From NCBI GenBank assembly GCA_035699745.1, contig DASSPH010000107.1:124001-188000 (forward strand): 64,000 bases of DNA, given 5' to 3'. The DNA is from Vicinamibacterales bacterium. GTDB taxonomy: Bacteria > Acidobacteriota > Vicinamibacteria > Vicinamibacterales > 2-12-FULL-66-21. A program made the position numbers and the translations under genes. The number at the start of each line of letters is the position of its first letter. Positions within the stretch are counted from its first letter, which is position 1. Shown here one piece after another: positions 1 to 64,000 of the stretch. The notes beneath the pieces were generated by a model. The model searched no databases, was not told the origin of the DNA, and worked only from the letters and a program-made list of their open reading frames with translations.

Positions 1-12
1 CCTGCTCCTTCA

Positions 13-603
13 TTACCCGTCCCGCAGCAGCGATGCCGCCGCCGCGCCGCTGCCGTACGCGGCCAGCGCCACCGATCCGCCGAGCAAGAGCATCTCCAGT
101 CCGCCGACCCACCACCGATCAGCGGTGACCATGGCGCGCAGCGCGCCGACGGTGAACAGCATCGCAAAGGTGAGCACGACGGACAACGCGAACGCAAGCT
201 CCACGCCGATGGTGAACGGCGCCAGCGGCACGGCGCCGGCGGCGACGAACGCCAGCAGCGTCATCGCGCCGTGTCTCGCGGGATGCGCCTCTTCCGGCAG
301 GCGTTGCTGGGCGGCCAGCGCGCTCTCGTGAGCGCGGATGCTCAGGTAGTTCCCCACGCCCATCGAGAGTCCGTCGGCAAAGAGGTTGGCGCTGCCGAGG
401 ATGAGCATCGCGCGCGGCGACAGCCCGCCTCCGACGGCGCCGACCACGACGGCGAAGGTGGTGATGAGACCGTCGTTCGCGCCATAGACGACGTCGCGGA
501 TGTAATGCCGGACGATCGCCAATGCGCCGACCGGCTCGCCGTCGCTCCGCTGCGCGCGCCGAAGACGCCGGATGACCAGACCCTCGAAGATCGGTAGTCG
601 CAC
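13..603 (-). CDS. VIT1/CCC1-family membrane protein
   Basis: Predicted iron/manganese-type transporter of the VIT1/CCC1 (DUF125) family in the inner membrane. The family hallmark VYGANDGLITTFAVVVG lies near the start, followed by a glycine-rich helix (SANLFADGLSMGVGNYLS) and three more hydrophobic segments at the C-terminus. I chose the GTG at 603, giving 196 aa, because GAGGGAG lies just upstream and a sigma-54 promoter predicts a transcript start near 618. The longer ATG at 660 would lie upstream of that start. The gene is shorter than plant VIT1 but normal for bacterial members. The metal substrate cannot be read from sequence. It diverges from the serine hydrolase at 812 and shares its upstream site. 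Confidence 0.85.
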   Translation of the reverse strand: MRLPIFEGLVIRRLRRAQRSDGEPVGALAIVRHYIRDVVYGANDGLITTFAVVVGAVGGGLSPRAMLILGSANLFADGLSMGVGNYLSIRAHESALAAQQRLPEEAHPARHGAMTLLAFVAAGAVPLAPFTIGVELAFALSVVLTFAMLFTVGALRAMVTADRWWVGGLEMLLLGGSVALAAYGSGAAAASLLRDG

Positions 604-628
604 AGAAACTCCCTCGACCCGCCCAGGG

Positions 629-644
629 AGCAGGAGGGATGCCA
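629..644 (-). promoter_or_regulatory. sigma-54 promoter of the VIT1-like gene
   Basis: On the minus strand the sequence reads TGGCATCCCTCCTGCT, a GG-N10-GC match to the -24/-12 consensus TGGCACG-N4-TTGCW. The predicted start near 618 leaves a 15-nt leader before the GTG at 603. The -24 element lies 60 bp from the midpoint of the paired palindrome at 686-719. Confidence 0.65.
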
Positions 645-685
645 CTTGCGCCGCGGGCATCTCGCGTCAGATTGCCGCGGCGCGC

Positions 686-719
686 GGCGAAAATTCAGCA
701 GCACGGCGGGATATTCCCC
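686..719. promoter_or_regulatory. Paired palindrome, putative activator site (UAS 1)
   Basis: Two related 14-mers, GGCGAAAATTCAGC (686-699) and GCGGGATATTCCCC (706-719), have centres exactly 20 bp apart. The same arrangement recurs at 11 other places in the window. It sits between divergent sigma-54 promoters, 60 bp from the leftward and 73 bp from the rightward -24 element, as expected for an NtrC-type activator site. Confidence 0.7.
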
Positions 720-773
720 ACCGCCGCGGGCGTCGCCCGGACGCCCCGTGCGCCGGTTTCGCCGCGAGGCCGG

Positions 774-789
774 CGGCAGGGTTCGTGCG
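774..789 (+). promoter_or_regulatory. sigma-54 promoter of the serine hydrolase gene
   Basis: CGGCAGGGTTCGTGCG has GG at 775-776 and GC at 787-788 with ten bases between. The predicted start near 800 leaves a 12-nt leader before the ATG at 812. The -24 and -12 boxes are less perfect than at most other promoters here. Confidence 0.5.
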
Positions 790-811
790 TTCTGCAGCCC
801 GAGGGCACATC

Positions 812-2011
812 ATGCGAACTGCTGCAGCACACGAGATTGAGGGATCCGTCAGCCGCGGCTTCGAACCCGTGCGGAGGGCGTTCGAAGACAACTTCGCGCG
901 GCGGGCAGAGTTGGGCGGCGCCTGCTGTGTGTATCGCGGCGGGGAGAAGATCGTCGATCTCTGGGGCGGGTCGCGCAACGAACAGACGGGCGAGCCGTGG
1001 GAGCGCGACACGATGGTCGTCGTCCACTCCGCGACCAAGGGGCTGGCGGCGATGACGCTGGCGATTGCGCACTCGCGCGGCTGGCTGGACTACGAGGAGC
1101 GGGTCGCGGCGTACTGGCCCGAGTTCGCTCAGAACGGCAAGGAACGGATCACGGTGCGGCAGCTCCTCGCGCACCAGGCCGGGCTGTTCGCCTTCGACGA
1201 GCCGGTCGATCGCGATGTCGTCGCGGACCTCGATCGCCTGGCGGCGGTGATGGCGAGACACAAGCCGGCGTGGGAGCCGGGGTCGCGACAGGCGTACCAT
1301 GGCCTCACCCTCGGGTTCTACGAGGGGGAACTGCTCCGCCGCGTCGATCCGCGCCATCGGACGCTCGGTCAGTTCTTCCAGCAGGAGATCGCCGCCCCTC
1401 TCGGCGAAGACGTCTACATCCGGCTTCCCGAAGCGATCCCGAACACGCGTCTCGCCACGCTGACCGCGCCCACCCGGATCGAGATGCTCTTCGGCTTCCG
1501 GCCGCTGCGGCTCATGGTCGAGGGGTTCAAGCCCCATTCGAACATCCACCGCGCGCTGGCCGTGAATCCGGGCACATCCGTCTATTCCGACCAACGGCGG
1601 ATCTACGCGCGGAACCTCGAGGTGCCGTCGGGCGGCGCGGTCGGGACGGCGCGCGGCATCGCCCACGCGTATGGCGTCTTCGCCGACGGCGGACGCGAAC
1701 TGGGACTCCGGCAGGAGACGCTGGACCTGCTGGCGGCGCCGGCCGTTCCCTCGCAGCACGGATTCCATGACGAGTGCATCAAGGGGGAGGTGCAGTTCTC
1801 GCTCGGCTTCATGAAGCCGTGCGAGAACTGGCCGTTCGGCGGCCGGCGGGCGTTCGGCTCGCCCGGCGCGGGCGGCCCTCTCGGCTTTGCCGATCCTGAC
1901 GCCCGCATCGGCTACGCCTATGTGACCAGCCGCATGGGGACGACGTTCACCGGCGATCCGCGAGACGTGGCGCTCAGGGACGCGCTCTACCGCGCGCTGC
2001 GTCGTGAATGA
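812..2011 (+). CDS. Serine hydrolase, beta-lactamase/EstB family
   Basis: A 399-aa member of the beta-lactamase-related serine hydrolase family (PF00144; class C beta-lactamases, EstB-type esterases, DD-peptidases). The nucleophile motif SxxK is visible as SATK at residues 73-76. A tyrosine motif candidate lies in QAYHGLTLGFYEG, and a glycine-rich stretch FGSPGAGG stands where these proteins have their third active-site motif. There is no signal peptide, so it is probably cytosolic and more likely an esterase than a resistance enzyme. The start at 812 is preceded by GAGGG and fits the predicted transcript start. The reading frame stays open for another 80 codons upstream, but that stretch is arginine-rich and runs over the regulatory site, so I exclude it. 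Confidence 0.85.
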   Translation: MRTAAAHEIEGSVSRGFEPVRRAFEDNFARRAELGGACCVYRGGEKIVDLWGGSRNEQTGEPWERDTMVVVHSATKGLAAMTLAIAHSRGWLDYEERVAAYWPEFAQNGKERITVRQLLAHQAGLFAFDEPVDRDVVADLDRLAAVMARHKPAWEPGSRQAYHGLTLGFYEGELLRRVDPRHRTLGQFFQQEIAAPLGEDVYIRLPEAIPNTRLATLTAPTRIEMLFGFRPLRLMVEGFKPHSNIHRALAVNPGTSVYSDQRRIYARNLEVPSGGAVGTARGIAHAYGVFADGGRELGLRQETLDLLAAPAVPSQHGFHDECIKGEVQFSLGFMKPCENWPFGGRRAFGSPGAGGPLGFADPDARIGYAYVTSRMGTTFTGDPRDVALRDALYRALRRE

Positions 2012-2023
2012 CGGATCGCGGCG

Positions 2024-3064
2024 TCACCGCGCCGGGCGCCGCCACTCGTTGAGCGTGCGGATGTAGCTCGCGCGTTCGAAGTTCGCCGGCGCCGCGGCGT
2101 TCTGCAGACTCACCCGTCCGCGCACGTCGTCCAGCCGCGCGACGTCGTGGCGCTCCATCCAGGCAGAGAACCCGTTCACGATCGCCGCCAGGAACCCGGG
2201 GCCGTGGCGAAGCAGGGCCGAGACGACCTGCACCGCGTGCGCTCCCGCGAGAACGGCCTTGACGCCGTCGTTGGCGCTCTCGACGCCGCCGGTCGCGGCC
2301 AGCGACGCGCGAACCCGTCCGTGCAGGATCGCGAGCCAGCGCAGCCGCAGCAGCAGCTCCGATCGGCGCGACAGGGAGAGCGCCGGCGTCGCGGTCAGCG
2401 TCCGCAGGTTGATGTCCGGCTGATAGAACCGGTTGAACAGGACGAGCCCGTCGACGCCCGCCTGGTCCAGGCGGCTCGCGAGATTCGCGAACGCGGTGTA
2501 GAACGGCGGCAGCTTGAGCGCGAGCGGGATCTTCAGCGTGCTCTTCAGGTCACGCACCGCCTGAACCAGGTCGTTCTCCACGGTCTCGGCGGACACGCTG
2601 AACTCGGACAGCACGCGGTAGATGTTCACTTCCAGCGCGTCGGCGCCCGCCTGCTCGAGCTGCACGCCGTATTTCATCCACTGCCCGCGCGACGTGCCGT
2701 TGAGCGACGCGATCACCGGAATGCCCACCGCCGCTTTGACCCGGCGGAGGTGCTCCAGATACTCGTCGGGCGCCAACCGGTACTCGCGCGCCGCCGGGAA
2801 GGTGTCGATCAGCGGCGCGAAGCCGGCGTCCTCCAACGGATCGACGCCGTGGATCTGACCGCTCTCGGCCTCGGTGATCTGTTCCTCGAACAGCGAATGC
2901 AGCACGATGGCGGCGGCGTTGGCGTCTTCGAGGCGCCGGACGTCCCGCAGCTTTGCGCTCAGCGGCGAGGCGCCCGCGATGAAGGGATGCGCAAGCCTGA
3001 GCCCCAGATACACGGTCTCCGTCGCGGTGGAGGTGACGATGGCGGGCGGCTGCGAAACGGCCAT
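2024..3064 (-). CDS. Dihydroorotate dehydrogenase-like flavoprotein
   Basis: A 346-aa TIM-barrel protein of the dihydroorotate dehydrogenase-like group. Family-type segments are the N-terminal YLGLRLAHPFIAGASPLS, the strand LEVNIY, the core LALKLPP and LVLFNRF, and a C-terminal phosphate-binding region AVLAGAHAVQVVSALLRHG. These suggest FMN-dependent oxidoreduction. No pyrimidine genes are nearby, so a role in pyrimidine synthesis is doubtful; such orphan copies often accompany anaerobic or stress genes. The ATG at 3064 is chosen because a strong sigma-54 promoter predicts a start near 3078. A longer in-frame start at 3163 lies upstream of that. Its 3' end meets the serine hydrolase 12 bp away. 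Confidence 0.8.
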   Translation of the reverse strand: MAVSQPPAIVTSTATETVYLGLRLAHPFIAGASPLSAKLRDVRRLEDANAAAIVLHSLFEEQITEAESGQIHGVDPLEDAGFAPLIDTFPAAREYRLAPDEYLEHLRRVKAAVGIPVIASLNGTSRGQWMKYGVQLEQAGADALEVNIYRVLSEFSVSAETVENDLVQAVRDLKSTLKIPLALKLPPFYTAFANLASRLDQAGVDGLVLFNRFYQPDINLRTLTATPALSLSRRSELLLRLRWLAILHGRVRASLAATGGVESANDGVKAVLAGAHAVQVVSALLRHGPGFLAAIVNGFSAWMERHDVARLDDVRGRVSLQNAAAPANFERASYIRTLNEWRRPAR

Positions 3065-3088
3065 GGCGGTAATCCCGCCGGTACTCAG

Positions 3089-3104
3089 GGCAACCACCGT
3101 GCCG
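3089..3104 (-). promoter_or_regulatory. sigma-54 promoter of the DHOD-like gene
   Basis: The minus strand reads CGGCACGGTGGTTGCC, with GGCACG and TTGC at canonical spacing. The leader before the ATG at 3064 would be about 14 nt. The -24 element lies about 82 bp from the midpoint of the site at 3167-3202. Confidence 0.75.
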
Positions 3105-3166
3105 CACCGATCGCCCGGAGTTTCCGCGGCCGGCGGCGAATTCACGCGTGCCGCCGCGGCCATCGA

Positions 3167-3202
3167 GCGGGAGAAATTCCCCGCGAACCGGAATATTCAT
3201 CC
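3167..3202. promoter_or_regulatory. Paired palindrome, putative activator site (UAS 2)
   Basis: Contains GGGAGAAATTCCCC (3169-3182) and CCGGAATATTCATC (3188-3201), centres 19-20 bp apart. It lies between the divergent promoters of the DHOD-like gene and the tandem universal stress protein. Confidence 0.7.
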
Positions 3203-3243
3203 AGTGGGTAGACGCGCCGCGCCGGATTGGGCCGAGCGCCGCG

Positions 3244-3259
3244 GGGCACGTGCGTTGCA
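3244..3259 (+). promoter_or_regulatory. sigma-54 promoter of the tandem USP gene
   Basis: GGGCACGTGCGTTGCA is a near-perfect -24/-12 promoter (GGCACG-N4-TTGCA). The predicted start near 3270 leaves an 11-nt leader before the ATG at 3281. The -24 element lies 60 bp from the midpoint of the site at 3167-3202. Confidence 0.85.
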
Positions 3260-3280
3260 CAAACGATCGGCGGAGGCGAT

Positions 3281-4252
3281 ATGAACGTCCGCCCCTCTAT
3301 CCTCTGCCCCATCGACTATTCGGAGCCTTCGGCGGGCGCTCTGCACTACGCCGCGGCACTTGCCGAACACTTCGTCACCCGGCTGATCGTCCTCGGAGTC
3401 GAAGATCCCCTGCTCACGACGGCGCTCGATCTGGGCTCGGGTGTCCACTGGACGCGCGATCTGTCGGAGCGCGAGATCGGCCGGTTCGTGACCGGCGTGT
3501 TCGGCGAAGACGCCGCCGCGCTCCAGATGTGCGAGTACGACGTCGCCGTCGGCAAGCCGCCGGTCGAGATCCTGCGCGTCGCGCGCGAGCGGTCGTGCGA
3601 TCTCATCGTCATGAGCTCGCACGGGCTCACGGGCGCGCGGAAACTGTTCTTCGGCTCGACCACCGAGCGCGTGCTGCGCGAGACCACCGTGCCGGTGCTC
3701 GTGACGCCGCCGCAGAATCCCGGACCGATTCACGTGGAGGACGCCAGACGGCTGCTGCACCGGATCGTGGTCCCGGTCGACCTTTCACCCGCGTCGCTGC
3801 ATCAGACACAGGTCGCGCGCGGCGTCGCGGAAGCGCTGAACCTCCCCCTTCTGCTGCTGCACGTGATCGAGCCGGTCAGGAGCCGCCTGCTCTCGCGGCA
3901 TCACCTGCTGGGACTCGATTCGAACCGCCGCGCCCTGGCGGAGGACGGTCTCGAGGAACTGGTCGCCACGCTGCCGCGGAAGCTTCGCCCGGAACCGCTC
4001 ATCGTCTTCGGCGATCCGGCAGAAGAAGCGGCCAAGGTGGTCCGCGATCGGCAGGCGGGGCTCGTCGTGATGGGGCTGCACGGATCGCCGCTGCTGGGAC
4101 CGCGGATGGGCTCGGTGACGTACCGGATGCTCTGCCTCACGCCGACGCTCGTGCTCGCGCTCCCGCCCAAGGCGATCGGGCGGCCGAAGACCGACGGCCG
4201 TGAGGAGGCCGCGGTCGCGCGAACCGCCGAGGCCGGCGGACCGGATCGTTGA
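3281..4252 (+). CDS. Tandem universal stress protein
   Basis: A 323-aa protein made of two UspA domains, about residues 4-145 and 160-300. Domain 1 has the nucleotide-loop pattern MSSHGLTGARKLFFGS followed by TVPVLV, so it may bind ATP. Domain 2 has a weaker version (MGLHGSPLLGPRMGS). The C-terminal 25 residues are charged and look disordered. The start is supported by GGAGG and by the sigma-54 promoter. It is one of three USP genes in the island. USPs act in the cytosol in survival of starvation, low oxygen and energy stress; the specific role is unknown. It converges on the PAS kinase gene, 18 bp away. Confidence 0.9.
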   Translation: MNVRPSILCPIDYSEPSAGALHYAAALAEHFVTRLIVLGVEDPLLTTALDLGSGVHWTRDLSEREIGRFVTGVFGEDAAALQMCEYDVAVGKPPVEILRVARERSCDLIVMSSHGLTGARKLFFGSTTERVLRETTVPVLVTPPQNPGPIHVEDARRLLHRIVVPVDLSPASLHQTQVARGVAEALNLPLLLLHVIEPVRSRLLSRHHLLGLDSNRRALAEDGLEELVATLPRKLRPEPLIVFGDPAEEAAKVVRDRQAGLVVMGLHGSPLLGPRMGSVTYRMLCLTPTLVLALPPKAIGRPKTDGREEAAVARTAEAGGPDR

Positions 4253-4270
4253 CGGGTCGCGATCCGCGCG

Positions 4271-5362
4271 CTACTGCGTCCGTGACGCCGGCAGGCTGAT
4301 CTCTGCGATCGTTCCGCCTCCCGGCCGATCCCTGACGGCGATCGTCCCGTCCTGCAGCTCGATCAGCCGCTTGACGATCGCCAGCCCGAGTCCGGTGCCG
4401 CTGACGCGGGTCGTGAAGAACGGCTCGAAGATGCGTTCGCGGATCTCGGCCGGGATGCCCGGTCCGCGATCGCAGACCGCGAAACGGCAGACTCCGTCCG
4501 CCTCGCTCACGCAGATGCCGACCTCTTTGTTCCCGGCGGCCTGACACGCGTTGATCATCAGGTTCAGCAGCGCGGCGCGCAGCATGTCCGGATCGGCGAC
4601 GACGCTGATGCGCCCGTCGACGACGACGCCGATCGGAGCGCCGGATCGCCCGGTGCTCGCCTGCGCGGCCAGCGCGACGTCGCGCGCCAACGCTCTCGAG
4701 TCGACGCTCTGCCGGCGCGGCGGCTTCGGCCGCGCGTAGAGCAGCAGATCGCTCAGCTTGTCGTTCAGGCTGTCGATGCGCTGGATCATCGCCGTGATGG
4801 TGCCGCGATCCCGCACGTCGCAGCGGCCGTCGATGACCTGGAGCGACGCGCGCAAGCCGGCCAGCGGGTTGCGGACTTCGTGCGCCACCACCGCGGCGAG
4901 CGCGCCGAGCTGCGCCAGCGAGGCCTGCTCGCGCAGCCGCGCCTCCGCTTCCTTGCGGGCGGTGATTTCGTACCGGATCGAGAGGTACTGCCGCGGCTTG
5001 CCCGCCCCGTCCATGAAGGGGACGATGGTGGTCTCGACCCAGTAGAACGATCCGTCCTTGGCCCGATTGCGAATCTCGCCCCGCCAGATGCGCCCGCCCG
5101 CGATGGTGCGCCACAGATCGGCCATGAACTCCTTCGGATGGAGGCCGGAGTTGACGACGCGGTGATCCCGGCCGAGCAGCTCCTCGCGCGAGTACTGTGA
5201 GATCTCGCAGAACCTGTCGTTCACGTAGGTGATGACGCCGCGGTGATCGGTCGCGGCGACGATCGCCGATTGATCCAGCGCGTAGCGGAGCTCGTCGAGC
5301 GTCCGGAGCGATTCGGATATCGCCCGCGCCGCCCCCGCGTCGGCCGTGGCTCGCGGCTCCAT
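4271..5362 (-). CDS. PAS-domain sensor histidine kinase, NtrB-like
   Basis: A soluble 363-aa histidine kinase with no membrane segment. A PAS domain with PAC tail occupies about residues 25-145, followed by HisKA with the phospho-acceptor in VVAHEVRNPLAG (His near 161) and a HATPase domain with N-box LMINACQAAG, G1 DRGPGIPAE and G2 GTGLGLAIV. This layout is typical of kinases that pair with NtrC-type activators. The ATG at 5362 overlaps the upstream stop as TGATG; an ATG at 5377 is possible. It is the last gene of the unit starting at 6778, itself under the paired site and a sigma-54 promoter. It is therefore the best candidate partner for the activator at 20369-21736. That pairing is inferred. 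Confidence 0.9.
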   Translation of the reverse strand: MEPRATADAGAARAISESLRTLDELRYALDQSAIVAATDHRGVITYVNDRFCEISQYSREELLGRDHRVVNSGLHPKEFMADLWRTIAGGRIWRGEIRNRAKDGSFYWVETTIVPFMDGAGKPRQYLSIRYEITARKEAEARLREQASLAQLGALAAVVAHEVRNPLAGLRASLQVIDGRCDVRDRGTITAMIQRIDSLNDKLSDLLLYARPKPPRRQSVDSRALARDVALAAQASTGRSGAPIGVVVDGRISVVADPDMLRAALLNLMINACQAAGNKEVGICVSEADGVCRFAVCDRGPGIPAEIRERIFEPFFTTRVSGTGLGLAIVKRLIELQDGTIAVRDRPGGGTIAEISLPASRTQ

Positions 5363-5586
5363 CACCGTAGCGAGCATGTGACGACGTGTTCTGCGGCGAT
5401 GTCCTCGCCGACGCGCTGCAGCAGCCGGCCCAGCGGCCCGCCCGACCCGGCGGCCCGCTTCAGCCGGCAGCTGCCGTCCGCCCGCTGGTACTCGGGACAG
5501 ATCACGTGATCGACCAGTCCCTCGAAGTCCACGACGCGAGTGACGTGGGCGCCGAGCACCGGGCAGCGGACGTTCTCAATGCGCAT
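5362..5586 (-). CDS. Small cysteine-containing protein
   Basis: A 74-aa protein of unknown function. It begins MRIENVRCPVLGAHVTRV and contains a second cysteine pair in ICPEYQ and GSCRLK, so three to four cysteines could hold a metal ion or form a redox site. A basic glycine-rich middle is followed by a cysteine in the last five residues. It overlaps the upstream gene by 11 bp and the kinase start by one base, so the three are probably translationally coupled. I do not recognise the family. Confidence 0.6.
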   Translation of the reverse strand: MRIENVRCPVLGAHVTRVVDFEGLVDHVICPEYQRADGSCRLKRAAGSGGPLGRLLQRVGEDIAAEHVVTCSLR

Positions 5587-6166
5587 CGTGCCGCTCCGTC
5601 GTGATCACCGGAATGGCGTCCGGCAGGAAATCGACGATCAGGTTGGCGTCGATGTCGAGCAGCACCAGGGCGCGGTCCATGAATCGGTACTGCAGCCCCG
5701 CGGGCAGCGGCGGCAGCGCCGCCAGTACGCCCGGGAGCATCAGCGGCAGCGGCACGTCCGCCGGCCAGCGGGCGTGGACCGCGAGCGCCGGCAGCGGCCC
5801 GACCACCTCCTCGCGCACGAGCGCGAGCTGCGCGGCGTAGTCCCCCTCACACCCCTGGCGGATCGCACGCCGCAGTGCATACCCGATCTCCGGCGTGAAG
5901 ATGTCTCCCTGCTTCGCCGCCCACCGCGCGCTCTTGATGACGGCGGCGAGCGCGTCGGTGCGGCGGCGGATCTCGGCGGGATCGCGAAGCTGCACGAGCG
6001 GCAGCACGGTCGTCGCCGCGGCAGACTTGACCTCGACGTACGCGTTCACGCGCCGGGCGAACTCCGCCAGCACCGGCCGATCGGTGTCGGGCGGCTGCTG
6101 CACGGGCGCCGGGGCGGCCGCGGCGGCGGCGACGAGAACGATGATGAATGCCTGGAAGTTGGCCAT
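5576..6166 (-). CDS. Exported hypothetical protein
   Basis: A 196-aa protein with an N-terminal hydrophobic segment (FQAFIIVLVAAAAAA) that looks like a signal peptide ending near residue 20. The mature part is mostly helical and contains RDPAEIRRRTDALAAVIKSA and RQGCEGDY. I do not recognise a named family. Its place between the DUF3365 cytochrome-like gene and the PAS kinase suggests a periplasmic part of the same sensing or redox unit. Confidence 0.65.
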   Translation of the reverse strand: MANFQAFIIVLVAAAAAAPAPVQQPPDTDRPVLAEFARRVNAYVEVKSAAATTVLPLVQLRDPAEIRRRTDALAAVIKSARWAAKQGDIFTPEIGYALRRAIRQGCEGDYAAQLALVREEVVGPLPALAVHARWPADVPLPLMLPGVLAALPPLPAGLQYRFMDRALVLLDIDANLIVDFLPDAIPVITTERHDAH

Positions 6167-6188
6167 GGGAACCTCCCCGAACGCCTCC

Positions 6189-6778
6189 TCAGCGTGCGCC
6201 TCGCTCTTTCGGTACCTCGACCCAGAACCATCCGCGCAGGTCGCCGGTCGCGAAATTCAGCGCCCGATCCGACGGATACCGCGCGGCGATGGCGGTTCGT
6301 ATTGCCGGCGCCAGCTTGTCGGCCGGCCCGTGACACGCGGCGCAGACCGGCTGCTCGACGATCGGCCGGAGCAGCCCGACACGGTCGCCGAGATCGACCG
6401 CAAAGCCATCCACCCCGGGGCCGTTCGGCCGTCGTATCGCGCGACGATGTCGGCGGCCCAGGGGCGCGGCGCGTTCCGCACGTTGCGCAGGTGCGCGGAC
6501 GTGCGCCCCGCCTCAATCCCTTCCCGCCGCGAGATGGCGAGTGCGAGGGCCGCGGCTTCGACGTGACAGGACTGCAGCGCGTGCTCCGGCCCGCCATGAG
6601 CGATGGCCGCGTTCAACTCGCGCAGCACCGCGGACTGCAGCGACACGATCACGAGATCGCCTCGCTGGATCGCCGGCCTCAGCGCCGCGGGGGCCTCCGC
6701 CACCGGATAGACCTGCCGCCCGCCGGCGACGAGACCCGCGGCAAGCGTGGCGGCGAGCAGTGATCCGGTGGACATCAT
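6189..6778 (-). pseudogene. DUF3365 (Tll0287-like) haem protein gene, frameshifted
   Basis: Two overlapping frames together encode one DUF3365-type protein. The first gives a signal peptide (MMSTGSLLAATLAAGLVAGG) and the DUF3365 core up to RYDGRTAPG. The second continues with MDGFAVDLGDRVG, then the haem motif CAACHG and the typical end YPSDRA..GDLRGWFWVEV. The break falls in a C4/G4 run at 6413-6420. Adding one G on the coding strand gives TAPGVDGFAV and a 196-aa protein. The gene is therefore either truly broken or carries a homopolymer sequencing error. Family members are periplasmic c-type haem or redox/NO sensors, a natural input for the kinase downstream. Confidence 0.75.
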
Positions 6779-6805
6779 GGAACGCACCTTGTACTGCCCG
6801 AGAAG

Positions 6806-6821
6806 AGCAACGGTCGTACCG
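6806..6821 (-). promoter_or_regulatory. sigma-54 promoter of the DUF3365-kinase operon
   Basis: The minus strand reads CGGTACGACCGTTGCT, with GG and GC ten bases apart. The predicted start near 6795 precedes the ATG at 6778. The -24 element lies 70 bp from the midpoint of the site at 6873-6906. Confidence 0.7.
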
Positions 6822-6872
6822 CCGCCCTGCGCTCCGGTGGCCGTCGTTCGCCGGGGGGATGTCCGCGGGGGC

Positions 6873-6906
6873 GCGAAGAATTTCGCACTGTGGGGAAACA
6901 CTCCCC
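6873..6906. promoter_or_regulatory. Paired palindrome, putative activator site (UAS 3)
   Basis: GCGAAGAATTTCGC (6873-6886) is followed by GGGGAAACACTCCCC (6892-6906), a near-perfect palindrome. Centres are about 19.5 bp apart. It lies between divergent sigma-54 promoters at 6806 and 6949. Confidence 0.75.
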
Positions 6907-6948
6907 ATCGCCGGAACCGCCCGCCCCCGGCATTGCAGGGGCGCAATC

Positions 6949-6964
6949 GGGCATCCGATTTGCG
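6949..6964 (+). promoter_or_regulatory. sigma-54 promoter of the 7002 gene
   Basis: GGGCATCCGATTTGCG has GG and GC at correct spacing, 61 bp from the midpoint of the shared site. The predicted start is near 6975, followed by AGGAGG at 6991 and the ATG at 7002. Confidence 0.7.
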
Positions 6965-7001
6965 GAGGGCCTGGCTGGCTATCAGCGCTCAGGAGGCGTC
7001 C

Positions 7002-7337
7002 ATGGATCTCTTCGTCACGCGCGCCGCCACCATCGCTCACGATGTGGAGGCGGCGGGTTCGTCACGGGCATTTCGCTCGGCGGTGCAGGATTTCGAGCGG
7101 CTGCTGTCGCGCATAGCGCGCTACCCGTCCGACTTCCTCACCGACGGCGACGCTCACGCCCTGGCGTCGCTCGCCGACATCGTGGTGAATCGCATCGAGG
7201 ATCGGCTGGACGCGCACGCCGATCGCAGCAAGGTGCAGCTCGAGCTCGCCCGCCGGATCTATCAGGTCCGCCGCGATCTCGAGACCATCTTCGCGGTGGT
7301 GCGGACCGCCGACGAGGGTGCCGCCCTGCGCGCCTGA
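7002..7337 (+). CDS. Hypothetical helical protein
   Basis: A 111-aa, mainly alpha-helical, cytosolic protein starting MDLFVTRAATIAHDVE. A consensus AGGAGG lies five bases before the ATG. It has no recognisable motif; the C-terminal half is charged (NRIEDRLDAHADRSK). Its last 76 bp overlap the 3' end of the CHAD gene on the other strand, an unusually long tail-to-tail overlap. Its promoter and site place it in the sigma-54 regulon. Confidence 0.65.
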   Translation: MDLFVTRAATIAHDVEAAGSSRAFRSAVQDFERLLSRIARYPSDFLTDGDAHALASLADIVVNRIEDRLDAHADRSKVQLELARRIYQVRRDLETIFAVVRTADEGAALRA

Positions 7338-8176
7338 GGGCGCCGCACCAGACGCAGCGCCGCCTGCGCTTCCGCGGCGGCGCGCGTCCGCAGCTCCGAC
7401 CGATAGTGCCGCAGCAGCCGCAGCGCCGTCGCGGTGTCCCGCCGCGACGCCACCCCTTCTTCGACGAGCAGCCGCTCCAGGATCGTCACGTTGTGCGCGT
7501 CGTCGAGGATGCCGTCGAGGACGTCCAGCCGCCGGCGAAGCGCCTGCAGCCCGCGACGATACGGTTCGAGCAGGCGCACGTGCAGCCACAGGCGCGTCGT
7601 GCTCCGCCGCCACTCGCGCTCCCGCCGCGGCGTCGGCCGATCGAGCGCCCGGGCGAGCGCCGCCGCCGCCTGCCGCCGGCTCTTCTCGAGCCCGGTCTCG
7701 ACCGGCACGGTCTGCCGCTCGATCTCCCACGTGCCGATGCGCGCCCGCTCGACCGCCACCGCCGTCTCGGCTCTTTTCAACAGCCGCGTTGCGGCGGCGC
7801 TGAGGTCGGCGCGCTCCGCCCGCTGCACGAGGGCGGTCCTGACGGCGTCGAGCGCCGGCCGCGCGTCGCCCGCGTCCGGCCGCGACGCGAGCCGGGCGAG
7901 CGTCGCGAGCGCGGTGAACTCGGTCTCGACCGCCGCAAGGCGCCGGTTGAGCGTGCGCAGCCGGCGGTTGCCCTCGTCGAACGCCTCGTCGGTCAGCCGC
8001 GGGCGCAGCAGCCGCAGCAGCGCGCGCACCCGGCGGATGCGGCGGCGCGCATCGTGGACCCAGTCGCCGTGGTTCGATCCGGCGCGATGCAGATCGTCCA
8101 GCGCCAGCGCCAGCTGATCGTCCGCGAGCCGTGTCGCCTGCTCACCGAGGGCGGGCTGGCGTGACCGGTCATGCAT
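7262..8176 (-). CDS. CHAD domain protein
   Basis: A 304-aa protein consisting of a CHAD domain (conserved histidine alpha-helical domain), a family that binds inorganic polyphosphate through conserved histidines and basic residues. The hallmark VHDARRRIRRVRALLRLL lies near residues 40-57, with a second helical repeat carrying TTRLWLHVRLLEPYRRGLQALRRRL and LDDAHN in the C-terminal half. It is very rich in arginine, fitting a polyanion ligand. Unlike many CHAD proteins it lacks a CYTH triphosphatase domain. It overlaps the end of the NhaA-like gene by 8 bp and is the last gene of a six-gene unit. Polyphosphate binding is known for the family and inferred here. Confidence 0.88.
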   Translation of the reverse strand: MHDRSRQPALGEQATRLADDQLALALDDLHRAGSNHGDWVHDARRRIRRVRALLRLLRPRLTDEAFDEGNRRLRTLNRRLAAVETEFTALATLARLASRPDAGDARPALDAVRTALVQRAERADLSAAATRLLKRAETAVAVERARIGTWEIERQTVPVETGLEKSRRQAAAALARALDRPTPRREREWRRSTTRLWLHVRLLEPYRRGLQALRRRLDVLDGILDDAHNVTILERLLVEEGVASRRDTATALRLLRHYRSELRTRAAAEAQAALRLVRRPQARRAAPSSAVRTTAKMVSRSRRT

Positions 8177-9371
8177 GATGCGCCTCCGAGTGGTGCTTGC
8201 GTGAATACCTGCCGAGGCCGAATGCCCGCGCGGCGAGGAGCGCCGCCGGCGCCGCGACCACGGACAGCAGCGCGCCGAGCTTCAGTTCCGCGAGCATCGG
8301 GCCCACCGGCACCAGCCCGACGGAGAAGAACAGCGCGAACGTGAAGCCGCTGGACATCGCCAGCGCGATGACGATCATCGCCGGCCAGCCGAGGCGCCGC
8401 GGCAGATGGAAGCCGAGTGCGACGGCGACGGCGACGGCGGCGAGAATGCCGACAGGGCGGCCCACCAGCAACGCGGTCAACAGCGCCCAGGTCCCCGTAT
8501 CGTACCCGCGCAGCATCACGCCGGCGTTCACCAGCCCGAAGGTGAAGAGAATCAACTGGACGGCGACGTTCCACCGCTGCTCGAAATGATGCACGTCGTC
8601 GGTGTCGTGCGGATCGGCGAAGAACTCGAGCCGCCGCGGCGCATGCGGCAGCAGCGGCACGATCGGAATCAGCGCCAGCGCCGGATGGATGCGGTTCAGG
8701 TACAGGCCCCACCACGCGAGCGGTCCGCAGAGCGCCAGGTACGGCCAGAAGACGTGCACGCGGCGCCGGCGCAGCATCGCCGCCGCCGCGACGGCGGCCA
8801 GCACCAGCACGAGACCGGCGGGGTGCGTCTCGACCCCGCGAGGGCGCAGCGCCATCGCGACGACTCCCGCGGCGTCGCTGGCGAGCGCGATCAGCAGGAC
8901 GAACGGCAGCGCGGCGCTGCGGCGCCAGACGCTCTTGATCACGTAGTACGCGGCGGCGACGTCGACCGCTCCCGCGATCGGCCATCCCTGCCGCAGCACG
9001 AGCTGGTGGCTCATGCCGACGTAGATGACATAGGCGCCGTATGCCCCGGCGAGGCCGCCCCCGGCGGCGACCAGCGCCATGCCCCACCGCCGCCAGGTGT
9101 GCAGCGCGCCGCCCGGCATCATCGCGTCGTAGACTTCCTGCGCCATCAGCGCGAGGAACAGCGCCATCGCGATCTCGTTCACCGGAAAATCGAGCGCGCG
9201 CGCGAAGCGGAAATAGCTCTCCGGACTGACGTTCGCCCAGACCACGGCCAGCGCCGCGCCCAGGGGCAGGAGCAGGAACCGGTCGAAGACGAAACGGGCG
9301 ATGCGTTCGAGCGGCGCCAGGCGCAGCTCCGGCAGCGTCATCGCCTCCTGCGCTTCGGTGTGGTGTCTCAT
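8169..9371 (-). CDS. nhaA: Divergent NhaA-type Na+/H+ antiporter
   Basis: A 400-aa inner-membrane protein with about 11-12 hydrophobic helices, homologous to NhaA. The segment GAVDVAAAYYVI matches the E. coli ATDIAFALGV region and keeps its aspartate (Asp133). However, the ion-binding Asp163-Asp164 pair (AIIDDLGA) is replaced by ALASDAAG, losing the first aspartate. The Lys300 position reads LLVGRPVGI, an arginine. Ion coupling may therefore differ from E. coli NhaA, or the protein may do something else. The start at 9371 has GGAGA upstream; the reading frame extends further into the phosphoesterase gene and should not be used. It is the fifth gene of the operon. Confidence 0.82.
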   Translation of the reverse strand: MRHHTEAQEAMTLPELRLAPLERIARFVFDRFLLLPLGAALAVVWANVSPESYFRFARALDFPVNEIAMALFLALMAQEVYDAMMPGGALHTWRRWGMALVAAGGGLAGAYGAYVIYVGMSHQLVLRQGWPIAGAVDVAAAYYVIKSVWRRSAALPFVLLIALASDAAGVVAMALRPRGVETHPAGLVLVLAAVAAAAMLRRRRVHVFWPYLALCGPLAWWGLYLNRIHPALALIPIVPLLPHAPRRLEFFADPHDTDDVHHFEQRWNVAVQLILFTFGLVNAGVMLRGYDTGTWALLTALLVGRPVGILAAVAVAVALGFHLPRRLGWPAMIVIALAMSSGFTFALFFSVGLVPVGPMLAELKLGALLSVVAAPAALLAARAFGLGRYSRKHHSEAHHA

Positions 9372-9388
9372 GACGCACTCTCCGCTGT

Positions 9389-10255
9389 TCACGTCGTCGG
9401 GCGCAGGCGGATGATGCCCGCGTCCACGACCCGGCCCGTTCGCGAGATGGTCTGGAAGAACATCGTGGGTCCGGCGATCTCGACGAGCGTGAAGCTCTGA
9501 TCCTGATCGAAGGCCGCCGCGGTCATGGCGCTCGGCTCGACGTCGCCGCGCCGCAGCTGCCCGCTGGCGCCCTGGACGAAGTGGGTGATGCCCTTCTGCG
9601 GCACCACGCGTTCGTAGATGTGCTCGTGCCCGGCGAAGACGACCGACACCCCGTAGCGCACCAGGATCGGCTCGAGCACGACGCGCAGCTCCACGTTCGA
9701 GCCGTGCCGCCCGCCATCCGAATAGAGCGGATGGTGGAAGTAGCAGATCTTCCACTCCTCCGTCGCGTCCCTCAGCGTGTTCTCCAGCCAGCCGACCTGT
9801 GCCCGATCGAGGGCGTTCGTATCGAGCACCACGAACCGCACGTTGCCGCGCGCGTAGGTGTAGTACCGCGCGCCGTTCATGTTGAAGCCCTTGTAGGTGC
9901 GATTGTCCGGATCGTCGTGGTTGCCGAGCGCGGCGTAGAACGGGAGCCCGGCCTCGAGCAGCGGCGCGTACGGACGCTCGAACTTCTGCACGAAATCCGC
10001 GGCCTGCTGGCGCCCGTACATGTTGTCGCCGAGCATGACGACGAACTCGAACGGGAAGCGCGCCCGTGCGGCCGTCATCTGGGCGCCGACTTCGTACTGC
10101 GGCCGGTCGCCGGTGCCGTTGTCGCCGATGACGGCGAATCGCACGGATCCCGGGACGAGGGGAAAGCCCGTGTCCTGCGCGGCCGTCCAGGCATGCCCCG
10201 CGAGCAGGATCGCGAGCAGCGCGAGGCAGCGTCGAGCGTGCGGCTGGATGGTCAT
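9389..10255 (-). CDS. Exported metallophosphoesterase (calcineurin-like)
   Basis: A 288-aa phosphoesterase with a signal peptide (LLAILLAGHAWTAAQ). It contains the whole purple-acid-phosphatase-type metal centre: FAVIGDNGTGD, VMLGDNMYG, ALGNHDD, CYFHHPLYS and FAGHEHIYER. It should hydrolyse phosphate esters in the periplasm using two metal ions; the substrate is unknown. The ATG overlaps the stop of the PPDK-like gene as ATGA, so translation is coupled. Its place in an operon with PPDK-like and CHAD genes points to phosphate or polyphosphate handling. Confidence 0.88.
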   Translation of the reverse strand: MTIQPHARRCLALLAILLAGHAWTAAQDTGFPLVPGSVRFAVIGDNGTGDRPQYEVGAQMTAARARFPFEFVVMLGDNMYGRQQAADFVQKFERPYAPLLEAGLPFYAALGNHDDPDNRTYKGFNMNGARYYTYARGNVRFVVLDTNALDRAQVGWLENTLRDATEEWKICYFHHPLYSDGGRHGSNVELRVVLEPILVRYGVSVVFAGHEHIYERVVPQKGITHFVQGASGQLRRGDVEPSAMTAAAFDQDQSFTLVEIAGPTMFFQTISRTGRVVDAGIIRLRPTT

Positions 10256-11889
10256 GCCGGTCCCGTCCCTTCTGCTGTGGTCAGCGCTTCCGGAGGCGCC
10301 TGCCGGGTGCGCCAGCGCCGCACGAGCGCCAGATCCTCGACCGGCCGTTCCGTCACCACCGGCACGCGGCCGTCGTAGATCACGCCGCTCTCGCCGTCGA
10401 GCGTGATCTCGTCTCCTTCGCGGAGGCGGCGGCCGCCGAGCGACCCGCTGCGTCCTCCCTCGTCGCAGCGGAGCGACGCGCAGCCGACGAGACAGACCTT
10501 GCCCAGCTGCCGCGCCACGACGGCGGCGTGAGAGGTGCGTCCGCCGAAGGTCGTCAGCACGCCGGCGGCGGCGGCCAGCCCCGCAATGTCGTCGGTGGTC
10601 AGCTCCGATCGCAGCAGCACCGTCGGCCGTCCCCCGGGGTCGCGCGTCCGGGCGGCGTCGAAGACGACGGCGCCGGTCGCCACGCCGACGCTCGCCGGGA
10701 TGGCCTGCGCGATCGGGCGGTCGAGCGGACCCGGCGCGACGACTACCCGCCTGATCGCGTCGAGGTCGTACGGCGCCAGCCGCTCGACCGCTGTGGCTTC
10801 GTCGAGCACACCTTCGCGTACGAGGTCGGTGGCGATTCGCAGCGCCGCCCACGGGGTTCGCTTCCCGGGGCGCGTCTGCAGGTAGAACAGGCGCCCGTCG
10901 TCGACGGTGAACTCGAGATCCTGCATGTCGCGAAACTCGCGTTCGAGCAGCGAGCGCGCCGACTGCAGCTGCGCCCAGACCGCGGGCAGAAGCGCCGGCA
11001 GGCGCGCGCCGCCGGCGACGGGAAGGCGTCCGGCGACGACGTCCTCTCCCTGGCCGTTGGACGCGAAGTCGACGTACAGCCCGGGGTTGCCGGTCGCGGG
11101 ATCACGCGTGAACGCAACCCCTGATCCCGAGCGCGGACCGCTGTTGCCGAAGACCATGGCCTGAATGAGCACACCGGTGCCGGTCGCGTCGTCCAGGCCG
11201 TTCAAGCGCCGGTAGGCGCGCGCGGACGGCGAGGTCCACGACGCGAGCACCGCTGCGACCGCCTCGAGGACCTGCGTGACGCGATCCCGCGGAAGCGGCG
11301 CGCCGGTGAGTTCCTCGAACCGGGCGGCGGACGCGCGCGCCAGGCTGCGCATCGAGATCGGATCGAGATCCTGAAGCGTCTCGGCCCCCGCCGCGGCGAG
11401 ATGCTCGGCGGCGATTCGTTCGAACGGCGCCGCCGGACAGTGCCGCACGCGCTCGGCAAAGGAGCGGATGAACCGCCGGTAGGTGTCCCACGCCAGCCAC
11501 GGGCTGCCCGTCTGCCGGATGAGTGCGGCGACGGCATCCTCGTTCATGCCGGCGTCGAGCACGGTGCCCAGCATGCCGGGCATCGACTTGGGCGGGCTGG
11601 AGCGGATGGACACGACCAGCTGCGTGGGCGCGCCGAGCGCCGTCGACGCGGCGTGCTCCAGGCCGCGCAGCCACGGTGCAATGCGCCGGCGCAGACCGGC
11701 AGGCAGCGCGCTCCCGCGCATGAACGCACGCGCGAGATCGGTGGTCAGCGCCAGCGCGGGGGGCACGGGCAGCCCCAGCCGCTGCAAGCGGGCGAGGTTG
11801 GCTGCCTTGCCGCCGACGACGGCCGGGTCGAAGGCGGCTGGCGGCATCTGGCCGCCGATGAAGTACGCACGGCACGGGTCGCGGCTCAC
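10252..11889 (-). CDS. Pyruvate, phosphate dikinase-like protein lacking the pyruvate domain
   Basis: A 545-aa protein matching the first two parts of PPDK only. The nucleotide-binding part has SIRSSPPKSMPGMLGTVLD, IQAMVFGNSGPRSGSG with AFTRDPATG, and DMQDLEFTVDDGRLFYLQTR. The phosphohistidine part has TTFGGRTSHAAVVARQLGK with the catalytic His. It stops soon after EITLDGESGVIYDGRVP. The PEP/pyruvate-binding TIM barrel (about 330 residues) of normal 870-890 aa PPDK is missing, and no adjacent gene supplies it. The GTG at 11889 overlaps the upstream stop as GTGA and has GGAGG before it. It may pass phosphate from ATP to His and then to an unknown acceptor. Confidence 0.85.
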   Translation of the reverse strand: MSRDPCRAYFIGGQMPPAAFDPAVVGGKAANLARLQRLGLPVPPALALTTDLARAFMRGSALPAGLRRRIAPWLRGLEHAASTALGAPTQLVVSIRSSPPKSMPGMLGTVLDAGMNEDAVAALIRQTGSPWLAWDTYRRFIRSFAERVRHCPAAPFERIAAEHLAAAGAETLQDLDPISMRSLARASAARFEELTGAPLPRDRVTQVLEAVAAVLASWTSPSARAYRRLNGLDDATGTGVLIQAMVFGNSGPRSGSGVAFTRDPATGNPGLYVDFASNGQGEDVVAGRLPVAGGARLPALLPAVWAQLQSARSLLEREFRDMQDLEFTVDDGRLFYLQTRPGKRTPWAALRIATDLVREGVLDEATAVERLAPYDLDAIRRVVVAPGPLDRPIAQAIPASVGVATGAVVFDAARTRDPGGRPTVLLRSELTTDDIAGLAAAAGVLTTFGGRTSHAAVVARQLGKVCLVGCASLRCDEGGRSGSLGGRRLREGDEITLDGESGVIYDGRVPVVTERPVEDLALVRRWRTRQAPPEALTTAEGTGPA

Positions 11890-13823
11890 AGGTGGCCTCC
11901 TCCGAGTCCGAGGGCATGGTCGCGAATCGCCGTGGCGCATCGGGCCAGGCCGTCCGCGGCGTCCTCGAGGCAGCGCGCCGCGCCGGTCAACACGTGCAGA
12001 TCGCGGGATGAGGCACTTCCGTCGAGGAACACCGCGCGGGCGGACCGCTCCGCGGCATCGACGGCGTGCTCCAGCGCCGTGATCCGGTCGACCGCGATCA
12101 GCACTTCGTCGACCGCGGCGGGGCCGGCGGCCCGGAGCGCCTTCGCATGCTCGAGCGCGCGGACGTAGTCGCGCGCGCCGGTCCCGACGAGCTCGGCGAT
12201 CGATCGCAGCGAGGCGATTCCCGCCGGCGGCACGTCGGCGGACGCGAGCGTCAAGACGAAGGCGCACTCTTCCAGCGCGCCGGCGACGGGTTGGGCGCGG
12301 TCGAGCAGTTCCTGCAGGGCGGCGTCAGCGGCCGATCGCGCGAGCGTCCGGCTGAAGCCGGCGATCGCGGCATCGGCCCGCTCCTCCCACCGCGCGGCCA
12401 GCGCCGCGGTCTGTGCCGCCTTCCCGATCGCGAGACCCTGCTCGCTGCCGAGCGTCTGCTGCAGCCGCTCGATCAGCGCCGAGATCAGCATCGCGTGCTC
12501 GGCGACGACTTCGATCAGCTGCTCGGCCGGCGTCGCGAGATGACGCGCCAGCTCGACCTCCACTTGATCGGCGATCAATCGCACGGAGCGGCCCTGGTTC
12601 AGGGCGGTGGTGGCGATGCGCAGCACCGACTCGAGGAACGCCGTCGCGGCGTCCGCGCCGATCAGCTCGTCGAGCCGCAGGCCGTAGCGCGTGCGGTTCG
12701 GCGCGATGCGATCGAAGACGCTGCTGATCAACTGCGCGCCGCCGGCCTGAAGGAACGCGCGATGGCCGAACTGATTGTCGGCGGCCCATTTCAGCACGCG
12801 GACCGCCTCGCGGCGCGAGACGAACCGGCCCAGCTGCTTGCGCGCACGGTTCCAGTCGATCAGGAACACCAGGCGCGAGGCGACGAAGGTCAGGAACTGC
12901 TCCAGCTCCGCCTGTCCCGGTGCGGCGAAGTCGCCGACGATCGTTTCGAGCTCGTCGGTGCGCGACAGCGGACCCTCGCGCCACTCGACGCCGTACGGCG
13001 AGAGCGTCTCCTGCAGGAAGAGCAGACGCTTGCGGTGGACATCCGCATACGTCAGCCCGGCGGTCAGCCCGGCGACCCGGATGACGATCACGTGCCCGTC
13101 GGTCGTGCCCAGATCGTTCTGGATCGACAGCGCGTCGCGCGATCGCGCGGCGGTGGTGCCGAGGCCGGGATGATCGAACTTCAGCCCCGCGGTGGCGTTC
13201 AGCCCTTTCATGAACGCCGCGATGAGCGGACGATCCTGCGGGGCGACGCCGAGCACCCGCGCGCCGTCGATCGACTCGACGGCGACGCTGGCGAGCAGCG
13301 CGTTCAGCTCCTTGTGCACGTCCATGACCAGCCGATGGAAGGTCTCGTCGCCGACGCGGGTCAGCGCTTCGATCGCGCGAACGTCGACCTGGTCCTCCTG
13401 CCAGACCGGCGCTTCGGCGGCGCACGCCTCGAGACGGCGGACATACGAGTCCAGCCGCGTGTGCCCCGGGTATTCGGGAGGCGCGGCGCGCAGCGGTTCG
13501 AGCATGCGCCGCATATCGGCGAAGAGGGCCGCGCGAACGCGCTCGGCCCCGGGAAACACCAGCAGCGTGTCGGACAGGCTCTGACTGAGCGCGACGGCTT
13601 CGTCGAGCGCCGCGTCGGTGACGCCGGCGGCGGCGCGCGCTGCGCGCAGGTCGGGCACGGCCGCAAACGGCCGCCCGGCGTGCGCCGCGACCGCCTGCAG
13701 GAGCGTGAGGTAGTACTTGATCCGATCGTTGGCCGCCAGCCCGCCGCGGATCAGATCCGCCAGCTGCAGCGGCCCATCGGCAAGGGTGTCGTCGATCGAG
13801 TCGAGTCGTGGGGTCGGAGTCAC
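11886..13823 (-). CDS. Large helical protein linked to the PPDK-like gene
   Basis: A 645-aa cytosolic protein, almost entirely alpha-helical, without a recognised family over most of its length. The last 80 residues (DRITALEHAVDAAERSARA to LEDAADGLARCATAIRDHA) resemble PhoU/DUF47-type helical bundles, a weak match made by eye. The start is a GTG with GGAGG five bases upstream, one base after the stop of the preceding gene. Its stop overlaps the PPDK-like GTG. Tight coupling on both sides suggests a complex or shared pathway with the PPDK-like protein, possibly as acceptor or regulator. Confidence 0.7.
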   Translation of the reverse strand: MTPTPRLDSIDDTLADGPLQLADLIRGGLAANDRIKYYLTLLQAVAAHAGRPFAAVPDLRAARAAAGVTDAALDEAVALSQSLSDTLLVFPGAERVRAALFADMRRMLEPLRAAPPEYPGHTRLDSYVRRLEACAAEAPVWQEDQVDVRAIEALTRVGDETFHRLVMDVHKELNALLASVAVESIDGARVLGVAPQDRPLIAAFMKGLNATAGLKFDHPGLGTTAARSRDALSIQNDLGTTDGHVIVIRVAGLTAGLTYADVHRKRLLFLQETLSPYGVEWREGPLSRTDELETIVGDFAAPGQAELEQFLTFVASRLVFLIDWNRARKQLGRFVSRREAVRVLKWAADNQFGHRAFLQAGGAQLISSVFDRIAPNRTRYGLRLDELIGADAATAFLESVLRIATTALNQGRSVRLIADQVEVELARHLATPAEQLIEVVAEHAMLISALIERLQQTLGSEQGLAIGKAAQTAALAARWEERADAAIAGFSRTLARSAADAALQELLDRAQPVAGALEECAFVLTLASADVPPAGIASLRSIAELVGTGARDYVRALEHAKALRAAGPAAVDEVLIAVDRITALEHAVDAAERSARAVFLDGSASSRDLHVLTGAARCLEDAADGLARCATAIRDHALGLGGGHL

Positions 13824-13824
13824 G

Positions 13825-14361
13825 TCATCCTCCGGAGACGGCGACTGCGAGCGTGGCGGCGATGGCCAGCGGCAATCCCCACCCGACCAGGCAGACGGCA
13901 ATCGCGCGGCCCGTGCTGTTGAAGTCGAGCGCCTGCCTGACGGCGACGACGCTCGCGGCTATGGTCCACGCGAGCGCCAGGACCGCCGTGGCGATCGGCG
14001 CGGGGCTGAACAGGCCGAACACCTGGATGACTCCGGGTGCTGCCGCGAATCCCAGGGTGCGCAGCAGCTCGCCGGCGTCGGCGCGGGTGCCGTCCACCGG
14101 CAGCAGCCGCGACCCGACGTGGAACGTCACCACCGCGAACGTCGCCCACGTCGCGAGCGCCAGCACGCTCGCAAGCGCGGCGAACGACAACGTGGCCGCC
14201 ACGCCGCGCGCGCCGTTCAGGCCGATTCCCGCGGCGATGCTCGAGAGCAGGACGACACCCAGGGCCTGCTTGGTGGCGCTGCGGTCGGCTTCGACTTCTT
14301 CGTAGGTGGCGGCATCCAGCATGGCGGCGCCGGCGAGACGGCGCAGGAAGGTGACCAGCAT
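13825..14361 (-). CDS. Yip1-family-like membrane protein
   Basis: A 178-aa inner-membrane protein with about five hydrophobic helices after a short cytosolic N-terminus (MLVTFLRRLAGAAMLDAATYEEVEAD, first part only hydrophobic near the start). The pattern resembles bacterial Yip1-domain proteins. AGGAGA precedes the ATG at 14361. It is the first gene of the six-gene unit and lies 13 nt after the predicted sigma-54 start. It could anchor the helical and PPDK-like proteins to the membrane; that is a guess. Confidence 0.7.
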   Translation of the reverse strand: MLVTFLRRLAGAAMLDAATYEEVEADRSATKQALGVVLLSSIAAGIGLNGARGVAATLSFAALASVLALATWATFAVVTFHVGSRLLPVDGTRADAGELLRTLGFAAAPGVIQVFGLFSPAPIATAVLALAWTIAASVVAVRQALDFNSTGRAIAVCLVGWGLPLAIAATLAVAVSGG

Positions 14362-14384
14362 GTCAATCTCCTGCGTCAGCAATC

Positions 14385-14400
14385 AGCACGGAGCGTGCCC
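14385..14400 (-). promoter_or_regulatory. sigma-54 promoter of the six-gene PPDK/CHAD operon
   Basis: The minus strand reads GGGCACGCTCCGTGCT (GGCACG-N4-GTGCT). The predicted start near 14374 leaves a 13-nt leader carrying AGGAGA. The -24 element lies 71 bp from the midpoint of the site at 14453-14486. Confidence 0.8.
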
Positions 14401-14452
14401 GGTGCCGTCTTCGCCGCGTCCCCGGCGGATTCGGGCGGGCGCGGTATGGGTC

Positions 14453-14486
14453 GTCGATTTTTCCCCGGTGGTGGTGATTCTTCCGC
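14453..14486. promoter_or_regulatory. Paired palindrome, putative activator site (UAS 4)
   Basis: On the minus strand the two 14-mers are GCGGAAGAATCACC and GGGGAAAAATCGAC, centres exactly 20 bp apart. It lies between the end of the CheB gene and the promoter of the six-gene operon. Confidence 0.7.
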
Positions 14487-14505
14487 GGCGCGCCCAGGCG
14501 TCACG

Positions 14506-15132
14506 TCATGCGATTCCTCCGGAAACGGCGGGAACGGCCTCGCCGCGGACGAGGTGGGCGATTGCGGGGGCGATGGCGTCGATCGGAAGCACGTAGTCGA
14601 CGGCGCCGGATGCGATCGCGGAGCGCGGCATGCTCCAGTGCTCCGCGGTGGCCGGGTCCTGCGCGATCACCACGCCGCCGCAGGCCTTCACTTCCTGCAC
14701 GCCGTCCGTCGCATCGCTGCCGCCGCCGGTGAGGACCACGGCGATGAAGCGCCCCTCGAAGACCCTCGCCGCGGACGCGAACAGCGGATTGGCGGACGAG
14801 CGGACGAACTTGATCTTGGTGCCGTCCCGGTACTCGAAGGTCCGGTCGGGACTGACGATCAGGTGTCGGTCAGGACGCGCGAGATAGATCTGCCCGGTAC
14901 GAAGCGGTTCGCCTGCCGCGGCGAGACGTATCTGCCAGGGTGTGCCGCGGGTCAGCACGGCGCCCATGCCGTCCTGGCGGATGGGCGACCGGTGCTGCAG
15001 CAGCACGACCGCGGCAGGCAGATCGAGCGGCAGCGCCGCGAGGATCGTGCGGATCGCGCCGATGCCGCCGGCGGACGCGGCGATGCCGACGAGCCAGTCG
15101 GGGCGGCGCTCATCCGCCGGTATTCCGCTCAC
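14506..15132 (-). CDS. Stand-alone CheB-type methylesterase domain
   Basis: A 208-aa CheB catalytic domain without the receiver domain of chemotaxis CheB. The Ser-His-Asp triad is visible: VGIAASAGG (Ser near 17), VLLQHRSP and [11 protein letters not shown]. It should be a cytosolic glutamate methylesterase/amidase, but no chemotaxis genes are nearby. Such orphan domains occur in stress and signalling clusters. The GTG at 15132 overlaps the BON gene stop as GTGA. It is the second gene of the BON-CheB unit under a sigma-54 promoter. Confidence 0.85.
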
Positions 15133-15791
15133 GGCACCACGTCGATGCGGTTGTCCACGCTCGAGACGCCGGGCGCCGACCACGCGGCATGCATCGCGTC
15201 GTAGCGTTCGCGCCACGAGCGGACGTTGCCGGTCAGGATCACCCGCCCGCCCTCGGCGGTGACGTGAATGCGGCGCGCCTCCAGGTCGGCATAGCGATGC
15301 AGCGCGTCGGCGATGCGCTTCTCGACGTCGCGGGGGGAGGTCCGCGGCTTGATCTCGATCTTGTTGGCGACGCCGCGCACGCCGCGCAGGTAGCGCACGG
15401 CGCGTTCCGCCGCCAGCTTCTGGAACATCCACTCGACCTCTCCGGTGAGCGTCAGGTGGCCGTTGCGCACCGTGACGCCGATGCCCAGCGGAACGTCGAC
15501 GCGCTTCTTCAGCGCGTCCAGCGCTTCGCGCGCCAGGTCCGGATCGATGTGGTCGTGCGCCAGCTTGACCTCGAGCTCGTTGGCGATCCCGCGCACGCCG
15601 TAGACGCGCCGCACCGCGCGCTCCGCCGCCAGCTTGGCGCTGTAGGTGTCGACGAACCCCGACAGCGTCACGACGCCGTCCTCGGCCGAGACGCCGACCA
15701 GCGATTCGTCGAACGAGGGCTCCCACGCGAGCTGGCGGATCACCGCTTCGCGCAGGATCTGATCCTTGGTGGAGATGGCTGTAATACGCAT
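15129..15791 (-). CDS. Triple BON-domain protein
   Basis: A 220-aa protein of three consecutive BON domains (about 5-75, 78-148 and 150-220). Each has the pattern of a short helix, a VTLSG/LTLTG/VILTG strand and a conserved glycine ([33 protein letters not shown]). It has no signal peptide, so unlike OsmY it appears cytosolic. BON domains are thought to bind membranes or hydrophobic ligands and are common in stress regulons. It lies 16 nt after the predicted sigma-54 start. Confidence 0.88.
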
Positions 15792-15817
15792 GGCATTCCC
15801 CTTCGTCCGGCTCGCAC

Positions 15818-15833
15818 GGCAAGCCGCGTACCG
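15818..15833 (-). promoter_or_regulatory. sigma-54 promoter of BON-cheB
   Basis: The minus strand reads CGGTACGCGGCTTGCC, with GG and GC ten bases apart. The -24 element is 62 bp from the midpoint of the site at 15877-15910. The predicted start is near 15807. Confidence 0.75.
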
Positions 15834-15876
15834 GCGGCGCCGGCCGTGCGGGTCCGGGCGCGTCGCCGCAGCAGGC

Positions 15877-15910
15877 GCGGAAAGTTTCGCGCCGGTGCGG
15901 ATTGATCCGC
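15877..15910. promoter_or_regulatory. Paired palindrome, putative activator site (UAS 5)
   Basis: GCGGAAAGTTTCGC (15877-15890) and GCGGATTGATCCGC (15897-15910) have centres exactly 20 bp apart. The second is a palindrome apart from its central bases. It serves two divergent sigma-54 promoters and is one of the clearest copies. Confidence 0.8.
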
Positions 15911-15962
15911 GCGGCGCCGAGGCCCGCGCGGGCAGATCGCCGTCTTTCATGGGGGGCGTGTC

Positions 15963-15978
15963 CGGCACTCCGATTGCT
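15963..15978 (+). promoter_or_regulatory. sigma-54 promoter of the ADH-USP operon
   Basis: CGGCACTCCGATTGCT matches GGCAC-N5-TTGCT. The -24 element is 71 bp from the midpoint of the shared site. The predicted start is near 15989, before the ATG at 16010. Confidence 0.82.
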
Positions 15979-16009
15979 CTCTGTCGCATGAACTCGAACA
16001 AGGCCGGAC

Positions 16010-17131
16010 ATGGACACGATGAAAGCGGTGCTGTTTCGTGGCGTCAATGACATCCGCGTCGAGGAGGTCGCCCGGCCGCGGCCCCGCGCCGGAGAAGCGG
16101 TCATCCGCATCACCGCCACGACCATCTGCGGGACCGACGTCCACATCGTAAAAGGGGAGTACCCCGTCAGGCCCGGCCTCATTCTCGGACACGAGCCCGT
16201 CGGCGTGATCGCAGAGCTCGGCGAAGGACTCAGCGACGACTACACGGTCGGACAGCGGGTCATCGCCGGGGCGATTACGCCGTGCGGGCAGTGCTTCTAT
16301 TGTCTCAACGGCGCCCATTCGCAGTGTCGCGGCGCGCTCGGCGGCTGGCGTTTCGGCAACACCATCGATGGTGCGTGGGCCGAATACCTGCTGGTGCCGG
16401 ATGCGCGGGCCAATCTCGCGGTCGTGCCGGGGGAGCTCACCGACGACCAGGTGCTGATGCTCCCCGATATCGCCTCGACCGGCATCGCCGGCGCCGAGAG
16501 CGGTCAGGTACGGCTCGGCGACAGCGTCGCAGTGTTCGCGCAGGGGCCGATCGGCCTGTGCGCCACGCTCGGCGCCAGACTGCGGGGCGCCGGCCTCATC
16601 ATCGCCGTGGATCCGATCGCCGCGCGGCGCGACATGGCGCTCAAGTTCGGGGCCTCGGTCGTCATCGATCCCGGCTGCGTGGACGCCGTCGACGCGATTC
16701 GCGGACTGACGGACGGCCGCGGTGCGGACGTGGCGATCGAGGCCCTGGGGCGTCAGCAGACCTTCGAAGCGGCGCTGCGCTCCGTGCGCCCCGGCGGCAC
16801 GGTCTCGAGTCTGGGCGTCTACTCGGGCAAGCTGGTCGCCCCCTACGACGCCCTGCACGCAGGTTTGGGTGATCAGCGCATCGTCACGACGCTGTGTCCT
16901 GGCGGCAAGGAACGCATGCGGCGCCTCCTCCGGATGGTGCAGCATGAGCGCGTCGATCTGACGCCGCTGATCACCCATCACTTCTCCCTCGAGCAGCTCC
17001 CCGACGCCTACGAGCTGTTCAGCCGTCAGGCCGACGGCGTCATGAAAGTGGCGATCCACCCAACCGCGCCGGACGCGCCGCACACGCCGTCCCGCGCCGC
17101 GGCCGCCGTGGCAGCCGGAGAACGACGATGA
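16010..17131 (+). CDS. Zinc-dependent alcohol dehydrogenase, MDR family
   Basis: A 373-aa medium-chain dehydrogenase. Catalytic zinc ligands are in [10 protein letters not shown] and LGHEPVG; the structural zinc site is [15 protein letters not shown]. An NAD(P)-binding fold starts near residue 170 ([18 protein letters not shown]). The overall pattern is closest to secondary-alcohol (isopropanol-type) dehydrogenases, so it probably interconverts a small alcohol and a carbonyl compound in the cytosol. A second ATG lies three codons downstream. The stop overlaps the next start as ATGA. Under low-oxygen conditions such an enzyme could re-oxidise NADH; this is inferred from context. Confidence 0.9.
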
Positions 17132-17607
17132 CCGACTTGAACAAGATCCTGGTGCCGACCGACTTCAGCGATGCATCCGCCGCCGCCCTCAAGTACGCCT
17201 GCGGGCTGGCCGACGCGCTGCACGCCGAGCTGAGCGTGCTGCACGTCGTCGAGAACCCCTATCCGCTCGGCGCCTACACCGAGTTCTACACGCCGCCCGT
17301 GGAGTTCTTCGAGCGCCGCGAGCGGCAGGCGCGCGAACAGCTCGATGCGCAGCTCACGCCGGAACAGAAGGAGCGCTATCACGCCTCGATGGTGCTGCGC
17401 CACGGCGAGCCGGTGCGCGAGATCCTGCAGTACCTGCACGAGCACGGCGCCGTTCACATGATCGTGATGGCGACCCACGGCCGCGGCGGTGTGGCGCGGC
17501 TGATGATGGGCAGCGTCGCCGACAAGATGGTGCGGATGGCCCCCTGCCCCGTCGTCACCGTCAGAGTGCCGGAAGTCCACGCGCCGGAATCGACTCGCGC
17601 CGCATAG
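17128..17607 (+). CDS. Universal stress protein
   Basis: A 159-aa single UspA domain starting LNKILVPTDFSDASAAA, with the ATP-binding loop MATHGRGGVARLMMGS (G-2x-G-9x-G-S type) and CPVVTVRV at the end. It is probably an ATP-binding cytosolic dimer. It is translationally coupled to the dehydrogenase through ATGA. Transcription is likely to end at the inverted repeat at 17624. Confidence 0.93.
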   Translation: MTDLNKILVPTDFSDASAAALKYACGLADALHAELSVLHVVENPYPLGAYTEFYTPPVEFFERRERQAREQLDAQLTPEQKERYHASMVLRHGEPVREILQYLHEHGAVHMIVMATHGRGGVARLMMGSVADKMVRMAPCPVVTVRVPEVHAPESTRAA

Positions 17608-17623
17608 TCCGACTGCATGAGAC

Positions 17624-17652
17624 GTGAGACGTGCGGCCGGCGCACGTCTCAC
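17624..17652. terminator. Strong inverted repeat between convergent genes
   Basis: A perfect 12-bp inverted repeat (GTGAGACGTGCG and CGCACGTCTCAC) with a 5-base loop GCCGG sits between the USP gene stop and the acyl-CoA synthetase stop. It could act as a two-way terminator. There is no T-run; it is followed by C-rich sequence, so efficiency is uncertain. Confidence 0.6.
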
Positions 17653-17664
17653 CCCCCGCCCCCG

Positions 17665-20334
17665 TCAGTACTCCACCCTCCGGCCGTGCTTCGCCGCAGT
17701 GGCGGCGCCGATCCGCACCCGAACGTCGGCGGCGCAGGCTCCTGTGGGAAGGACGATCACCGGGTTGAGATCGAGCTCCTGGATTTCCGGCGCGATTCCC
17801 ACGATCTCCGAGACGCGCAGCAACACCTCGCGCAGGGCCTGTTCGTCGGCGGGCGGCGATCCCCGGTAGCCGCGCAGCAGCGTGGCGCCGCGAAGCTCGC
17901 CGATCATGTCGGCGGCATCCGTCGCCGTCAGCGGGTGCAGGCGGAACGAGGTGTCGGCGAGCACGTCGACCATGACGCCCCCCGTCCCGCACGCGATCAG
18001 CGCGCCGAACAACGGGTCCTGCAGCGCGCCGACGATCATCTCTGCACCTGACGCGACCATCCGCTGCACGAGAACGGATGTCATGTCGGAGCCGAGGCGG
18101 GTCGCCAAGTCCGCGTACGCCGCCTCTACCCCGGCGGCATCGGTGAGATTGAGCGTGACGCCCTTGCGTTCGGTCTTGTGCAGCAGCGCCGGGCCGAGCG
18201 CTTTCAGAACGACGGGATATCCCATCCGCGACGCCGCCTCGACGGCCCCGGCGGGGCTGGTGACGACCCGAGATGCGGGGATGGCAATGCCCGCAGCCGT
18301 CAACAGCGCCTGCGCTTCCTCCGCCGAGAGCCAGCCCGGCCCCCGCGCGCCCGCCCCCTCGACGATGCGGCGGATGGCATCGCGGTCGAACCGCTCGAGC
18401 GCGGGCGCGGGCAGGATCGGCGTCTCCCGCCACTTCCCGTACGCGGTCACGCGGGCGAGCGCGAGGGCGGCCGACTCGGGAAACGCATACGACGGGATCG
18501 GCGCCAGCGATGCCGGCGCCCCCTCGGCGCGCATGAACACGCCGAGCACCGGCTTGTCGTGATGATCCGCCGCCGCGGCGGTGAGCGCGCCGGCGACCGC
18601 CTGCGGCTCGGTGACCAGCGGCGGAATGAAGATCGCGATCACGCTGTCGATCGCGGCGTCCCGCAGAATCGCCCCGAGCGCACGGCCGAAGTGCTCCGGC
18701 GTCGCCGAAGCCAGCAGATCGACCGGATTGTTCACGCTCGCCGCCGCGGGCAGGAACGATCGCAGTTCCAAACGCGTCGCCTCGCTCAAGGAGGGCAGCT
18801 CCAGCCCGTTCGCCTCGCAGGCGTCCGCCGCCAGGATGCCCGGACCGCCGGCGTTGGTGAGAATCGCGACGCGCGCGCCGCGGGGAACCGGCTGGTGCGA
18901 CAGGAGCGCGGCCACGTCGAACATCTCTTCGAGGCGCTCCGTTCGAATGACGCCGGCCTGGCGGAACAGCGCGTCGACGACGACGTCGTTCGAGGCGAGC
19001 GCGCCGGTGTGCGACGCGGCCGCCCGGGACCCGGCGGTCGATCGGCCGGCCTTCACGGCCACGATCGGTTTCGTCCGCCCCACCCGGCGGGCGATCTCGG
19101 CGAACTTCTTGGGATTCCCGAAGCTCTCCAGATACAGCAGGATCACCGACGTGTGAGGATCCTCGGCCCAGTACTGGATGAGGTCGTTGCCGGACACGTC
19201 CGCCTTGTTGCCGACCGACACGAAGCTCGAGATCCCGATGTCGAGCCGCCGGGCGTAGTCGAGAATGGCGAGCCCCAGCGCGCCGCTCTGCGTCGACATC
19301 GCCACCGTGCCGCGCGGCGGGTAGACCGGCGAGAAGGTAGCGTTGAGCCGCACCGACGGATCCGTGTTGAGCAGCCCCATGCAGTTGGGGCCGATGAGCC
19401 GGCAGCCGGCGCGTCTCACCTTCTCCAGCAGCAGCGCTTCGCGGGCGCGTCCTTCCGTCCCGCACTCGCTGAAGCCGGCGCTGATCACGCAGATCGCGCG
19501 GACGCTCTTGGCGATGCAGTCGTCGACCGTGTCGAGCACGCGCCCGGCCGGGACGACGACGATCGCGAGATCGACCGGGCCCGGAATGTCGGTGACGCGC
19601 GGGTACGCTCTCCGGCCGGCGATCTCCTCCGCGGTCGGGTGGACCGGCACGATCGTCCCGGTGAACCCGGCCTCGACCAGGTTGTTCAGGATCTCCGATC
19701 CGATCCGTCCGCGCTGCCGGTTCGCGCCGATCACGGCCACGACCTGCGGCTCGAAGAAGGCGCGCATCGATGCCGCCGCGGCGTTCTGCGACCGGACAGC
19801 GGAATGCTCCACGAACTCGTCCGTGATCGCGAGAGACAGCGCGAAGTGCCAGGTCCCCGCCTGGAACGACACGGTGGCCGCCAGTCCCGAGTCGCGGAAC
19901 ACCTGCAGCATCTGCCCGTTGTCGCCGAGGACGTAGGCGTCGAACGTCTCGATCCCTTCCCGCCGCGCCAGGTTCGCCAGCTGCTCGAGCAGCCGGGTGC
20001 CGATGCCGTGCCCCTGGAACCCGTCGGCCACCGCGAACGACACTTCGGCGCGGGTCGACGGCCGCTGGACCTGGTGCCAGGTCGCGAATCCCACGATCCG
20101 CCCGCCCGACTCCGCGACCAGCGTCGTCGCCGGACAACCGTCGAGTCCGATCAAGGCGCGGATGCGCGGTTCGGTGAGCTGCGGGATGCCGTGGAAGCGG
20201 TAGTACAGACTCTGGGGGGACAGCGACTGCAGGAACGTCAGCAGGGGTTGCACGTCTCCGTCGGCGGCGCGCCGCACGGCGATCGTGGATCCGTCACGCA
20301 GCACGACGTCCGTGCCGCTCTCGGTGGTAATCAT
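17665..20334 (-). CDS. GNAT acetyltransferase fused to NDP-forming acyl-CoA synthetase
   Basis: An 889-aa fusion. Residues 15-165 form a GNAT domain with the acetyl-CoA motif QGHGIG (107-112). Residues from about 190 form the CoA-binding domain (VAVIGANRQRGRIG), then the succinyl-CoA-ligase-like part with the phosphohistidine motif in AASHTGALASND. An ATP-grasp domain fills the last 210 residues (GYPVVLKALGPALLHKTE). Lysine acetyltransferases of the Pat/YfiQ type have GNAT at the C-terminus; here it is N-terminal, as in actinobacterial PatA-like proteins. It may acetylate acyl-CoA synthetases or make ATP from acyl-CoA. It starts 34 bp after the activator gene, probably in one transcript. Confidence 0.88.
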   Translation of the reverse strand: MITTESGTDVVLRDGSTIAVRRAADGDVQPLLTFLQSLSPQSLYYRFHGIPQLTEPRIRALIGLDGCPATTLVAESGGRIVGFATWHQVQRPSTRAEVSFAVADGFQGHGIGTRLLEQLANLARREGIETFDAYVLGDNGQMLQVFRDSGLAATVSFQAGTWHFALSLAITDEFVEHSAVRSQNAAAASMRAFFEPQVVAVIGANRQRGRIGSEILNNLVEAGFTGTIVPVHPTAEEIAGRRAYPRVTDIPGPVDLAIVVVPAGRVLDTVDDCIAKSVRAICVISAGFSECGTEGRAREALLLEKVRRAGCRLIGPNCMGLLNTDPSVRLNATFSPVYPPRGTVAMSTQSGALGLAILDYARRLDIGISSFVSVGNKADVSGNDLIQYWAEDPHTSVILLYLESFGNPKKFAEIARRVGRTKPIVAVKAGRSTAGSRAAASHTGALASNDVVVDALFRQAGVIRTERLEEMFDVAALLSHQPVPRGARVAILTNAGGPGILAADACEANGLELPSLSEATRLELRSFLPAAASVNNPVDLLASATPEHFGRALGAILRDAAIDSVIAIFIPPLVTEPQAVAGALTAAAADHHDKPVLGVFMRAEGAPASLAPIPSYAFPESAALALARVTAYGKWRETPILPAPALERFDRDAIRRIVEGAGARGPGWLSAEEAQALLTAAGIAIPASRVVTSPAGAVEAASRMGYPVVLKALGPALLHKTERKGVTLNLTDAAGVEAAYADLATRLGSDMTSVLVQRMVASGAEMIVGALQDPLFGALIACGTGGVMVDVLADTSFRLHPLTATDAADMIGELRGATLLRGYRGSPPADEQALREVLLRVSEIVGIAPEIQELDLNPVIVLPTGACAADVRVRIGAATAAKHGRRVEY

Positions 20335-20368
20335 TCGCGGGTCCGTCCTTTTCGCCGGAGCGGCGAGA

Positions 20369-21736
<1,368 letters not shown>

Positions 21737-21754
21737 GACTCACCCGGGCCTCAG

Positions 21755-21770
21755 TGCAGGCAGGATGCCG
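21755..21770 (-). promoter_or_regulatory. sigma-54 promoter of the activator gene
   Basis: The minus strand reads CGGCATCCTGCCTGCA, with GG and GC ten bases apart. The -24 element is 70 bp from the midpoint of the site at 21822-21856. The leader is about 8 nt and contains GGTGAG. Confidence 0.72.
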
Positions 21771-21821
21771 GGGCTGGATCCGCGGATTCCGGCCAATTTT
21801 CGCCAATCGCCCCTGGGTCAT

Positions 21822-21856
21822 GCGGATTTTTCCCCAGCGCCGGCAGAATATTCCCC
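21822..21856. promoter_or_regulatory. Paired palindrome, putative autoregulatory site (UAS 6)
   Basis: Minus-strand 14-mers GGGGAATATTCTGC and GGGGAAAAATCCGC have centres 21 bp apart. A third, weaker half (GGCCAATTTTCGCC, 21791-21804, plus strand) lies nearer the promoter. It is located directly upstream of the activator gene. Confidence 0.72.
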
Positions 21857-21893
21857 GCGGGCCCGACGGCGTGGGCGGCCTGGACGGGCCTGG

Positions 21894-22406
21894 TCAATGG
21901 CTGCGGGAACGGCGTCGGGTGACTTCCCACCGGCCGCTGGCGATCGACTCGCCGAACCGGGAGACGAACGTGCCGGCCACGCGGCCGTCGCCGATCTCCC
22001 CGTGAAACGCGGTGAGCACCCAGCAGGCGCATGCCGGGTCCCAGTAAGGGTCCAGGACGCCATCGACGCGGCCATCCGCGGCGCGGACGAACCGGATCGT
22101 CAGGAACGCCTCGTTCGGCGGGCGTCGATCGGACGGGTGGAGATATCCCTCGGGCCCCTGCCGCCCGTAAGCCGTCGATGCGCCGGCCGCCGTCATGACG
22201 ACGTCGCCGTGCGCGTGGTCTTCCCCGTCGATCAACTTGAACCAGATGGACCCGCTGCGGCCGGTCGCGCGGCTGCTGTAGGTGCCGTCCCACTCCCCGG
22301 CCAGCGACGCGACGGCTGCAGGCGCTCCCCGCAGCGGAACCGCCGGCGCGGACGCGCAGCCGCTCGCCAGCAGCGCCGCGGCGATCGCGCGATGGAGGAT
22401 GGTCAT
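21894..22406 (-). CDS. Predicted lipoprotein
   Basis: A 170-aa protein with a lipoprotein signal: MTILHRAIAAALLASGCAS, lipobox LASGC with Cys at residue 17. The mature part is beta-rich (LAGEWDGTYSSRATGRSGSIWF, partly shown) and contains ACACW. No family recognised. The longer open frame upstream covers the next gene in another frame, so I start at 22406. It is the second gene of a two-gene unit with the 82-aa protein; the genes are 5 bp apart. Confidence 0.68.
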   Translation of the reverse strand: MTILHRAIAAALLASGCASAPAVPLRGAPAAVASLAGEWDGTYSSRATGRSGSIWFKLIDGEDHAHGDVVMTAAGASTAYGRQGPEGYLHPSDRRPPNEAFLTIRFVRAADGRVDGVLDPYWDPACACWVLTAFHGEIGDGRVAGTFVSRFGESIASGRWEVTRRRSRSH

Positions 22407-22411
22407 CGCCG

Positions 22412-22660
22412 CTATGCCGAACGCCGGCCGCTCCAGGCCCAGACGAAGGTCCTGCCGTTGGTGGCCAGCGTCCCCTCCTCGACGAGCGTGCCGAGCACAC
22501 GCTCGCATCGCACGACGTCGATAGCGAACAGGCGCGCGGCCTGCGGGAGCGTCAGCGTGAGTCCCGGCATCTCGCGAAACTCCGCCTCGACGCGGGTGCG
22601 CAGGCGGGTCTCGTCGTGCGGATCGGCGGGTGACGATTCGGGCTGGTGCAGTGCCGACAT
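22412..22660 (-). CDS. Small winged-helix-like protein
   Basis: An 82-aa cytosolic protein. The middle (FREMPGLTLTLPQAARLFAI, then CERVLGTLVEEGTL) has the spacing of a small helix-turn-helix or winged-helix domain: a recognition-like helix, a second helix and a beta wing ending NGRTFVWAW. It could bind DNA, but that rests on pattern only. It starts 15 nt after a strong sigma-54 promoter. Confidence 0.6.
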   Translation of the reverse strand: MSALHQPESSPADPHDETRLRTRVEAEFREMPGLTLTLPQAARLFAIDVVRCERVLGTLVEEGTLATNGRTFVWAWSGRRSA

Positions 22661-22685
22661 CGTGAATGATCTCTGCGGCCACCTC

Positions 22686-22701
22686 AGCAATCGCTGTGCC
22701 C
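22686..22701 (-). promoter_or_regulatory. sigma-54 promoter of the 22660-22406 unit
   Basis: The minus strand reads GGGCACAGCGATTGCT, almost consensus (GGCAC-N5-TTGCT). The -24 element is 70 bp from the midpoint of the site at 22753-22787. Confidence 0.82.
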
Positions 22702-22752
22702 GGCTTGGATCGCGCATTCGGGCCCGAGTCGGACGGAAGGCGGACCTACGGT

Positions 22753-22787
22753 GCGGAGGAGTTCGCAGCGCGGTGGGAAGAGTTCAC
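22753..22787. promoter_or_regulatory. Paired palindrome, putative activator site (UAS 7)
   Basis: GCGGAGGAGTTCGC (22753-22766) and TGGGAAGAGTTCAC (22774-22787) have centres 20-21 bp apart. Its last four bases overlap the 3' end of the HAD-ATPase gene. Confidence 0.65.
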
Positions 22788-24532
22788 GCCAGTGCCGGCT
22801 GGGGTTCCCCGGCGAGGTCGTAGCGGGCGCGCACGGCGTTGGCCAGGTCCGGCACGATCTCGTCCCGCGAGCCGGATCGATAGCGCTCCTCCACCGCCCG
22901 CAGATCGCTGGCGAGCGCACGGTCGCCGAAGACGTCTGCAATCCAGCGGGAGAAGTCGCCCCGCGTCAGGTGGCCGGCGAGCAGCGCCGGCGGCGTGCCC
23001 TCGAGTTCCTCGACGAACTGCCGCAGGGTGCGGGCGCGGAGCGGCTGCCCGTTGGTGTTGAACACGAAGGCGCGGTGCGCGCTCACCGGCACGTCGACGT
23101 ATTTCTCGCGGTGCCGGACGTGCGGGGTGATGCGGGGGGCGATCGTGAACAGCCGGAGCTCACCGCCCGCCTCCTCGGTAATCGGCAGGGCGATGGCCTG
23201 GCCGGCGTGCAGCCGGGACAACCCCACCCAGGCCGCGGGGTCGACGGCGCCGCACCCCGCGCACTTGGCGCGCAGCGCCGCGATCTCCGCCGGGTCCGAC
23301 TCGCACGTGACGATCATGACCTCCGTCGCGGCCAGCAGCGCCTTCGGCAGGTGCGACGCGCAGTAGGTCACGACGGTGTAGCCGTTCCGCTCCAGATCCA
23401 GGAGCTGCGGCGCGTCGGCGTCGTGCAGGTAATAGTGCGCCTCGTCGAGCAGGATGCGATGCGGCAGCCCGGTCCGCCGCCGCAGCACGTTCAACGCCGG
23501 CAGAACGGAGCGTACGTACTGCAGCTTCTCGTCGTGCGGCAGCCGGCACAGATCGATGACCACGCTGCGATCGGGATAGCGCAGCGCCCGCAGCAGGTCG
23601 CGCGGCGTGGGCGGAGCGTCTTCGCGGCCGAGCACCGTGACGCCCGGCAGCCCTTCCAGCGAGCTGTAGTCCCCTTCCGGATCGATGGCGCAGACGCAGT
23701 AGCCCTGGAGAATCAGCTGCTCGCACAGCAGCCCCGCGACCCAGGACTTGCCCGATTTCGCGTCCCCGGTGATCAGCACGTTGCGGCCGCGGGCGGCGAG
23801 CGAGAACTCGCGGCCGTCCTCGAGATGGCCGAGCAGCAGCCGGCGGCGGGCCTGCCGCGGCACCGGCAGTCGGGCCGTCGGCGTCACGCGGTTCACGTAC
23901 TCGGCGATCGCCGCCGGCGTCGCGCCGGGAACGACCACGTCCGCCGCGGCCTGCAGCGCCGGGCTGCCCCATGCCACGGCCGCGCCGACTTCCGCCAGGC
24001 GCAGCAGCTCGTGATCGTTCTCGGCGTCGCCGATCGCCAGGGCGTTGCGCGGCGACAGCCGCAGGGTCTCGAGCGCCGCGCGGAGCCCCGTCGCCTTGCT
24101 CATCCCCTGCGACGTCACCATGACGCGGCCGCGGTTGAAGATCAGCACCAGCGGCAGCTCGCAGGCGCGGATGACCTCGAGCAGACGCGGGGCGTCGTTG
24201 GCGTCCGCGTCCACCAGGCACTGCCCTGCGACGAACGGCAGGCCGCGCAGCCGCAGCTCCGCCAGGAACCGTTCCGGCACCACCGGCGCGAGCAGCGACG
24301 TCCGGCCGCTCTCCGGCAGGTGCAGCACCGCCCCGTTCTCCGCGACGACGCCGTCGACGAAGTGCAGATCCCCGGCGACGCGCTGCAGCTCGGCGAGAAT
24401 CCTCCCGGTCACGAGCAGCACGACGATGCCGCGCGTGCGGGCGGCGGCAATCGCCGTGCGCACGCCGGGATCGAGCACGTCGTTGCGTGCGATCGTTCCG
24501 TCGTAATCGAGTGCGAGGACCGCGAGTTTCAC
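22784..24532 (-). CDS. HAD phosphatase fused to a HerA/DUF87-like ATPase
   Basis: A 582-aa fusion. Residues 1-215 form a Cof-type HAD phosphatase: ALDYDGTIA with the nucleophile Asp, LLVTGR, and GDAENDHEL. Residues 235-450 form a P-loop ATPase like HerA/DUF87 proteins: LITGDAKSGKSW (Walker A), AIDPEGDY, and RILLDEAHYY (Walker B). The last 110 residues (FVFNTNGQPLRARTLRQFVE, then HLTRGDFSRWIADVFGDR) resemble DUF5752. I know of no established function for this combination. It follows groEL by 13 bp in the transpeptidase-Hsp20-GroEL unit. It might couple dephosphorylation to an ATP-driven motor on nucleic acid or protein. Confidence 0.8.
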   Translation of the reverse strand: MKLAVLALDYDGTIARNDVLDPGVRTAIAAARTRGIVVLLVTGRILAELQRVAGDLHFVDGVVAENGAVLHLPESGRTSLLAPVVPERFLAELRLRGLPFVAGQCLVDADANDAPRLLEVIRACELPLVLIFNRGRVMVTSQGMSKATGLRAALETLRLSPRNALAIGDAENDHELLRLAEVGAAVAWGSPALQAAADVVVPGATPAAIAEYVNRVTPTARLPVPRQARRRLLLGHLEDGREFSLAARGRNVLITGDAKSGKSWVAGLLCEQLILQGYCVCAIDPEGDYSSLEGLPGVTVLGREDAPPTPRDLLRALRYPDRSVVIDLCRLPHDEKLQYVRSVLPALNVLRRRTGLPHRILLDEAHYYLHDADAPQLLDLERNGYTVVTYCASHLPKALLAATEVMIVTCESDPAEIAALRAKCAGCGAVDPAAWVGLSRLHAGQAIALPITEEAGGELRLFTIAPRITPHVRHREKYVDVPVSAHRAFVFNTNGQPLRARTLRQFVEELEGTPPALLAGHLTRGDFSRWIADVFGDRALASDLRAVEERYRSGSRDEIVPDLANAVRARYDLAGEPQPALA

Positions 24533-24545
24533 CGGCCGCTCCGCG

Positions 24546-26171
24546 TCACAGGTCGCCGTCGCCTCTCGAGACCGCCGACTCCGCCTTCGGATCGGGGACG
24601 TCGGTCAGCGTCGCTTCCGTCAGCAGCAGGACGCCGGCGGTCGACGCCGCGTTCTCCAGCGCCAGCCGCACCACCTTCGTCGGGTCGATGATGCCGGCCT
24701 CGACGAGATCGACGTAGCGGCCGGCCGCGGCGTCGAACCCGAAGTTGCCCGTCCCCGAGCGCATCTTCTCGACGACCACGCCGCCGTCGACGCCGGAGTT
24801 CTCGGCGATCTGCCTGGCCGGCGCTTCGAGCGCGCGGCGAAGGACGTGGGCGCCCGCCCGCTCGTCTCCCTGCAGCGTCGCCGCTTCGGCTTCGACCGCC
24901 GGGATCGCCCGCAGCAGCGCCAGTCCGGCGCCGGGAACGACCCCCTCGACGATCGCCGCGCGCGTCGCGTGAATCGCGTCGTCGAAGGCTTCGCGCCGGC
25001 TCTTCATCTCGGCCTCGGACGGCGCGCCGACACGAATGACGGCGACGCCGCCGGAGAGCTTCGCCAGCCGCTCTTCGAGCTTCTCGCGGTCGTAGTCCGA
25101 GGTGCTGTCGGCGATCTGACGCCGCAGTTCCTGGCAGCGGCCGGCAATCGCCGCCTTCTCCCCTTTGCCGCCGACGATGGTGGTGTGGTCCCGATCGACG
25201 ACGACCCGCGACGCGCGCCCCAGCTGCTCCAGCGTCACCGTCTCGAGCTTGATGCCAAGCTCCTGCGCGATCAGCGTTCCACCGGTCACGACGGCCAGAT
25301 CCTGCAGCATCGCCTTGCGGCGGTCGCCGAAGCCCGGCGCTTTCACCGCGACGTTGGCGAGCACGCCGCGCAGGCGGTTGACCACGAGCGTGGCGAGCGC
25401 CTCGGCTTCGACGTCTTCGGCGACCACGAGCAGCGCCAAGCCGCGCTTGGCGATCTGCTCCAGGACCGGCAGCAGATCCTTGAGATTCGTGATCTTTCCT
25501 TCGTAGAGCAGGACCAGCGCGTCGTCCAGCACCGCTTCCATCTTCTCGGGATCCGTGACGAAGTACGGCGACAGATAGCCGTGGTCGAACTGCAGTCCCT
25601 CGACCACTTCCATCGTCGTTTCGGTGCCCTTGGCCTCTTCGACCGTGACGGCGCCCTCCGAACCGACCTTCTCGATCGCCCGGGCGACGAGCTCGCCGAT
25701 GGAGGGATCGTTGTGGGCCGAGATGGTGGCGACCTGCTGCTTCTCCTGCTCGCTCTTCACCGGACGTGACTGCGCCCGCAGCGCGTCGATGGCGGCGCGC
25801 GTGGCGCGATCGAGGCCGCGCTTGAGATCGATGGCGCTCGCGCCGGCGGCGATGTTGCGGACGCCGTCGGCGACCATGGCGTGCGCCAGCAGCGTCGCCG
25901 TGGTCGTCCCGTCGCCGACGGTGTCGCCGGTGCGCTCGGCGGCGCCCCGCAGCATCTGCGCGCCGAGGTTCTCGTCGGCGTCTTCCAGCGCGAACTCCTT
26001 CGCGATGGTGACGCCGTCGTTGCAGACGAGGGGCTTGCCCCACTTCTTCTCGATGAGCACGCAGCGGGACCGGGGGCCCAGCGTCACCCGCACGGCGTCG
26101 GCAATCGCGGTGGCGCCGCGGAGGACCTTCTCACGTGCTTCCGACCGGAACAACAGATGTTTGTGCGACAT
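24546..26171 (-). CDS. groEL: GroEL paralogue (chaperonin 60)
   Basis: A 541-aa group I chaperonin with [25 protein letters not shown] (ATP site) and [16 protein letters not shown]. It folds proteins in the cytosol. No groES gene is present in the window. The C-terminus is [10 protein letters not shown], without the GGM repeat of the housekeeping protein. Some positions are unusual ([13 protein letters not shown] where GPKGRNVV is typical). It is therefore probably a stress-specific second copy. It sits between hsp20 (30 bp) and the HAD-ATPase gene (13 bp). Confidence 0.95.
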
Positions 26172-26201
26172 GATCCCGCTCCCGTGCTCTGCGCGGCCGC
26201 T

Positions 26202-26684
26202 TCAGGCCGCCGTCCTGGCCGGCGTCTGCGGCTCGTCGATCTGGATTCGCTGCGCCTCCGCCTTGATGCGGGCGGGCAGCGGCATGCTGACTTCGAGCAC
26301 CCCATCCGCGAAGGTCGCGCGGATGTCTTCCGTCTTCACTCCTTCGGGCAGCGGAACGGTGCGGTAGAAGCTGCCGTACTCGCGCTCGCTGCGGAACATC
26401 TGATCCTTCTTCTCCTCGATCTCGCGCTTCCGCTCGCCCGAGAGCGTCAGCTGCCCGTCGATCACCTCGACCGCGACGTCTTCCTTCTTCATGCCGGGAA
26501 GATCCACGCGGGTGATCAGCCGGTTGTCGCGCTGAAAGACGTCCACCTTCGGGAACCACGGTGCCGGCTCGGGCGTCGTCACCCGGGCGAAGAACGGCCG
26601 GCGGAAGGAGGTCCAGTCCTCGAACATGCGATCGATGTCCGACGAGAGGTTGCGAAGCCGTGCGATCGGGTTTCGCTCAGACAT
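26202..26684 (-). CDS. Small heat shock protein Hsp20
   Basis: A 160-aa alpha-crystallin-type chaperone. The alpha-crystallin domain spans about 45-140 (WFPKVDVFQRDNRLITRVDL, then GVLEVSMPLP); the C-terminal tail holds IQI, a version of the IXI motif that locks oligomers. It binds unfolding proteins without ATP. GGAGG lies five bases before the ATG. It is second in its operon, after the L,D-transpeptidase and before groEL, a natural hold-and-fold pair. Confidence 0.94.
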   Translation of the reverse strand: MSERNPIARLRNLSSDIDRMFEDWTSFRRPFFARVTTPEPAPWFPKVDVFQRDNRLITRVDLPGMKKEDVAVEVIDGQLTLSGERKREIEEKKDQMFRSEREYGSFYRTVPLPEGVKTEDIRATFADGVLEVSMPLPARIKAEAQRIQIDEPQTPARTAA

Positions 26685-26700
26685 ACTCGCCTCCTGAACG

Positions 26701-27471
26701 CTAGGGATTGGAAAAGTGTGCCGGGGGCGGCAGCGTGATCTCGCGCGAGAGCCACTCGATCGATCGCCACGGCGGCGGCGCCGCGAAGTCGTACGTGCCG
26801 ACGAACAGCACCGGCGTGCCGGACGCGAGCAGACGCAGCCGCGAATCGATCGCCCACCCGTCGCCCCACTGGTACAGCCACTGCGCATCGCTGTCGAGCA
26901 GACGGATGCAGCCGTGGCTCGCGGGATACCCGGGAAGCGAGTAGGCGTGGAACGCCAGTCCTTCCCGCACGTCGAAGTTGAAGTACCACGGCATGAACCA
27001 GTCGGGATTCACCGTGCTGTGGCGTCCCGGCGAGCGCCAGGTCAAGTGAAAGAGCCCCGGCGCGGTCGCACTGTCACGCCGGCCGGAACTGATCGGTCCC
27101 CAGCGCACCAGCGCCCCGAGCTCGTAGGCGCCGAAGAGCTGGCCCGGCAGGTGGACGACCAGGAACGTCGGCGACGACGCGGCCGGCTCGTAGCGGCGCG
27201 GCAGCACGCTGTCGGCGAGGCCGTCTTCCGCCGCGGACAGGGGAATGACGAGCGCCCGCAGCCGCGGCAGGTGCGCTTCGTCGGCGCGATTCAGCCGCTC
27301 GAGGCGCGCGATGTCCGGCGGCGCGGCTGTCGCGAGAACGCCCGCGATCTCCTGCCGCGACTCGATCACGCGATACCGTTCGCCGCCGCTGCGTCCGCTG
27401 GCGGTCCCGTCCGCCAGCCACAACGCCGCCAGCATGCAGACCAGCGGTGCGCAGACCTGACGCCTCGACAT
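26701..27471 (-). CDS. L,D-transpeptidase (YkuD family)
   Basis: A 256-aa exported protein with a signal peptide (MSRRQVCAPLVCMLAALWLA). The YkuD active site is intact: HAYSLPGYPASHGCIRLL, with the catalytic cysteine in SHGC. It would make 3-3 peptidoglycan cross-links or attach proteins to the wall, a change typical of stationary cells. The predicted sigma-54 start lies only two or three bases before the ATG at 27471, so the transcript may be nearly leaderless. It heads the operon with hsp20, groEL and the HAD-ATPase gene. Confidence 0.88.
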   Translation of the reverse strand: MSRRQVCAPLVCMLAALWLADGTASGRSGGERYRVIESRQEIAGVLATAAPPDIARLERLNRADEAHLPRLRALVIPLSAAEDGLADSVLPRRYEPAASSPTFLVVHLPGQLFGAYELGALVRWGPISSGRRDSATAPGLFHLTWRSPGRHSTVNPDWFMPWYFNFDVREGLAFHAYSLPGYPASHGCIRLLDSDAQWLYQWGDGWAIDSRLRLLASGTPVLFVGTYDFAAPPPWRSIEWLSREITLPPPAHFSNP

Positions 27472-27483
27472 ACCGTGCGAGTG

Positions 27484-27499
27484 AGCAAGCCGGGTACCT
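27484..27499 (-). promoter_or_regulatory. sigma-54 promoter of the transpeptidase-hsp20-groEL operon
   Basis: The minus strand reads AGGTACCCGGCTTGCT, with GG and GC ten bases apart and a good -12 box. The -24 element is exactly 60 bp from the midpoint of the site at 27541-27574. Confidence 0.75.
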
Positions 27500-27540
27500 G
27501 CGGCGGCGCAGCCGTGCGCCGCGCGCGCGCCCGCCGCGGC

Positions 27541-27574
27541 GCGGAGAAGTCCGCAGGCGCGCGAAAGAATCCAC
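27541..27574. promoter_or_regulatory. Paired palindrome, putative activator site (UAS 8)
   Basis: GCGGAGAAGTCCGC (27541-27554) and GCGAAAGAATCCAC (27561-27574) have centres exactly 20 bp apart. It is located between the divergent genes at 27471 and 27638. Confidence 0.72.
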
Positions 27575-27607
27575 GGCACGGATGCCGACTTCGCCGCGCG
27601 GCCGTGC

Positions 27608-27623
27608 TGGTCTGTTCTGTGCT
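27608..27623 (+). promoter_or_regulatory. Possible sigma-54 promoter of the 27638 gene
   Basis: TGGTCTGTTCTGTGCT keeps GG-N10-GC but has a weak -24 box. It resembles the promoter at 45731. The -24 element is 52 bp from the site midpoint, one turn closer than the commonest spacing. Confidence 0.45.
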
Positions 27624-27637
27624 TCCGGACTCTCCAG

Positions 27638-28678
27638 ATGCCTCGCCTTCGAATGCTGCTGCCGCTGACCCTCGCGATGCAGGCGGCCGTCCTGGCCGCG
27701 TCGCACCTCGACCCGTTCGACATCTTCCGGCCGGCGATCGTGCTGCGGCCGGCCGAGCGGCGGGCGCTCGATCGCGGAACGCCGGTGCTGACGCTGCCGC
27801 GGGCCGGGGGCCGCCAGCTGGCGGTGTTCTCGGCGATCGGGATCGACAGCCGCGACGACCGCCATCGCGCGCGCGGATGGATTCGGCGCACGGAGCAGCT
27901 GCGCAACAACCCCAACGTGATCGCGACCGGCCGCTTCTCGACACCGCTCGCGGCGACCGACCTCGGCGCCGCGACGCTCGACGATCGCGACCTCGAGGAC
28001 ATCCGGACCTGCCGCCCGGGCCACTGCAACGTCAAGCTCACCGCGGCGGAGATTCTGGAGCTGCAGCGGACGATCGCCGGGGCGGGGACGGACTGGCGCA
28101 ATGCCGTGCAGCGCGGGTTTCGCGCCATCGTGCTGCGGCGGGTGGCCGCCTACCTGCGCGGCAGCCACGCGGCCCTCGATGACAATGCCGATCACCGCGT
28201 GCCGCGGTCTCCGTCAGCCGCGTTCAGCTCGATCGCCGCGAACACGTCCGTGCTCGAGCAGATCGCTCCGGGGATCCTCGACGAAGCCGCCCGCTGCCCG
28301 GCGGCCTTCATCGGCCCGCACCAGGGCTTCATCTACTGGTCGAAAGAGCTGCTCGGCGGCAAGACCATCGTCAGCGCGACGCACGTGCTGCTCGTCGAGC
28401 CGGACGCCGGCTCGCCGGTCGAGACCTTCGCGATCGCGATTCAGATCTTTGCCACCCATTACCTCGATGCCTCGCTGGAGATCTTCGCCGTGGTGAGGAA
28501 TGCGGACTGGTCCAGGCGGTACCTCGTGCACGTTCACAGGTCGGAAGTGGACCTGCTGGACGGGTTCTGGGGAGGCGTGGCGCGTGCGGCGATCACGTCA
28601 CGAATCAAGAGCGACGGTCCCGCGATACTCGAGGCGGCGCGCCGCCGTCTCACCACCGTCGATCCGCCGAGTCCGTAG
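27638..28678 (+). CDS. Exported hypothetical protein
   Basis: A 346-aa protein with an N-terminal signal peptide (LRMLLPLTLAMQAAVLAA). The mature region is a compact domain with CRPGHCNVKL, RTIAGAGTDWRNAVQRG and GPHQGFIYWSKELLGGK; the C-terminal part is beta-rich. The pattern is that of conserved acidobacterial secreted proteins without an assigned function. It is divergent from the transpeptidase operon and ends 7 bp from the end of ppsA. Confidence 0.65.
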   Translation: MPRLRMLLPLTLAMQAAVLAASHLDPFDIFRPAIVLRPAERRALDRGTPVLTLPRAGGRQLAVFSAIGIDSRDDRHRARGWIRRTEQLRNNPNVIATGRFSTPLAATDLGAATLDDRDLEDIRTCRPGHCNVKLTAAEILELQRTIAGAGTDWRNAVQRGFRAIVLRRVAAYLRGSHAALDDNADHRVPRSPSAAFSSIAANTSVLEQIAPGILDEAARCPAAFIGPHQGFIYWSKELLGGKTIVSATHVLLVEPDAGSPVETFAIAIQIFATHYLDASLEIFAVVRNADWSRRYLVHVHRSEVDLLDGFWGGVARAAITSRIKSDGPAILEAARRRLTTVDPPSP

Positions 28679-28685
28679 CCCGCGG

Positions 28686-31124
28686 TCACGCCCCCGCAAC
28701 GGCGGGCATCGCCGCTTCGGCCGATGCGATCCGCAGCAGCGCGCCGATGGCGGCGTCGGGGTTCAGTGAAATCGAGTCGATGCCCTGGTCGACCAGCCAC
28801 GCGGCGAACTCCGGGTAGTCCGACGGCGCCTGGCCGCAGATCCCGATCGGCTTGCCGGCATGGTGCGCCGCCGCGATCGCCCGGGCGATCAACCAGCGCA
28901 CCGCCTCGTTGCGTTCGTCGAACAGGTGCGCCACGGTCCCGGAGTCGCGATCGAGCCCCAGCGTCAGCTGCGTCAGATCGTTCGATCCGATCGAGAAGCC
29001 GTCGAACACCTGCAGGAACTCGTCGGCGAGGATCGCGTTGGACGGTACTTCGCACATGACGTAGACGTCCAGGCCGCCCTCACCTCGCTTCAGGCCGTGC
29101 TCCGCCATCGCCGCCAGCACGCGGCGCCCTTCGTCCACCGTCCGGCAGAACGGGATCATGACCTTGATGTTCGTGAGTCCCAGTTCGTGCCGCGCCCGCG
29201 CGATCCCCTGGCACTCGAGCGCGAAGCCGTCGGCGTATCGCGGATCGTAGTAACGGGAGGCGCCGCGGAACCCGATCATCGGGTTCTCCTCCGCCGGCTC
29301 GAACTCGGCGCCGCCGAGCAGCCGCGCGTACTCGTTGGTCTTGAAGTCGCTCATCCGCACGATCACCGGCTTGGGATGGAACGCCGCCGCCAGGCGGGCG
29401 ACACCCTCGCTGAAACGCTGAACGAAGAAGTCTCGCGGCGCCTGCTCGCCGATCCTGGCGGCAATCGCCGCAACCGTCGTCGGACTCTTCAGCCGGGGAA
29501 AGCGCGCCAGGGCCATCGGATGGATGCCGATGTGGTTCGTCACGATGAACTCGGTGCGGGCCAGTCCGACGCCGGCATTCGGAATGGCGGCGAGCGCGAA
29601 CGCCTGGCTCGGATCGCCGGCGATCAGCATGACCCTGGTGCGGGTCTGCGGAACGTTCGTGACGTCGACGTGCGCCACCTCGAACGGCAGCGCCCCGGGA
29701 TACACGTGGCCTTCGGTTCCCTCCGCGCAGCACACCGTGACGTGCTCGCCCTCGCGGAGCGCGGCGGTCGCATTTCCCGTTCCGACGATGCACGGCAACC
29801 CGAACTCGCGGGAGACGATCGCCGCGTGCGCGGTGCGTCCTCCCTTGTCCGTGACGATGGCGGCGACTCGCCGCATGACCGGTTCCCAGTCCGGATCGGT
29901 GATCTCGGCGACCAGCACGTCGCCGGGGGCGACGTCCTGCAGTGCGGCGACGTCGCGTACCACCCGCACGCGGCCGGCGCCGATGCGCTCCCCGACGGCC
30001 TGACCGCGGACCAGCGGGGCGGGCGGCGCCTCTTTCAGCCGGTACACCTCCGCGGCGGCGGTGCGCGGCTTGTTGGCGTGCACGGTTTCCGGCCGGGCCT
30101 GCACGATGAAGAGCGCCCCGGTCACGCCGTCCTTCGCCCACTCGATATCCATCGGCTGGGGGTGCCCGGCCAGCGCCGAGTAGTGCTCCTCGATCAGGCA
30201 GGCCCATCGGGCAAGCGTCAGGACGCCGTCGTCATCCAAACAGAATCGTGCGCGTTCGGCCGCGAGCACCGGCTCGCTGCGCGTCGCCTTGCTGCCGTCC
30301 GCGTAGACGAGACGGACTTCCTTGGTGCCGAGGCGGCGGCCGATGATGGCGCGATGCCCGGTGGCCAGCGTCGGCTTGAACACCGTCCATTCGTCGGGGG
30401 ACACGACGCCCTGCACGACGAACTCGCCGAGCCCGTAGGCCCCCGACAGCGTGACGACGTCGCGGAATCCGGACTCGGTGTCGAGCGTGAACATCACGCC
30501 GGAGCTCGCGCGGTCCGAGCGCACCATCGGCATGATTCCGACCGACAGCGCGACCTGCAGCTGGTCGTAGCCGAGCCGCGCCCGGTAGCTGATCGCGCGA
30601 TCGGTGAAGAGCGACGAGAAACAGGCGTGCACGGCGCGCAGCAGCTCCTCGCGGCCGCGCACGTTGAGGAAGGTCTCCGCGGCGCCGGCGAACGACGCCT
30701 CGGGGAGGTCTTCCGCGGTCGCCGACGATCGTACGGCGAGCTCGGGCTCGCGCCCGAGCCGGGCGCACAATCGTTGATACCCGTCGAGGACCGCGGTCCG
30801 CACGTCGTCCGGGATTGGCGTTTCGAGGACGGCGGCGCGCGCCAGCTGGCCGCGCCGGGCGAGCTCGGCGAGGTTCTCGGGATCGAACGCGGAGAAGATC
30901 GACCGCAGCCGCGACTCCAGGGCGCCGGCCCGCAGCAGGCGCCGGTACGCGGCGGCGGTCGTCGCGAACCCGTCGAGCACGCCGACGCCCCGCGGTCCGA
31001 ATGTCCGGAACAGTTCTCCGAGCGACGCGTTCTTGCCGCCGACGCGCGCGACGTCGTTCAGCGTGATTCCCGCGAAGTCGAGCACGAACAGGGTGTCTTG
31101 CAGGCCGACAGAACCGGCGGACAT
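28686..31124 (-). CDS. ppsA: Phosphoenolpyruvate synthase
   Basis: An 812-aa full-length PEP synthase, converting pyruvate and ATP to PEP, AMP and phosphate. The N-terminal nucleotide-binding domain starts VGGKNASLGELF and carries VRSSATAEDLPEASFAG. The phosphohistidine domain has DKGGRTAHAAIVSREFGLPC. The C-terminal PEP/pyruvate barrel ends with the catalytic cysteine motif GICGQAPSDYPEFA. Unlike the PPDK-like gene at 10252 it has all three parts. It follows the USP gene at 31731 by 85 bp with no promoter that I can see between them, so the two are probably cotranscribed. Confidence 0.95.
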   Translation of the reverse strand: MSAGSVGLQDTLFVLDFAGITLNDVARVGGKNASLGELFRTFGPRGVGVLDGFATTAAAYRRLLRAGALESRLRSIFSAFDPENLAELARRGQLARAAVLETPIPDDVRTAVLDGYQRLCARLGREPELAVRSSATAEDLPEASFAGAAETFLNVRGREELLRAVHACFSSLFTDRAISYRARLGYDQLQVALSVGIMPMVRSDRASSGVMFTLDTESGFRDVVTLSGAYGLGEFVVQGVVSPDEWTVFKPTLATGHRAIIGRRLGTKEVRLVYADGSKATRSEPVLAAERARFCLDDDGVLTLARWACLIEEHYSALAGHPQPMDIEWAKDGVTGALFIVQARPETVHANKPRTAAAEVYRLKEAPPAPLVRGQAVGERIGAGRVRVVRDVAALQDVAPGDVLVAEITDPDWEPVMRRVAAIVTDKGGRTAHAAIVSREFGLPCIVGTGNATAALREGEHVTVCCAEGTEGHVYPGALPFEVAHVDVTNVPQTRTRVMLIAGDPSQAFALAAIPNAGVGLARTEFIVTNHIGIHPMALARFPRLKSPTTVAAIAARIGEQAPRDFFVQRFSEGVARLAAAFHPKPVIVRMSDFKTNEYARLLGGAEFEPAEENPMIGFRGASRYYDPRYADGFALECQGIARARHELGLTNIKVMIPFCRTVDEGRRVLAAMAEHGLKRGEGGLDVYVMCEVPSNAILADEFLQVFDGFSIGSNDLTQLTLGLDRDSGTVAHLFDERNEAVRWLIARAIAAAHHAGKPIGICGQAPSDYPEFAAWLVDQGIDSISLNPDAAIGALLRIASAEAAMPAVAGA

Positions 31125-31209
31125 ACGGTACCTCGCTGTGCGCCGGGACATCCGGTCCCGGCCGATGGCTGACCCGACCAACCCGCGCGGCTCTGTCCCG
31201 CGCGCGCTC

Positions 31210-31731
31210 TCAGTCGCGCGATTTCGCCGCCGGCTCGTACTCCGCGGCGGGCACGAGGGCGTCGGGCAGCACGAACTCGTGCTCGTGCTCGCGGACCGTG
31301 AGCACCGGGCACGGCGCGATGCGGACCACCCGCTCCGCCACGTTGCCGAGCAGCAGGTGCGCGACCGGACCGCGTCCGTGAGTGCCGATGATGACGAGAT
31401 CGATCGCATGCGTCCGCGCGTACTCGACGATCGCGTCTGCCGGACTGGTGCTGGTCATCGTCGCCGCGACGGCATGCAGGTCGCGACGGTCGTCGTCTCC
31501 GAGCAGCGCCTCGGCCTGGCGCCGTCCCGCCCGCTCGAGGTCTTCCTGCACCGCCGGTGATATCGCGGCATACGCATAACCCATCACCGCCCGGGCGAAC
31601 AGGTTGTCGACGACGTGCAGGAGGTGCAGCTCGGCGCCGAATCCTCGGGCGAGCGCCCGTCCGTAGCGCAGGGCCGACTCCGCGGCCGGGCCAAAGTCGG
31701 TCGCCACCAGAACTTTCTTGAGCGCGATCAT
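31210..31731 (-). CDS. Universal stress protein
   Basis: A 173-aa UspA domain starting ALKKVLVATDFGPAAESAL, with the nucleotide loop IGTHGRGPVAHLLLGN and CPVLTVRE. The residue after the loop is Asn instead of Ser (GN, not GS), so ATP binding is likely but not certain. GGAGG precedes the ATG at 31731. The C-terminal 30 residues are charged. It heads the unit with ppsA. Confidence 0.92.
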   Translation of the reverse strand: MIALKKVLVATDFGPAAESALRYGRALARGFGAELHLLHVVDNLFARAVMGYAYAAISPAVQEDLERAGRRQAEALLGDDDRRDLHAVAATMTSTSPADAIVEYARTHAIDLVIIGTHGRGPVAHLLLGNVAERVVRIAPCPVLTVREHEHEFVLPDALVPAAEYEPAAKSRD

Positions 31732-31793
31732 GATTGCCTCCGTCACTCCTGGGCTTGCCCGGCGCGCGCCGCCGCGCATTCCAACGGCAACAT

Positions 31794-31809
31794 GGCAACG
31801 GCCATGCCA
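31794..31809 (-). promoter_or_regulatory. sigma-54 promoter of the USP-ppsA unit
   Basis: The minus strand reads TGGCATGGCCGTTGCC, very close to consensus. The -24 element is exactly 60 bp from the midpoint of the site at 31851-31884. The leader would be about 50 nt, longer than at most promoters here. Confidence 0.82.
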
Positions 31810-31850
31810 CGCGGACGGACGGCTGTGCGGGATGCGAAGCACGCGACGCT

Positions 31851-31884
31851 GAGGAATTGTTCGCGGTGGTGCGGAGCTTTACGC
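31851..31884. promoter_or_regulatory. Paired palindrome, putative activator site (UAS 9)
   Basis: GAGGAATTGTTCGC (31851-31864) and GCGGAGCTTTACGC (31871-31884) have centres exactly 20 bp apart. It lies between the outer-membrane barrel gene end and the USP gene. Confidence 0.68.
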
Positions 31885-31890
31885 GCCGTC

Positions 31891-33108
31891 TCAGCGGTAC
31901 ATCCGGACCTGGAGGAACGCGGCGACGGGCGTCGCGCCGAACTCGCGCGCCACGCCGTCACGTCCGCCGCGGCCGTACGGCAGGTAGATGCTGGACAGCA
32001 CCGACCAGCGATCGTCGACGGTGTAGGTGATCGACGGCACGACGAGGCCGGACGCGTCCGATGGGCTGTGAAGCCACTGGGCGCTCGCGCTGACGGCGGC
32101 GGAGTGCTCGTAGGAGGCGAGCACGGCAAGGGCGTGGCGGCCCAGAATCTGTGTGTCTCCACGCAGGTACCGGGCGCGGAATCGCGGATCGCCCAGGGCG
32201 GCGGCGATGCCCGAAGAGGCGCGGGCGCCGAAGCCGGAATAGTGGTACTCGGCGCACGTGAAGATCCCCTTGCCGAGCGGGATCCGGTACGATCCGCCGG
32301 CGACCGCCTTGCCGACGGCCGCGCCGTCCGCGCGAAAGAACGACGCGTCGGCGTGGAACTCCATGTCCCCGATCGCGGCGGAGGCCGCCGTTCCGGCGAA
32401 GGGCTCGCCGGCGCGCGAGCCGCCGAGCACCTCGAGGTCGATCCGGCGGGAGTAGCCGCGCACCCGCACCGCGCCGGTCGACCCGGCCCGCGTGCGATCG
32501 AATGCGGCCACCGCGTCCATCGAGACCCGATCCGTGATCTTGATCTCGGCGCGGACCGCGTCCACGCCGCGCCGCCACTCGCGATCCACTTCGAGCGGCG
32601 TGAACGGCGCGAACAGGTCGACCGCGCCGAACAGGGTGCCGCGCCCCCAGCCGATCGCCTGGCGTCCCGCCGTCACGTCCATGCGCGGGAGGCGCAGCCG
32701 CACGGCCGCGCGATCGATCTCTGCGCGCCATTCCGCGCTGCCGCCGGATGCCACCGTCCAGTCCAGTTGCGCGATCCGATACGGTGCGTCTCCGCCGGAC
32801 GGCGCGAACATCGCTCCCGCCCCGGACGCGGACGAACGCACCTGGATCCGCTGCTCGAACGCGAGCTCGAACCCGATCGGGCCGTCCAGGCGCGGCTGCG
32901 GCTCGAGACGGAACCGCCAGAACCCCGCCGCCAGCGTGCCCCCGGCGGACACCGGCGGGGCGTCCGGCAGGCGCGCCAGAAGGGCGCTGCTCTTCATCGA
33001 ATAGCGCCACGCGACCGCCGGCGCGCCCGCCTCCGGCTGCTGCGCGCTGACGGCGGCCGGCTGAAGCGCCAGCGCCATCAGCGTGAGCCGCAGCAGGCGC
33101 GCCCGCAC
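31891..33108 (-). CDS. Predicted outer-membrane beta-barrel protein
   Basis: A 405-aa exported protein with a signal peptide (LLRLTLMALALQPAAVSAQ). The mature part is a series of alternating amphipathic strands (FELAFEQRIQVRSSA, RIDLEVLGGSRAG, ALAVLASYEHSAAV) ending FLQVRMYR with a terminal aromatic-Arg pattern, typical of outer-membrane barrels. The start is a GTG at 33108 with GGAGG overlapping the stop of the ATPase gene. It is the last gene of the ABC/LolA-like operon and may receive or export the transported lipid or lipoprotein. Confidence 0.75.
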   Translation of the reverse strand: MRARLLRLTLMALALQPAAVSAQQPEAGAPAVAWRYSMKSSALLARLPDAPPVSAGGTLAAGFWRFRLEPQPRLDGPIGFELAFEQRIQVRSSASGAGAMFAPSGGDAPYRIAQLDWTVASGGSAEWRAEIDRAAVRLRLPRMDVTAGRQAIGWGRGTLFGAVDLFAPFTPLEVDREWRRGVDAVRAEIKITDRVSMDAVAAFDRTRAGSTGAVRVRGYSRRIDLEVLGGSRAGEPFAGTAASAAIGDMEFHADASFFRADGAAVGKAVAGGSYRIPLGKGIFTCAEYHYSGFGARASSGIAAALGDPRFRARYLRGDTQILGRHALAVLASYEHSAAVSASAQWLHSPSDASGLVVPSITYTVDDRWSVLSSIYLPYGRGGRDGVAREFGATPVAAFLQVRMYR

Positions 33109-33109
33109 G

Positions 33110-33859
33110 CTACCTCCGGGCGGCAACGGCGGGCACGCCGGTGCCGGGCACGATCTCGTGCGGCGCTTCGCCTGGCGTCGCTTCGTCGCGCGCGACACGG
33201 CCGTCGACGAGCGTCACCACCCGAACCGCGTGATTGACGACGCGCTGATCGTGCGTCGAGAAGATGAACGTCATCCCGTGGCGCTCGCGAAGATCCCGCA
33301 TCAGGTGCATCAGGATCTCCGCGTTCTCTCCGTCCAGATTGGCGGTCGGCTCGTCGGCCAGCACGAGACGCGGCCGGGCCGCGACCGCTCTTGCCACGGC
33401 GACGCGCTGCTGCTGCCCGCCGGACAGCTCCCCGATCCGCCGGTCCGCCAGATCTCCCAGTCCCAGCTCGCCGAGCACGTCCTTCGCGCGCGCCCGCCGC
33501 CCCGCGCCCATCCCCTGCAGCTCGAGCACGAACTCGACATTCTCGAGCGCGGTCAGCACGGGCACCAGGTTGTAGGCCTGGAACACGAAGCCGATCGAGT
33601 GCAGCCGCAGGTGCGCCCGCGCACGCTTCGAGAGCGCGGCCACGCGTTCGCCAAGGACGGTCAGCTCCCCGGCGGTGGGAACGTCGAGCGCGCCGATCAG
33701 ATTCAGCAGCGTCGTCTTGCCGCTGCCCGACGGGCCCACGAGCGCGAGAAACTCGCCGGGCGAGACGTCGAAGTCCACGCCGCGCAGCGCGAGCACGCGC
33801 TGCCGGCCGGTCGAGAACTCCTTGGTGAGGCCCCTCGCAGAGACCACGGTCCCGGTCAT
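33110..33859 (-). CDS. ABC transporter ATP-binding protein, LolD/MacB type
   Basis: A 249-aa ATPase with Walker A GPSGSGKTT (about 42-50), signature LSGGQQQRVAVA, Walker B LVLADEPTANLD and an H-loop in FIFSTHDQRVV. Closest in style to LolD, MacB and FtsE. It powers the two FtsX-like permeases upstream in the operon. Its ATG overlaps the permease stop as ATGA. Confidence 0.95.
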   Translation of the reverse strand: MTGTVVSARGLTKEFSTGRQRVLALRGVDFDVSPGEFLALVGPSGSGKTTLLNLIGALDVPTAGELTVLGERVAALSKRARAHLRLHSIGFVFQAYNLVPVLTALENVEFVLELQGMGAGRRARAKDVLGELGLGDLADRRIGELSGGQQQRVAVARAVAARPRLVLADEPTANLDGENAEILMHLMRDLRERHGMTFIFSTHDQRVVNHAVRVVTLVDGRVARDEATPGEAPHEIVPGTGVPAVAARR

Positions 33860-35091
33860 TGCGCCACCCGCAGCGCCACCGCAGGATCCGTCCGCGCCGC
33901 GTACCAGGCCGGATACAGCGACGCGACGATCGTTGCGCCCATGGCGACGATGAAGACGTAGGGAACGATCCAGAAGCCGAAGTCCCCCAGGATCACGGGA
34001 TCGAACAGCACGCCTTGAAACGCGTACGCGCTCCCCACATAGCGGCGGAAGTCGAGGCCGGTCCGCGCCAGGCGCCAGACCATCGGGACGCCGACGGTGA
34101 GCGCCAGGAGCCCCGCGGCGGTGCCGAGGATTACCGCCTCCTGCACGACCAGCTTCACCATCCCGGCGGCGCTCATGCCGAGCGCCGACAGCACGGCGAA
34201 TTCGCGGCGGCGTTCGAGCACGGCGGCGAGCTGCGCGCTGGCCACGCCGAGCACGACGATCAACAGGATCACGAGGCTGACGAACCGCGCCGAGGCCGCG
34301 TCCTGTCTGAAGTGCCCCTCGATCTCCGGCGCCAGCTCGGTCATGGTCATGACCCGGTCGCCGGATGCGATGCGCGCCGCCAGCGCCGCCCGCACCACGT
34401 CCGCCTGCCGGTAGTCCGCGAGAACCAGGCTGACCTCACCGGTGCCCGCCGATCCGCTGAGCCGCTCGACGTCAGCCTGCGGCACCTGGCACACCGTTGC
34501 GTCGGCGTCTTCGCTCCCCGTGCTGACGATCCCGACCACGCGGAACAGCGCGCTCTGAATGTCGCCGTGCGGATCGACGGCGGTGGCGACCACTTCGTCG
34601 TCGACCGTGATCGACAGCCGTTCGGCGATGGTTCTGCCGAGCACGAGAGTGTTGGATTCGCCGGCGTTGAGATACCTCCCCTGCTCCACGCGGCGGACGT
34701 AGCGGAAGAGGTGCGGCTCGATCTCCGGATCGACGCCGACCATTTCGATCGGCACGACGTGAGTGCCCACGGCAAGCAGAACGTCTGCGCGGGTGCGCGG
34801 CGCCGCCCGCAGCACGTCGCGGCGGGCGCGGGCGGCCGCCAGCGCGGCATTGGCATCGGCCAGCCGCAATCCCGGATCGCGCCGGACCGGCCAGCCGGCC
34901 GGGACGATGCGCAGATGGCCGACGCCGCTGGTGGCGCCGACGCGGGCGAACAACTCGCCGCGTCCGCGGTTGAGACTCTCCATCAGCAGCGCGAGCACGC
35001 AGCCGACGGCGATGCCGACGATCGCCAGCACCGTGCGCCGGGCGTTCCGGCGTACGCTGCGGCCGGCGTAGCGGCTGGCAACCCAGATCAT
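33856..35091 (-). CDS. ABC transporter permease, FtsX/MacB-PCD type
   Basis: A 411-aa permease. One N-terminal helix (TVLAIVGIAVGCVLALLM) is followed by a large periplasmic domain (about 45-270) and three C-terminal helices, the LolC/MacB layout. The start at 35091 lies one base after the previous stop. With the permease at 35093 it would form a two-permease complex that extracts lipids or lipoproteins from the inner membrane. Confidence 0.9.
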   Translation of the reverse strand: MIWVASRYAGRSVRRNARRTVLAIVGIAVGCVLALLMESLNRGRGELFARVGATSGVGHLRIVPAGWPVRRDPGLRLADANAALAAARARRDVLRAAPRTRADVLLAVGTHVVPIEMVGVDPEIEPHLFRYVRRVEQGRYLNAGESNTLVLGRTIAERLSITVDDEVVATAVDPHGDIQSALFRVVGIVSTGSEDADATVCQVPQADVERLSGSAGTGEVSLVLADYRQADVVRAALAARIASGDRVMTMTELAPEIEGHFRQDAASARFVSLVILLIVVLGVASAQLAAVLERRREFAVLSALGMSAAGMVKLVVQEAVILGTAAGLLALTVGVPMVWRLARTGLDFRRYVGSAYAFQGVLFDPVILGDFGFWIVPYVFIVAMGATIVASLYPAWYAARTDPAVALRVAQ

Positions 35092-35092
35092 G

Positions 35093-36325
35093 TCAGTCTC
35101 GCAGCGCGCGCGCCGGCTGCAGCCGCGCCGTGCGCGCGGCAGGCCAGGCGGACGCAATCGTCGACGTGATCGCCACGGCCACGACGACCCTCACGATGTC
35201 GATCCATTCCAGGCGCGGATAGACCCGCAGCGACCAGTTCATGCCGAACGCGGAGAACTGCTGCGGGCCGCCGCCGGTGAGGGTGGCGTAGTCGACGCCG
35301 TTCTGATGCGCCCACAACACCAGCAGGCCGCCGGCCACCGTCCCGAGCAGACTTCCGATCGTCCCCAGCGCCACCGATTCGAGCAGGATCATCTCCACCA
35401 GACGGCGAGGCGCCACGCCGAGCGCCAGCAGCATGCCGAGTTCGTGCGTGCGTTCGTAGGTCGCCATCAGCATGGTGTTGGCGACGCCCGCCGCGGCAGC
35501 CACGAGTACCAACAGCAGCACGAACACCCACGCGATCTCGACCAGCTCGATCAGGTCCACCATCGACGGGGCGAGCGTCTGCCAGTCGAGCGCTTCGGCC
35601 CCCTGCACGGCGGGCGATCCGTTCAGCCGCGCCGCCAGCGCCGCGGCCTTCTCCGGATCGCGCGCGTAAATCACCAGTTCGTGGGCCTCGCCCGGCATCG
35701 CGAACAGCGCCTGGGCTTCCTCCAGCGCCATCATCACCGCCTGGCGGTTGACGAAGTCCACCGGCGTGTCGATCACCGCCGCCACGGTGAAGAGATCGTT
35801 CGCCAGCGACCCATCCACCGCCTGCCCCACAATCGCGATCTCGACTCCGGGGCTGACCTGCATCTGCTCCGCGAGCGCGCGGCCCATCAGCACGCGGCGC
35901 CCCTCGGCGCGGGCGGCGCTGCGCTCGAGCAGTCCGCCTCGGCGCGACTCGGCGCTCATGTCGAGGCCGAGGACGATCACCGCGAATCCCTCCTGTCCCA
36001 TCGCCGCAAGCGCCGGACCGTAGACGCGGGGATTCACCGCCGCGACATCCGGATCGCGCGCCAGCGCCGCAACCGTGGCCGGGACATCCCGCAGCGTGCG
36101 ATCCATGGCGCGGTTCCGCCGCCATTCCGGGGCATGCACCTGGACGTGGCCGAGCATCGGTCCGGTCACGGTCTCGCGCATGTAGTCTCCCTCCCAGCGC
36201 AGCATGCCGTCGTAGAGGAGCACGAGCGTCACCGACAGCGCGATCGCCGTCAGCGCCAGACCGGTGCGGCGCCGGTTGCGCCACAGGTTGCGCCAGGCGA
36301 TTCGCACGATGGTCCGGGTGGTCAT
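35093..36325 (-). CDS. ABC transporter permease, FtsX/MacB-PCD type
   Basis: A 410-aa permease of the same layout: a first helix (RTGLALTAIALSVTLVLLY), a periplasmic domain, then three helices starting VEIAWVFVLLLVLVAAAAG. The segment YERTHELGMLLALGV is the typical FtsX-domain loop. The ATG at 36325 follows the LolA-like gene by 4 bp. Confidence 0.9.
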   Translation of the reverse strand: MTTRTIVRIAWRNLWRNRRRTGLALTAIALSVTLVLLYDGMLRWEGDYMRETVTGPMLGHVQVHAPEWRRNRAMDRTLRDVPATVAALARDPDVAAVNPRVYGPALAAMGQEGFAVIVLGLDMSAESRRGGLLERSAARAEGRRVLMGRALAEQMQVSPGVEIAIVGQAVDGSLANDLFTVAAVIDTPVDFVNRQAVMMALEEAQALFAMPGEAHELVIYARDPEKAAALAARLNGSPAVQGAEALDWQTLAPSMVDLIELVEIAWVFVLLLVLVAAAAGVANTMLMATYERTHELGMLLALGVAPRRLVEMILLESVALGTIGSLLGTVAGGLLVLWAHQNGVDYATLTGGGPQQFSAFGMNWSLRVYPRLEWIDIVRVVVAVAITSTIASAWPAARTARLQPARALRD

Positions 36326-36329
36326 CCGC

Positions 36330-37076
36330 TCAGCGCCGCCTCTCCAGTCGCGCCAGGCTGAAGGTGTCGTCGGGGATCGGGAGATCGAACTGCGCCTCGA
36401 GGTAGCGCATCTCGGTGCGCTGCCCCTCGGCATCGGCGGGGACGAGTGTCATGTGAGCCGGCAACCGGCGGCCGCCCAGCACCCGAATCTCGTCGAAGAA
36501 CAGCGTTCGCGCCAGCCGTCCCTTGCGATCGAAATGCCGCTCCTCGATCGGCAGGCTGTCGTCCGACACCAGCACTTCGATGCGGGCCCAGCGTCCGACG
36601 ATGCCGGGCTTGACGTCGAGCGTCAGCCACCACCCGGCGGGCGCCTCCGAGCGGCGCGCGATCCGTCCGCTGAAGTCCTTGCGCAGCGACGACTCCTTCA
36701 CCAGATCGTCGTTGGTGAAGTCGGTCCCCATCCACGAGCCGAGCATCATCGAGGGGGGGACGCGGATGGTGCGGGCGATCCGCGGCAGGTAGTTCCACAG
36801 ATTGGATCCGACGCGCAGCGTGGCCGTGCCCTCCTCCCGCGGCGGCGCCTCGATGACGATCAGCGCCTCGTCCTCTCCGCGCGTCCACGCCTTCAGGCGC
36901 ATCGACCGTACGGTTCTCGACGACGTCACCTGGATCTCCATGCGCGCGATGCTGCTCTTCGACCGGTAGAGCTCGTCGAGGTGATTCAGGATCGTCTCGA
37001 CGTCCGGCCGAGGCACCTGGCCGGCGCCGATCAGCAGCGGGCCGGCCAGCAGCGCGATCCAGGCGGCGAGGTTCAT
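36330..37076 (-). CDS. LolA-like outer-membrane lipoprotein-sorting protein
   Basis: A 248-aa periplasmic protein with a signal peptide (LAAWIALLAGPLLIGAGQ). The pattern fits the LolA-like family COG2834: LKAWTRGEDEALIVIEAPP, GSNLWNYLPRIARTIRVPP and a C-terminal FDLPIPDDTFSLARLE. It probably carries a lipid-modified or hydrophobic cargo from the ABC transporter across the periplasm. Its ATG overlaps the stop of the preceding gene as ATGA. Confidence 0.88.
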   Translation of the reverse strand: MNLAAWIALLAGPLLIGAGQVPRPDVETILNHLDELYRSKSSIARMEIQVTSSRTVRSMRLKAWTRGEDEALIVIEAPPREEGTATLRVGSNLWNYLPRIARTIRVPPSMMLGSWMGTDFTNDDLVKESSLRKDFSGRIARRSEAPAGWWLTLDVKPGIVGRWARIEVLVSDDSLPIEERHFDRKGRLARTLFFDEIRVLGGRRLPAHMTLVPADAEGQRTEMRYLEAQFDLPIPDDTFSLARLERRR

Positions 37077-38200
37077 GCCGCCGCCGTGCCTGGCGAACGG
37101 CGGTAGGCGTCGTAGGCCGCCAGGGTCAGCGCGCCCAGTCCGAACAGCACGCAGATGAACACCACGACTGCGCCGACCACGGGAATCGCCCGCAGGATGG
37201 CGAGGCTCAGCACGCCGGCGAGCAGCCACACCGCTCTCGACTGCGCCGTCGCCGTCGTCCGCTTGAAGAAGCGCGACTCGACGTCCCCGACGAAGAACGC
37301 TGCGGCAAGGACCGCCGCCAGCAGTCCGACGACGTAGAGGGCCGCCAGCGCCACCCCGATCGGCAGCGCCAGGATGCTGAAGATCAGGAACAGCGCCGTC
37401 ACGGGGATCACGAACACCAGCGCGAAGCCGAGCAGCGCGCTCTGCGCCGGCGCGGCGCGCAGGGTGTCGACCACGCGGGAGGTGAACTGCGGCATCAGCC
37501 ACAGCAGCAGCAGGCCGGCGATCGAGAGGTGGAGCATGAAGAGCACGCTCGAGACGGCACGGAAGGAATGAGCCCGCCGCGCCTCCCGGGCCTCGATCCG
37601 GGTGAAGGTCACCGGGCCGGTGATGGCCGCGCCGCCGGCAATCACGGCGGGCGCCGGAGCCTTGTACTCGAGCGTGCTGAGAATCCGCGCCGTCGGGAGC
37701 ACTTCGAGCTTCTCGGCGATGATCGTGACCGGGCGTCGCAACTCGCCGCCGATCTGCACCGTGCCGCCGGCGATCCGCAGCTCTCGATCGAACTGGCCGT
37801 CGATCCGCACGTGGCCGCCGGTGATCCAGCTGCGGCCGTTCACGCGGCTGCCGGTGCCGAGCGCCACGTCCCCTCCGGCAATGGTCAGGTCGCCGTTGAC
37901 CGGCGCGTTCACGGCGATCTCCGCGCCCGCCATTCTGACGTCGTCATCGGCGCGCGCCGACAGCGACACCCGCCAGCCGGCGGCGAGGATGTCCCCGACG
38001 ACCGGCTGCGTGATCTCGATCTGGCGGCCGGCGACGACGACGTCGCCGAGCATGGCGCGCGAGACGTCGATCCGGTTGCCGGCGGCGTAATAGTTGTCGG
38101 GCCTGGTCGCCGGCAATACCGGCGGCGGCTGGGCCGCCACCACCGCCGCGAACGGAATGGCGGCGAACCCGAGCGCTCGAATGAATGAGGATGCAGTCAT
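37073..38200 (-). CDS. Bactofilin-like/beta-helix membrane protein
   Basis: A 375-aa protein with a signal peptide, then about 180 residues of short repeats (VVGDILAAGWRVSLSARADD, DVRMAGAEIAVNAPVNGD, LTIAGGDVALG) like the polymer-forming beta-helix of bactofilins. At least four membrane helices follow. The beta-helix would face the periplasm. It is coupled to the LolA-like gene and may scaffold the transporter; that is inferred. Confidence 0.75.
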   Translation of the reverse strand: MTASSFIRALGFAAIPFAAVVAAQPPPVLPATRPDNYYAAGNRIDVSRAMLGDVVVAGRQIEITQPVVGDILAAGWRVSLSARADDDVRMAGAEIAVNAPVNGDLTIAGGDVALGTGSRVNGRSWITGGHVRIDGQFDRELRIAGGTVQIGGELRRPVTIIAEKLEVLPTARILSTLEYKAPAPAVIAGGAAITGPVTFTRIEAREARRAHSFRAVSSVLFMLHLSIAGLLLLWLMPQFTSRVVDTLRAAPAQSALLGFALVFVIPVTALFLIFSILALPIGVALAALYVVGLLAAVLAAAFFVGDVESRFFKRTTATAQSRAVWLLAGVLSLAILRAIPVVGAVVVFICVLFGLGALTLAAYDAYRRSPGTAAA

Positions 38201-38210
38201 GATCGTTCTC

Positions 38211-38663
38211 CTACCAGCGTCCGGTGGCCGACTTCTGGCGGCGATGCGGCACGCGGAAGTGCAGCGCCGCGCGCGCCGGCCGCGCCGGACGATCGACGCC
38301 GTGCCCGAGGAGGGCGAGCAGATCCGAGACCGTGACGATGCCGACGGTGCGGCCGCCGTCCGTCACCGGCAGGCACCCGATCGTGCGGCCGCGCATCAGA
38401 TTCGCCGCGCGCCGGACGGTGGCATTCGCGTCGATGGTGACCGCCTGCCGCGTCATCAGGTCCCCGACGGTGGCGGTGTCGCGTACCGCGGCGCCGTTGG
38501 GACCGCCGGCGTCCTTGTCGCTGAGAATGCCGAGCAGCCCGCCGCCGTCGGCCACGAGCAGGTGGTGAATCCGATCGCGGCGCATGATGTCCCAGGCTTC
38601 ACGGGCGGACAGCGACGGCGCCACCACGCGCACCTGACTGGTCATGAGTTCGTTGACGCGCAT
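38211..38663 (-). CDS. CBS-domain pair protein
   Basis: A 150-aa protein of two CBS domains (VNELMTSQVRVVAPSLSARE to GILSDKDA; VGDLMTRQAVTIDANATVRR to GIVTVSDLLALL), plus a basic 27-residue tail. CBS pairs sense AMP, ATP or NAD. In mycobacteria a similar stand-alone pair (Hrp1) is a DosR-regulon protein. GGAGG precedes the ATG. It lies between the small membrane protein (32 bp) and the bactofilin-like gene (10 bp). Confidence 0.92.
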   Translation of the reverse strand: MRVNELMTSQVRVVAPSLSAREAWDIMRRDRIHHLLVADGGGLLGILSDKDAGGPNGAAVRDTATVGDLMTRQAVTIDANATVRRAANLMRGRTIGCLPVTDGGRTVGIVTVSDLLALLGHGVDRPARPARAALHFRVPHRRQKSATGRW

Positions 38664-38695
38664 ACGTTCCTCCGTTCTGGTCGCCTGCACCGCGC

Positions 38696-38863
38696 TCAGC
38701 GGTGCAGGACCCCGCTCAACGCTGCACCGAGGTAGTACGGCCACAGCAGGATCGCCAGCACCCCCTGCCAGAACAGCAGCTGCAGGAAGCCGATGGTGAA
38801 GAGCCAGCCCGCGACCCACACAGTGCCCATGAAACTGTGCTGTTCGACGCGAATCCGTTCCAT
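38696..38863 (-). CDS. Small inner-membrane protein, 55 aa
   Basis: A short open frame begins MERIRVEQHSFMGTVWVAGW and continues through two hydrophobic stretches (LFTIGFLQLLFWQG, VLAILLWPYYLGAA) to SGVLHR. The ATG lies one base after the upstream stop (TGAGATG) and the gene is followed by the CBS gene in the same direction. Codon use matches the neighbours. It is probably a real hairpin membrane protein of unknown role. Confidence 0.7.
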   Translation of the reverse strand: MERIRVEQHSFMGTVWVAGWLFTIGFLQLLFWQGVLAILLWPYYLGAALSGVLHR

Positions 38864-38864
38864 C

Positions 38865-39572
38865 TCAGTGCTCCCTCGCGGCGGCGCTTTCGGCGGCCGC
38901 TTTGACCGGTTTCAGCATGGCGAGGCGGATCAAGGCGACGCCCGGCGACACGAGCGCCCAGTAGCGGCGGAACAGCCGCCGCGCCTCTGCATCCGTCGCG
39001 ATCGCACGGGTTTCGGTGCGAAACACCGATCGGTCATCGCCGAGCGCGTCGGCGCGGAGGGTGAGCGCGATCTTCACGTAGCCGGGCTCGTTGAAGGCCG
39101 CGAACTCGCTCGCCGGGATCGTCCGGAAGACGGGGCTCGGTTCCCACGGACGCGTCACCGCCCCCAGCACGATCTCCCGTTCGGGCTGCTCGGCGAGCAC
39201 GCCCCAGCCGATCTGGAGCATCGCCGCGAGGAGCCCTCCCGCGGGCATCGGCTTGTTCTCCGCGCCCATGACCAGTTCGCGCGTCTTGAAGATCGCGCGC
39301 GAGAGATACGAGCCGCCGGCGTTCAGCGCACGCGCGGACGCCAGGGTCACGCTCGCCGGCGCGTCGACGACGATATGATGGCGCTCGACCACGTCGTACA
39401 CCGGCACGAACGCATCCAGCAGCGCATCCTGATCTTCGCGCGCGTGCCCCCCGGGCCCCCGCCCGAATCGCATCCAGGCGTTGCCGACGAGAGTCACGTA
39501 ACCTGCTGCCGCGATCGCGGCACCGGCCGCGGCCGCTCCGACTGCCGTTCGAACCACTTTTGATTTCTGCAT
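38865..39572 (-). CDS. Conserved hypothetical protein, SRPBCC-like
   Basis: A 235-aa protein with an N-terminal hydrophobic segment (GAAAAGAAIAAAGYVTLVG), probably an anchor. The rest resembles polyketide-cyclase/SRPBCC-type proteins: HHIVVDAPASVTLASARALN, VTRPWEPSPVF, TRAIATDAEARRLFRRYWAL and VSPGVALIRLAMLKPVK. The ligand is unknown. The start at 39572 is preceded by AAGG and fits the predicted sigma-54 start near 39587. It heads the nine-gene unit that runs to 31891. Confidence 0.72.
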   Translation of the reverse strand: MQKSKVVRTAVGAAAAGAAIAAAGYVTLVGNAWMRFGRGPGGHAREDQDALLDAFVPVYDVVERHHIVVDAPASVTLASARALNAGGSYLSRAIFKTRELVMGAENKPMPAGGLLAAMLQIGWGVLAEQPEREIVLGAVTRPWEPSPVFRTIPASEFAAFNEPGYVKIALTLRADALGDDRSVFRTETRAIATDAEARRLFRRYWALVSPGVALIRLAMLKPVKAAAESAAAREH

Positions 39573-39597
39573 TGCGCACCTTCGCGTGCCGTGGAGT

Positions 39598-39613
39598 CGC
39601 ACAAAGCCTGCCG
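39598..39613 (-). promoter_or_regulatory. sigma-54 promoter of the nine-gene operon
   Basis: The minus strand reads CGGCAGGCTTTGTGCG, GG-N10-GC with fair boxes. The leader is about 15 nt. The -24 element is 83 bp from the midpoint of the site at 39678-39711. Confidence 0.6.
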
Positions 39614-39677
39614 GGCGAATACGCGCGGGAAACCGTCAGCAGCAGTGCAGAGACGGCGCGTGGCGGGAACAGCGGAG

Positions 39678-39711
39678 GGGGATTCTTCCGCAGCGATGCG
39701 CAAGAATTCGC
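39678..39711. promoter_or_regulatory. Paired palindrome, putative activator site (UAS 10)
   Basis: Plus-strand 14-mers GGGGATTCTTCCGC (39678-39691) and GCGCAAGAATTCGC (39698-39711) have centres exactly 20 bp apart. It lies between the nine-gene operon and the P-type ATPase gene. An in-frame ATG at 39696 lies inside it, which argues against that ATG as the ATPase start. Confidence 0.72.
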
Positions 39712-39743
39712 AGCGCAACCGGGCGGGAGGGCCCCGCGGCCGG

Positions 39744-42374
39744 ATGACCGGAGGCGAGGCGCGGGTCTTGCTCGACGGATCGGCGATGGCTGCCAGCCGC
39801 TTTGTCGCGGAGCGAGCGGTCGCATCACGCGAACGGAGTGGAGGCGAACCGTCTCCGCGCGCGTACTGGTCGCTGGGTGCGGACGAACTTCTCCACCGTC
39901 TCGGGTCGAGTCGGGACGGGCTGTCGCCGGCCGAGGCCCGCCGCCGACTGCGGCAGGACGGCCCCAACGAGCTCGGCACGCAGCGCCGGCTGTCGCGGCT
40001 CCGGGTCTTCCTCCAACAGCTCCGCAGTCCGCTGCTGCTCCTCCTCATCTTCGCCGCCGGCGCTTCAGCCGCCACGCGCGAGTGGATCGACGCCGGCATC
40101 GTCGCGCTGATCGTGCTCGTCTCGGTGCTGGTGGGATACTCGCGTGAGTACAGCGCGCAGCGCGCCGCCGACGCATTGCGGGCCCGCATCGGCACGCGCG
40201 CCACTGTGGTGCGCGCCGGCGGCGTCGCGCACGTGGCCACCGGGGAGATCGTGCGCGGCGACGTGGTGCTGCTTGCCGCCGGCAGTCTCGTTCCTGCCGA
40301 TGCCGTCGTGCTCGAGGCGGCGGACTTCTTCGTGAGCGAAGCGGTGCTGACGGGCGAGAGCTTTCCCGTCCGGAAACAGGTGGGTGCCGTGGGGATTCGC
40401 GCGGCGCTCCACGAGCGCAGCAACTGCGTGTTCCTCGGCGCGAACGTGCGGAGCGGCTCGGCCCGCTGCGTCGTCGTCGCGACCGGGCCCTCAACCGAGT
40501 TCGGTGCGATCGCCCGGCGGCTCACGCTGAGGCCGCCGGAAACGGAGTTCGACCGCGGCATCCGCCGCTTCGGCTACGTGCTGACGAGCGCGATGACCGT
40601 CATGGTGCTGCTGGTCTTCGGGGCACACGTGCTCCTCGGCCGCGCGCCGATAGAAACCCTGCTCTTCGCGGTCGCCCTCGCGGTCGGCCTCAGCCCGGAA
40701 CTCCTGCCGGCCATCCTGAGCGTGAACCTCGCACGCGGCGCGCAGATGATGGCGGGGCATGGCGTTCTGGTGCGGCGGCTCCCCGCCATCGAGAACCTGG
40801 GGAGCATGAACATCCTGTGCACGGACAAGACCGGTACCCTCACCGACGGCGTCGTGCAGCTGGACGGCGCCTACGACATCCACGGCCGTGCCTCGGAGCT
40901 GGTGCTGCAACTCGGCGCGCTCAACGCCGCCCTGACGACTGGCGTCAACAGCCCGCTGGACGACGCGATTACTGCAGCCTGCACACCGCCGCCGGGCCAG
41001 GCCGCCAAACTCGGCGAGATCCCGTTCGACTTCGTGCGCAAGCGCGTCAGCGTGGCGGTGAAGACGATCGAGGGCACGGTGCTGATCACCAAAGGGGCAT
41101 TCCCCCGCGTCATCGAGGTGTGCACCCGCACGCCGGACGGAACCCCGCTGACGCCGGCGGTGCTCGCCGCGGTCCGTGAGCGCTACGACACGTGGTCGCG
41201 GCAGGGCGTCCGCGTGCTGGGGGTGGCTCAGCGGGCCGCGGCCGACCAACCCGATTACCGCCGGGACGACGAGCGGGAAATGACCTTTGCCGGCTTCCTC
41301 ACATTCGTGGATCGGCCGAAGGAAGGCGTGGCCGAAGCGATTGCCGCGCTCGCCGCGCTCGGCGTCTCGGTGAAACTGATCACGGGTGACAACACGCTGG
41401 TCGCGCAGCACATCGCGGCGCGGGTCGGCCTGCCCGCCGCGCGCCTGATCACCGGCCGGGAGCTCGACGAGCTCCACGACGAAGCGCTGTGGTCCGCAGC
41501 CGAGAGGACGGACGTCTTCGCCGAAGTGGATCCGAACCAGAAGGAGCGCATCATCCTCTCGCTCAAGAAGATGGGACACGTCGTCGGATTCCTCGGCGAC
41601 GGCGTGAACGATGTGCCGGCGATGCATGCCGCCGATACCAGCCTCTCGGTCGAGGGCGCGGTGGACGTCGCCCGGGAGGCGGCGGACTTCGTGCTGCTCG
41701 AACGCGGACTCGACGTGATCCGCCGCGGCATCGAGGAGGGGCGCAAGACGTTCGCCAATACGCTCAAGTACGTCCTGATCACCACCAGCGCCAATCTCGG
41801 GAACATGGCGAGCATGGCGGCGGCATCCGTGTTCCTGCCGTTCCTGCCGCTCACTGCCGGACAGATCCTGCTGAACAACTTCCTGTCGGACATCCCGGCG
41901 GTCGGCATCGCCGGCGATGCCGTCGATCGCGAGCTGGTGGACCGGCCGCGGCGCTGGGACATGGCGTTCATCACGCGCTACATGATCGAGTTCGGCGCGC
42001 TGAGCTCGCTGTTCGACGTCGTGACGTTCGCTGTCCTGCTCGTGCTCTTTCACGCGGATCCGTCGGCGTTCCGCACCGGCTGGTTCGTCGAGTCACTGCT
42101 CACGGAGCTGCTGGTCGTGCTGGTGATGCGGACGCGGCGTCCGTTCTTCCGCAGCCGGCCCGGCCGTCTGCTCCTCCTGTCCACCACGGCGCTGATCCCG
42201 ATTACGTTCGCCCTTCCCTACGCGCCCTTCGCGGCCGCGTTCGGATTCGTGCCGCTGCCGGCTGCCGTGGTCGCCGCGATCGGCGGCATCGCCTGTCTGT
42301 ATGTCGCGGCAACCGAACTGCAGAAGCAGTGGTTCTATCGCGCGACAACCGGCGTGATCGCCGATGGAGCGTAA
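39744..42374 (+). CDS. P-type ATPase, MgtA-like
   Basis: A cation-transporting P-type ATPase of about 876 aa. Motifs: TGES (actuator), SPELLP in helix 4, phosphorylation site CTDKTGTLT, and GDGVNDVPA. The helix-4 region (VGLSPELLPAILSVNLARGA) and NLGSMNILCTDKTG match Mg2+-type P3B ATPases (MgtA/CorD); this could also be a related cation pump. Start choice is uncertain: 39591, 39696, 39744 and 39786 are all in frame with no clear ribosome site. A weak GG-N10-GC promoter (AGGCGCGGGTCTTGCT, 39757-39772) would favour 39786. The gene end overlaps the Crp/Fnr gene by 11 bp. Confidence 0.9.
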   Translation: MTGGEARVLLDGSAMAASRFVAERAVASRERSGGEPSPRAYWSLGADELLHRLGSSRDGLSPAEARRRLRQDGPNELGTQRRLSRLRVFLQQLRSPLLLLLIFAAGASAATREWIDAGIVALIVLVSVLVGYSREYSAQRAADALRARIGTRATVVRAGGVAHVATGEIVRGDVVLLAAGSLVPADAVVLEAADFFVSEAVLTGESFPVRKQVGAVGIRAALHERSNCVFLGANVRSGSARCVVVATGPSTEFGAIARRLTLRPPETEFDRGIRRFGYVLTSAMTVMVLLVFGAHVLLGRAPIETLLFAVALAVGLSPELLPAILSVNLARGAQMMAGHGVLVRRLPAIENLGSMNILCTDKTGTLTDGVVQLDGAYDIHGRASELVLQLGALNAALTTGVNSPLDDAITAACTPPPGQAAKLGEIPFDFVRKRVSVAVKTIEGTVLITKGAFPRVIEVCTRTPDGTPLTPAVLAAVRERYDTWSRQGVRVLGVAQRAAADQPDYRRDDEREMTFAGFLTFVDRPKEGVAEAIAALAALGVSVKLITGDNTLVAQHIAARVGLPAARLITGRELDELHDEALWSAAERTDVFAEVDPNQKERIILSLKKMGHVVGFLGDGVNDVPAMHAADTSLSVEGAVDVAREAADFVLLERGLDVIRRGIEEGRKTFANTLKYVLITTSANLGNMASMAAASVFLPFLPLTAGQILLNNFLSDIPAVGIAGDAVDRELVDRPRRWDMAFITRYMIEFGALSSLFDVVTFAVLLVLFHADPSAFRTGWFVESLLTELLVVLVMRTRRPFFRSRPGRLLLLSTTALIPITFALPYAPFAAAFGFVPLPAAVVAAIGGIACLYVAATELQKQWFYRATTGVIADGA

Positions 42375-43146
42375 GATGGCCCCCCGTCGCATCCGCGCCC
42401 AGGAGCGAATGACGCTGCCGCCGAACCGGCAGAAGCCCTCGCCGCACGCCGCTGACGCGCAGCAGAACCGGCTGCTCGCGCTGCTGCCGCCGCGAGTCCT
42501 CGGGCGCATCGTCCCGCATCTCGAGCCGGTGCATCTGCATCGAAAGGAAGTGCTGTTCCGCGCGCACGAGCCCGTCAGGGCCGCCTACTTTCCGAGCAGC
42601 GCGGTGATCTCGCTCGTCTCGACGCTGGAGTCGGGCCAGTCGCTCGAGGTCGGCCTGATCGGCCGCGACGGACTCGCCGGGACGGCAGTGTTGCCGGGGA
42701 TCACGCAGATGTCGTGCGACGGCGTCGTGCAGATCCCGGGCCTCGCCCACCGGATGAGCGCGGAGATCCTGCGGCGGGAAGTTCTCGGCGACGAAACCCT
42801 GTACTCGACGGTCGGACGTTTCGCGCAGGTGCTGCTCGTGCGCAGCATGCAGATGTCGGTCTGCAACATGTTTCACTCCGTGGAGCAGCGGTGCATCCGC
42901 TGGCTGCTGACCGTCAGCGACTTGATCAACAACGGCGACATTCCGCTGACCCACGACCTGATGGCCACGATGCTGGGAGTGCACCGGCCCACGGTCACCG
43001 TGGTCCTCCGGTCGCTGCACCGGGCCGGTCTGGTCAACGAGAAGCGGGGCTTGATTCTGATTCGCGATCGAGATCGTCTCCAGGACGCGTGCTGCGAGTG
43101 CTACCGCGTGATGCGGGACGAGCAGTGGCGGCTCCTCGGCTACTGA
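42364..43146 (+). CDS. Crp/Fnr-family transcription regulator
   Basis: A 260-aa regulator with a cyclic-nucleotide-type effector domain (about 40-150; SLVSTLESGQSLEVGLIGRD) and a C-terminal helix-turn-helix (LTHDLMATMLGVHRPTVTVV). There is no FNR-type N-terminal cysteine cluster, so it probably does not hold an iron-sulphur centre. It is translationally linked to the ATPase gene. The effector is unknown. Confidence 0.9.
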   Translation: MERKMAPRRIRAQERMTLPPNRQKPSPHAADAQQNRLLALLPPRVLGRIVPHLEPVHLHRKEVLFRAHEPVRAAYFPSSAVISLVSTLESGQSLEVGLIGRDGLAGTAVLPGITQMSCDGVVQIPGLAHRMSAEILRREVLGDETLYSTVGRFAQVLLVRSMQMSVCNMFHSVEQRCIRWLLTVSDLINNGDIPLTHDLMATMLGVHRPTVTVVLRSLHRAGLVNEKRGLILIRDRDRLQDACCECYRVMRDEQWRLLGY

Positions 43147-43281
43147 CGCTCACCCGCCGCTCGCACGACCGCGTTTGGTCATCTGCAATACCGACTTCTC
43201 CGCCGGCTCGTATGACAATCGTACGGCGATCGGGCCGCATCCCTGGTCAGGTTCGACGTCCGTTCGCTGAAAGGCGGAGTC

Positions 43282-43578
43282 ATGTTCCCGGGAGAACGTC
43301 ACGTTCCAGCTGCGGCTGGCCGGGAGGTCAACGCCCTCCGCCCGGATCCGAAAGGGGCGGCGGACGGCGACGTCCTCGTGACCAGCCACCCGGAGTCCCC
43401 TCCGGTCTTCACCGTCCGGCAGGTGCCGTCCACCGCCCAGGTGAGAGCCGGATCGCGAGATGAGGCGATCGCGCTGGCGCGAGCCTTCGCGGTCGCGCAC
43501 GCGGTCGACGTCTGGTTCGACGACAACGGCGCGTTCCGGCTTCTCGAAGCCTACCGTCCTCGCAGCGCCGCCCGCTAG
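43282..43578 (+). CDS. Small hypothetical protein
   Basis: A 98-aa cytosolic protein starting MFPGERHVPAAAGREVNALR. The C-terminal half (FTVRQVPSTAQVRAGSRDEA, then VDVWFDDNGAFRLLEAYRP) resembles short DUF2188-like alpha/beta proteins. GGAG lies just before the ATG. It has no sigma-54 promoter and overlaps the response regulator end by 4 bp on the other strand. Confidence 0.6.
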   Translation: MFPGERHVPAAAGREVNALRPDPKGAADGDVLVTSHPESPPVFTVRQVPSTAQVRAGSRDEAIALARAFAVAHAVDVWFDDNGAFRLLEAYRPRSAAR

Positions 43579-43967
43579 TGATAGCGGGATGGCCGGCACG
43601 CCGCCATCACCAGATCTTCGAAGCCGCGCATCTCGAAGGGTTTCGTCAGGACGCAGTACGCTCCACGCTCCAGCGCCGCCCGGGTCATTTCCGGGGTCGC
43701 AAAGGCCGTCATGAGTATCACGGCGCTCCGCGGCACGGTGCGCCGGACCTCCTCGAAAAACGTCAGATCGTGCGCGTCGGGCAATCGGTAATCGAGCAGG
43801 ATCACGTCGAGACGCTGCGCCGCGCGGTTGAGCGCGCCGCGGGCGCTCTCGGCGCTGGCCGCCTCGAGGACCGTATGTCCCCCGCGCCGCAGCAGTTCGG
43901 CGATCGACCAGCGCAGGAGCGTCTCGTCGTCAACGACGAGCACGGTCAGCGATCGCTTCCCGTTCAT
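43575..43967 (-). CDS. Single-domain response regulator
   Basis: A 130-aa receiver domain with VLVVDDETL, phospho-acceptor Asp in VILLDYRLPD, Thr in LMTAFA and Lys in LTKPFE. There is no output domain. It diverges from the histidine kinase gene at 44118, so the two may form a pair. The N-terminal extension in the open frame is arginine-rich and non-conserved; I start at 43967. Confidence 0.85.
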   Translation of the reverse strand: MNGKRSLTVLVVDDETLLRWSIAELLRRGGHTVLEAASAESARGALNRAAQRLDVILLDYRLPDAHDLTFFEEVRRTVPRSAVILMTAFATPEMTRAALERGAYCVLTKPFEMRGFEDLVMAACRPSRYH

Positions 43968-44117
43968 TGAAAAACAACACGGCGACCGCGGGTTTTTGCG
44001 CGGCGCGACGGCGTCGCGCACGCGGTCGAAGGGCGCCGGGATCAAGAAGCGTTCCAGAGTGAGGCTGTCGGCGCGCGTGTAGTGATCCCCGCCTTGCGCC
44101 ACGGTGAACCAGCGCGT

Positions 44118-45590
44118 ATGGTAGACCTACACGTGAGCCGCTTTCTGCAAAAGGTGCGAACCGCCTGGTGCGCCTCCGCATCGCGCTACGCCGCTGCGCT
44201 CGGTCTGTTCGCCGGCGCGGTCCTGCTTCGGGACCTGTTCACGGAATCCTTCGGCACCGACGCGCCCTACCTGCATTTCTACCCCGCGATCATCATTGCG
44301 GCCTGGTATGGCGGTCTCGGCCCGGGGCTGCTGACGACCGCCTTGTCGACCCTCGCGGCGATGTACTCCCTGCTGCCGCCGGCGGGGTTCGCGGTGGGCG
44401 ATCCCACCGACCAGTTGTCGCTGGCCGTGTTCGCGGCCACCGGCATCGTGATCTCCTCGTTGAATCATCGGCTGCACGTGACGCAGCAGGCCCAGCGGGA
44501 GGCCATTGCGACGTCCACCGCGCGGGCCGAGCGCCTCGACGCCATCCTCAACATGACGGCGGACGGCATCATCGTCATCGACGCCGCGGGACGCATCGAA
44601 GCGTTCAATCGCGGCGCCGCGGATCTTTTCGGCTATCCGGAGAGTGAAGTGCTCGGGCGGAACGTCAGCATCCTGATGCCATCGCCGCACCACGAACAGC
44701 ACGGCGGCTATCTCGAGCGCTATCTGCGCACCGGCGATCCGAAGATCATCGGCATCGGACGGGAGGTAGAGGGCCGCCGGCGCGACGGCAGTGTGTTCCC
44801 GATGGAACTGTCGGTCGGCGAGATGCTGATCGACGGGGAACGGAAGTTCACCGGCATCATCCACGACCTGACGAGGCGCGTGGAGTCTGAAGTCCGGCTG
44901 CGGGAACAGGCGGCGCTGGCGAGGCTCGGCGAAATGGCGGCGGTGATCGCGCACGAGGTGAAGAACCCGCTTGCCGGAATTCGCGGCGCCATTCAGGTCT
45001 TTGGCAGCCGCATGGTGCAGGACGGCGCGAGCGCGCAGATTCTCGGCGAGATCGTGTCCCGCATCGACGCGCTCGACCGCATGATGAAGGATCTGCTGCT
45101 CTTCGCGCGTCCACCGAACCCGAAGCGGGCGCCGGTGGACATCGTGCCGCTGGTCAAGACCACGGCGAATCTCCTCAATGAAGATCCCGCACTGAAGCAC
45201 CTGGACATTCAGATCGGCGGGACCGCGCCGCCGGTCGCCGCCGATCCCGACATGCTCAGAATCGTCTTCCAGAACCTGTTCCTGAACAGCGCTCAGGCGA
45301 TGCGCGGCAAGGGCCGGATCCTGGTTGGCGTGGAGATGGTCGACGGGAACTGCCAGATCGCGTTCTCGGACGGCGGCCCCGGCATCCCCGCGGACGTCCG
45401 CGAGAAGATCTTCACGCCGTTCTTCACCACGAAGGCTCGAGGATCGGGCCTGGGTCTGCCGACGGTGAAACGGTTCGTCGAAGCGCACAACGGCGAGGTC
45501 GACGTCGACTGCCCGCCCGCCGGAGGCACGACCGTCGTCATCCGGCTCCCAATCGCGGAGGCCGCGGGCGGACAGCCGGCGGTCGTCTGA
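44118..45590 (+). CDS. DUF4118-PAS membrane sensor histidine kinase
   Basis: About 490 aa. A DUF4118/KdpD-like membrane region has about four helices (YAAALGLFAGAVLL to LSLAVFAATGIVIS), then a PAS domain (about 145-265, with MTADGIIVIDAAGRIEAFN), HisKA with phospho-acceptor in AVIAHEVKNPLAG, and HATPase with NLFLNSAQAM, DGGPGIPA and GSGLGLPTVKR. The catalytic part closely resembles that of the kinase at 4271. A sigma-70-like promoter (TTGCGC-17-TATGGT, 44094-44122) overlaps the ATG at 44118; if used, translation would start at the GTG at 44133 or later. No paired site is present. Confidence 0.9.
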   Translation: MVDLHVSRFLQKVRTAWCASASRYAAALGLFAGAVLLRDLFTESFGTDAPYLHFYPAIIIAAWYGGLGPGLLTTALSTLAAMYSLLPPAGFAVGDPTDQLSLAVFAATGIVISSLNHRLHVTQQAQREAIATSTARAERLDAILNMTADGIIVIDAAGRIEAFNRGAADLFGYPESEVLGRNVSILMPSPHHEQHGGYLERYLRTGDPKIIGIGREVEGRRRDGSVFPMELSVGEMLIDGERKFTGIIHDLTRRVESEVRLREQAALARLGEMAAVIAHEVKNPLAGIRGAIQVFGSRMVQDGASAQILGEIVSRIDALDRMMKDLLLFARPPNPKRAPVDIVPLVKTTANLLNEDPALKHLDIQIGGTAPPVAADPDMLRIVFQNLFLNSAQAMRGKGRILVGVEMVDGNCQIAFSDGGPGIPADVREKIFTPFFTTKARGSGLGLPTVKRFVEAHNGEVDVDCPPAGGTTVVIRLPIAEAAGGQPAVV

Positions 45591-45632
45591 CGCTCGCCCC
45601 AAGGCTCGAGGCCCGGCGCGCCCATTCCGCCC

Positions 45633-45670
45633 GCGGGCAATTTCCCGCACGCACCCGAAGGAGTTCCCGG
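45633..45670. promoter_or_regulatory. Paired palindrome, putative activator site (UAS 11)
   Basis: GCGGGCAATTTCCCGC (45633-45648) and CCGAAGGAGTTCCC (45655-45668) have centres about 20-21 bp apart. It lies upstream of the exported protein gene at 45793. Confidence 0.6.
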
Positions 45671-45730
45671 CCGCCGCACCGCCCGGGGGGCCGAGCGTAA
45701 CAGCGGCGCCGCCCGCCCGCAACGCGGCGG

Positions 45731-45746
45731 TGGCCTGCTCTGTGCT
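45731..45746 (+). promoter_or_regulatory. sigma-54 promoter of the 45793 gene
   Basis: TGGCCTGCTCTGTGCT keeps TGGC and GTGCT at correct spacing. The -24 element is 81 bp from the midpoint of the site at 45633-45670. The predicted start is near 45757. Confidence 0.55.
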
Positions 45747-45792
45747 TCTCGCCCTGGTGACAACGCTGGAGATCCTGGAAGACAGGTGCTTT

Positions 45793-46407
45793 ATGCGCGT
45801 CGCTTCCCCTCTCGCGGCACTTCTCGTGCTGGTCCTCGCCTCCGGCTCCGCTTCCGCACAAACCGCCGGGCGCGGAAACGTCTGGCGCCACGGCACCACC
45901 GTGACCGGGTTTGCCGGGATCGCCACCGATGGCTCGCGCAGCGGTCCGTCGATCGGCGGCTCCATCGGGTGGGAAGTCACGCCCCGGGTCTCTCTGGACG
46001 GGGACGGCGCGTGGCTCGAGTTCGGGGATGGCATGTCGACGTTCGCGGCCTCCCTCAAAGCGCGCGCCCGCATTCTCGGAATCCGGCCGGTCGATCCGTT
46101 CATCGAGGCAGGCGTCGGGTTCTGCCGCACGTCGGTGGCCATGACGACGAGGCGGCCGCCCGCGTTCTACGCACGGCGACTGTCCGCCGGCATGATGCCT
46201 GGCGGTCCCGAGATGACGTTCACCGATCCGACGTTGGCGATCGGGACCGGCGTCCACATCTTCGTCAGCCGGCGTTTTTCGCTCAGACCGGCGCTGGATG
46301 CGACGGTCGTGCTCCGTGACCGGCGGCATTACGTGATCACCACCGCCGCCCTGCAGGCGGTCTTCCATCTGGAGGACCACCCCGTCACGCCGTCCGGGAG
46401 ACGGTGA
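45793..46407 (+). CDS. Exported outer-membrane beta-barrel-like protein
   Basis: A 204-aa protein with a signal peptide (VASPLAALLVLVLASGSASAQ). The mature part has short amphipathic strands (GGSIGWEVTPRVSLDGDGAW, DPFIEAGVGFCRTSVAMT) and ends ALQAVFHLED, similar to small OmpA/OmpW-type barrels. The function is unknown. It is the last gene of the main island with the paired site. Confidence 0.7.
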   Translation: MRVASPLAALLVLVLASGSASAQTAGRGNVWRHGTTVTGFAGIATDGSRSGPSIGGSIGWEVTPRVSLDGDGAWLEFGDGMSTFAASLKARARILGIRPVDPFIEAGVGFCRTSVAMTTRRPPAFYARRLSAGMMPGGPEMTFTDPTLAIGTGVHIFVSRRFSLRPALDATVVLRDRRHYVITTAALQAVFHLEDHPVTPSGRR

Positions 46408-46421
46408 CGTCCCGGCCCCTG

Positions 46422-46450
46422 TTCGGTACGCCGCTCTCCGTCGTTATAAC
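46422..46450 (+). promoter_or_regulatory. Possible sigma-70 promoter of the protease cassette
   Basis: TTCGGT and TATAAC are separated by 17 bp, a plausible housekeeping promoter. The start near 46457 would leave about 115 nt of leader before the ATG at 46572. There is no sigma-54 promoter or paired site here. Confidence 0.35.
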
Positions 46451-46571
46451 CGGGTAGCCCCGCTGCAGACGCCCCGGGTCTATCGAGGCGCCGGACGACT
46501 GCGCGGGTTCAGCCACACCATCGCCGAAAAAGCGGTTGACGTCCGTCCAGGTTCTTCGATGGAGGACTTAC

Positions 46572-48734
46572 ATGCTGCGTCATGGCGTCCTGGGCGCTTC
46601 AGCTCTTCGAGTGCTCTGCCGCTCGCTGGTGCTGCTCGCCGGTGGTACGACGATCAACGCCGGCGTCGGCGCACAGGCGGATGTCAAGACCACCACGGCC
46701 CCCAGCGAACTCGTCGTTCACTTTTCGGGTGGCCTGGTCTCGAGCAACTTCGCTACCACGATTGTCGACCTCGCGGCCGCGGGCCTGATCCCCCTGCGCG
46801 TGTACGTGGATCGCGACGGGCTGACGCCGCAGCAGATCCTGCTGAAGCTGAATCTGCTGCCGGTCGAGACCGTTGCGCCCGAATTCGACCGGTATCTCTG
46901 CTCCATCAACGCGCACGTCTGTACCGTCCGCAACGGGCACGGCGTCTGGACGAACGAGAAGGCGCCGCCGGACGCGGCGGTTACGAGCACTCTCTGCCCC
47001 GACCGGCGGCTGCCGGACTACGCCCTCTGTCTGCCGCAGCTCGACGTGCGCTCCTTTACCAGCGTCAGCAAGCTGAAATACACGGCCGGCGTCGATGAAC
47101 CGCTCGGCGCGATTGTCACCTCACGCACCGAAGGATGCGCCCGCTGGGACGAACGCTGTACCCGGCTCGTCGCCGGCTTCAATCCGGGTGTGGACTGGAA
47201 CGCCAAAGGATTCTCGGGGGAGCTGCTCCTGCCCGCCCGCCGTGTAACGCTGCGTCTGCCGGTCGGATCTCCGGATCACCTCACCCGCCTGACGAAGGTG
47301 CTCGACCTCTCTGCCGCGAAGCTCACCAAGGCTGGCCAGACCACGGCCGCCAACCCGCGGATCGTCTACGCCGTCCCCAACGCCGCGATGAAGGGCGGGG
47401 GCGGGTCGCCGGTTCCCATGGAATCGCCGGCCGACTCCCGGGACGTGCTCCTCAAGATGAAGTATCCGTACGCGACGGCGGCCGAGATCGACAAGGTCCA
47501 CCTCAGGAAGGTCACCGTCGGCATCTGGGACAACCCCGTCGACGGCAATCACTGCGACTTTCTCGGGCGCGGCGGCGAGCGCAATCCGTTCATGAAACCG
47601 CCGGACAACCTGCCGCCCGATCCCAATGGCCCGCGGCTTCCGGTGAAGGTCAAGGCGTGCGGCGAGGCGCGCGTCCCCAGCTCCTTCAGCGAGCACTTCG
47701 ATCACGGCACATTCGTGGCCGGGTTGATCGCCGCCCGGGAGAACGGCGTGGGCGTGGTCGGCGCGGATCCGCGCGCGACCATCTGGGCGTTCGAGTACGC
47801 GAAGGACCGGTTCGTCAACAACGACCCGATCGTCCGCATCGCCAGCGAGCACGGGCCGCCCGACATCGTCAATCTCAGCCTGCAGGATGAACTCCTGCGC
47901 ACCGTGCGGTCGGAACTGGAGCTGATGGTCGAGCAGTACCGCTCCGTCGTCCTCTACGTCGTCGCCGCCGGCAACAACGGGGCGACGGTGAGCGCGGGGC
48001 AGAACTGCCCGTTCGTGCCCGGCTGCTTCTCGACCATCCCCGCGCTCGCCGAGAACGTCGTCAGCGTGGTGGCGCTGGCGGCCGATGGCGAGTCGCCGCT
48101 GGAAGGGGCGCATGCGACCAACCGGGGCACCGCGTTCGACGTCGCCGCGGTCGGCGTCGCGACCAGTACCCTGTACGGCGACTCCACGGGCGAGATGGAC
48201 GGCACCTCGGTCGCGGCGCCGTTCGTCTCCGGGCTGGCCGCGCTGCTCAAGGCGCAGTCGGTGCGAACCTCCCTCGCGCCCGCCACCCTGCGGCAGCGGA
48301 TCCTCTATACCGCCGACTTCTCCGAACAGCTCGACGAGATCGCGCGCTTCGGGCGCATCAACTTCGCTCGAGCGCTCGCCACCGCCCGCGACTCGACGAC
48401 GTTCAAGCCGAACCGGCAGCCGGGCGTCGACGGCAGCCGGCAATTGATCAAGCAGGGCGAGTCGATCGTGATCAATGAGGCCGTGCAGAACGGCGTCGAG
48501 CTGCCGGCGGTCACCGGCGGGCGGCCGCTGCCGCTGACGCGGCTTCGGCGCCTGGCGTTCGACAGCGCCTCGGGGAAGTACTGGGTCGTCTTCGTCGACG
48601 AGCTGGGGGCGCTGCAGAAGTACAGCAAGGTGGTCTTTGCCGCGAACTCGTTCCTGAGGTACCGGGGAGGGCCCGCGACGCAAGTCAACCTGACCGACGT
48701 CCAGGACTTCACCTGCGCGCTCGACTGCAAATGA
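46572..48734 (+). CDS. Exported subtilisin-family protease (S8), cysteine-rich
   Basis: A 720-aa exported S8 protease. A signal peptide (SLVLLAGGTTINAGVGAQA) is followed by about 290 residues without a recognised domain but with at least six cysteines. The catalytic domain starts near residue 310: Asp in VGIWDNPVDG, His in HFDHGTFVAGLIA, oxyanion Asn in VVAAGNNG and Ser in DGTSVAAPFVSGLAALL. GGAGG precedes the ATG at 46572. The cysteines suggest disulphides in the periplasm or outside. It is the first gene of the cassette; the next gene begins at its stop. Confidence 0.9.
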   Translation: MLRHGVLGASALRVLCRSLVLLAGGTTINAGVGAQADVKTTTAPSELVVHFSGGLVSSNFATTIVDLAAAGLIPLRVYVDRDGLTPQQILLKLNLLPVETVAPEFDRYLCSINAHVCTVRNGHGVWTNEKAPPDAAVTSTLCPDRRLPDYALCLPQLDVRSFTSVSKLKYTAGVDEPLGAIVTSRTEGCARWDERCTRLVAGFNPGVDWNAKGFSGELLLPARRVTLRLPVGSPDHLTRLTKVLDLSAAKLTKAGQTTAANPRIVYAVPNAAMKGGGGSPVPMESPADSRDVLLKMKYPYATAAEIDKVHLRKVTVGIWDNPVDGNHCDFLGRGGERNPFMKPPDNLPPDPNGPRLPVKVKACGEARVPSSFSEHFDHGTFVAGLIAARENGVGVVGADPRATIWAFEYAKDRFVNNDPIVRIASEHGPPDIVNLSLQDELLRTVRSELELMVEQYRSVVLYVVAAGNNGATVSAGQNCPFVPGCFSTIPALAENVVSVVALAADGESPLEGAHATNRGTAFDVAAVGVATSTLYGDSTGEMDGTSVAAPFVSGLAALLKAQSVRTSLAPATLRQRILYTADFSEQLDEIARFGRINFARALATARDSTTFKPNRQPGVDGSRQLIKQGESIVINEAVQNGVELPAVTGGRPLPLTRLRRLAFDSASGKYWVVFVDELGALQKYSKVVFAANSFLRYRGGPATQVNLTDVQDFTCALDCK

Positions 48735-48748
48735 CCGCGAGGACTCCC

Positions 48749-49921
48749 ATGCGCATGCGATTCGCGACCACTGCCCTTGCATTCGTCGGCGCGCTCGCCG
48801 GAGCCCGGATCGCTCAGGCGCAGATCCACCGCGAAGGCCTGCCGCAGGCACTCAAGGAACCGTTGAAGGCGTCCGCCTTCAAGGACCGCGGCGACGGCGT
48901 TGTCTGGATGGGAAGGGTGGATGCCCCGCCCGAGTCTGCGTGGATCCGCGTGCACTTCAAAAACATCAAGTCGCCGCCGGACAGCAAGTACACCATCGTC
49001 CTGCGCGACCGGTCCGAGCGGGTCGCCGCCCGCTACACCCCGGGGCAGTTCGCAGACTCGCAGGAGTTTCTCTCGGACGTCCTGTTCACGAACCGGGCGA
49101 CGATCGAGGTCGAGGGCACGCCCCGCGCGCTCACGTTCGAGGTCGATCGCATCATCTACGAGGTCGATTCGGTCGGGCGCCTGGTCCCGCAGTCCACCGT
49201 TCCCAACTGGCGCACCGTGCCGGAGGCGGTCACGCTGCTGAAGAAGCCGACGCTCGCCGAGGCGGCGCGCTCGGTCGCCAAGCTGTTCGTGGGAGACGGG
49301 TTCGTGTGCACGGGATTCCTGATCGCGCCGAACCTGCTGCTCACCAACCATCACTGCCTGCGCGAATCGCTGTCGTTCAGCCAGAGCGACGGCGCTCCGC
49401 TCGAGCGCCGGCAGTGCAGCGACATCGTGCTCCTCTTCGATTTCGATCAGCAGGGAGCGCCCACCCGGGCGATCCGCACGCGATGCGTCGGCGTCAAGGA
49501 CTTCGATCCCAGGCTGGACTTCGCCGTGCTGCAGCTCGATCCGAAGGCCGTCGAGATCGAGAAGGCGCCGCGGCCGTTCCTGAAACTGGCCGACGGCCCC
49601 ACGACGTTCAAGGGCGGCCTGTATGTGCTCCACCACCCGGCGGGGCTCGCCAAGAAGGTGTCGTTCGCCTGCGAGTCGTTCGAGGGCAAGGCCGATGCCG
49701 CGCCAATCCTCGAGCACGACTGTTCGACCGTCGGCGGCAGCTCCGGCTCGCCGCTCTTCAATGAGGCAGGCGAGGTGGTGGCGCTGCACTTCGCCGGCGC
49801 CTACCCGCGGAACCTCACGATGGAAGAGATCGAGATCAACATCATGCGCGGCGCGATCTACCGCAACAAGGCCAGGCCGGTCAGCGCGCTGCAGCCCCGC
49901 CTCGCGGCGCTGGTCCGGTAG
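48749..49921 (+). CDS. Exported trypsin-like serine protease
   Basis: A 390-aa exported protease with a signal peptide (MRMRFATTALAFVGALAGAR). The catalytic domain is in the C-terminal half: His in LLLTNHHCL, Asp in RLDFAVLQLD, Ser in TVGGSSGSPLF. A beta-rich domain of about 130 residues comes first. GAGGA six bases before 48749 supports this start. An ATG at 48731 overlapping the previous stop is an alternative. Together with the flanking subtilases it could form a protease cascade. Confidence 0.88.
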   Translation: MRMRFATTALAFVGALAGARIAQAQIHREGLPQALKEPLKASAFKDRGDGVVWMGRVDAPPESAWIRVHFKNIKSPPDSKYTIVLRDRSERVAARYTPGQFADSQEFLSDVLFTNRATIEVEGTPRALTFEVDRIIYEVDSVGRLVPQSTVPNWRTVPEAVTLLKKPTLAEAARSVAKLFVGDGFVCTGFLIAPNLLLTNHHCLRESLSFSQSDGAPLERRQCSDIVLLFDFDQQGAPTRAIRTRCVGVKDFDPRLDFAVLQLDPKAVEIEKAPRPFLKLADGPTTFKGGLYVLHHPAGLAKKVSFACESFEGKADAAPILEHDCSTVGGSSGSPLFNEAGEVVALHFAGAYPRNLTMEEIEINIMRGAIYRNKARPVSALQPRLAALVR

Positions 49922-49930
49922 GAGGACTCG

Positions 49931-50956
49931 ATGCTTCGTCTCAGACCCGCTTTGCTCGCAGCCGCGTTGGTGATGGGCGCCGCCGATGCCGAAGCCCGGA
50001 ACGAACGCTACGTCATCGTCGATCTCACCGCCACGCCGCCCGCCCTCGTCGTGGTGCCGTCCTCGGCGCCCAGCTTCCCGAAGAACATCGCGGCGTCGTG
50101 CGCGTCCACCGATGGTCACAAGCCCGAGGAGATTCAGGCGGCAATCGTGTGTCTCCGCCCGTCGAGCAATCTGCGCTGGGTGTCGACTCGTGACGACCGC
50201 CTGCACTTGTACGTGATCTACCGAGGCGCGCGCAGCCCCAGATTCCGGTTCATCGAGGAATCACGCAAGACGCGGCTGGCAACCGACCTCGGGAAGCTGC
50301 TGCGGCTGGCAAAGGGCCTGTTGGAGGCCGGTCGCGCTGATTCCGCTGCACTGAACTGCGTCAGCGCGGGCTACGTCCTGGAGCGCAAGCGGGCGAACCT
50401 GACGGTCAGCGTCCAGCAGGAAGCGCCGGCGCAGGCGGGACCCGTCCTCGAGGGAGGCACGGGCAGCGCGGATGGGCCGTCCGAACAGCCGAGCGCGTCC
50501 GCGATGATCGTCACCGGCCCGTCCGAACACTACTTCCTCTCCGCGGACCTGCCGTTCAAGCGCTTCAACGAACTCAAACTCAACGAGCAGACCGGGCTCG
50601 TCGAGCCGGTCAAGTCGCCGACGTCATTCTTCGTGGGCCTGGGGTATGCGCTGGGCGATCTGCTGAGCGAAGGCGGCGGGTGGCGGGACGACCTGGTCAT
50701 CAAGGGCTCGATCAAGTTCGACAAGCAGCCGCTCGAATCGTACGGGGTCGCTCTCGGCTATCGCGGCGCGTTGCTGTCCAGCCTCGGCCTGAACTTCGAT
50801 GCGGTCTCCCCGTTCGTGGGCTACTTCTGGACGCGCGGCACGCTGCCCGCGGGCTCGCCGCCGGGGGCAAAGATCGAACGCAAGGGGACCTTTCAAATGG
50901 GGTTTTCCTTCAACCTCGACGCCGCGCTCGGGTGGACGAAGGGGGACGGCAAGTGA
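49931..50956 (+). CDS. Exported hypothetical protein, possible outer-membrane barrel
   Basis: A 341-aa exported protein (signal MLRLRPALLAAALVMGAADA). The N-terminal part holds several cysteines (SCASTDGHKPEEIQAAIVCL). The C-terminal 150 residues look like amphipathic strands (FFVGLGYALGDLL, YGVALGYRGALLSS, FQMGFSFNLDAALGW), typical of an outer-membrane protein. GGAGG precedes the ATG. It lies between the trypsin-like and second subtilase genes, and its stop overlaps the next GTG. It could be a substrate, inhibitor or surface anchor for the proteases; none of these can be decided here. Confidence 0.65.
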   Translation: MLRLRPALLAAALVMGAADAEARNERYVIVDLTATPPALVVVPSSAPSFPKNIAASCASTDGHKPEEIQAAIVCLRPSSNLRWVSTRDDRLHLYVIYRGARSPRFRFIEESRKTRLATDLGKLLRLAKGLLEAGRADSAALNCVSAGYVLERKRANLTVSVQQEAPAQAGPVLEGGTGSADGPSEQPSASAMIVTGPSEHYFLSADLPFKRFNELKLNEQTGLVEPVKSPTSFFVGLGYALGDLLSEGGGWRDDLVIKGSIKFDKQPLESYGVALGYRGALLSSLGLNFDAVSPFVGYFWTRGTLPAGSPPGAKIERKGTFQMGFSFNLDAALGWTKGDGK

Positions 50957-52770
50957 CGCCGCGGCTCGGCACGGCGATGCTGTGCGCCGTGGTCGGAGGC
51001 ATATCTCTGGGCGGACAGTCCAGGCCGGCCAGCGAGGTGGACGTGCGCGGCATCGTCGTCGTCCTCGACGACAGCGGCGATGCCGAGTCCGCACGCGAGT
51101 CGCTGCAGCGCAGCGGCGGTACACGAGGCGAGCCGGAAGCCGATGCGGTTCGCCTCGCTCTTCCGCCGGACGCGCGAACCCTCGGGCATGCATGGCAGCG
51201 GGCCTACGAGGCGGCATACCAGGCGGGTCCGGGCGACGTTCTGCAGAAGAAGCCCGGCGTCGCCTACGCGCTTCCGTCCGTGACCCATGCGCCTGATGAA
51301 GGTGAAGAGATCAGCGATCGCGTCTGTCCTCCGTGCGATCCCGTCGCCATCAAACGCAGCAAGTGCAACAACCCTGTTCCCGGCGCCCTCCAGGACCCGG
51401 AATGGAGCCTGGACGGGACGCACGGCGCAAACGTCCTTGCGGCTCACGAGATGTTCGCGCGTGCCGCGGCTGCGAATGGCCCGCCCGCCGGTCCCGGCGC
51501 CGGCGTCGTCGTCGGCCATCCCGACACCGGGTACCGGAAACATCCTGAGATCTGGCCGGGGATCGATGCGGCGAGCGGCTGGGACTTTCTCGGCGATCGC
51601 GACGACCCCGAAGACCCGCTGCTGACCGGCACACTGCGGAATCCCGGGCACGGCACCAAGACCGCCAGCGTGATCGTGAGTTCCAAGGAAAGCCGGCTCA
51701 CGCCGACCCGATGGGTCACCGGCGTGGCGCCCGGCGCGACGCTGATGCCGCTGCGCGTCGTCGAAGGCGTGCTGATGTTTCACGACGACCTGCTGAAGCT
51801 CCAGGTCAATTCCTCACGCCTGGCGGACGCCATTCGCGCCGCGTCAGGACCGAACCGGCACAAGGCGAAGAAGCACGCGGACGTGATCTCGATCAGTCTC
51901 GGCAGTCTGCCCGGCACCCGCGATCTCGCCGACGCGATCGCCTACGCCGAGTCGCGCGGCGTCATCGTCATTGCCGCCGCCGGCAACCAGGTTCCGGGCC
52001 GGCGCGTGGTCTTTCCTGCCGCCTATCCGACGGCCGTCGCCGTCGCGGCGACCAACTATGACAGCAAGGTGTGGGAGTGTTCCTCGCGCGGCCGGCGCGT
52101 GGTGATCTCGGCGCCCGGTGAATCGGTGTGGACGGCTGCCGCGCCGGGCGGGCAATCCTGCGTCCAGGCAAGCACCGGCACATCGTTCGCGACGGCGACG
52201 ATCGCCGGTGTCGCAGCGCTGTGGCTGTCCTATCCGGACCGCGAGCATCAGCGGGAGCTGGCGCAGTTGCGTGGCGATGCGGCACGCGGCGAGCAGAACC
52301 GCATTCCCCGCGCCTTTCGCGAGGTGCTCAGCCGTGCGTATCGCCGCCCCGCCGCGTGGGATCCCTCGGCGCTCGGACCCGGGATCGTGGACGCCGTCAA
52401 GGTGCTCGAGCGCCCCAGCGTCCTGATCGGCGCCGAGGCCTTCGGCCGGCTCGTCGATCGCACCCGCGTCGAAGCGGCGCGCGAAGATTGGTGTCCCACG
52501 GACCCGGGGGCGTTTGCCGGCCTGCGCGGCATCTTCTCCGAGGCATCCGATCCCCGGGAACGCGTCGAGGCGCTCCTCGGTCCGGACTTGTGTGCCACAG
52601 CCGTCGTCGCCGACGAGATCGCAATGCTGTACACCGTGGATTCCCGCGTCACCGACGCCGTCCTGAGAATCAGCGGCCGCGAGACGCCCGCGGCGAGCGA
52701 GTACGCCAGGGCACGTGCCGCGATCCGTCGCGCCGATGTCTCGCCGCAACTTCAGCGCCTCGTTCGCTAA
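50953..52770 (+). CDS. Exported subtilisin-family protease (S8)
   Basis: A 605-aa S8 protease starting at a GTG that overlaps the previous stop (GTGA). A short signal-like segment (GTAMLCAVVGGISLGGQ) is followed by a pro-region and a cysteine cluster (RVCPPCDP, KRSKCNNP). Catalytic residues: Asp in GHPDTGYRKH, His in NPGHGTKTASV, Asn in VIAAAGNQVPG and Ser in STGTSFATATIAGVAALW. A C-terminal domain of about 150 residues is unassigned. The open frame extends upstream through the previous gene in another frame; I reject that extension. Confidence 0.9.
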   Translation: MTPRLGTAMLCAVVGGISLGGQSRPASEVDVRGIVVVLDDSGDAESARESLQRSGGTRGEPEADAVRLALPPDARTLGHAWQRAYEAAYQAGPGDVLQKKPGVAYALPSVTHAPDEGEEISDRVCPPCDPVAIKRSKCNNPVPGALQDPEWSLDGTHGANVLAAHEMFARAAAANGPPAGPGAGVVVGHPDTGYRKHPEIWPGIDAASGWDFLGDRDDPEDPLLTGTLRNPGHGTKTASVIVSSKESRLTPTRWVTGVAPGATLMPLRVVEGVLMFHDDLLKLQVNSSRLADAIRAASGPNRHKAKKHADVISISLGSLPGTRDLADAIAYAESRGVIVIAAAGNQVPGRRVVFPAAYPTAVAVAATNYDSKVWECSSRGRRVVISAPGESVWTAAAPGGQSCVQASTGTSFATATIAGVAALWLSYPDREHQRELAQLRGDAARGEQNRIPRAFREVLSRAYRRPAAWDPSALGPGIVDAVKVLERPSVLIGAEAFGRLVDRTRVEAAREDWCPTDPGAFAGLRGIFSEASDPRERVEALLGPDLCATAVVADEIAMLYTVDSRVTDAVLRISGRETPAASEYARARAAIRRADVSPQLQRLVR

Positions 52771-52810
52771 CCACGTGCGTCGGCGGTCGTTGAGCCGCCA
52801 GGGAGTGCAT

Positions 52811-53197
52811 ATGGCCAAGTCCAGGAGAATGCAGACATCGCGCAAGCCGGCGATCTCGAAGGCGGCGCAGAAGCTGTCCTCGCGACGAGCCGCGGCGTCC
52901 GCACCTTCAACGAGCCTCGAACCGATGACCAGGAGTCTGGAGGCGACGCTCAAGCAGTTGCGGGCGCTCAAGACAACGGGCGAGGTTCACCAAGCGCGTG
53001 TGATCCTGAAACGGTACCTCGCCGAAATCGAGGCCATCCTGCCTGCACAAAGCTCCGCGCGGAAGTCGCCAGGCGGCAGGCGAGATGCTCCGGGAGCGGC
53101 GTCCGTGGAGTGGGACGATGAGGACAGCTCTGCCGGCGTGGCTGGGGATGCGCCGAGCATGTCGACGCATGGCTCGGGCGGCGGAGGCTTCGATTAA
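52811..53197 (+). CDS. Small charged hypothetical protein
   Basis: A 128-aa protein with a basic N-terminus (MAKSRRMQTSRKPAISKAAQ), a predicted helix (SLEATLKQLRALKTTGEVHQ) and an acidic, glycine-rich tail ending STHGSGGGGFD. No signal peptide. GGGAG precedes the ATG. It looks largely disordered. It follows the second subtilase by 40 bp and precedes the membrane protein by 12 bp, so it likely belongs to the cassette. Confidence 0.6.
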   Translation: MAKSRRMQTSRKPAISKAAQKLSSRRAAASAPSTSLEPMTRSLEATLKQLRALKTTGEVHQARVILKRYLAEIEAILPAQSSARKSPGGRRDAPGAASVEWDDEDSSAGVAGDAPSMSTHGSGGGGFD

Positions 53198-53209
53198 AGG
53201 ACGTCCCGG

Positions 53210-54244
53210 ATGAAGCTTCCGTTCGATCTCGGCGTCAAGCTGATCTTTCGGCTGCTGCTGCCGGGTTTTCTGTTGATGCTCGGCGTGCGGCCGATTCTGC
53301 TCACGCTGGCGGACGCCTCGGGCGCGTCCGCTTACAACGACGTGGTGTGCGTCGTTGCCGCCCTGATTCTCGGCTGGGTCGTCACGCTGCTGGACATGCC
53401 GATCTACATGCTGTTCGAAGGGCGCCGGTTCTGGCCGCACGCACTGTGGGAGCTGGGCGTCCGGCGCGAGACGGCGCGGCTGCAGCGTTGGCGGGAGAGA
53501 GAGCGATCCCACTACAACCGGTCCCTGATCGACCCCAACCCGATTCACCGGCGGCGCTACGAGGAGGCGAGCGTCGAGCTCCGCCGCTTCCCTCTCGACG
53601 AGGCGACGGGCGAGTACACCGCGGCGTTTCCGACCCGGTTCGGCAACGCCGTCACCGCGTTCGAGCAGTATCCGTATACCCGCTACGGTGCGGACGCCAT
53701 CTTCTTCTTTCCGCGTGTCTGGTCGACGCTCGACAAAGACGCCAGGGAGGAGCTCGACACCCAGCAGGCGCTCGCCGACAGTGCGTTGTACTCGAGCGTC
53801 GCCGTCTGCGTCACCGGGCTGCTGTGGATCTCCTACCTTGCCGTGCCGTGGGTGTATCCCGGTCTTCGCTACACCGCGACGCCGCGCGTTGCGCTGCTGA
53901 TTGGCGCGGCCGGTCTGCTCAGTTCCGCGGCGCTCTACCGCGCCGCGATCCACGTGAACGATCAGTTCGGCAGCGCGTTCCGGGCCGTCTTCGACATGCG
54001 CCTGGCATCGGTGCGCAAGCAACTCCTCGCCCGCGATGGTGTGTTGGGACTGGTGGCAGAGCTCACCGGCGAGTCGACTGCCAACGCCCCGTTGCGGGAT
54101 CAGTACAAAATCGTGTGGCGCTACCTTCAGAACTACCGCGTCAAGTGTCCGGCCTGCGGGCTGGTGGTGCCGCCGCCCCGGTTCGCCTCCCACTCCTGCG
54201 CCCCGTCGATCGCGTCCGATCGCGATGCCGCGGCGCGCGCGTAA
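53210..54244 (+). CDS. Membrane protein with zinc-ribbon-like tail
   Basis: A 344-aa inner-membrane protein with four hydrophobic segments: LIFRLLLPGFLLMLGVRPIL, VVCVVAALILGWVVTLLD, AVCVTGLLWISYLAVPWVY and ALLIGAAGLLSSAALYRAA. A cytosolic middle domain (about 75-190) is charged. The C-terminus carries CPACGLVVPPPRFASHSC, a possible zinc-binding site. No named family recognised. It ends the protease cassette and may be its membrane anchor or sensor. Confidence 0.65.
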   Translation: MKLPFDLGVKLIFRLLLPGFLLMLGVRPILLTLADASGASAYNDVVCVVAALILGWVVTLLDMPIYMLFEGRRFWPHALWELGVRRETARLQRWRERERSHYNRSLIDPNPIHRRRYEEASVELRRFPLDEATGEYTAAFPTRFGNAVTAFEQYPYTRYGADAIFFFPRVWSTLDKDAREELDTQQALADSALYSSVAVCVTGLLWISYLAVPWVYPGLRYTATPRVALLIGAAGLLSSAALYRAAIHVNDQFGSAFRAVFDMRLASVRKQLLARDGVLGLVAELTGESTANAPLRDQYKIVWRYLQNYRVKCPACGLVVPPPRFASHSCAPSIASDRDAAARA

Positions 54245-54500
54245 AAGCGGCTTCATCCCGACGCCGATCGCCGCGCGGGATCTCGCGGGCACCACCGCCC
54301 GTCGATGTGATACTCTGGAGATCCTTTCCTGAGCTTCCGGCCGCCACCGGGCCGCCCGCCTCATCAAAGTGATCGGCCCCGGGTCGATCCGCGACATTCA
54401 CGGTGGTGATCGGAACAACTCCACGTGCAGATCTCTTTCGACGCGTCAGTTCCGAGCGCGACTCCGGCTCCCGGGCTCGAGTGGCGTGGCGGCCGGATGT

Positions 54501-54719
54501 ATGCGGACCTCTGATTTCCGCAAAGCCCCGGCGCACGACTCGTCGCCGGCTGCCGCCGACGCGCTGCCGACGTGCTGTCCGACATGCCGGTCGCGCAGCA
54601 TTTCGACCACGGCACGCAATCCGGACGCCCACGCCTATTGGCGGTGTGGCGCGTGCGGCGAGGTGTGGAATGCCTCGCGGCGCGCCTCGGTGAGAAGCCC
54701 GGGCCCGACCTGGCGGTGA
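54501..54719 (+). CDS. Small zinc-ribbon protein
   Basis: A 72-aa protein whose core is CCPTCRSRSISTTARN, DAHAYWRCGACGEVWNAS: two CxxC pairs about 23 residues apart, a classic zinc ribbon. The ATG at 54501 gives a short polar N-terminus. The 256 bp between 54244 and this gene hold no gene that I can support. The function is unknown; small ribbons of this type often bind nucleic acid or partner proteins. Confidence 0.65.
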   Translation: MRTSDFRKAPAHDSSPAAADALPTCCPTCRSRSISTTARNPDAHAYWRCGACGEVWNASRRASVRSPGPTWR

Positions 54720-54776
54720 CCGTCAGGAACGCGCGCGTCCTGAACGCGCCCGCTCTCGCGCGATAATGACGGCGTG

Positions 54777-55934
54777 ATGCATCTTCGATCCCGGGCGTTG
54801 CTGCTTATCGCCGCGGTCGCCGCTGCCGGCGCCGCCGCGGCCGGGGCTCCGCCGCGAGCCGCCGGCGTGACCCTCCTCCGGACGCCCGACGGCGGCATCC
54901 AGCCGCAGGCGGTGGTAGACGACGCCGGAACCCTGCACCTGCTGTACTTCAAGGGGGATCCGGCCCACGGGGATCTGTTCTATTCCCGCCTTCCGGACGG
55001 CGCCGCGACGTTCACGCCACCGCTGCGCGTGAACAGCGAAGCCGGCTCCGTCATCGCCACTGGATCCGTGCGCGGCGGGCAGATCGCGCTGGGCCGGACC
55101 GGCTTCGTCCACGTCGCCTGGAATGCGTCACGTCCGATCGAGCGCAACGGCGCCAGGCAGACGCCGATGTGGTATGCGCGCCTGCGTCCCGGCGGCCGGG
55201 CCTTCGATCCGCAACGCGCCATCGGCAGCCAGCTGCGGCACCTCGACGGCGGCGGTTCGGTCGCGGCGGACCGCGCCGGCCATGTCTACGTCGTGTGGCA
55301 CGCAGCCGGCGCGCGCGACGGTGAATCACATCGACGGCTCTACGTCGCTGCGTCTGCGGACGACGGCGTGCGATTCTCGAGCGAGGTCCCCTTCGGGGAT
55401 GCCGCCGGCTTGTGCGGCTGCTGTCAGGTGGAAACCCTCGCGGATCGGGACGGGCGGCTGAACGTGTTGTATCGCGCCGCCGGGGAATCCACTCACAGAG
55501 ACGCGATGTGGCTCAGACTCGTCCGCGGGAGCTTCACGCCGCCCATCCGGCTCCACGGATGGGAGCTCCCGGCGTGTCCCATGACGACATTCGCGATGGC
55601 GTTGCGCGGCAGCGACATCGTGGCCGCATGGGAGACGCAGCAGCAGATCTACGCTGCGGTGTTGACGCCAGGCTCCGAGCGCGTCTCCGCACCGGCCGCG
55701 ATGTCCGGCACCGCGCTGCGAAAACATCCCAGCGTGGCGGTGAACGCCGCGGGGGACACACTCTACGCCTGGACCGAAGGCACGGCATGGGCGCGCGGCG
55801 GTACGGTGGCATGGGAGCTGCGGGATTCCGGCGGCGCGCGTCTCTCGTCGTCGCCGGCAGCGGGCGAGGTGCCTGTCTGGAGTCTCGTTGCCGCCGCCGC
55901 CCGCCGAGATCGATCGTTCCTGATCGTTCACTGA
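54777..55934 (+). CDS. Exported beta-propeller (sialidase-fold-like) protein
   Basis: A 385-aa exported protein (signal LLLIAAVAAAGAAAAGAPP). Repeated segments of the type GGIQPQAVVDDAGTLHLLYF, GQIALGRTGFVHVAWNAS, GGSVAADRAGHVYVVWHAAG, HPSVAVNAAGDTLYAWTEG suggest a six-bladed sialidase-like propeller. A cysteine cluster GLCGCCQVE and a later PACPM could bind metal. No catalytic sialidase residues are evident. An in-frame GTG lies three bases before the ATG. The last 7 bp overlap the next gene on the other strand. Confidence 0.75.
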   Translation: MHLRSRALLLIAAVAAAGAAAAGAPPRAAGVTLLRTPDGGIQPQAVVDDAGTLHLLYFKGDPAHGDLFYSRLPDGAATFTPPLRVNSEAGSVIATGSVRGGQIALGRTGFVHVAWNASRPIERNGARQTPMWYARLRPGGRAFDPQRAIGSQLRHLDGGGSVAADRAGHVYVVWHAAGARDGESHRRLYVAASADDGVRFSSEVPFGDAAGLCGCCQVETLADRDGRLNVLYRAAGESTHRDAMWLRLVRGSFTPPIRLHGWELPACPMTTFAMALRGSDIVAAWETQQQIYAAVLTPGSERVSAPAAMSGTALRKHPSVAVNAAGDTLYAWTEGTAWARGGTVAWELRDSGGARLSSSPAAGEVPVWSLVAAAARRDRSFLIVH

Positions 55935-57688
55935 GCCGATCGCCCCGGCGACGACGCGGCGCGGCGTCCGAGCTGTGCGAAACGCGGATCGCCGTGCACC
56001 TGGTCGAGGCGCGGGTCGACGCGGACGTACGCGATCCAGCCGGACCGCTCCTGCACCGCACGGTCGAACCACTCGAATGCCGCGTCCACCTCGTCCAACG
56101 CCGCGCGGATGACGCCGAGCTCGTAGGCAAAGAGTCCCTTGTCACCGCGCAACCGCTCGAGGTCGGAGGCGACCCGGCGCGCCGCCCGGTGTTCGTGTGC
56201 CGAGGCCAGCGCGTGGCCAAGTCCGGCGAGCATCACCGGGCTGTTCGACGAACACCGCACCGCTTCCTTCAGCCTCTCGACTGCGTCAACGCCGCGTCCC
56301 AGCCGCTCGAGCGCCCAGCCGGCGAAGAAGTGACCCCAATGAAATCCCGGCTCCATGCGCACCACGCGCTCCGACTGCTCCAGCGCCGCGGCGTATTCGC
56401 GCGCCATGTAGTGATGCCACGCGACATGCGCGTGCATCAGCGGATTCAGCGGATCCAGTTCGACGATCCGCCGGCAGGCGCCGAGCGACTCGCCGAACCG
56501 CGCCGCGGCGCAGAGCGCGTGCGAGTGCCAGTGGTGCGCGTCCACCCATGCCGGATTCAGCGCGATCGCCTGGCCGAACTCCTCGAGCGCGCCGGCGGTG
56601 TTCCAGTCGAAGTGCAATTGCGCATATCCGACGGCCGTGTGGCCGGCGGCGAGCTGGGGATCGAGCGCGAGCGCGCGGTCCGCCGCCGCCTTCGCCCTGG
56701 CGAGCGCCTCCGACGGCGGAAGCAGACCCGACTCCCAGGCGCCAAGCGTCCCGTAGACCGAGGCGAGCGCGGCATGCGCGGGAGCAAATGTCGGGTCGAC
56801 CTCCACGGCGCGCTGAAACCGATCGAGCGCTTGCCACACCACGTCGCCGGGCCGCTTGTTCCAGAGGAAGCGCCCCTCGAGATACAGCGCGTACGCGTCG
56901 CTGCTCGAAGTCTTCGAGGTGACGAGCGGACCGGCGCGCCGCACGACGTGCTGCGTCAGCGTGTCCGCAATCATGCCGGCGATATCGTCCTGGACGGCGA
57001 AGATGTCTTCGAGGCGCCGATCGAACCGGCCGCTCCACGCGGTGAACCCGTCGCCGGCGCGCACCAGTTGCACCGCGATCCTGACCATCTCGCCCGACTT
57101 GCGGACGCTGCCTTCGAGGAGCCAGGCGACGATCAGATCCCGCGCGATGGCCTTCGCGTCAATCGCCTGGCCCTTGAACCGCTGTGAAGAGGTGTAGGAC
57201 GCGACGCGCAGCTCGGAAACCCGCCCGAGCGCGTTGATGATCTCTTCGCTCATCCCCTCGCAGAAGAACGCCTGGTCGCGAGCCGCGCTCATGTCCGTGA
57301 ACGGCAGGACGGCAATCGAATTGTCAGGGGCGGCGTCCGCCGACGCCCCTGCGGACGCCGCCGGCGCGTCCCGGCTCACGGCGGCCGCAAACCGGTAGCC
57401 GCGTTTCGGGACGGTCTCGATATACCGCGTCCCGTCCTGTTCCAGCACCTGGCGAAGGCTGAAAATGCCCTTGGTCAGGTTCCCTTCCTCGACCGCCACG
57501 TCGGGCCAGACCGATCGCAGCAACGTGTCCTTGTCGACGAGCCGTCCGGCATTGGCGAGGAGCGCGACGAGCAGATCGAAGAGCTTGGGCGTCAGGGGAA
57601 CCGGCACGCTGTCCCGCTTCAGCGATCGGTCGGCGGCATCGAGAACGAACGGGCCGAACCTGAACGCGGAGCTCGCCGGTTCCGGCAT
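55928..57688 (-). CDS. Winged-helix TPR regulator, CadC/OmpR-like
   Basis: A 586-aa protein. Residues 8-105 form an OmpR-type winged helix (FGPFVLDAADRSLKRD to GTRYIETVPKRGYRF). Residues 125-270 match the TolB-like adenylyl-cyclase-associated region (SIAVLPFTDMSAARDQAFFC, GMSEEIINALGRV). TPR repeats fill the rest (ALDRFQRAVEVDPTFAPAHA, LEEFGQAIALNPAWVDAHHW). There is no membrane helix, unlike CadC. Such regulators are very numerous in Acidobacteriota. A TAGAAT -10-like element lies just upstream near 57700-57706. Confidence 0.9.
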   Translation of the reverse strand: MPEPASSAFRFGPFVLDAADRSLKRDSVPVPLTPKLFDLLVALLANAGRLVDKDTLLRSVWPDVAVEEGNLTKGIFSLRQVLEQDGTRYIETVPKRGYRFAAAVSRDAPAASAGASADAAPDNSIAVLPFTDMSAARDQAFFCEGMSEEIINALGRVSELRVASYTSSQRFKGQAIDAKAIARDLIVAWLLEGSVRKSGEMVRIAVQLVRAGDGFTAWSGRFDRRLEDIFAVQDDIAGMIADTLTQHVVRRAGPLVTSKTSSSDAYALYLEGRFLWNKRPGDVVWQALDRFQRAVEVDPTFAPAHAALASVYGTLGAWESGLLPPSEALARAKAAADRALALDPQLAAGHTAVGYAQLHFDWNTAGALEEFGQAIALNPAWVDAHHWHSHALCAAARFGESLGACRRIVELDPLNPLMHAHVAWHHYMAREYAAALEQSERVVRMEPGFHWGHFFAGWALERLGRGVDAVERLKEAVRCSSNSPVMLAGLGHALASAHEHRAARRVASDLERLRGDKGLFAYELGVIRAALDEVDAAFEWFDRAVQERSGWIAYVRVDPRLDQVHGDPRFAQLGRRAASSPGRSAQ

Positions 57689-57763
57689 GGGGGAAGAATT
57701 CTACAAGAAAAATTCCAGCCGCCCGGAAGGACAGCCGCCGGCTCGCGCCGGTATCGTCAGGCC

Positions 57764-59821
57764 ATGTTGACCGGCCACACGACGCGCGTGAAGAGCCCCA
57801 CGGCAGCCGCGGCGGCGCCGAGGCTGGCGTCCGTGGTGGTTGTCGGCGGCCGCGACGAATCCGCGGTGCTCGCGTTCGCCGCCGGCGCCGCCGAACCGCT
57901 CGGATCTCCCTGGGCGCCTGCGCTCGTCGAGAGCGCCCGCCAGCGGCGTATCGAGATGCCGCGCCTCGGGCGTGTCCGCCATGCCAGCCCCGCCGGAATC
58001 GCGGCGGAAGTGGGCGGCCACAGCGTCGCACTGGGCAGCCGCGCATTGTTCGAGGCGCTCTCGATTTCGCTCGAAGCGCTCGGCCGGTGGCCGCAGCGCC
58101 TCGAACAGCGAGGCGAGCAGGTTCTGCTCGTCGCGATCGACGGCCGGGCGGCCGGACTCGTCGGGCTCGCCGGCAGTGCTCGACCGATGGACCAGACGGA
58201 GAGTGACATGGAAGAAGCAGTGTCGAACGATCGTTTTCCTTTTGAACCCGCAGGTCTGCCCGCCGTTCGATCCGTCGAACCGGTCCCCCTCGAGGACGGC
58301 GACGAATTCGAATTGCGGCTCGCCCCGGTGACCAGGCGGATCGGGAACGCGGAGCTCCGGCTCCTCGCCTACAACGGATCGATTCCGGGGCCCACCCTGC
58401 AGGTGCGCCAGGGAACCAGCGTGCTCGTGCGCGTGGTGAACGATGGCGACCTCGAGACGACGGTGCACTGGCACGGGTTGCGGATCGAGAACAGATACGA
58501 CGGGACTCGTGCGACCCAGCGACCCATTCCCGTCGGCGGCACGTTCACGTATCGCCTCTCGTTCCCCGACCCGGGCGTCTACTGGTATCACCCGCACATC
58601 CGCGAGGACTACGGTCAGGAGCTCGGTCTTTACGGCAACATCGTGGTGCTGCCATCCGAGCCCGGCTACTGGGGTCCGGCTCACCGCGAACTGGCGGTCA
58701 CGCTCGACGACATTCTCCTGGAAGGCGGCCGGGTCGCGCCGTTCAACCGCCTGCACCCGACCTACACGGCGATGGGCCGCTTCGGCAATGTGATGCTCGC
58801 CAACGGCGAGCCCGCGCTGTCGCTCGAGGCGCGGCTCGGCGAGGTGGTCCGCCTCTACCTCACCAACACCGCCAACACCCGTGTCTTCGACATCGGCGTG
58901 CGCGGCGCGCGGATGAAGCTCGTCGGAGGCGACAGCGGCCGCTGCGAGCGCGAGTCGTTCGTGGACGGCGTCGTGCTCGCACCGTCGGAGCGCGCCGTCG
59001 TCGACGTGCTGTTCGATCGCGCCGGAGACGCGGCGCTCGAACATCGAACGCCCGGCCGAACCTACCGGCTGGGGACGGTCACAGTGGCATCGGAGGCCGC
59101 GGAACCGGACCTCAGGAACACCTATGCGCAGCTGCGCGTGGACGACACGCTGGTCGCGATGCGCGAGGCGCTCGCCCCATTGCGTGGGGCTGAACCGGCG
59201 AAGACGCTGGCGCTCGTCGCGGAGATGGACATGGGCGCGCCGGACGACGCCGGTGCCGCGGCCCTCCACTACGTCTGTCCCATGCATCCGGACGTGATCA
59301 GCGGCGATCCCGGACGTTGTCCGAGATGCGGAATGAAGCTGCTGCCATCGCCGTTCGTCGAGGCGGCCGGCCACGGCGACACGCACGCCCCTGCCGCCCC
59401 CGCCGATGCGGAACAGGCCGGTATCGAGTGGGAGGACGACATGGTCGACGTGAACCGGCTCACCACGCCGGCGAACATGCGCTGGAAGCTGATCGATCGC
59501 GACACGGGCCTCGAGGGTGACGCGATCGACTGGCGCTTCCGGGTCGGTCAGCAGGTGAAGATTCGGATCGTGAACGAGATGGACTCCGATCACCCGATGC
59601 ACCATCCCTTCCACGTTCACGGCGCCGGCCGCTTCCTCGTGCTGGCGCGCGACGGACGCGAGGATCGCAATCTGGTCTGGAAGGACACCGTTCTCGTCCG
59701 AACCGGCGAGACCGTCGACATCCTGCTGGACGTCAGCCACCCGGGCGTCTGGATGGCGCACTGCCACATCGCCGAGCACCACGAGAGCGGGATGATGCTC
59801 CGCTTCCGTGTGAACCGCTAG
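57764..59821 (+). CDS. Multicopper oxidase with P1B-ATPase-like N-terminus and metal-binding insert
   Basis: A 685-aa open frame. From about residue 165 it is a multicopper oxidase: copper ligands in TVHWHGLRIEN, YWYHPHIRE, HPMHHPFHVHG and HCHIAEHHESGMM. A short heavy-metal-binding module, CPMHPDVISGDPGRCPRCGM, is inserted before the last cupredoxin domain. The first 145 residues resemble the nucleotide-binding domain of CopA-type ATPases (AALVESARQRRI-like region, GGHSVALGSRALFEAL, QVLLVAIDGRAAGLVGLAG) but lack the HP dipeptide. An internal ATG at 58208 with GGAG before it could start a plain oxidase without this part. No export signal is seen. It probably oxidises Cu(I) or other metals. Confidence 0.85.
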   Translation: MLTGHTTRVKSPTAAAAAPRLASVVVVGGRDESAVLAFAAGAAEPLGSPWAPALVESARQRRIEMPRLGRVRHASPAGIAAEVGGHSVALGSRALFEALSISLEALGRWPQRLEQRGEQVLLVAIDGRAAGLVGLAGSARPMDQTESDMEEAVSNDRFPFEPAGLPAVRSVEPVPLEDGDEFELRLAPVTRRIGNAELRLLAYNGSIPGPTLQVRQGTSVLVRVVNDGDLETTVHWHGLRIENRYDGTRATQRPIPVGGTFTYRLSFPDPGVYWYHPHIREDYGQELGLYGNIVVLPSEPGYWGPAHRELAVTLDDILLEGGRVAPFNRLHPTYTAMGRFGNVMLANGEPALSLEARLGEVVRLYLTNTANTRVFDIGVRGARMKLVGGDSGRCERESFVDGVVLAPSERAVVDVLFDRAGDAALEHRTPGRTYRLGTVTVASEAAEPDLRNTYAQLRVDDTLVAMREALAPLRGAEPAKTLALVAEMDMGAPDDAGAAALHYVCPMHPDVISGDPGRCPRCGMKLLPSPFVEAAGHGDTHAPAAPADAEQAGIEWEDDMVDVNRLTTPANMRWKLIDRDTGLEGDAIDWRFRVGQQVKIRIVNEMDSDHPMHHPFHVHGAGRFLVLARDGREDRNLVWKDTVLVRTGETVDILLDVSHPGVWMAHCHIAEHHESGMMLRFRVNR

Positions 59822-59842
59822 CGCTCGCCGGAGGAACCGCGT

Positions 59843-61300
59843 ATGAAGACCCTGCTCCTGTTGATCGGCGCGGCGCTGCTGTCCGTCGCCGGGCTCAGTC
59901 TTGCGGCGCGCCATCGGGTTGCGCCATCCACCGTCGAGCGCGCAGCGGAGGTCCCGGTTCTCGCGGGCGCCGCCGAGCGCCTCGCCGCGGCGATACGGAT
60001 CCGCACGATCTCCGCCGAAGACCGGGCGGATTTCGACGCCGCACCCTTCCGTGCCCTGCACGCTCACCTCGAGTCGGCCTTCCCCCGCGCGCACGCGACG
60101 CTCCGCCGCGAGACCGTCGGCAGCCACAGCCTGCTCTACGAATGGCCGGGCCGCGACCGTACGCTGAAGCCCATCCTCCTGGCCGGCCACCTCGATGTCG
60201 TGCCCGTCGAAGCCGGCACGGAGCGCGAGTGGCAGCACCATCCCTTCGAGGGACGGATCGCAGATGGCTTCGTGTGGGGTCGCGGCGCAATCGACAATAA
60301 GTCCGCGGTGGTCGGCATGCTGGAAGCGGTGGAGATGCTGCTCGCCGAAGGCTTTCAGCCGGCCCGTACGGTTTACCTGGCGTACGGCCACGACGAGGAA
60401 GTGGGGGGATCGGGCGGGGCGGCGCGCATCGCCGCGTTGCTGAAAACCAGGGGAGTACAGCTCGAGATGGTGATGGATGAAGGCGGCGTGATTGCCGAGC
60501 GGATCCTGCCGGGCACCTCGCGGCCGGTTGCACTCGTCGGGATCGCCGAAAAGGGGTTCGTGTCGATCGAGCTGAGCACCCTCGCGCAGGGCGGCCATTC
60601 CTCGCTGCCCCCGCCAGCGACCGCGGTCGGCATCCTGAGCGCCGCCGTCGCGCGCCTGGAGCAGCATCCGATGCGCGCGCGCTTCCCGGGTCCGACGCGG
60701 CAGCTCTTCGACCGGACCGCGCCGCACTTCCCTGCCGTGCAGCGCGCGGTCTTCAGCAACCTCTGGCTGACCGCGCCGCTGGTGCTCCGGCGGCTGGAAG
60801 CCAATCCCGCGACCAATGCCATGGTGCGAACGACGGCGGCGCCGACGATCTTCCAGGCGGGCACGAAGGACAACGTCCTCCCGCGCTACGCGCGAGCGGT
60901 CGTCAACTTCCGCATTCTTCCCGGTGACACCATCGCGAGCGTGCTCGCGTACGTGCGCAGCACCATCGCCGACGAACGGGTCACGGTGACGATCGGCGGC
61001 CGGTTCTCAGCCGAGCCGTCGCCGATCTCCCCCACCGGCACCGCGATCTTCCGCACTCTGGCGCAAGGTATTCGCCGCGTCCATCCCGACGCCATCGTCG
61101 CGCCGTATCTCGTGGCCGTGGCCACCGATGCGCGGTACTACGCCGATCTGAGCAGCAGCGTGTTCCGGTTCCTGCCGTTGCGGCTGACGTCCCAGGACCT
61201 GGCGCGCACGCACGGCGCGAACGAGCGGATTGGCATCCGCGAGTACGAATCGGCCGTGAGAACGTATCGCCAGCTGCTCCAGGACACCGCCGGGGGGTAA
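59843..61300 (+). CDS. M20-family metallopeptidase (carboxypeptidase S-like)
   Basis: A 485-aa protein with an N-terminal membrane anchor (TLLLLIGAALLSVAGLSLAA). The di-zinc centre of M20 enzymes is complete: LAGHLDVVP, GRGAIDNK, GHDEEVGG, MDEGG and a C-terminal THGANERI. It would hydrolyse peptides or N-acyl amino acids on the outer side of the inner membrane. It follows the multicopper oxidase by 21 bp and is probably cotranscribed. Confidence 0.92.
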   Translation: MKTLLLLIGAALLSVAGLSLAARHRVAPSTVERAAEVPVLAGAAERLAAAIRIRTISAEDRADFDAAPFRALHAHLESAFPRAHATLRRETVGSHSLLYEWPGRDRTLKPILLAGHLDVVPVEAGTEREWQHHPFEGRIADGFVWGRGAIDNKSAVVGMLEAVEMLLAEGFQPARTVYLAYGHDEEVGGSGGAARIAALLKTRGVQLEMVMDEGGVIAERILPGTSRPVALVGIAEKGFVSIELSTLAQGGHSSLPPPATAVGILSAAVARLEQHPMRARFPGPTRQLFDRTAPHFPAVQRAVFSNLWLTAPLVLRRLEANPATNAMVRTTAAPTIFQAGTKDNVLPRYARAVVNFRILPGDTIASVLAYVRSTIADERVTVTIGGRFSAEPSPISPTGTAIFRTLAQGIRRVHPDAIVAPYLVAVATDARYYADLSSSVFRFLPLRLTSQDLARTHGANERIGIREYESAVRTYRQLLQDTAGG

Positions 61301-61315
61301 GAAGCCGCCCGCCCC

Positions 61316-61346
61316 TTGACCCTGGAACCGTTCCAGGCTCTACGGT
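61316..61346 (+). promoter_or_regulatory. MerR-type promoter with 19-bp spacer and dyad
   Basis: TTGACC (61316-61321) and TACGGT (61341-61346) are 19 bp apart, the overlong spacer typical of MerR, CueR and ZntR targets. The spacer region holds a perfect dyad CCTGGAA-CCG-TTCCAGG (61321-61337). It lies 18 bp before the start of the next gene. No merR-family gene is in the window, so the regulator would act from elsewhere. Confidence 0.7.
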
Positions 61347-61364
61347 AGACACGGAGGTTCACAC

Positions 61365-61856
61365 ATGCGCTTACTGCCGATCACGTGCCTGTTCACGATT
61401 CTTGGCGCCGCGGCGGCGCCGGTCACCGCCGCGCAGCATCAGCACGGGTCCGCTGACCAGCGGGCCCATGCCGTCATGGGCTTCGACCAGGAGCGGACCA
61501 CGCATCATTTCGTCTTGTTCACCGACGGCGGTGCCATCGACGTCGCCGTCAAGGACCGCGCGGACGCCAGGAACCGCGACGCCATCCGGTCGCACCTGCC
61601 CCACCTCGCGGCGATGTTCGGCAGCGGCGACTTCGACGCGCCCATGTTGGTACACGATGCTCGCAACGTGCCGGGGACGGTGACGATGGCGGCCAGGAAA
61701 GCGGCGATCGTCTACCGCTACGTGGAGACTCCCAACGGGGGACGCGTGGACATCCGGACGTCCGACCGCGACGCGCTCGAGGCTGTGCACGCGTTCCTGA
61801 AGTATCAGATCGCCGAGCACAAGACCGGCGATCCGCTGACGCCCCGGCCGCGGTGA
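61365..61856 (+). CDS. Small exported protein under a MerR-type promoter
   Basis: A 163-aa exported protein: signal peptide LLPITCLFTILGAAAAPVTA, then AQHQHGSADQRAHAVMGFDQ with several histidines that could bind metal. The mature part contains RTTHHFVLFTDGGAIDVAV and ends AVHAFLKYQIAEHKTGDPL. I know similar proteins as a common but unnamed acidobacterial family. The promoter suggests metal induction and a periplasmic role. GGAGG lies upstream of the ATG. Confidence 0.75.
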   Translation: MRLLPITCLFTILGAAAAPVTAAQHQHGSADQRAHAVMGFDQERTTHHFVLFTDGGAIDVAVKDRADARNRDAIRSHLPHLAAMFGSGDFDAPMLVHDARNVPGTVTMAARKAAIVYRYVETPNGGRVDIRTSDRDALEAVHAFLKYQIAEHKTGDPLTPRPR

Positions 61857-61875
61857 CCGGTGCGTCGCGTACTTG

Positions 61876-62181
61876 TTACCAGCGCGATTCGCGACGCTGC
61901 CGGCCGCCGCGGAAGCCGTCGTTCGAGCGCGGCGACAGCGGTTTCGCTTCGTTGACCGCGAGACTGCGGCCCCCGAGCTGGTGCTGATCGAGCGTGGCGA
62001 TCGCGCGCTGGGCGCCTTCGACATCGCTCATCTCGACGAAAGCAAAACCGCGTGCCTGGCCGGTGGCCCGGTCGCGCATGATGTTGACGCCGGCGACCTG
62101 ACCGGCGCCGCCGAACAGGGTCTGAAGATCGGACTCGGTGGTGTCGTACGGCAGGTTGCCGACGTACAGCTTGGTGTTCAT
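61876..62181 (-). CDS. RRM RNA-binding protein
   Basis: A 101-aa protein with one RNA recognition motif: RNP2 KLYVGNLPYD and RNP1 ARGFAFVEM, followed by a short glycine/arginine-rich tail (GFRGGRQRRESRW). Such bacterial proteins resemble cyanobacterial Rbp cold-shock RNA chaperones. The upstream region contains TATCCT near 62320-62327, which could be a -10 element and would give a leader of over 100 nt. Confidence 0.93.
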   Translation of the reverse strand: MNTKLYVGNLPYDTTESDLQTLFGGAGQVAGVNIMRDRATGQARGFAFVEMSDVEGAQRAIATLDQHQLGGRSLAVNEAKPLSPRSNDGFRGGRQRRESRW

Positions 62182-62362
62182 GGATACTCCTGCATCTCAC
62201 GGATGCACTTGATCTGATGGCAGGCTCGAGCGGGATGCCCGGCGACGGAGCGCAGGAGAGTCGAACGAGTTCGGATCTGATGCGGAAGTCGGTAAAAGCG
62301 AGCTGTCAGAAGCCAATCACAGGATACCACATCGCCGCGTGCGGCTCGGGTCTTGCCCGGTC

Positions 62363-62396
62363 GGGGAATTCTCGGCGCCGGCGCGGAAAATCTCCC
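62363..62396. promoter_or_regulatory. Paired palindrome, putative activator site (UAS 12)
   Basis: GGGGAATTCTCGGC (62363-62376) and GCGGAAAATCTCCC (62383-62396) have centres exactly 20 bp apart. It lies in the 326-bp gap between the RRM gene and the Cys-rich protein gene; apart from this site and the promoter at 62469 the gap holds no gene I can support. Confidence 0.68.
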
Positions 62397-62468
62397 GCTC
62401 GCTGATCCAGCCCTTTTCAATCCACGCGAAAATCGCCGGGAATTGCGCGCGCGTCCGTCCCTGCCGGC

Positions 62469-62484
62469 TGGCGCGTGTGTTGCC
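62469..62484 (+). promoter_or_regulatory. sigma-54 promoter of the efflux-linked unit
   Basis: TGGCGCGTGTGTTGCC has GG and GC ten bases apart and a good TTGC box. The -24 element is 91 bp from the midpoint of the site at 62363-62396. The predicted start near 62495 leaves 13 nt before the GTG at 62508. Confidence 0.65.
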
Positions 62485-62507
62485 GTACCTGCGGTTCGAG
62501 TCTCGAC

Positions 62508-62855
62508 GTGCTGCGCGCACTCGCCCTTTCGATCGTGCTGACCCTCGCCGCAGGACCCGAGGTCTCCGTCTTGTGCGCGGCATGGTGTCACCCTGCCGCC
62601 GCGGCGGCCGGGCGTTGCCAACACGGCGGCGTCCCCGGCGTGACGACGAACGACCGCTGCGCCGACGCCTGCTCTCGGCCGGTCGCGGTCGTCCGCGGGG
62701 ACGTCCAGCGGGAGGTCTCTGCCGGGCACAGTCACGCCGCCGTGCCGGCACCTTCGCACGTCGCGCGGCCGCCGCGCGACGCGGCCTCGGTCCGCGACTC
62801 GCGGCCGCAGTACGCGTCCGGAACACGACCACCTCTCATCGCCCTGCGCCTGTAA
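62508..62855 (+). CDS. Small exported cysteine-rich protein upstream of efflux genes
   Basis: A 115-aa exported protein with a signal peptide (VLRALALSIVLTLAAGPEV) and a cysteine/histidine pattern: LCAAWCHP, GRCQHGG, NDRCADACS and GHSHAA. This suggests metal binding or disulphides. The start is a GTG at 62508; another in-frame GTG at 62475 lies upstream of the predicted transcript start. It precedes the TolC-like gene by 107 bp in the same direction. I infer a role with metal efflux. Confidence 0.6.
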   Translation: MLRALALSIVLTLAAGPEVSVLCAAWCHPAAAAAGRCQHGGVPGVTTNDRCADACSRPVAVVRGDVQREVSAGHSHAAVPAPSHVARPPRDAASVRDSRPQYASGTRPPLIALRL

Positions 62856-62962
62856 CACACACCCCAGGCCATTCACACCTCGAGAACGCGCCCGCGCGCC
62901 TGGTTGTGCCGCGCCGGCGGCGCCGATTTCGAGGCCGGGACTTCATTCGGAGAGAGGCCGTT

Positions 62963-64000
62963 GTGAGAACCGTCCACAGACACCTGGCGGCAATCGTCGT
63001 CGTTGCGGCGATCGCGCCCGCGACCGTCGCCGGTCAGCGGCCGCCGTCGCTGCCTTCCCCGCTCGCGCTGCCCGACGTCGTCCGCATCGCGGCTGAGCGG
63101 CGCGACGAGATCCAGGCCGCCCGCGCCCGCATCCGGGCCGGCGAGGCGCGCGCCGCGATCGTCTCCGCTCTCGCGGATCCGATGATCTCTCCCTCGCTCG
63201 ACCACTTGCCGTTCATGCTCGGCGGCGCCGACGTCAGCATCACGATCGAGCAGCAGATTCCGCTGTCCGGCATCCGCGGCCGCCGCCGCGCGGCGGCGCT
63301 GGCGGACGTGGAGCGCCTCCGGGCCGAAGCGAATCGCACCACGCTGGACGTGGGGATCGGCGCCGCGAGCGCCTACCTGATGCTGCAGGAGCGCCGGCGC
63401 ACGGCGGCGCTGGTCGACGAGCAGATCGGGTTCGCGAAGGACGTCGTGACGGCGGCGAATGCGAGATACGCCAGCGGGACGGCGCCGCAATCCGACGTCC
63501 TTCGCGCGGAAGTCGAGGTCGCGCGGCTCGAAGCCCTGGCAGGCAGCCTGATCCGCGAAGTGCGAGGCGCCGAGGCGATGCTGAACACGAGCCTCGCGCT
63601 CGATGCCGATACGCCCGTCCCGCCCCTCGCGCCCGTTCCTCTGCGCGAGCCGCCACCCGACTGGCCGTCGATCAAAGCCGCGCTGGCCTCCCGGCCGGAG
63701 GTCGCGGCCGGCCGCGCCGAAATCGCGCGCGCGGAGGCCGAGGTGCAGGTGATGCGCGACATGTTCCGGCCGATGGCGACCATCCGGACGGGACCGTCCT
63801 ACACGATGGCGGAAGGGCGCGGCTGGATGGCGATGGTCGGCGTCAGCCTGCCGATCTGGCGGAGCAAGCTCCGCGCGGGCGTCGCGGAGGCGCAGGCGAT
63901 GCGGGCGATGTCGGAAGCGGACCTCCGCGCGATGACGCGGATGATCGAGGGTGAAGCGGCGGCCGCGGTCCGTCAGCTCGAGGCGGCGTATGAACGGCAC
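62963..64000 (+). CDS. TolC/CusC-family outer-membrane efflux protein (partial, runs off the end)
   Basis: At least 346 codons, open to the end of the window. A GTG start with GAGAGG upstream gives a signal peptide (LAAIVVVAAIAPATVAGQ). The rest shows the outer-membrane factor pattern: LPDVVRIAAERRDEIQAARA, IEQQIPLSGIRGRRRAAALA, RYASGTAPQSDVLRAEVEVA and VSLPIWRSKLRAGVAEAQAM. It would form the outer-membrane duct of a tripartite exporter, probably a CusCBA/Czc-type metal pump, whose other parts should lie beyond the window. Confidence 0.9.
   Translation, partial: MRTVHRHLAAIVVVAAIAPATVAGQRPPSLPSPLALPDVVRIAAERRDEIQAARARIRAGEARAAIVSALADPMISPSLDHLPFMLGGADVSITIEQQIPLSGIRGRRRAAALADVERLRAEANRTTLDVGIGAASAYLMLQERRRTAALVDEQIGFAKDVVTAANARYASGTAPQSDVLRAEVEVARLEALAGSLIREVRGAEAMLNTSLALDADTPVPPLAPVPLREPPPDWPSIKAALASRPEVAAGRAEIARAEAEVQVMRDMFRPMATIRTGPSYTMAEGRGWMAMVGVSLPIWRSKLRAGVAEAQAMRAMSEADLRAMTRMIEGEAAAAVRQLEAAYERH

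What the first reader, a model, noticed from the sequence alone, without database searches (positions are those of the whole stretch)
629..62484. Undescribed sigma-54 regulon defined by a paired 14-bp palindrome at 12 places
Seen directly: 12 intergenic regions each carry two related 14-mers (about GCGGAA-N3-TTCCGC) with centres 19-21 bp apart, usually exactly 20. Every one is followed, on one or both sides, by a GG-N10-GC (-24/-12) promoter. I count 17 such promoters, several near-perfect (3244, 15963, 22686, 31794). The units controlled cover most of the first 46 kb plus the efflux unit at 62.5 kb. Known: NtrC-type activators bind paired upstream sites and work with sigma-54. Inference: this is one coordinated regulon that gathers stress, chaperone, phosphate, envelope and energy genes, and I know of no description of it.
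Basis: partly seen in the sequence, partly recalled or inferred. Interest (0 to 1): 0.95.

Follow-up and report, generated by a model that had tools for sequence, protein, structure and literature searches.

The report
Oxygen/redox sigma-54 regulon in Acidobacteriota
Twelve paired palindromes in this window are very probably docking sites for one activator that, with sigma-54 RNA polymerase, seems to switch on low-oxygen and energy-stress genes across a soil-bacterium (Acidobacteriota) genome; the regulon appears undescribed, although a similar one is known in Myxococcus.

Summary
Twelve intergenic sites carry two 14-bp palindromes (about GCGGAA-N2-TTCCGC, not N3) with centres 19-21 bp apart. 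Shuffled windows give 0.07 such pairs; the window has 13, two overlapping. Each has a GG-N10-GC sigma-54 promoter on at least one side. A matrix trained only on the window finds 18 more intergenic pairs elsewhere in this genome and 34 in relatives, with the same phase.

The likely activator lies in the window: an NtrC-type response regulator (20369-21736) behind its own pair, with two paralogues. In 16 of 20 neighbourhoods its orthologues sit near a kinase with an MmoS/Aer/NifL-like FAD-type PAS (11) or a FixL-like haem PAS (5). Targets include cbb3 oxidase, PFOR, FeoB, USPs, Hsp20/chaperonin, CBS and PEP enzymes. I conclude it is an oxygen/redox-limitation regulon.

The nearest described system is NmpRSTU of Myxococcus, which controls similar genes; its operator and sensor differ, and EBPs carrying NmpR-type operators form a separate clade. 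There are no transcript or binding data: signal and direct binding are inferred.

The parts
20369..21736 (-). NtrC-type activator: receiver + AAA+ (GAFTDA loop) + Fis-type HTH; proposed regulator, autoregulated
   Evidence: Pfam; alignment of 18 orthologues/paralogues with Asp10/11/53 and Lys103 invariant
686..719 (.). paired operator
629..644 (-). sigma-54 promoter, 58.5 bp from pair centre; drives VIT-family gene 13-603
3169..3201 (.). paired operator, bidirectional
3244..3259 (+). sigma-54 promoter, 59 bp; universal stress protein 3281-4252
   Evidence: best in window
3089..3104 (-). sigma-54 promoter, 81 bp; DHODH-like gene, likely true start 3063
6873..6906 (.). paired operator, bidirectional; a further overlapping pair at 6853
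6806..6821 (-). sigma-54 promoter, 68.5 bp; minus-strand run 6778 to 4271 that ends in the PAS kinase
6949..6964 (+). sigma-54 promoter, 59.5 bp; 111-aa ORF 7002-7337
4271..5377 (-). histidine kinase with MmoS/Aer/NifL-like FAD-type PAS; candidate sensor
14453..14486 (.). paired operator
14385..14400 (-). sigma-54 promoter, 69.5 bp; minus-strand run 14361 to 7262 (Yip1, PEP-utilising enzyme, phosphoesterase, Na/H antiporter, CHAD)
15877..15910 (.). paired operator, bidirectional
15963..15978 (+). sigma-54 promoter, 69.5 bp; alcohol dehydrogenase 16010 and USP 17128
15818..15833 (-). sigma-54 promoter, 60.5 bp; BON 15129-15791 and CheB-like 14506-15132
21822..21856 (.). paired operator of the regulator's own gene (best-scoring pair)
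21755..21770 (-). sigma-54 promoter, 69 bp; NtrC-type activator and CoA-ligase/acetyltransferase 17665-20334
22753..22787 (.). paired operator (weaker)
22686..22701 (-). sigma-54 promoter, 69 bp; small genes 22412-22660 and 21894-22406
27541..27574 (.). paired operator
27484..27499 (-). sigma-54 promoter, 58.5 bp; L,D-transpeptidase, Hsp20, chaperonin, HAD/ATPase run 27435 to 22784
31851..31884 (.). paired operator
31794..31809 (-). sigma-54 promoter, 58.5 bp; USP 31210-31731 and PPDK-type enzyme 28686-31124
39678..39711 (.). paired operator; a weak GG-N10-GC at 39613 (-) could serve the CBS/ABC run
39757..39772 (+). sigma-54 promoter, 62.5 bp; cation P-type ATPase (start probably 39786) and Crp-type regulator
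45635..45668 (.). paired operator (weakest)
45731..45746 (+). sigma-54 promoter, 79.5 bp; outer-membrane barrel protein, start probably 45793
44133..45590 (+). DUF4118-PAS histidine kinase with FixL-type haem PAS; candidate sensor (not itself behind a detected promoter)
62363..62396 (.). paired operator
62469..62484 (+). sigma-54 promoter, 89.5 bp; putative efflux run from 62963 past the window end

Best explanation
The paired palindromes are upstream activating sites for an NtrC-type response regulator encoded in the window (20369-21736) and its paralogues. When oxygen or the electron-acceptor supply falls, a partner histidine kinase (MmoS/Aer/NifL-like FAD PAS or FixL-like haem PAS) is thought to raise its phosphorylation. 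The activated protein binds two adjacent dimer sites about two helical turns apart (20 bp), assembles its AAA+ ring, contacts sigma-54 polymerase waiting at GG-N10-GC on a fixed face of the helix, and opens the promoter. Several sites serve divergent genes, and the regulator activates its own gene. The set induced includes cbb3 oxidase, PFOR, ferrous-iron uptake, universal stress proteins, chaperones, CBS and PEP enzymes and cation pumps. Shown by sequence: sites, promoters, phasing, conservation, gene content. Inferred: direct binding by this protein, the signal, and the direction of the response.
For: Pairs far above chance. Sigma-54 promoters at phased distances: window R=0.81, held-out own genome R=0.71 (p~3e-4), relatives R=0.75 (p~3e-7), same phase in all three. 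Autoregulatory pairs at two of the three paralogues, promoter at 69-69.5 bp. Orthologue neighbourhoods: 35 pairs, 29 intergenic where intergenic DNA is 14%. 11 of 20 orthologues near an FAD-type and 5 near a FixL-type PAS kinase. Targets cbb3, PFOR, FeoB, USP, Hsp20, CBS; cbb3 site conserved in 4 of 5 relatives at 80-82 bp. One rpoN gene in the genome.
Against: No binding or transcript data. The activator has GAFTDA instead of GAFTGA; NorR G266D, which has the same change, still activates (PMC2941729). Which of three paralogues uses which site is unknown. Four of 20 neighbourhoods hold neither kinase type. Some targets (efflux, phosphate, YceI) are not obviously oxygen-linked. Motif hits occur in 7 of 30 genomes without an orthologue, three of them clearly coding-region chance.
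Confidence: 0.8

Rival explanations
1. A real sigma-54 regulon of the same regulator, but the signal is general energy, envelope, metal or starvation stress rather than oxygen or redox.
For: Window targets include USPs, chaperones, an efflux run, an outer-membrane protein and peptidoglycan enzymes; PAS domains are not proof of haem or flavin binding.
Against: cbb3 oxidase, PFOR, FeoB and cytochrome c/NrfD targets, conserved cbb3 site, and redox/oxygen-type PAS kinases next to orthologues.
Confidence: 0.14
2. The paired sites belong to a different NtrC-type activator of the genome; the window's EBP is merely one of its targets.
For: The genome has about 30 sigma-54 AAA+ proteins, and binding was not tested.
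Against: The pair sits at or beside this clade's genes in many relatives; motif-model hits are commoner where the clade is present (17/29 against 7/30, p=0.008).
Confidence: 0.05
3. Chance: palindromes and GG-N10-GC sites picked by eye from GC-rich intergenic DNA.
For: Single half-sites are only weakly enriched (97 against 68 expected), and loose GG-N10-GC matches are common.
Against: 13 pairs against 0.07 in shuffles; none in 148 kb of control loci, promoters at 12/13 pairs against 4% of random points; held-out phasing and conservation.
Confidence: 0.01

Closest known systems
NmpR / NmpRSTU oxygen-utilisation regulon of Myxococcus xanthus (PMC11841059)
   Same: NtrC-type response regulator with sigma-54, two palindromic sites per promoter, autoregulation, hypoxia-linked targets: CcoI + cbb3 operon, USP, CBS protein.
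   Different: Operator GCGCA-N5-TGCGC spaced 14-15 nt between sites; sensor is a protoglobin kinase with a hybrid-kinase relay. Here: GCGGAA-N2-TTCCGC, centres 20 bp apart, no protoglobin in the genome, FAD- or haem-PAS kinases, separate EBP clade.
FixLJ
   Same: FixL-type haem-PAS kinase; cbb3 as a target (general knowledge; cited in PMC11841059).
   Different: FixJ is not a sigma-54 activator; here the response regulator is NtrC-type.
MmoS / NifL-NifA type flavin sensors with sigma-54 activators
   Same: FAD-type PAS of the kinase is nearest to MmoS, then Aer and NifL.
   Different: Those control methane monooxygenase or nitrogenase genes (general knowledge), not a respiratory/stress regulon.
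DosR dormancy regulon (Mycobacterium)
   Same: Similar gene themes (USPs, small heat-shock protein, CBS, cation P-type ATPase) under hypoxia; general knowledge.
   Different: DosR is a LuxR-type regulator without sigma-54; convergent at most.

Membership tests
NtrC-type sigma-54 regulon | activator with receiver, sigma-54 AAA+ and Fis-type HTH domains | tested here: met
NtrC-type sigma-54 regulon | GG-N10-GC promoters downstream of paired palindromic sites | tested here: met
   helically phased
NtrC-type sigma-54 regulon | rpoN present | tested here: met
   one match
NtrC-type sigma-54 regulon | canonical GAFTGA sigma-54 contact loop | tested here: not met
   GAFTDA in most of the clade, GAFTGA in some; NorR G266D still active (PMC2941729), so not disqualifying
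NtrC-type sigma-54 regulon | direct binding and sigma-54-dependent transcription | not testable with these tools
   needs EMSA and transcription assays
NmpR (Myxococcus) | operator GCGCA-N5-TGCGC pairs | tested here: not met
   none at the twelve sites; two loose pairs at 63.7-63.9 kb, inside a gene
NmpR (Myxococcus) | protoglobin kinase NmpU | tested here: not met
   no PF11563 match in the genome
NmpR (Myxococcus) | EBP in the NmpR clade | tested here: not met
   three myxobacterial EBPs with Nmp-type operators stand apart, support 96-100; NmpR itself was not available
NmpR (Myxococcus) | oxygen-use targets (cbb3, USP, CBS) | tested here: met
FixL-type oxygen sensor | haem PAS with proximal His (kinase 44133-45590 and 5 orthologue neighbours) | tested here: met
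   E 5e-35 to FixL; His in all 5; haem binding itself not tested
FixL-type oxygen sensor | FixJ partner | not tested
   the neighbouring regulator is NtrC-type instead
FAD-PAS redox sensor (MmoS/NifL/Aer) | PAS sequence of the FAD-binding group | tested here: met
   MmoS E 2e-55 and 2e-54; FAD binding not measured

The most novel reading that the evidence does not exclude
A conserved master low-oxygen regulon of an Acidobacteriota order, run by one NtrC-type activator whose partner kinase alternates between a flavin (redox) and a haem (oxygen) sensor among lineages, evolved separately from NmpR, FixLJ/FNR and DosR but converging on the same gene set.
Probability: 0.6. Interest if true: 0.75.

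Novelty: new variant of a known kind. Interest (0 to 1): 0.64.

Why it matters
Acidobacteriota are abundant in soils, yet I found no described sigma-54 or oxygen regulon for them in the papers held. This gives a regulator, an operator, candidate sensors and about 30 operator sites in one genome, with a spacing rule sharp enough to predict targets in relatives. It touches cbb3 respiration and PFOR, and one paralogue sits beside a nitrous-oxide-reductase-type gene. It also offers a natural case of one activator clade paired with two sensor chemistries, and a large promoter set for studying enhancer phasing.

Tried and rejected
Chance: rejected. NmpR orthology: rejected by operator, sensor and tree. 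PPDK as a conserved target: no pair within 1.5 kb in three relatives, one of which lacks the EBP. Literature searches for Acidobacteria with sigma-54 gave no described regulon. Weak GG-N10-GC sites at 27608 (+) and 39613 (-) are left as doubtful.

Full report
THE OBSERVATION. Leave-one-out scoring keeps every pair above every non-site position. Shuffled windows hold 0.07 pairs on average against 13. The half-site is GCGGAA-N2-TTCCGC. Single half-sites are only weakly enriched (97 against 68): the information is in the pair. A distance scan of half-sites shows the excess at 20 bp.

THE PROMOTERS AND THEIR PHASE. With an approximate sigma-54 matrix of my own, every pair has a GG-N10-GC site on at least one side, and the window's four best sigma-54-like sites all lie 58-70 bp from a pair centre. 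Distances from pair centre to the -24 box fall near 59, 69, 80 and 90 bp. A Rayleigh test at 10.5 bp gives R=0.81 for the window (p~1e-4), R=0.71 for pairs elsewhere in the genome (p~3e-4) and R=0.75 for relatives (p~3e-7), with phases of 6.4, 6.9 and 6.6 bp. The last two sets were not used to build the matrix. Random intergenic points have such a promoter in 4% of cases; held-out own-genome pairs in 14 of 18. I read this as enhancer and promoter held on a fixed face of the helix.

THE REGULATOR. The window encodes one full NtrC-type activator, 20369-21736, whose upstream region holds the best-scoring pair and a phased promoter at 69 bp. Two close paralogues exist: on C72, 88% identical, also behind a pair with a promoter at 69.5 bp (L048), two genes from a nitrous-oxide-reductase-type gene; and on C88, 72% identical, beside a PAS kinase. 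Among 60 close genomes (own included) 30 have an orthologue (498 bits or more) and 30 have none (best 428 bits). The tree puts these EBPs in one fully supported clade. The only close named member is an Acidobacteria MAG (L142), so I place the genome in Acidobacteriota; Vicinamibacterales would be my guess and was not tested.

THE SENSORS. The kinase at 4271-5377 lies at the end of a minus-strand run behind promoter 6821 and has a PAS domain nearest to MmoS, then Aer and NifL, known FAD-type redox sensors (the C88 kinase likewise). The kinase at 44133-45590 has a FixL-type haem PAS with the proximal His. In 20 orthologue neighbourhoods, 11 carry the first type and 5 others the second, with the His kept in all 5; 4 have neither. 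That kinase and EBP work together is inferred from this linkage.

THE TARGETS. In the window: USPs, a DHODH-like enzyme, BON and CheB-like proteins, alcohol dehydrogenase, an ADP-forming acyl-CoA-synthetase-like protein, Hsp20, chaperonin, PPDK-type enzymes, a cation P-type ATPase and a Crp-type regulator. Elsewhere in the genome: a CcoI-CcoNO cbb3 operon, PFOR, FeoB, Hsp20 and CBS, a phosphate-binding-type protein, metallo-beta-lactamase/rhodanese and SQR-like genes, YceI, NrfD and cytochrome c, USP. Upstream of CcoI, four of five relatives have a pair with a sigma-54 promoter at 80-82 bp. Motif-model hits occur in 17 of 29 relatives with the EBP and 7 of 30 without (Fisher p=0.008); of those seven, three are coding-region chance hits, and one (G010) shows what looks like a truncated copy of the EBP at the locus.

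MECHANISM. See Best explanation. The step from low oxygen or an over-reduced chain to an active EBP, and its sign, are inferred from the kinases and gene content. GAFTDA in place of GAFTGA is compatible with activation: NorR G266D has the same change and is constitutively active (PMC2941729); what it does here is unknown.

COMPARISON. NmpR of M. xanthus works like this and controls overlapping genes (PMC11841059). Three tests say this is not an NmpR system: operator, sensor and tree. Caveat: myxobacterial EBPs with Nmp-type operators stood in for NmpR itself. I know of no description of the present regulon and the searches held none, but subscription papers are not in the library.

LIMITS. Gene calls come from my own codon-based caller; some starts are wrong and were corrected by eye. 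The sigma-54 matrix is approximate, and weights were set from the published consensus as I remember it. The count of sites in the genome is incomplete.

Noticed in passing
L079, L083, L086, L089, L090, L142 (downstream of EBP orthologues): A 74-aa NifU-like protein followed by an AAA+ sigma-54 activator without a receiver domain, often behind a pair with a strong sigma-54 promoter (e.g. 18.1 bits at 89.5 bp in L079).
   Followed up: no
L074, L077, L086, L088-L091, L128, L135, L142: A short stand-alone receiver protein ('VDDEPLIRWSL') beside the EBP, possibly a phosphate sink as proposed for NmpT.
   Followed up: no
L048:6473-10715 (own genome, contig C72): The 88%-identical EBP paralogue lies next to an iron-sulphur-repair-like gene and a nitrous-oxide-reductase-type gene, which suggests a link to denitrification.
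   Followed up: partly
L153, L157, L179 (Kofleriaceae, Polyangiaceae): GCGCA-N5-TGCGC pairs upstream of NtrC-type genes: the NmpR operator appears conserved in other myxobacterial families.
   Followed up: partly
L036:3989 and L036:6071 (own genome, contig C61): Two good intergenic pairs without a recognisable sigma-54 promoter, near cytochrome c and two-component genes; possible repression or a diverged promoter.
   Followed up: no
window 57680-57720: AT-rich palindromic sequence (GGGGAAGAATTCTAC...GAAAAATTCC) resembling a half-site in a divergent intergenic region; it does not reach the pair threshold.
   Followed up: no

Follow-up and report, generated by a model that had tools for sequence, protein, structure and literature searches.

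The window (the whole 64,000-nucleotide stretch of DNA analysed here) carries a row of six genes on one strand, which are joined by stop/start overlaps or separated by gaps of at most 17 bp (Table 1). The start of the gene for a 645-residue protein, H645, overlaps the stop of the Yip1 gene (GTGA), the start of the gene for a short pyruvate phosphate dikinase (PPDK), here called PPDKs, overlaps the stop of H645 (GTGA), and the start of the metallophosphoesterase (MPE) gene overlaps the stop of PPDKs (ATGA). A gap of 17 bp separates the MPE and NhaA-like genes, and the NhaA-like and CHAD genes overlap by 8 bp. Coordinates, overlaps and Pfam matches agree with an earlier sequence-only reading, which had described these six genes and their tight coupling. 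By eye, the N-terminus of the MPE resembles an export signal (putative). No structured RNAs or tRNAs were found in a search across the window, and a role in anti-phage defence was rejected, as PADLOC gave no match for H645, PPDKs, MPE or CHAD.

Table 1. Genes of the row, all on the minus strand of the window, in order of transcription
Product	Coordinates	Strand	Domains and matches
Yip1-domain membrane protein	13825..14361	-	Pfam Yip1 7.6e-9; first gene of row
H645, 645 aa	11886..13823	-	core ~17-430 and PhoU/DUF47-like tail ~430-645
PPDKs, short pyruvate phosphate dikinase, 545 aa	10252..11889	-	ATP-grasp and swivel phosphohistidine domain
Calcineurin-like metallophosphoesterase (MPE)	9389..10255	-	Pfam Metallophos 5.2e-16
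NhaA-like Na+/H+ antiporter	8169..9371	-	Pfam Na_H_antiport_1 7.7e-26
CHAD-domain protein	7262..8176	-	Pfam CHAD 1.3e-10

A short dikinase and its partner protein

PPDKs matches the Pfam families PPDK_N (8.7e-40) and PEP-utilizers (1.6e-19), and PEP-utilizers_C (PF02896), the PEP/pyruvate barrel, is absent from it by Pfam search. The pyruvate domain is missing, as the sequence-only reading had stated, and the nucleotide half and the phosphohistidine domain are in place. Its fold matches that of PPDK 1kbl (TM-score of 0.84 over the query, 38% identity). Compared to complete PPDK (TIGR01828; 1kbl/1dik), it lacks the PEP/pyruvate domain but keeps every catalytic residue of the nucleotide half: K28, R96, D324, E326, Q338 and R340 match K22, R92, D321, E323, Q335 and R337 (C. 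symbiosum numbering), and the predicted phosphohistidine is H454 (H455 in the reference). The PPDKs proteins of the H645–PPDKs pair, hereafter the cassette, all stop just past the swivel domain, and their catalytic residues are invariant across 16 sequences, except for D324, which is replaced by Glu in one. PPDKs scores below the cut-offs of both the full PPDK model TIGR01828 (463 bits, equivalog cut-off 843) and the short PPDK model NF004531/PRK05878 (399 bits, curated cut-off 456). Cassette PPDKs form one clade (support 100/100), to which neither complete PPDKs nor the VadK type belong, and a joint clade with VadK-type proteins is rejected (p-AU 0.00245).

H645 represents a conserved family of which the tail alone resembles entries in the databases searched, which recommends it for structural studies. 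The whole protein gives no Pfam match over the cut-off, residues 17–430 have no Pfam, PDB or fold match (nor does this core have a PDB sequence match), and a viral fold library yielded no credible match. The core is beta-rich and conserved, with 49 invariant residues in a 45-row family alignment, including 12 Arg/Lys/His and 8 Asp/Glu. The tail had been called PhoU-like from the letters alone, and both its fold (2olt/2iiu, TM-score of up to 0.79 on the target) and its E(D)xxxD motifs bear this out. Two of these motifs, E480–D484 and E585–D589, are conserved, and a third, D511–D515, is kept in 44 of the 45 H645 rows, the H645 of the window being the sole loss. Against PhoU_div/DUF47 (PF01865, gathering cut-off 24.4), one homologue (L078) scores 25.9, another (L079) 17.3, and the H645 of the window falls below the cut-off. 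The likeness to PhoU and DUF47 is confined to the last third of H645, whereas the remainder is unrelated.

Distribution of the cassette and its neighbours

PPDKs lies immediately downstream of H645 in 21 of 21 loci found in archaea and bacteria, and the same order recurs in further loci and on two plasmids, whose copies are annotated as 'phosphate transport regulator' and 'DUF47 family protein'. The carriers are methane-making archaea and scattered bacteria; in the archaeal class to which Methanoculleus belongs, roughly one in five sampled genomes has the cassette. Among 199 archaeal genomes, H645 and PPDKs are each found in 37, with both in 36 and neither in 161 (Fisher 3e-37); the genomes with a single gene (one of each kind) have it at a contig end. 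The distance matrices of the two proteins correlate with r = 0.94. Gene fusions of H645 and PPDKs, suspected from long open frames, turned out to be two genes, and partial H645 matches within the organism's phylum belong to small separate proteins or to PhoU-like ones and do not mark cassettes. Methanogens also carry 334-residue proteins similar to the H645 core (L072–L075), but the few kb examined around them contain no short PPDK, and these proteins gave no functional clue.

The six-gene block is modular. Its core is formed by H645 and PPDKs, and coupling beyond chance holds for this pair but not for the row of six as a whole. The MPE–NhaA pair is a separate conserved unit, which is also found without a cassette in L081, in L082 and as a second copy in the organism's own genome (L099). 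The Yip1 gene is beside no other cassette found. The sequence-only reading had proposed to look for a conserved co-occurrence of the short PPDK, the 645-residue protein and CHAD; the first two do travel together in the loci and genomes counted above, but among the bacteria CHAD shares an operon with the cassette only in the window and in L029. It had also suggested that all six genes may form one dedicated polyphosphate module with ion exchange and an exported phosphoesterase. Translational coupling throughout the row speaks for such a module, as does L029, the only other place where the MPE–NhaA–CHAD trio stands behind a cassette, there with two extra genes inserted. However, the independent occurrence of MPE–NhaA and the restriction of wide conservation to the H645–PPDKs pair make it very unlikely. 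The role in dormancy suggested for the row is without support; nothing observed speaks for or against it.

The link to polyphosphate, by contrast, has gained independent support from the genes adjoining archaeal cassettes. PPK1, PPX and/or CHAD flank 11 of 46 of them as against 0 of 20 PEP-synthase control loci (Fisher 0.026), and about 0.24 loci with such neighbours are expected by gene density. These genes are co-directional with the cassette in L150, L142 and L018, divergent in L158 and L146, and convergent in L175; one co-directional row reads PPK1–CHAD–PPX–H645–PPDKs. CHAD is a polyphosphate-binding module (PMC6537752), and the CHAD proteins near archaeal cassettes carry a fused metallophosphatase or CYTH domain. 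Genes of the polyphosphate sets (PPK1, PPX/GppA, CHAD, CYTH) are recurring archaeal neighbours of the cassette, and CHAD is part of the window operon, but neither H645 nor PPDKs is homologous to any of them. The other 35 archaeal cassettes, many of them on short contigs, have no PPK1, PPX or CHAD within ~8 kb. In bacteria, the majority of cassettes are solitary or adjoin unrelated genes, e.g. those of fatty-acid oxidation. In a profile comparison that ignores kinship, PPK1 is present in 36 of 38 cassette genomes vs 87 of 161 others and CHAD in 36 of 38 vs 74 of 161, an association that may partly reflect shared ancestry. CHAD is found in all eight bacterial cassette genomes, and the complete genome of the window organism has CHAD and lacks PPK1. 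The literature search returned nothing joining DUF47 with pyruvate phosphate dikinase, or PPDK with polyphosphate and Methanoculleus.

Candidate functions of the pair

Because the two genes travel together and often adjoin genes whose products make, bind or degrade polyphosphate, they probably encode a hitherto undescribed enzyme or switch for the transfer of phosphate groups, at work in the metabolism of polyphosphate or phosphate. Judged from sequence, H645 and PPDKs could well form a two-subunit phosphohistidine dikinase with a role in this metabolism, a reading we favour tentatively. Intact catalytic residues, together with the measured autophosphorylation of VadK, suggest that PPDKs would run the first PPDK half-reaction (ATP + Pi -> phospho-His454 + AMP + PPi). 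In the absence of a PEP barrel, its swivel domain would dock on H645, where the basic, His-rich invariant core would position the acceptor, most likely a polyphosphate chain end or another inorganic phosphate species, and the metal-binding PhoU-like tail would bind or sense phosphate. Overall, the pair would catalyse polyP(n) + ATP + Pi = polyP(n+1) + AMP + PPi; the reaction would be reversible, and in the reverse run ATP could be rebuilt from AMP and PPi. Such a pair would represent an undescribed coupling (or sensing) of adenylates, Pi and PPi to polyphosphate. Against the dikinase reading, H645 shows no homology to known polyphosphate enzymes, the H645 of the window has lost the DxxxD motif of its tail, and 35 archaeal and most bacterial cassettes have no polyphosphate genes close by. 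A bolder and rather doubtful proposition is that the pair is a new class of polyphosphate enzyme, in which two proteins act as a phosphohistidine dikinase that forms AMP and PPi, has no kinship to PPK1 or PPK2, and has spread laterally between archaea and bacteria. On that reading, the pair may give the window organism, whose genome has CHAD but lacks PPK1, a route to polyphosphate.

Two-protein dikinases in which another acceptor-binding protein replaces the PEP barrel are exemplified by HpeHI, CreHI and PpsAB, which share the ATP-grasp and the swivel His with the cassette. HpeHI and PpsAB phosphorylate phenols, and RPH phosphorylates rifampin by the same chemistry (PMC12167813). H645 might likewise bind a metabolite that PPDKs phosphorylates, unrelated to polyphosphate, and plasmid-borne copies of the cassette do adjoin catabolic genes. 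This is unlikely: the catabolic context is not conserved, and the sole recurring neighbours seen at archaeal cassettes are polyphosphate genes. Furthermore, ATP-grasp and swivel share one chain in PPDKs but are split in HpeHI, where HpeI is the ATP-grasp alone and HpeH carries the swivel with an RPH-type substrate domain; the fold search gave no match between H645 and RPH, whose substrate domain H645 does not resemble. Still less probable, and largely refuted, is a split gluconeogenic PPDK, in which the pair would borrow a PEP/pyruvate barrel from elsewhere and interconvert pyruvate and PEP. In its favour, a complete PPDK or PEP synthase is encoded elsewhere in 20 of 22 cassette genomes. The sequence-only reading had named a complete partner domain encoded elsewhere as evidence against itself, and both a complete PPDK and a PEP synthase are indeed encoded in the organism's genome, the PEP synthase within the window; but these already supply the complete enzymes, none of the cassettes examined has a separate barrel gene nearby, and one 99% complete genome (G156) carries the cassette without any PEP-utilizers_C domain, so that the cassette does not depend on a barrel and borrowing was rejected.

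A PPDK that acts as a kinase without its pyruvate domain has been described before: VadK (Rv1127c), a truncated PPDK of mycobacteria, autophosphorylates on His422 and is regarded as a regulatory histidine kinase (PMC13400623). With VadK (2026), truncated PPDK kinases as such are no longer novel, and what is new here is the undescribed partner family and its context. By analogy, PPDKs could report ATP, AMP, Pi and PPi and phosphorylate H645, e.g. on the invariant H163 or H170, and H645 could then control a phosphate transporter or polyphosphate enzymes via its tail. The PhoU/DUF47-like tail with its E(D)xxxD motifs, the annotations of the plasmid copies and a weak resemblance of the H645 N-terminal part, which has the same H-x6-H spacing, to the ~200-residue partner of VadK-type kinases are consistent with this phosphorelay. 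It is possible, if on the unlikely side, as the invariant catalytic-type residues of the H645 core are denser than a pure signalling acceptor needs, and the annotated cassette neighbourhoods show no phosphate transporter.

VadK and PPDKs share the ATP-grasp and phosphohistidine domains with intact catalytic residues, the truncation that removes the PEP barrel, and a translationally coupled partner gene (Rv1126c for VadK). They differ in that cassette PPDKs form a separate clade (AU p 0.0025), occur in other organisms and lie near polyphosphate genes, whereas VadK lies near the methylcitrate cycle. H645 has ~450 further residues (the beta-rich conserved core and the PhoU tail) compared to the Rv1126c family, represented in the comparison by actinobacterial and proteobacterial plasmid homologues. 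A related partner domain appears to accompany the short PPDKs of two distinct lineages; if so, this domain could be the acceptor or docking subunit that VadK is missing, a question that can now be tested. The likeness is weak: residues 17–200 of H645 align colinearly with this ~200-residue helical/wHTH family with a score of 20.9, matched by 4 of 796 column shuffles (p ~0.005), at an hhalign probability below 4%. Motifs N-x10-Q and H-x6-H are equally spaced in both, and other H645 segments score 11–14 against the same family.

A two-gene cassette within a six-gene row

The sequence-only reading described a tightly coupled row of six genes, Yip1 to CHAD, as a possible new phosphotransfer/polyphosphate module that would store or move phosphoryl groups during dormancy. 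All six genes are present on one strand, and Pfam backs their names except for the 645-aa protein (H645). Their junctions, from Yip1 to CHAD, are GTGA, GTGA and ATGA overlaps, a 17 bp gap and an 8 bp overlap. The wording about dormancy is unsupported.

Features of the window and of loci from other genomes and plasmids
Feature	Sequence	Coordinates	Strand	Pfam or remark
Yip1	window	14361-13825	minus	Pfam
H645	window	13823-11886	minus	no Pfam match over cut-off
PPDKs	window	11889-10252	minus	PPDK_N + PEP-utilizers; without PEP-utilizers_C
Metallophosphoesterase (MPE)	window	10255-9389	minus	Pfam
NhaA-like	window	9371-8169	minus	Pfam
CHAD	window	8176-7262	minus	Pfam
BON and CheB genes	window	14506-16001	minus	CheB to 14506
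Acyl-CoA ligase to PEP synthase row	window	17665-31409	minus
PEP synthase	window	28686-31409	minus
334-aa H645 core-like protein	L072	2666-3670
334-aa H645 core-like protein	L073	2733-3737
334-aa H645 core-like protein	L074	2802-3821
334-aa H645 core-like protein	L075	2768-3760
Small H645-like protein	L033	1378-1977
Short PPDK after pyruvate kinase	L103	2451-5605

One genome collection yielded 21 H645 loci, from archaea (Methanoculleus, Methanolinea, Methanoregulaceae, Methanosarcina, Methanolobus) and bacteria (Acidobacteria, Bryobacteraceae, Casimicrobiaceae, Chromatiaceae, one bin labelled Phycisphaerales). In 21/21, H645 is directly followed, on the same strand, by the gene for a short pyruvate phosphate dikinase (PPDKs; 545 aa in the window). 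The same order is seen in further loci, where the contig permits, and in plasmid copies from Methylocella tundrae and Aquabacterium olei. Among 199 genomes of the class containing Methanoculleus, 37 carry H645, 37 cassette-type PPDKs and 36 both; the two single-gene exceptions lie <=60 bases from a contig end. The distance matrices of the two proteins correlate with r = 0.94 overall, 0.95 within bacteria and 0.87 within archaea. The two genes, whose co-occurrence with each other and with CHAD the sequence-only reading had proposed as a check, are an obligate pair of conserved neighbours. H645 occurs in 1/100 genomes of the window's order (only that of the window), at full length in 2/297 of the window's phylum, and in 2/274 of the class of the Casimicrobiaceae locus. 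This scattered distribution, together with the plasmid copies, suggests that the cassette spread laterally.

The remaining genes are not widely conserved with it. No Yip1 gene lies beside another cassette in the 21 loci compared. In one other bacterium (L029) the cassette is followed by MPE, NhaA and CHAD, with two additional genes inserted. MPE-NhaA pairs without a cassette occur in L081, L082 and as a second copy in the own genome (L099). The row is therefore the cassette joined to a separate MPE-NhaA pair plus CHAD, and a single module of all six genes is unsupported. MPE and the divergent NhaA-like antiporter are a conserved pair of their own (window 9371-10255, L081, L082, L099), duplicated in this genome.

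Directly upstream of the row, genes for a triple-BON-domain protein and a stand-alone CheB methylesterase may share its regulation. Another row in the window encodes an ADP-forming acyl-CoA ligase/GNAT fusion, a sigma-54 response regulator, a HAD phosphatase, a Cpn60/TCP-1 chaperonin and PEP synthase.

The two cassette proteins and their relatives

PPDKs is an intact half of a pyruvate phosphate dikinase. Its alignment with Clostridium symbiosum PPDK spans the nucleotide and swivel domains, with K22, R92, D321, E323, Q335, R337 and H455 of the latter corresponding to K28, R96, D324, E326, Q338, R340 and H454. These residues are invariant in 16 cassette proteins, save for D324 to E in one. The predicted model (pLDDT 88) resembles PPDK 1kbl with a TM-score of 0.84. 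The sequence-only reading had named a complete PPDK partner domain elsewhere as an argument against itself; the own genome does encode a complete PPDK on another contig, and a PEP synthase in the window, yet G156, a 99% complete cassette-carrying genome, has no PEP barrel domain anywhere.

H645 is a conserved partner. Its predicted model (pLDDT 82.5) has a helical N terminus, a β-rich segment (~183–300) and a PhoU-like tail (430–645), whose fold matches PDB 2olt/2iiu with TM-scores up to 0.79. The core gave no credible match in fold searches, including a viral fold library, and no sequence match in the PDB. Among 45 aligned sequences 49 positions are invariant (12 Arg/Lys/His, 8 Asp/Glu), including H163, D168, H170, H218, D237, H244, D261, H263, R266, D323, R328, K329 and H354. 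PhoU-type E(D)xxxD motifs (PMC5686610) are kept in the tail; the window protein alone lacks the DxxxD motif, with Q511, P512 and G515 in place of D511, D512 and D515. The 334-aa proteins of L072–L075 resemble the core without the PhoU tail, and most have a gene resembling NADPH-dependent FMN reductase by eye close by. Small proteins of the own phylum (L033, L034, L035, L037) match H645 solely at residues ~18–121; one lies directly upstream of a protein that by eye resembles DUF4912.

The closest parallel is mycobacterial VadK (Rv1127c), a truncated PPDK with autophosphorylation on His422; its operon partner Rv1126c aids its expression (PMC13400623). Both systems combine a truncated PPDK with an adjoining partner gene. 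In the tree the cassette PPDKs are a separate clade: 27 of them group together (100/100), distinct from the 17 complete PPDKs and the 10 short proteins of VadK type included, and the data reject a joint cassette-VadK clade (p-AU 0.00245). On a Skermanella rosea plasmid (L103), a pyruvate kinase gene is directly followed by a short PPDK that groups with complete PPDKs and is thus a third, separate truncation.

VadK-type PPDKs adjoin a ~200-aa partner, frequently annotated as MarR or transcriptional regulator, on plasmids of Rhodococcus, Streptomyces, Novosphingobium, Diaphorobacter and M. branderi. The conserved half of this partner, as compared in its plasmid-borne members, aligns colinearly with H645 17–200, sharing N-x10-Q and H-x6-H at equal spacing. 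The score of 20.9 was reached by 4/796 column shuffles, and other H645 segments score 11–14; as hhalign's own probability is low, the likeness is suggestive. On plasmids (L100, L101, L104, L105, L107, L109, L110, L115–L118), the ~200-aa family lies beside VadK-type PPDKs as well as RPH-like PEP-utilizing enzymes, with fusions to an AMP-ligase in L109 and to a PEP-utilizing enzyme in L116. It probably serves dikinases as a docking or acceptor domain rather than acting as a transcription factor.

Polyphosphate neighbourhood and proposed activity

The polyphosphate link proposed for the row gains support, against expectation, around the cassette itself. PPK1, PPX and/or CHAD genes lie within ~8 kb flanks of 11/46 archaeal cassettes and 0/20 PEP-synthase control loci from genomes of this kind (Fisher 0.026); gene density predicts ~0.24 loci. 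By Pfam these are Ppx-GppA, PPK1, CYTH-CHAD and a CHAD-metallophosphatase fusion. The CHAD module binds polyphosphate (PMC6537752). The layouts are PPK1-CHAD-PPX-H645-PPDKs on one strand (L150), PPK1-PPX-H645-PPDKs (L142), H645-PPDKs-CYTH-CHAD (L018), divergent (L158, L146) and convergent (L175). Because they differ, although L146 and L158 are close relatives, a single inherited accident is disfavoured. Uncorrected for relatedness, PPK1 is present in 36/38 cassette-carrying genomes versus 87/161 others, and CHAD in 36/38 versus 74/161. Bacterial cassette genomes have CHAD in 8/8 and PPK1 in 7/8; the own genome, listed as 100% complete, has two CHAD proteins and no PPK1.

PPDKs would form phospho-His454 from ATP and Pi, and the phosphoryl group would then be passed on, either to H645 itself or to an acceptor that H645 binds. 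We tentatively read the pair as an enzyme that acts on polyphosphate or a related phosphate species. A regulatory phosphorelay built on the same pair is a less probable reading, and a kinase of small molecules with no part in polyphosphate metabolism, set beside the flanking PPK1, PPX and CHAD genes, is improbable.

Both the chemistry and the concept of a truncated PPDK were known before; the partner family, the PPDKs clade and the genomic context appear to be new. No paper in the literature searched names DUF47 together with PPDK, and PMC6864096, which surveys polyphosphate metabolism in archaea, mentions neither PPDK nor CHAD.
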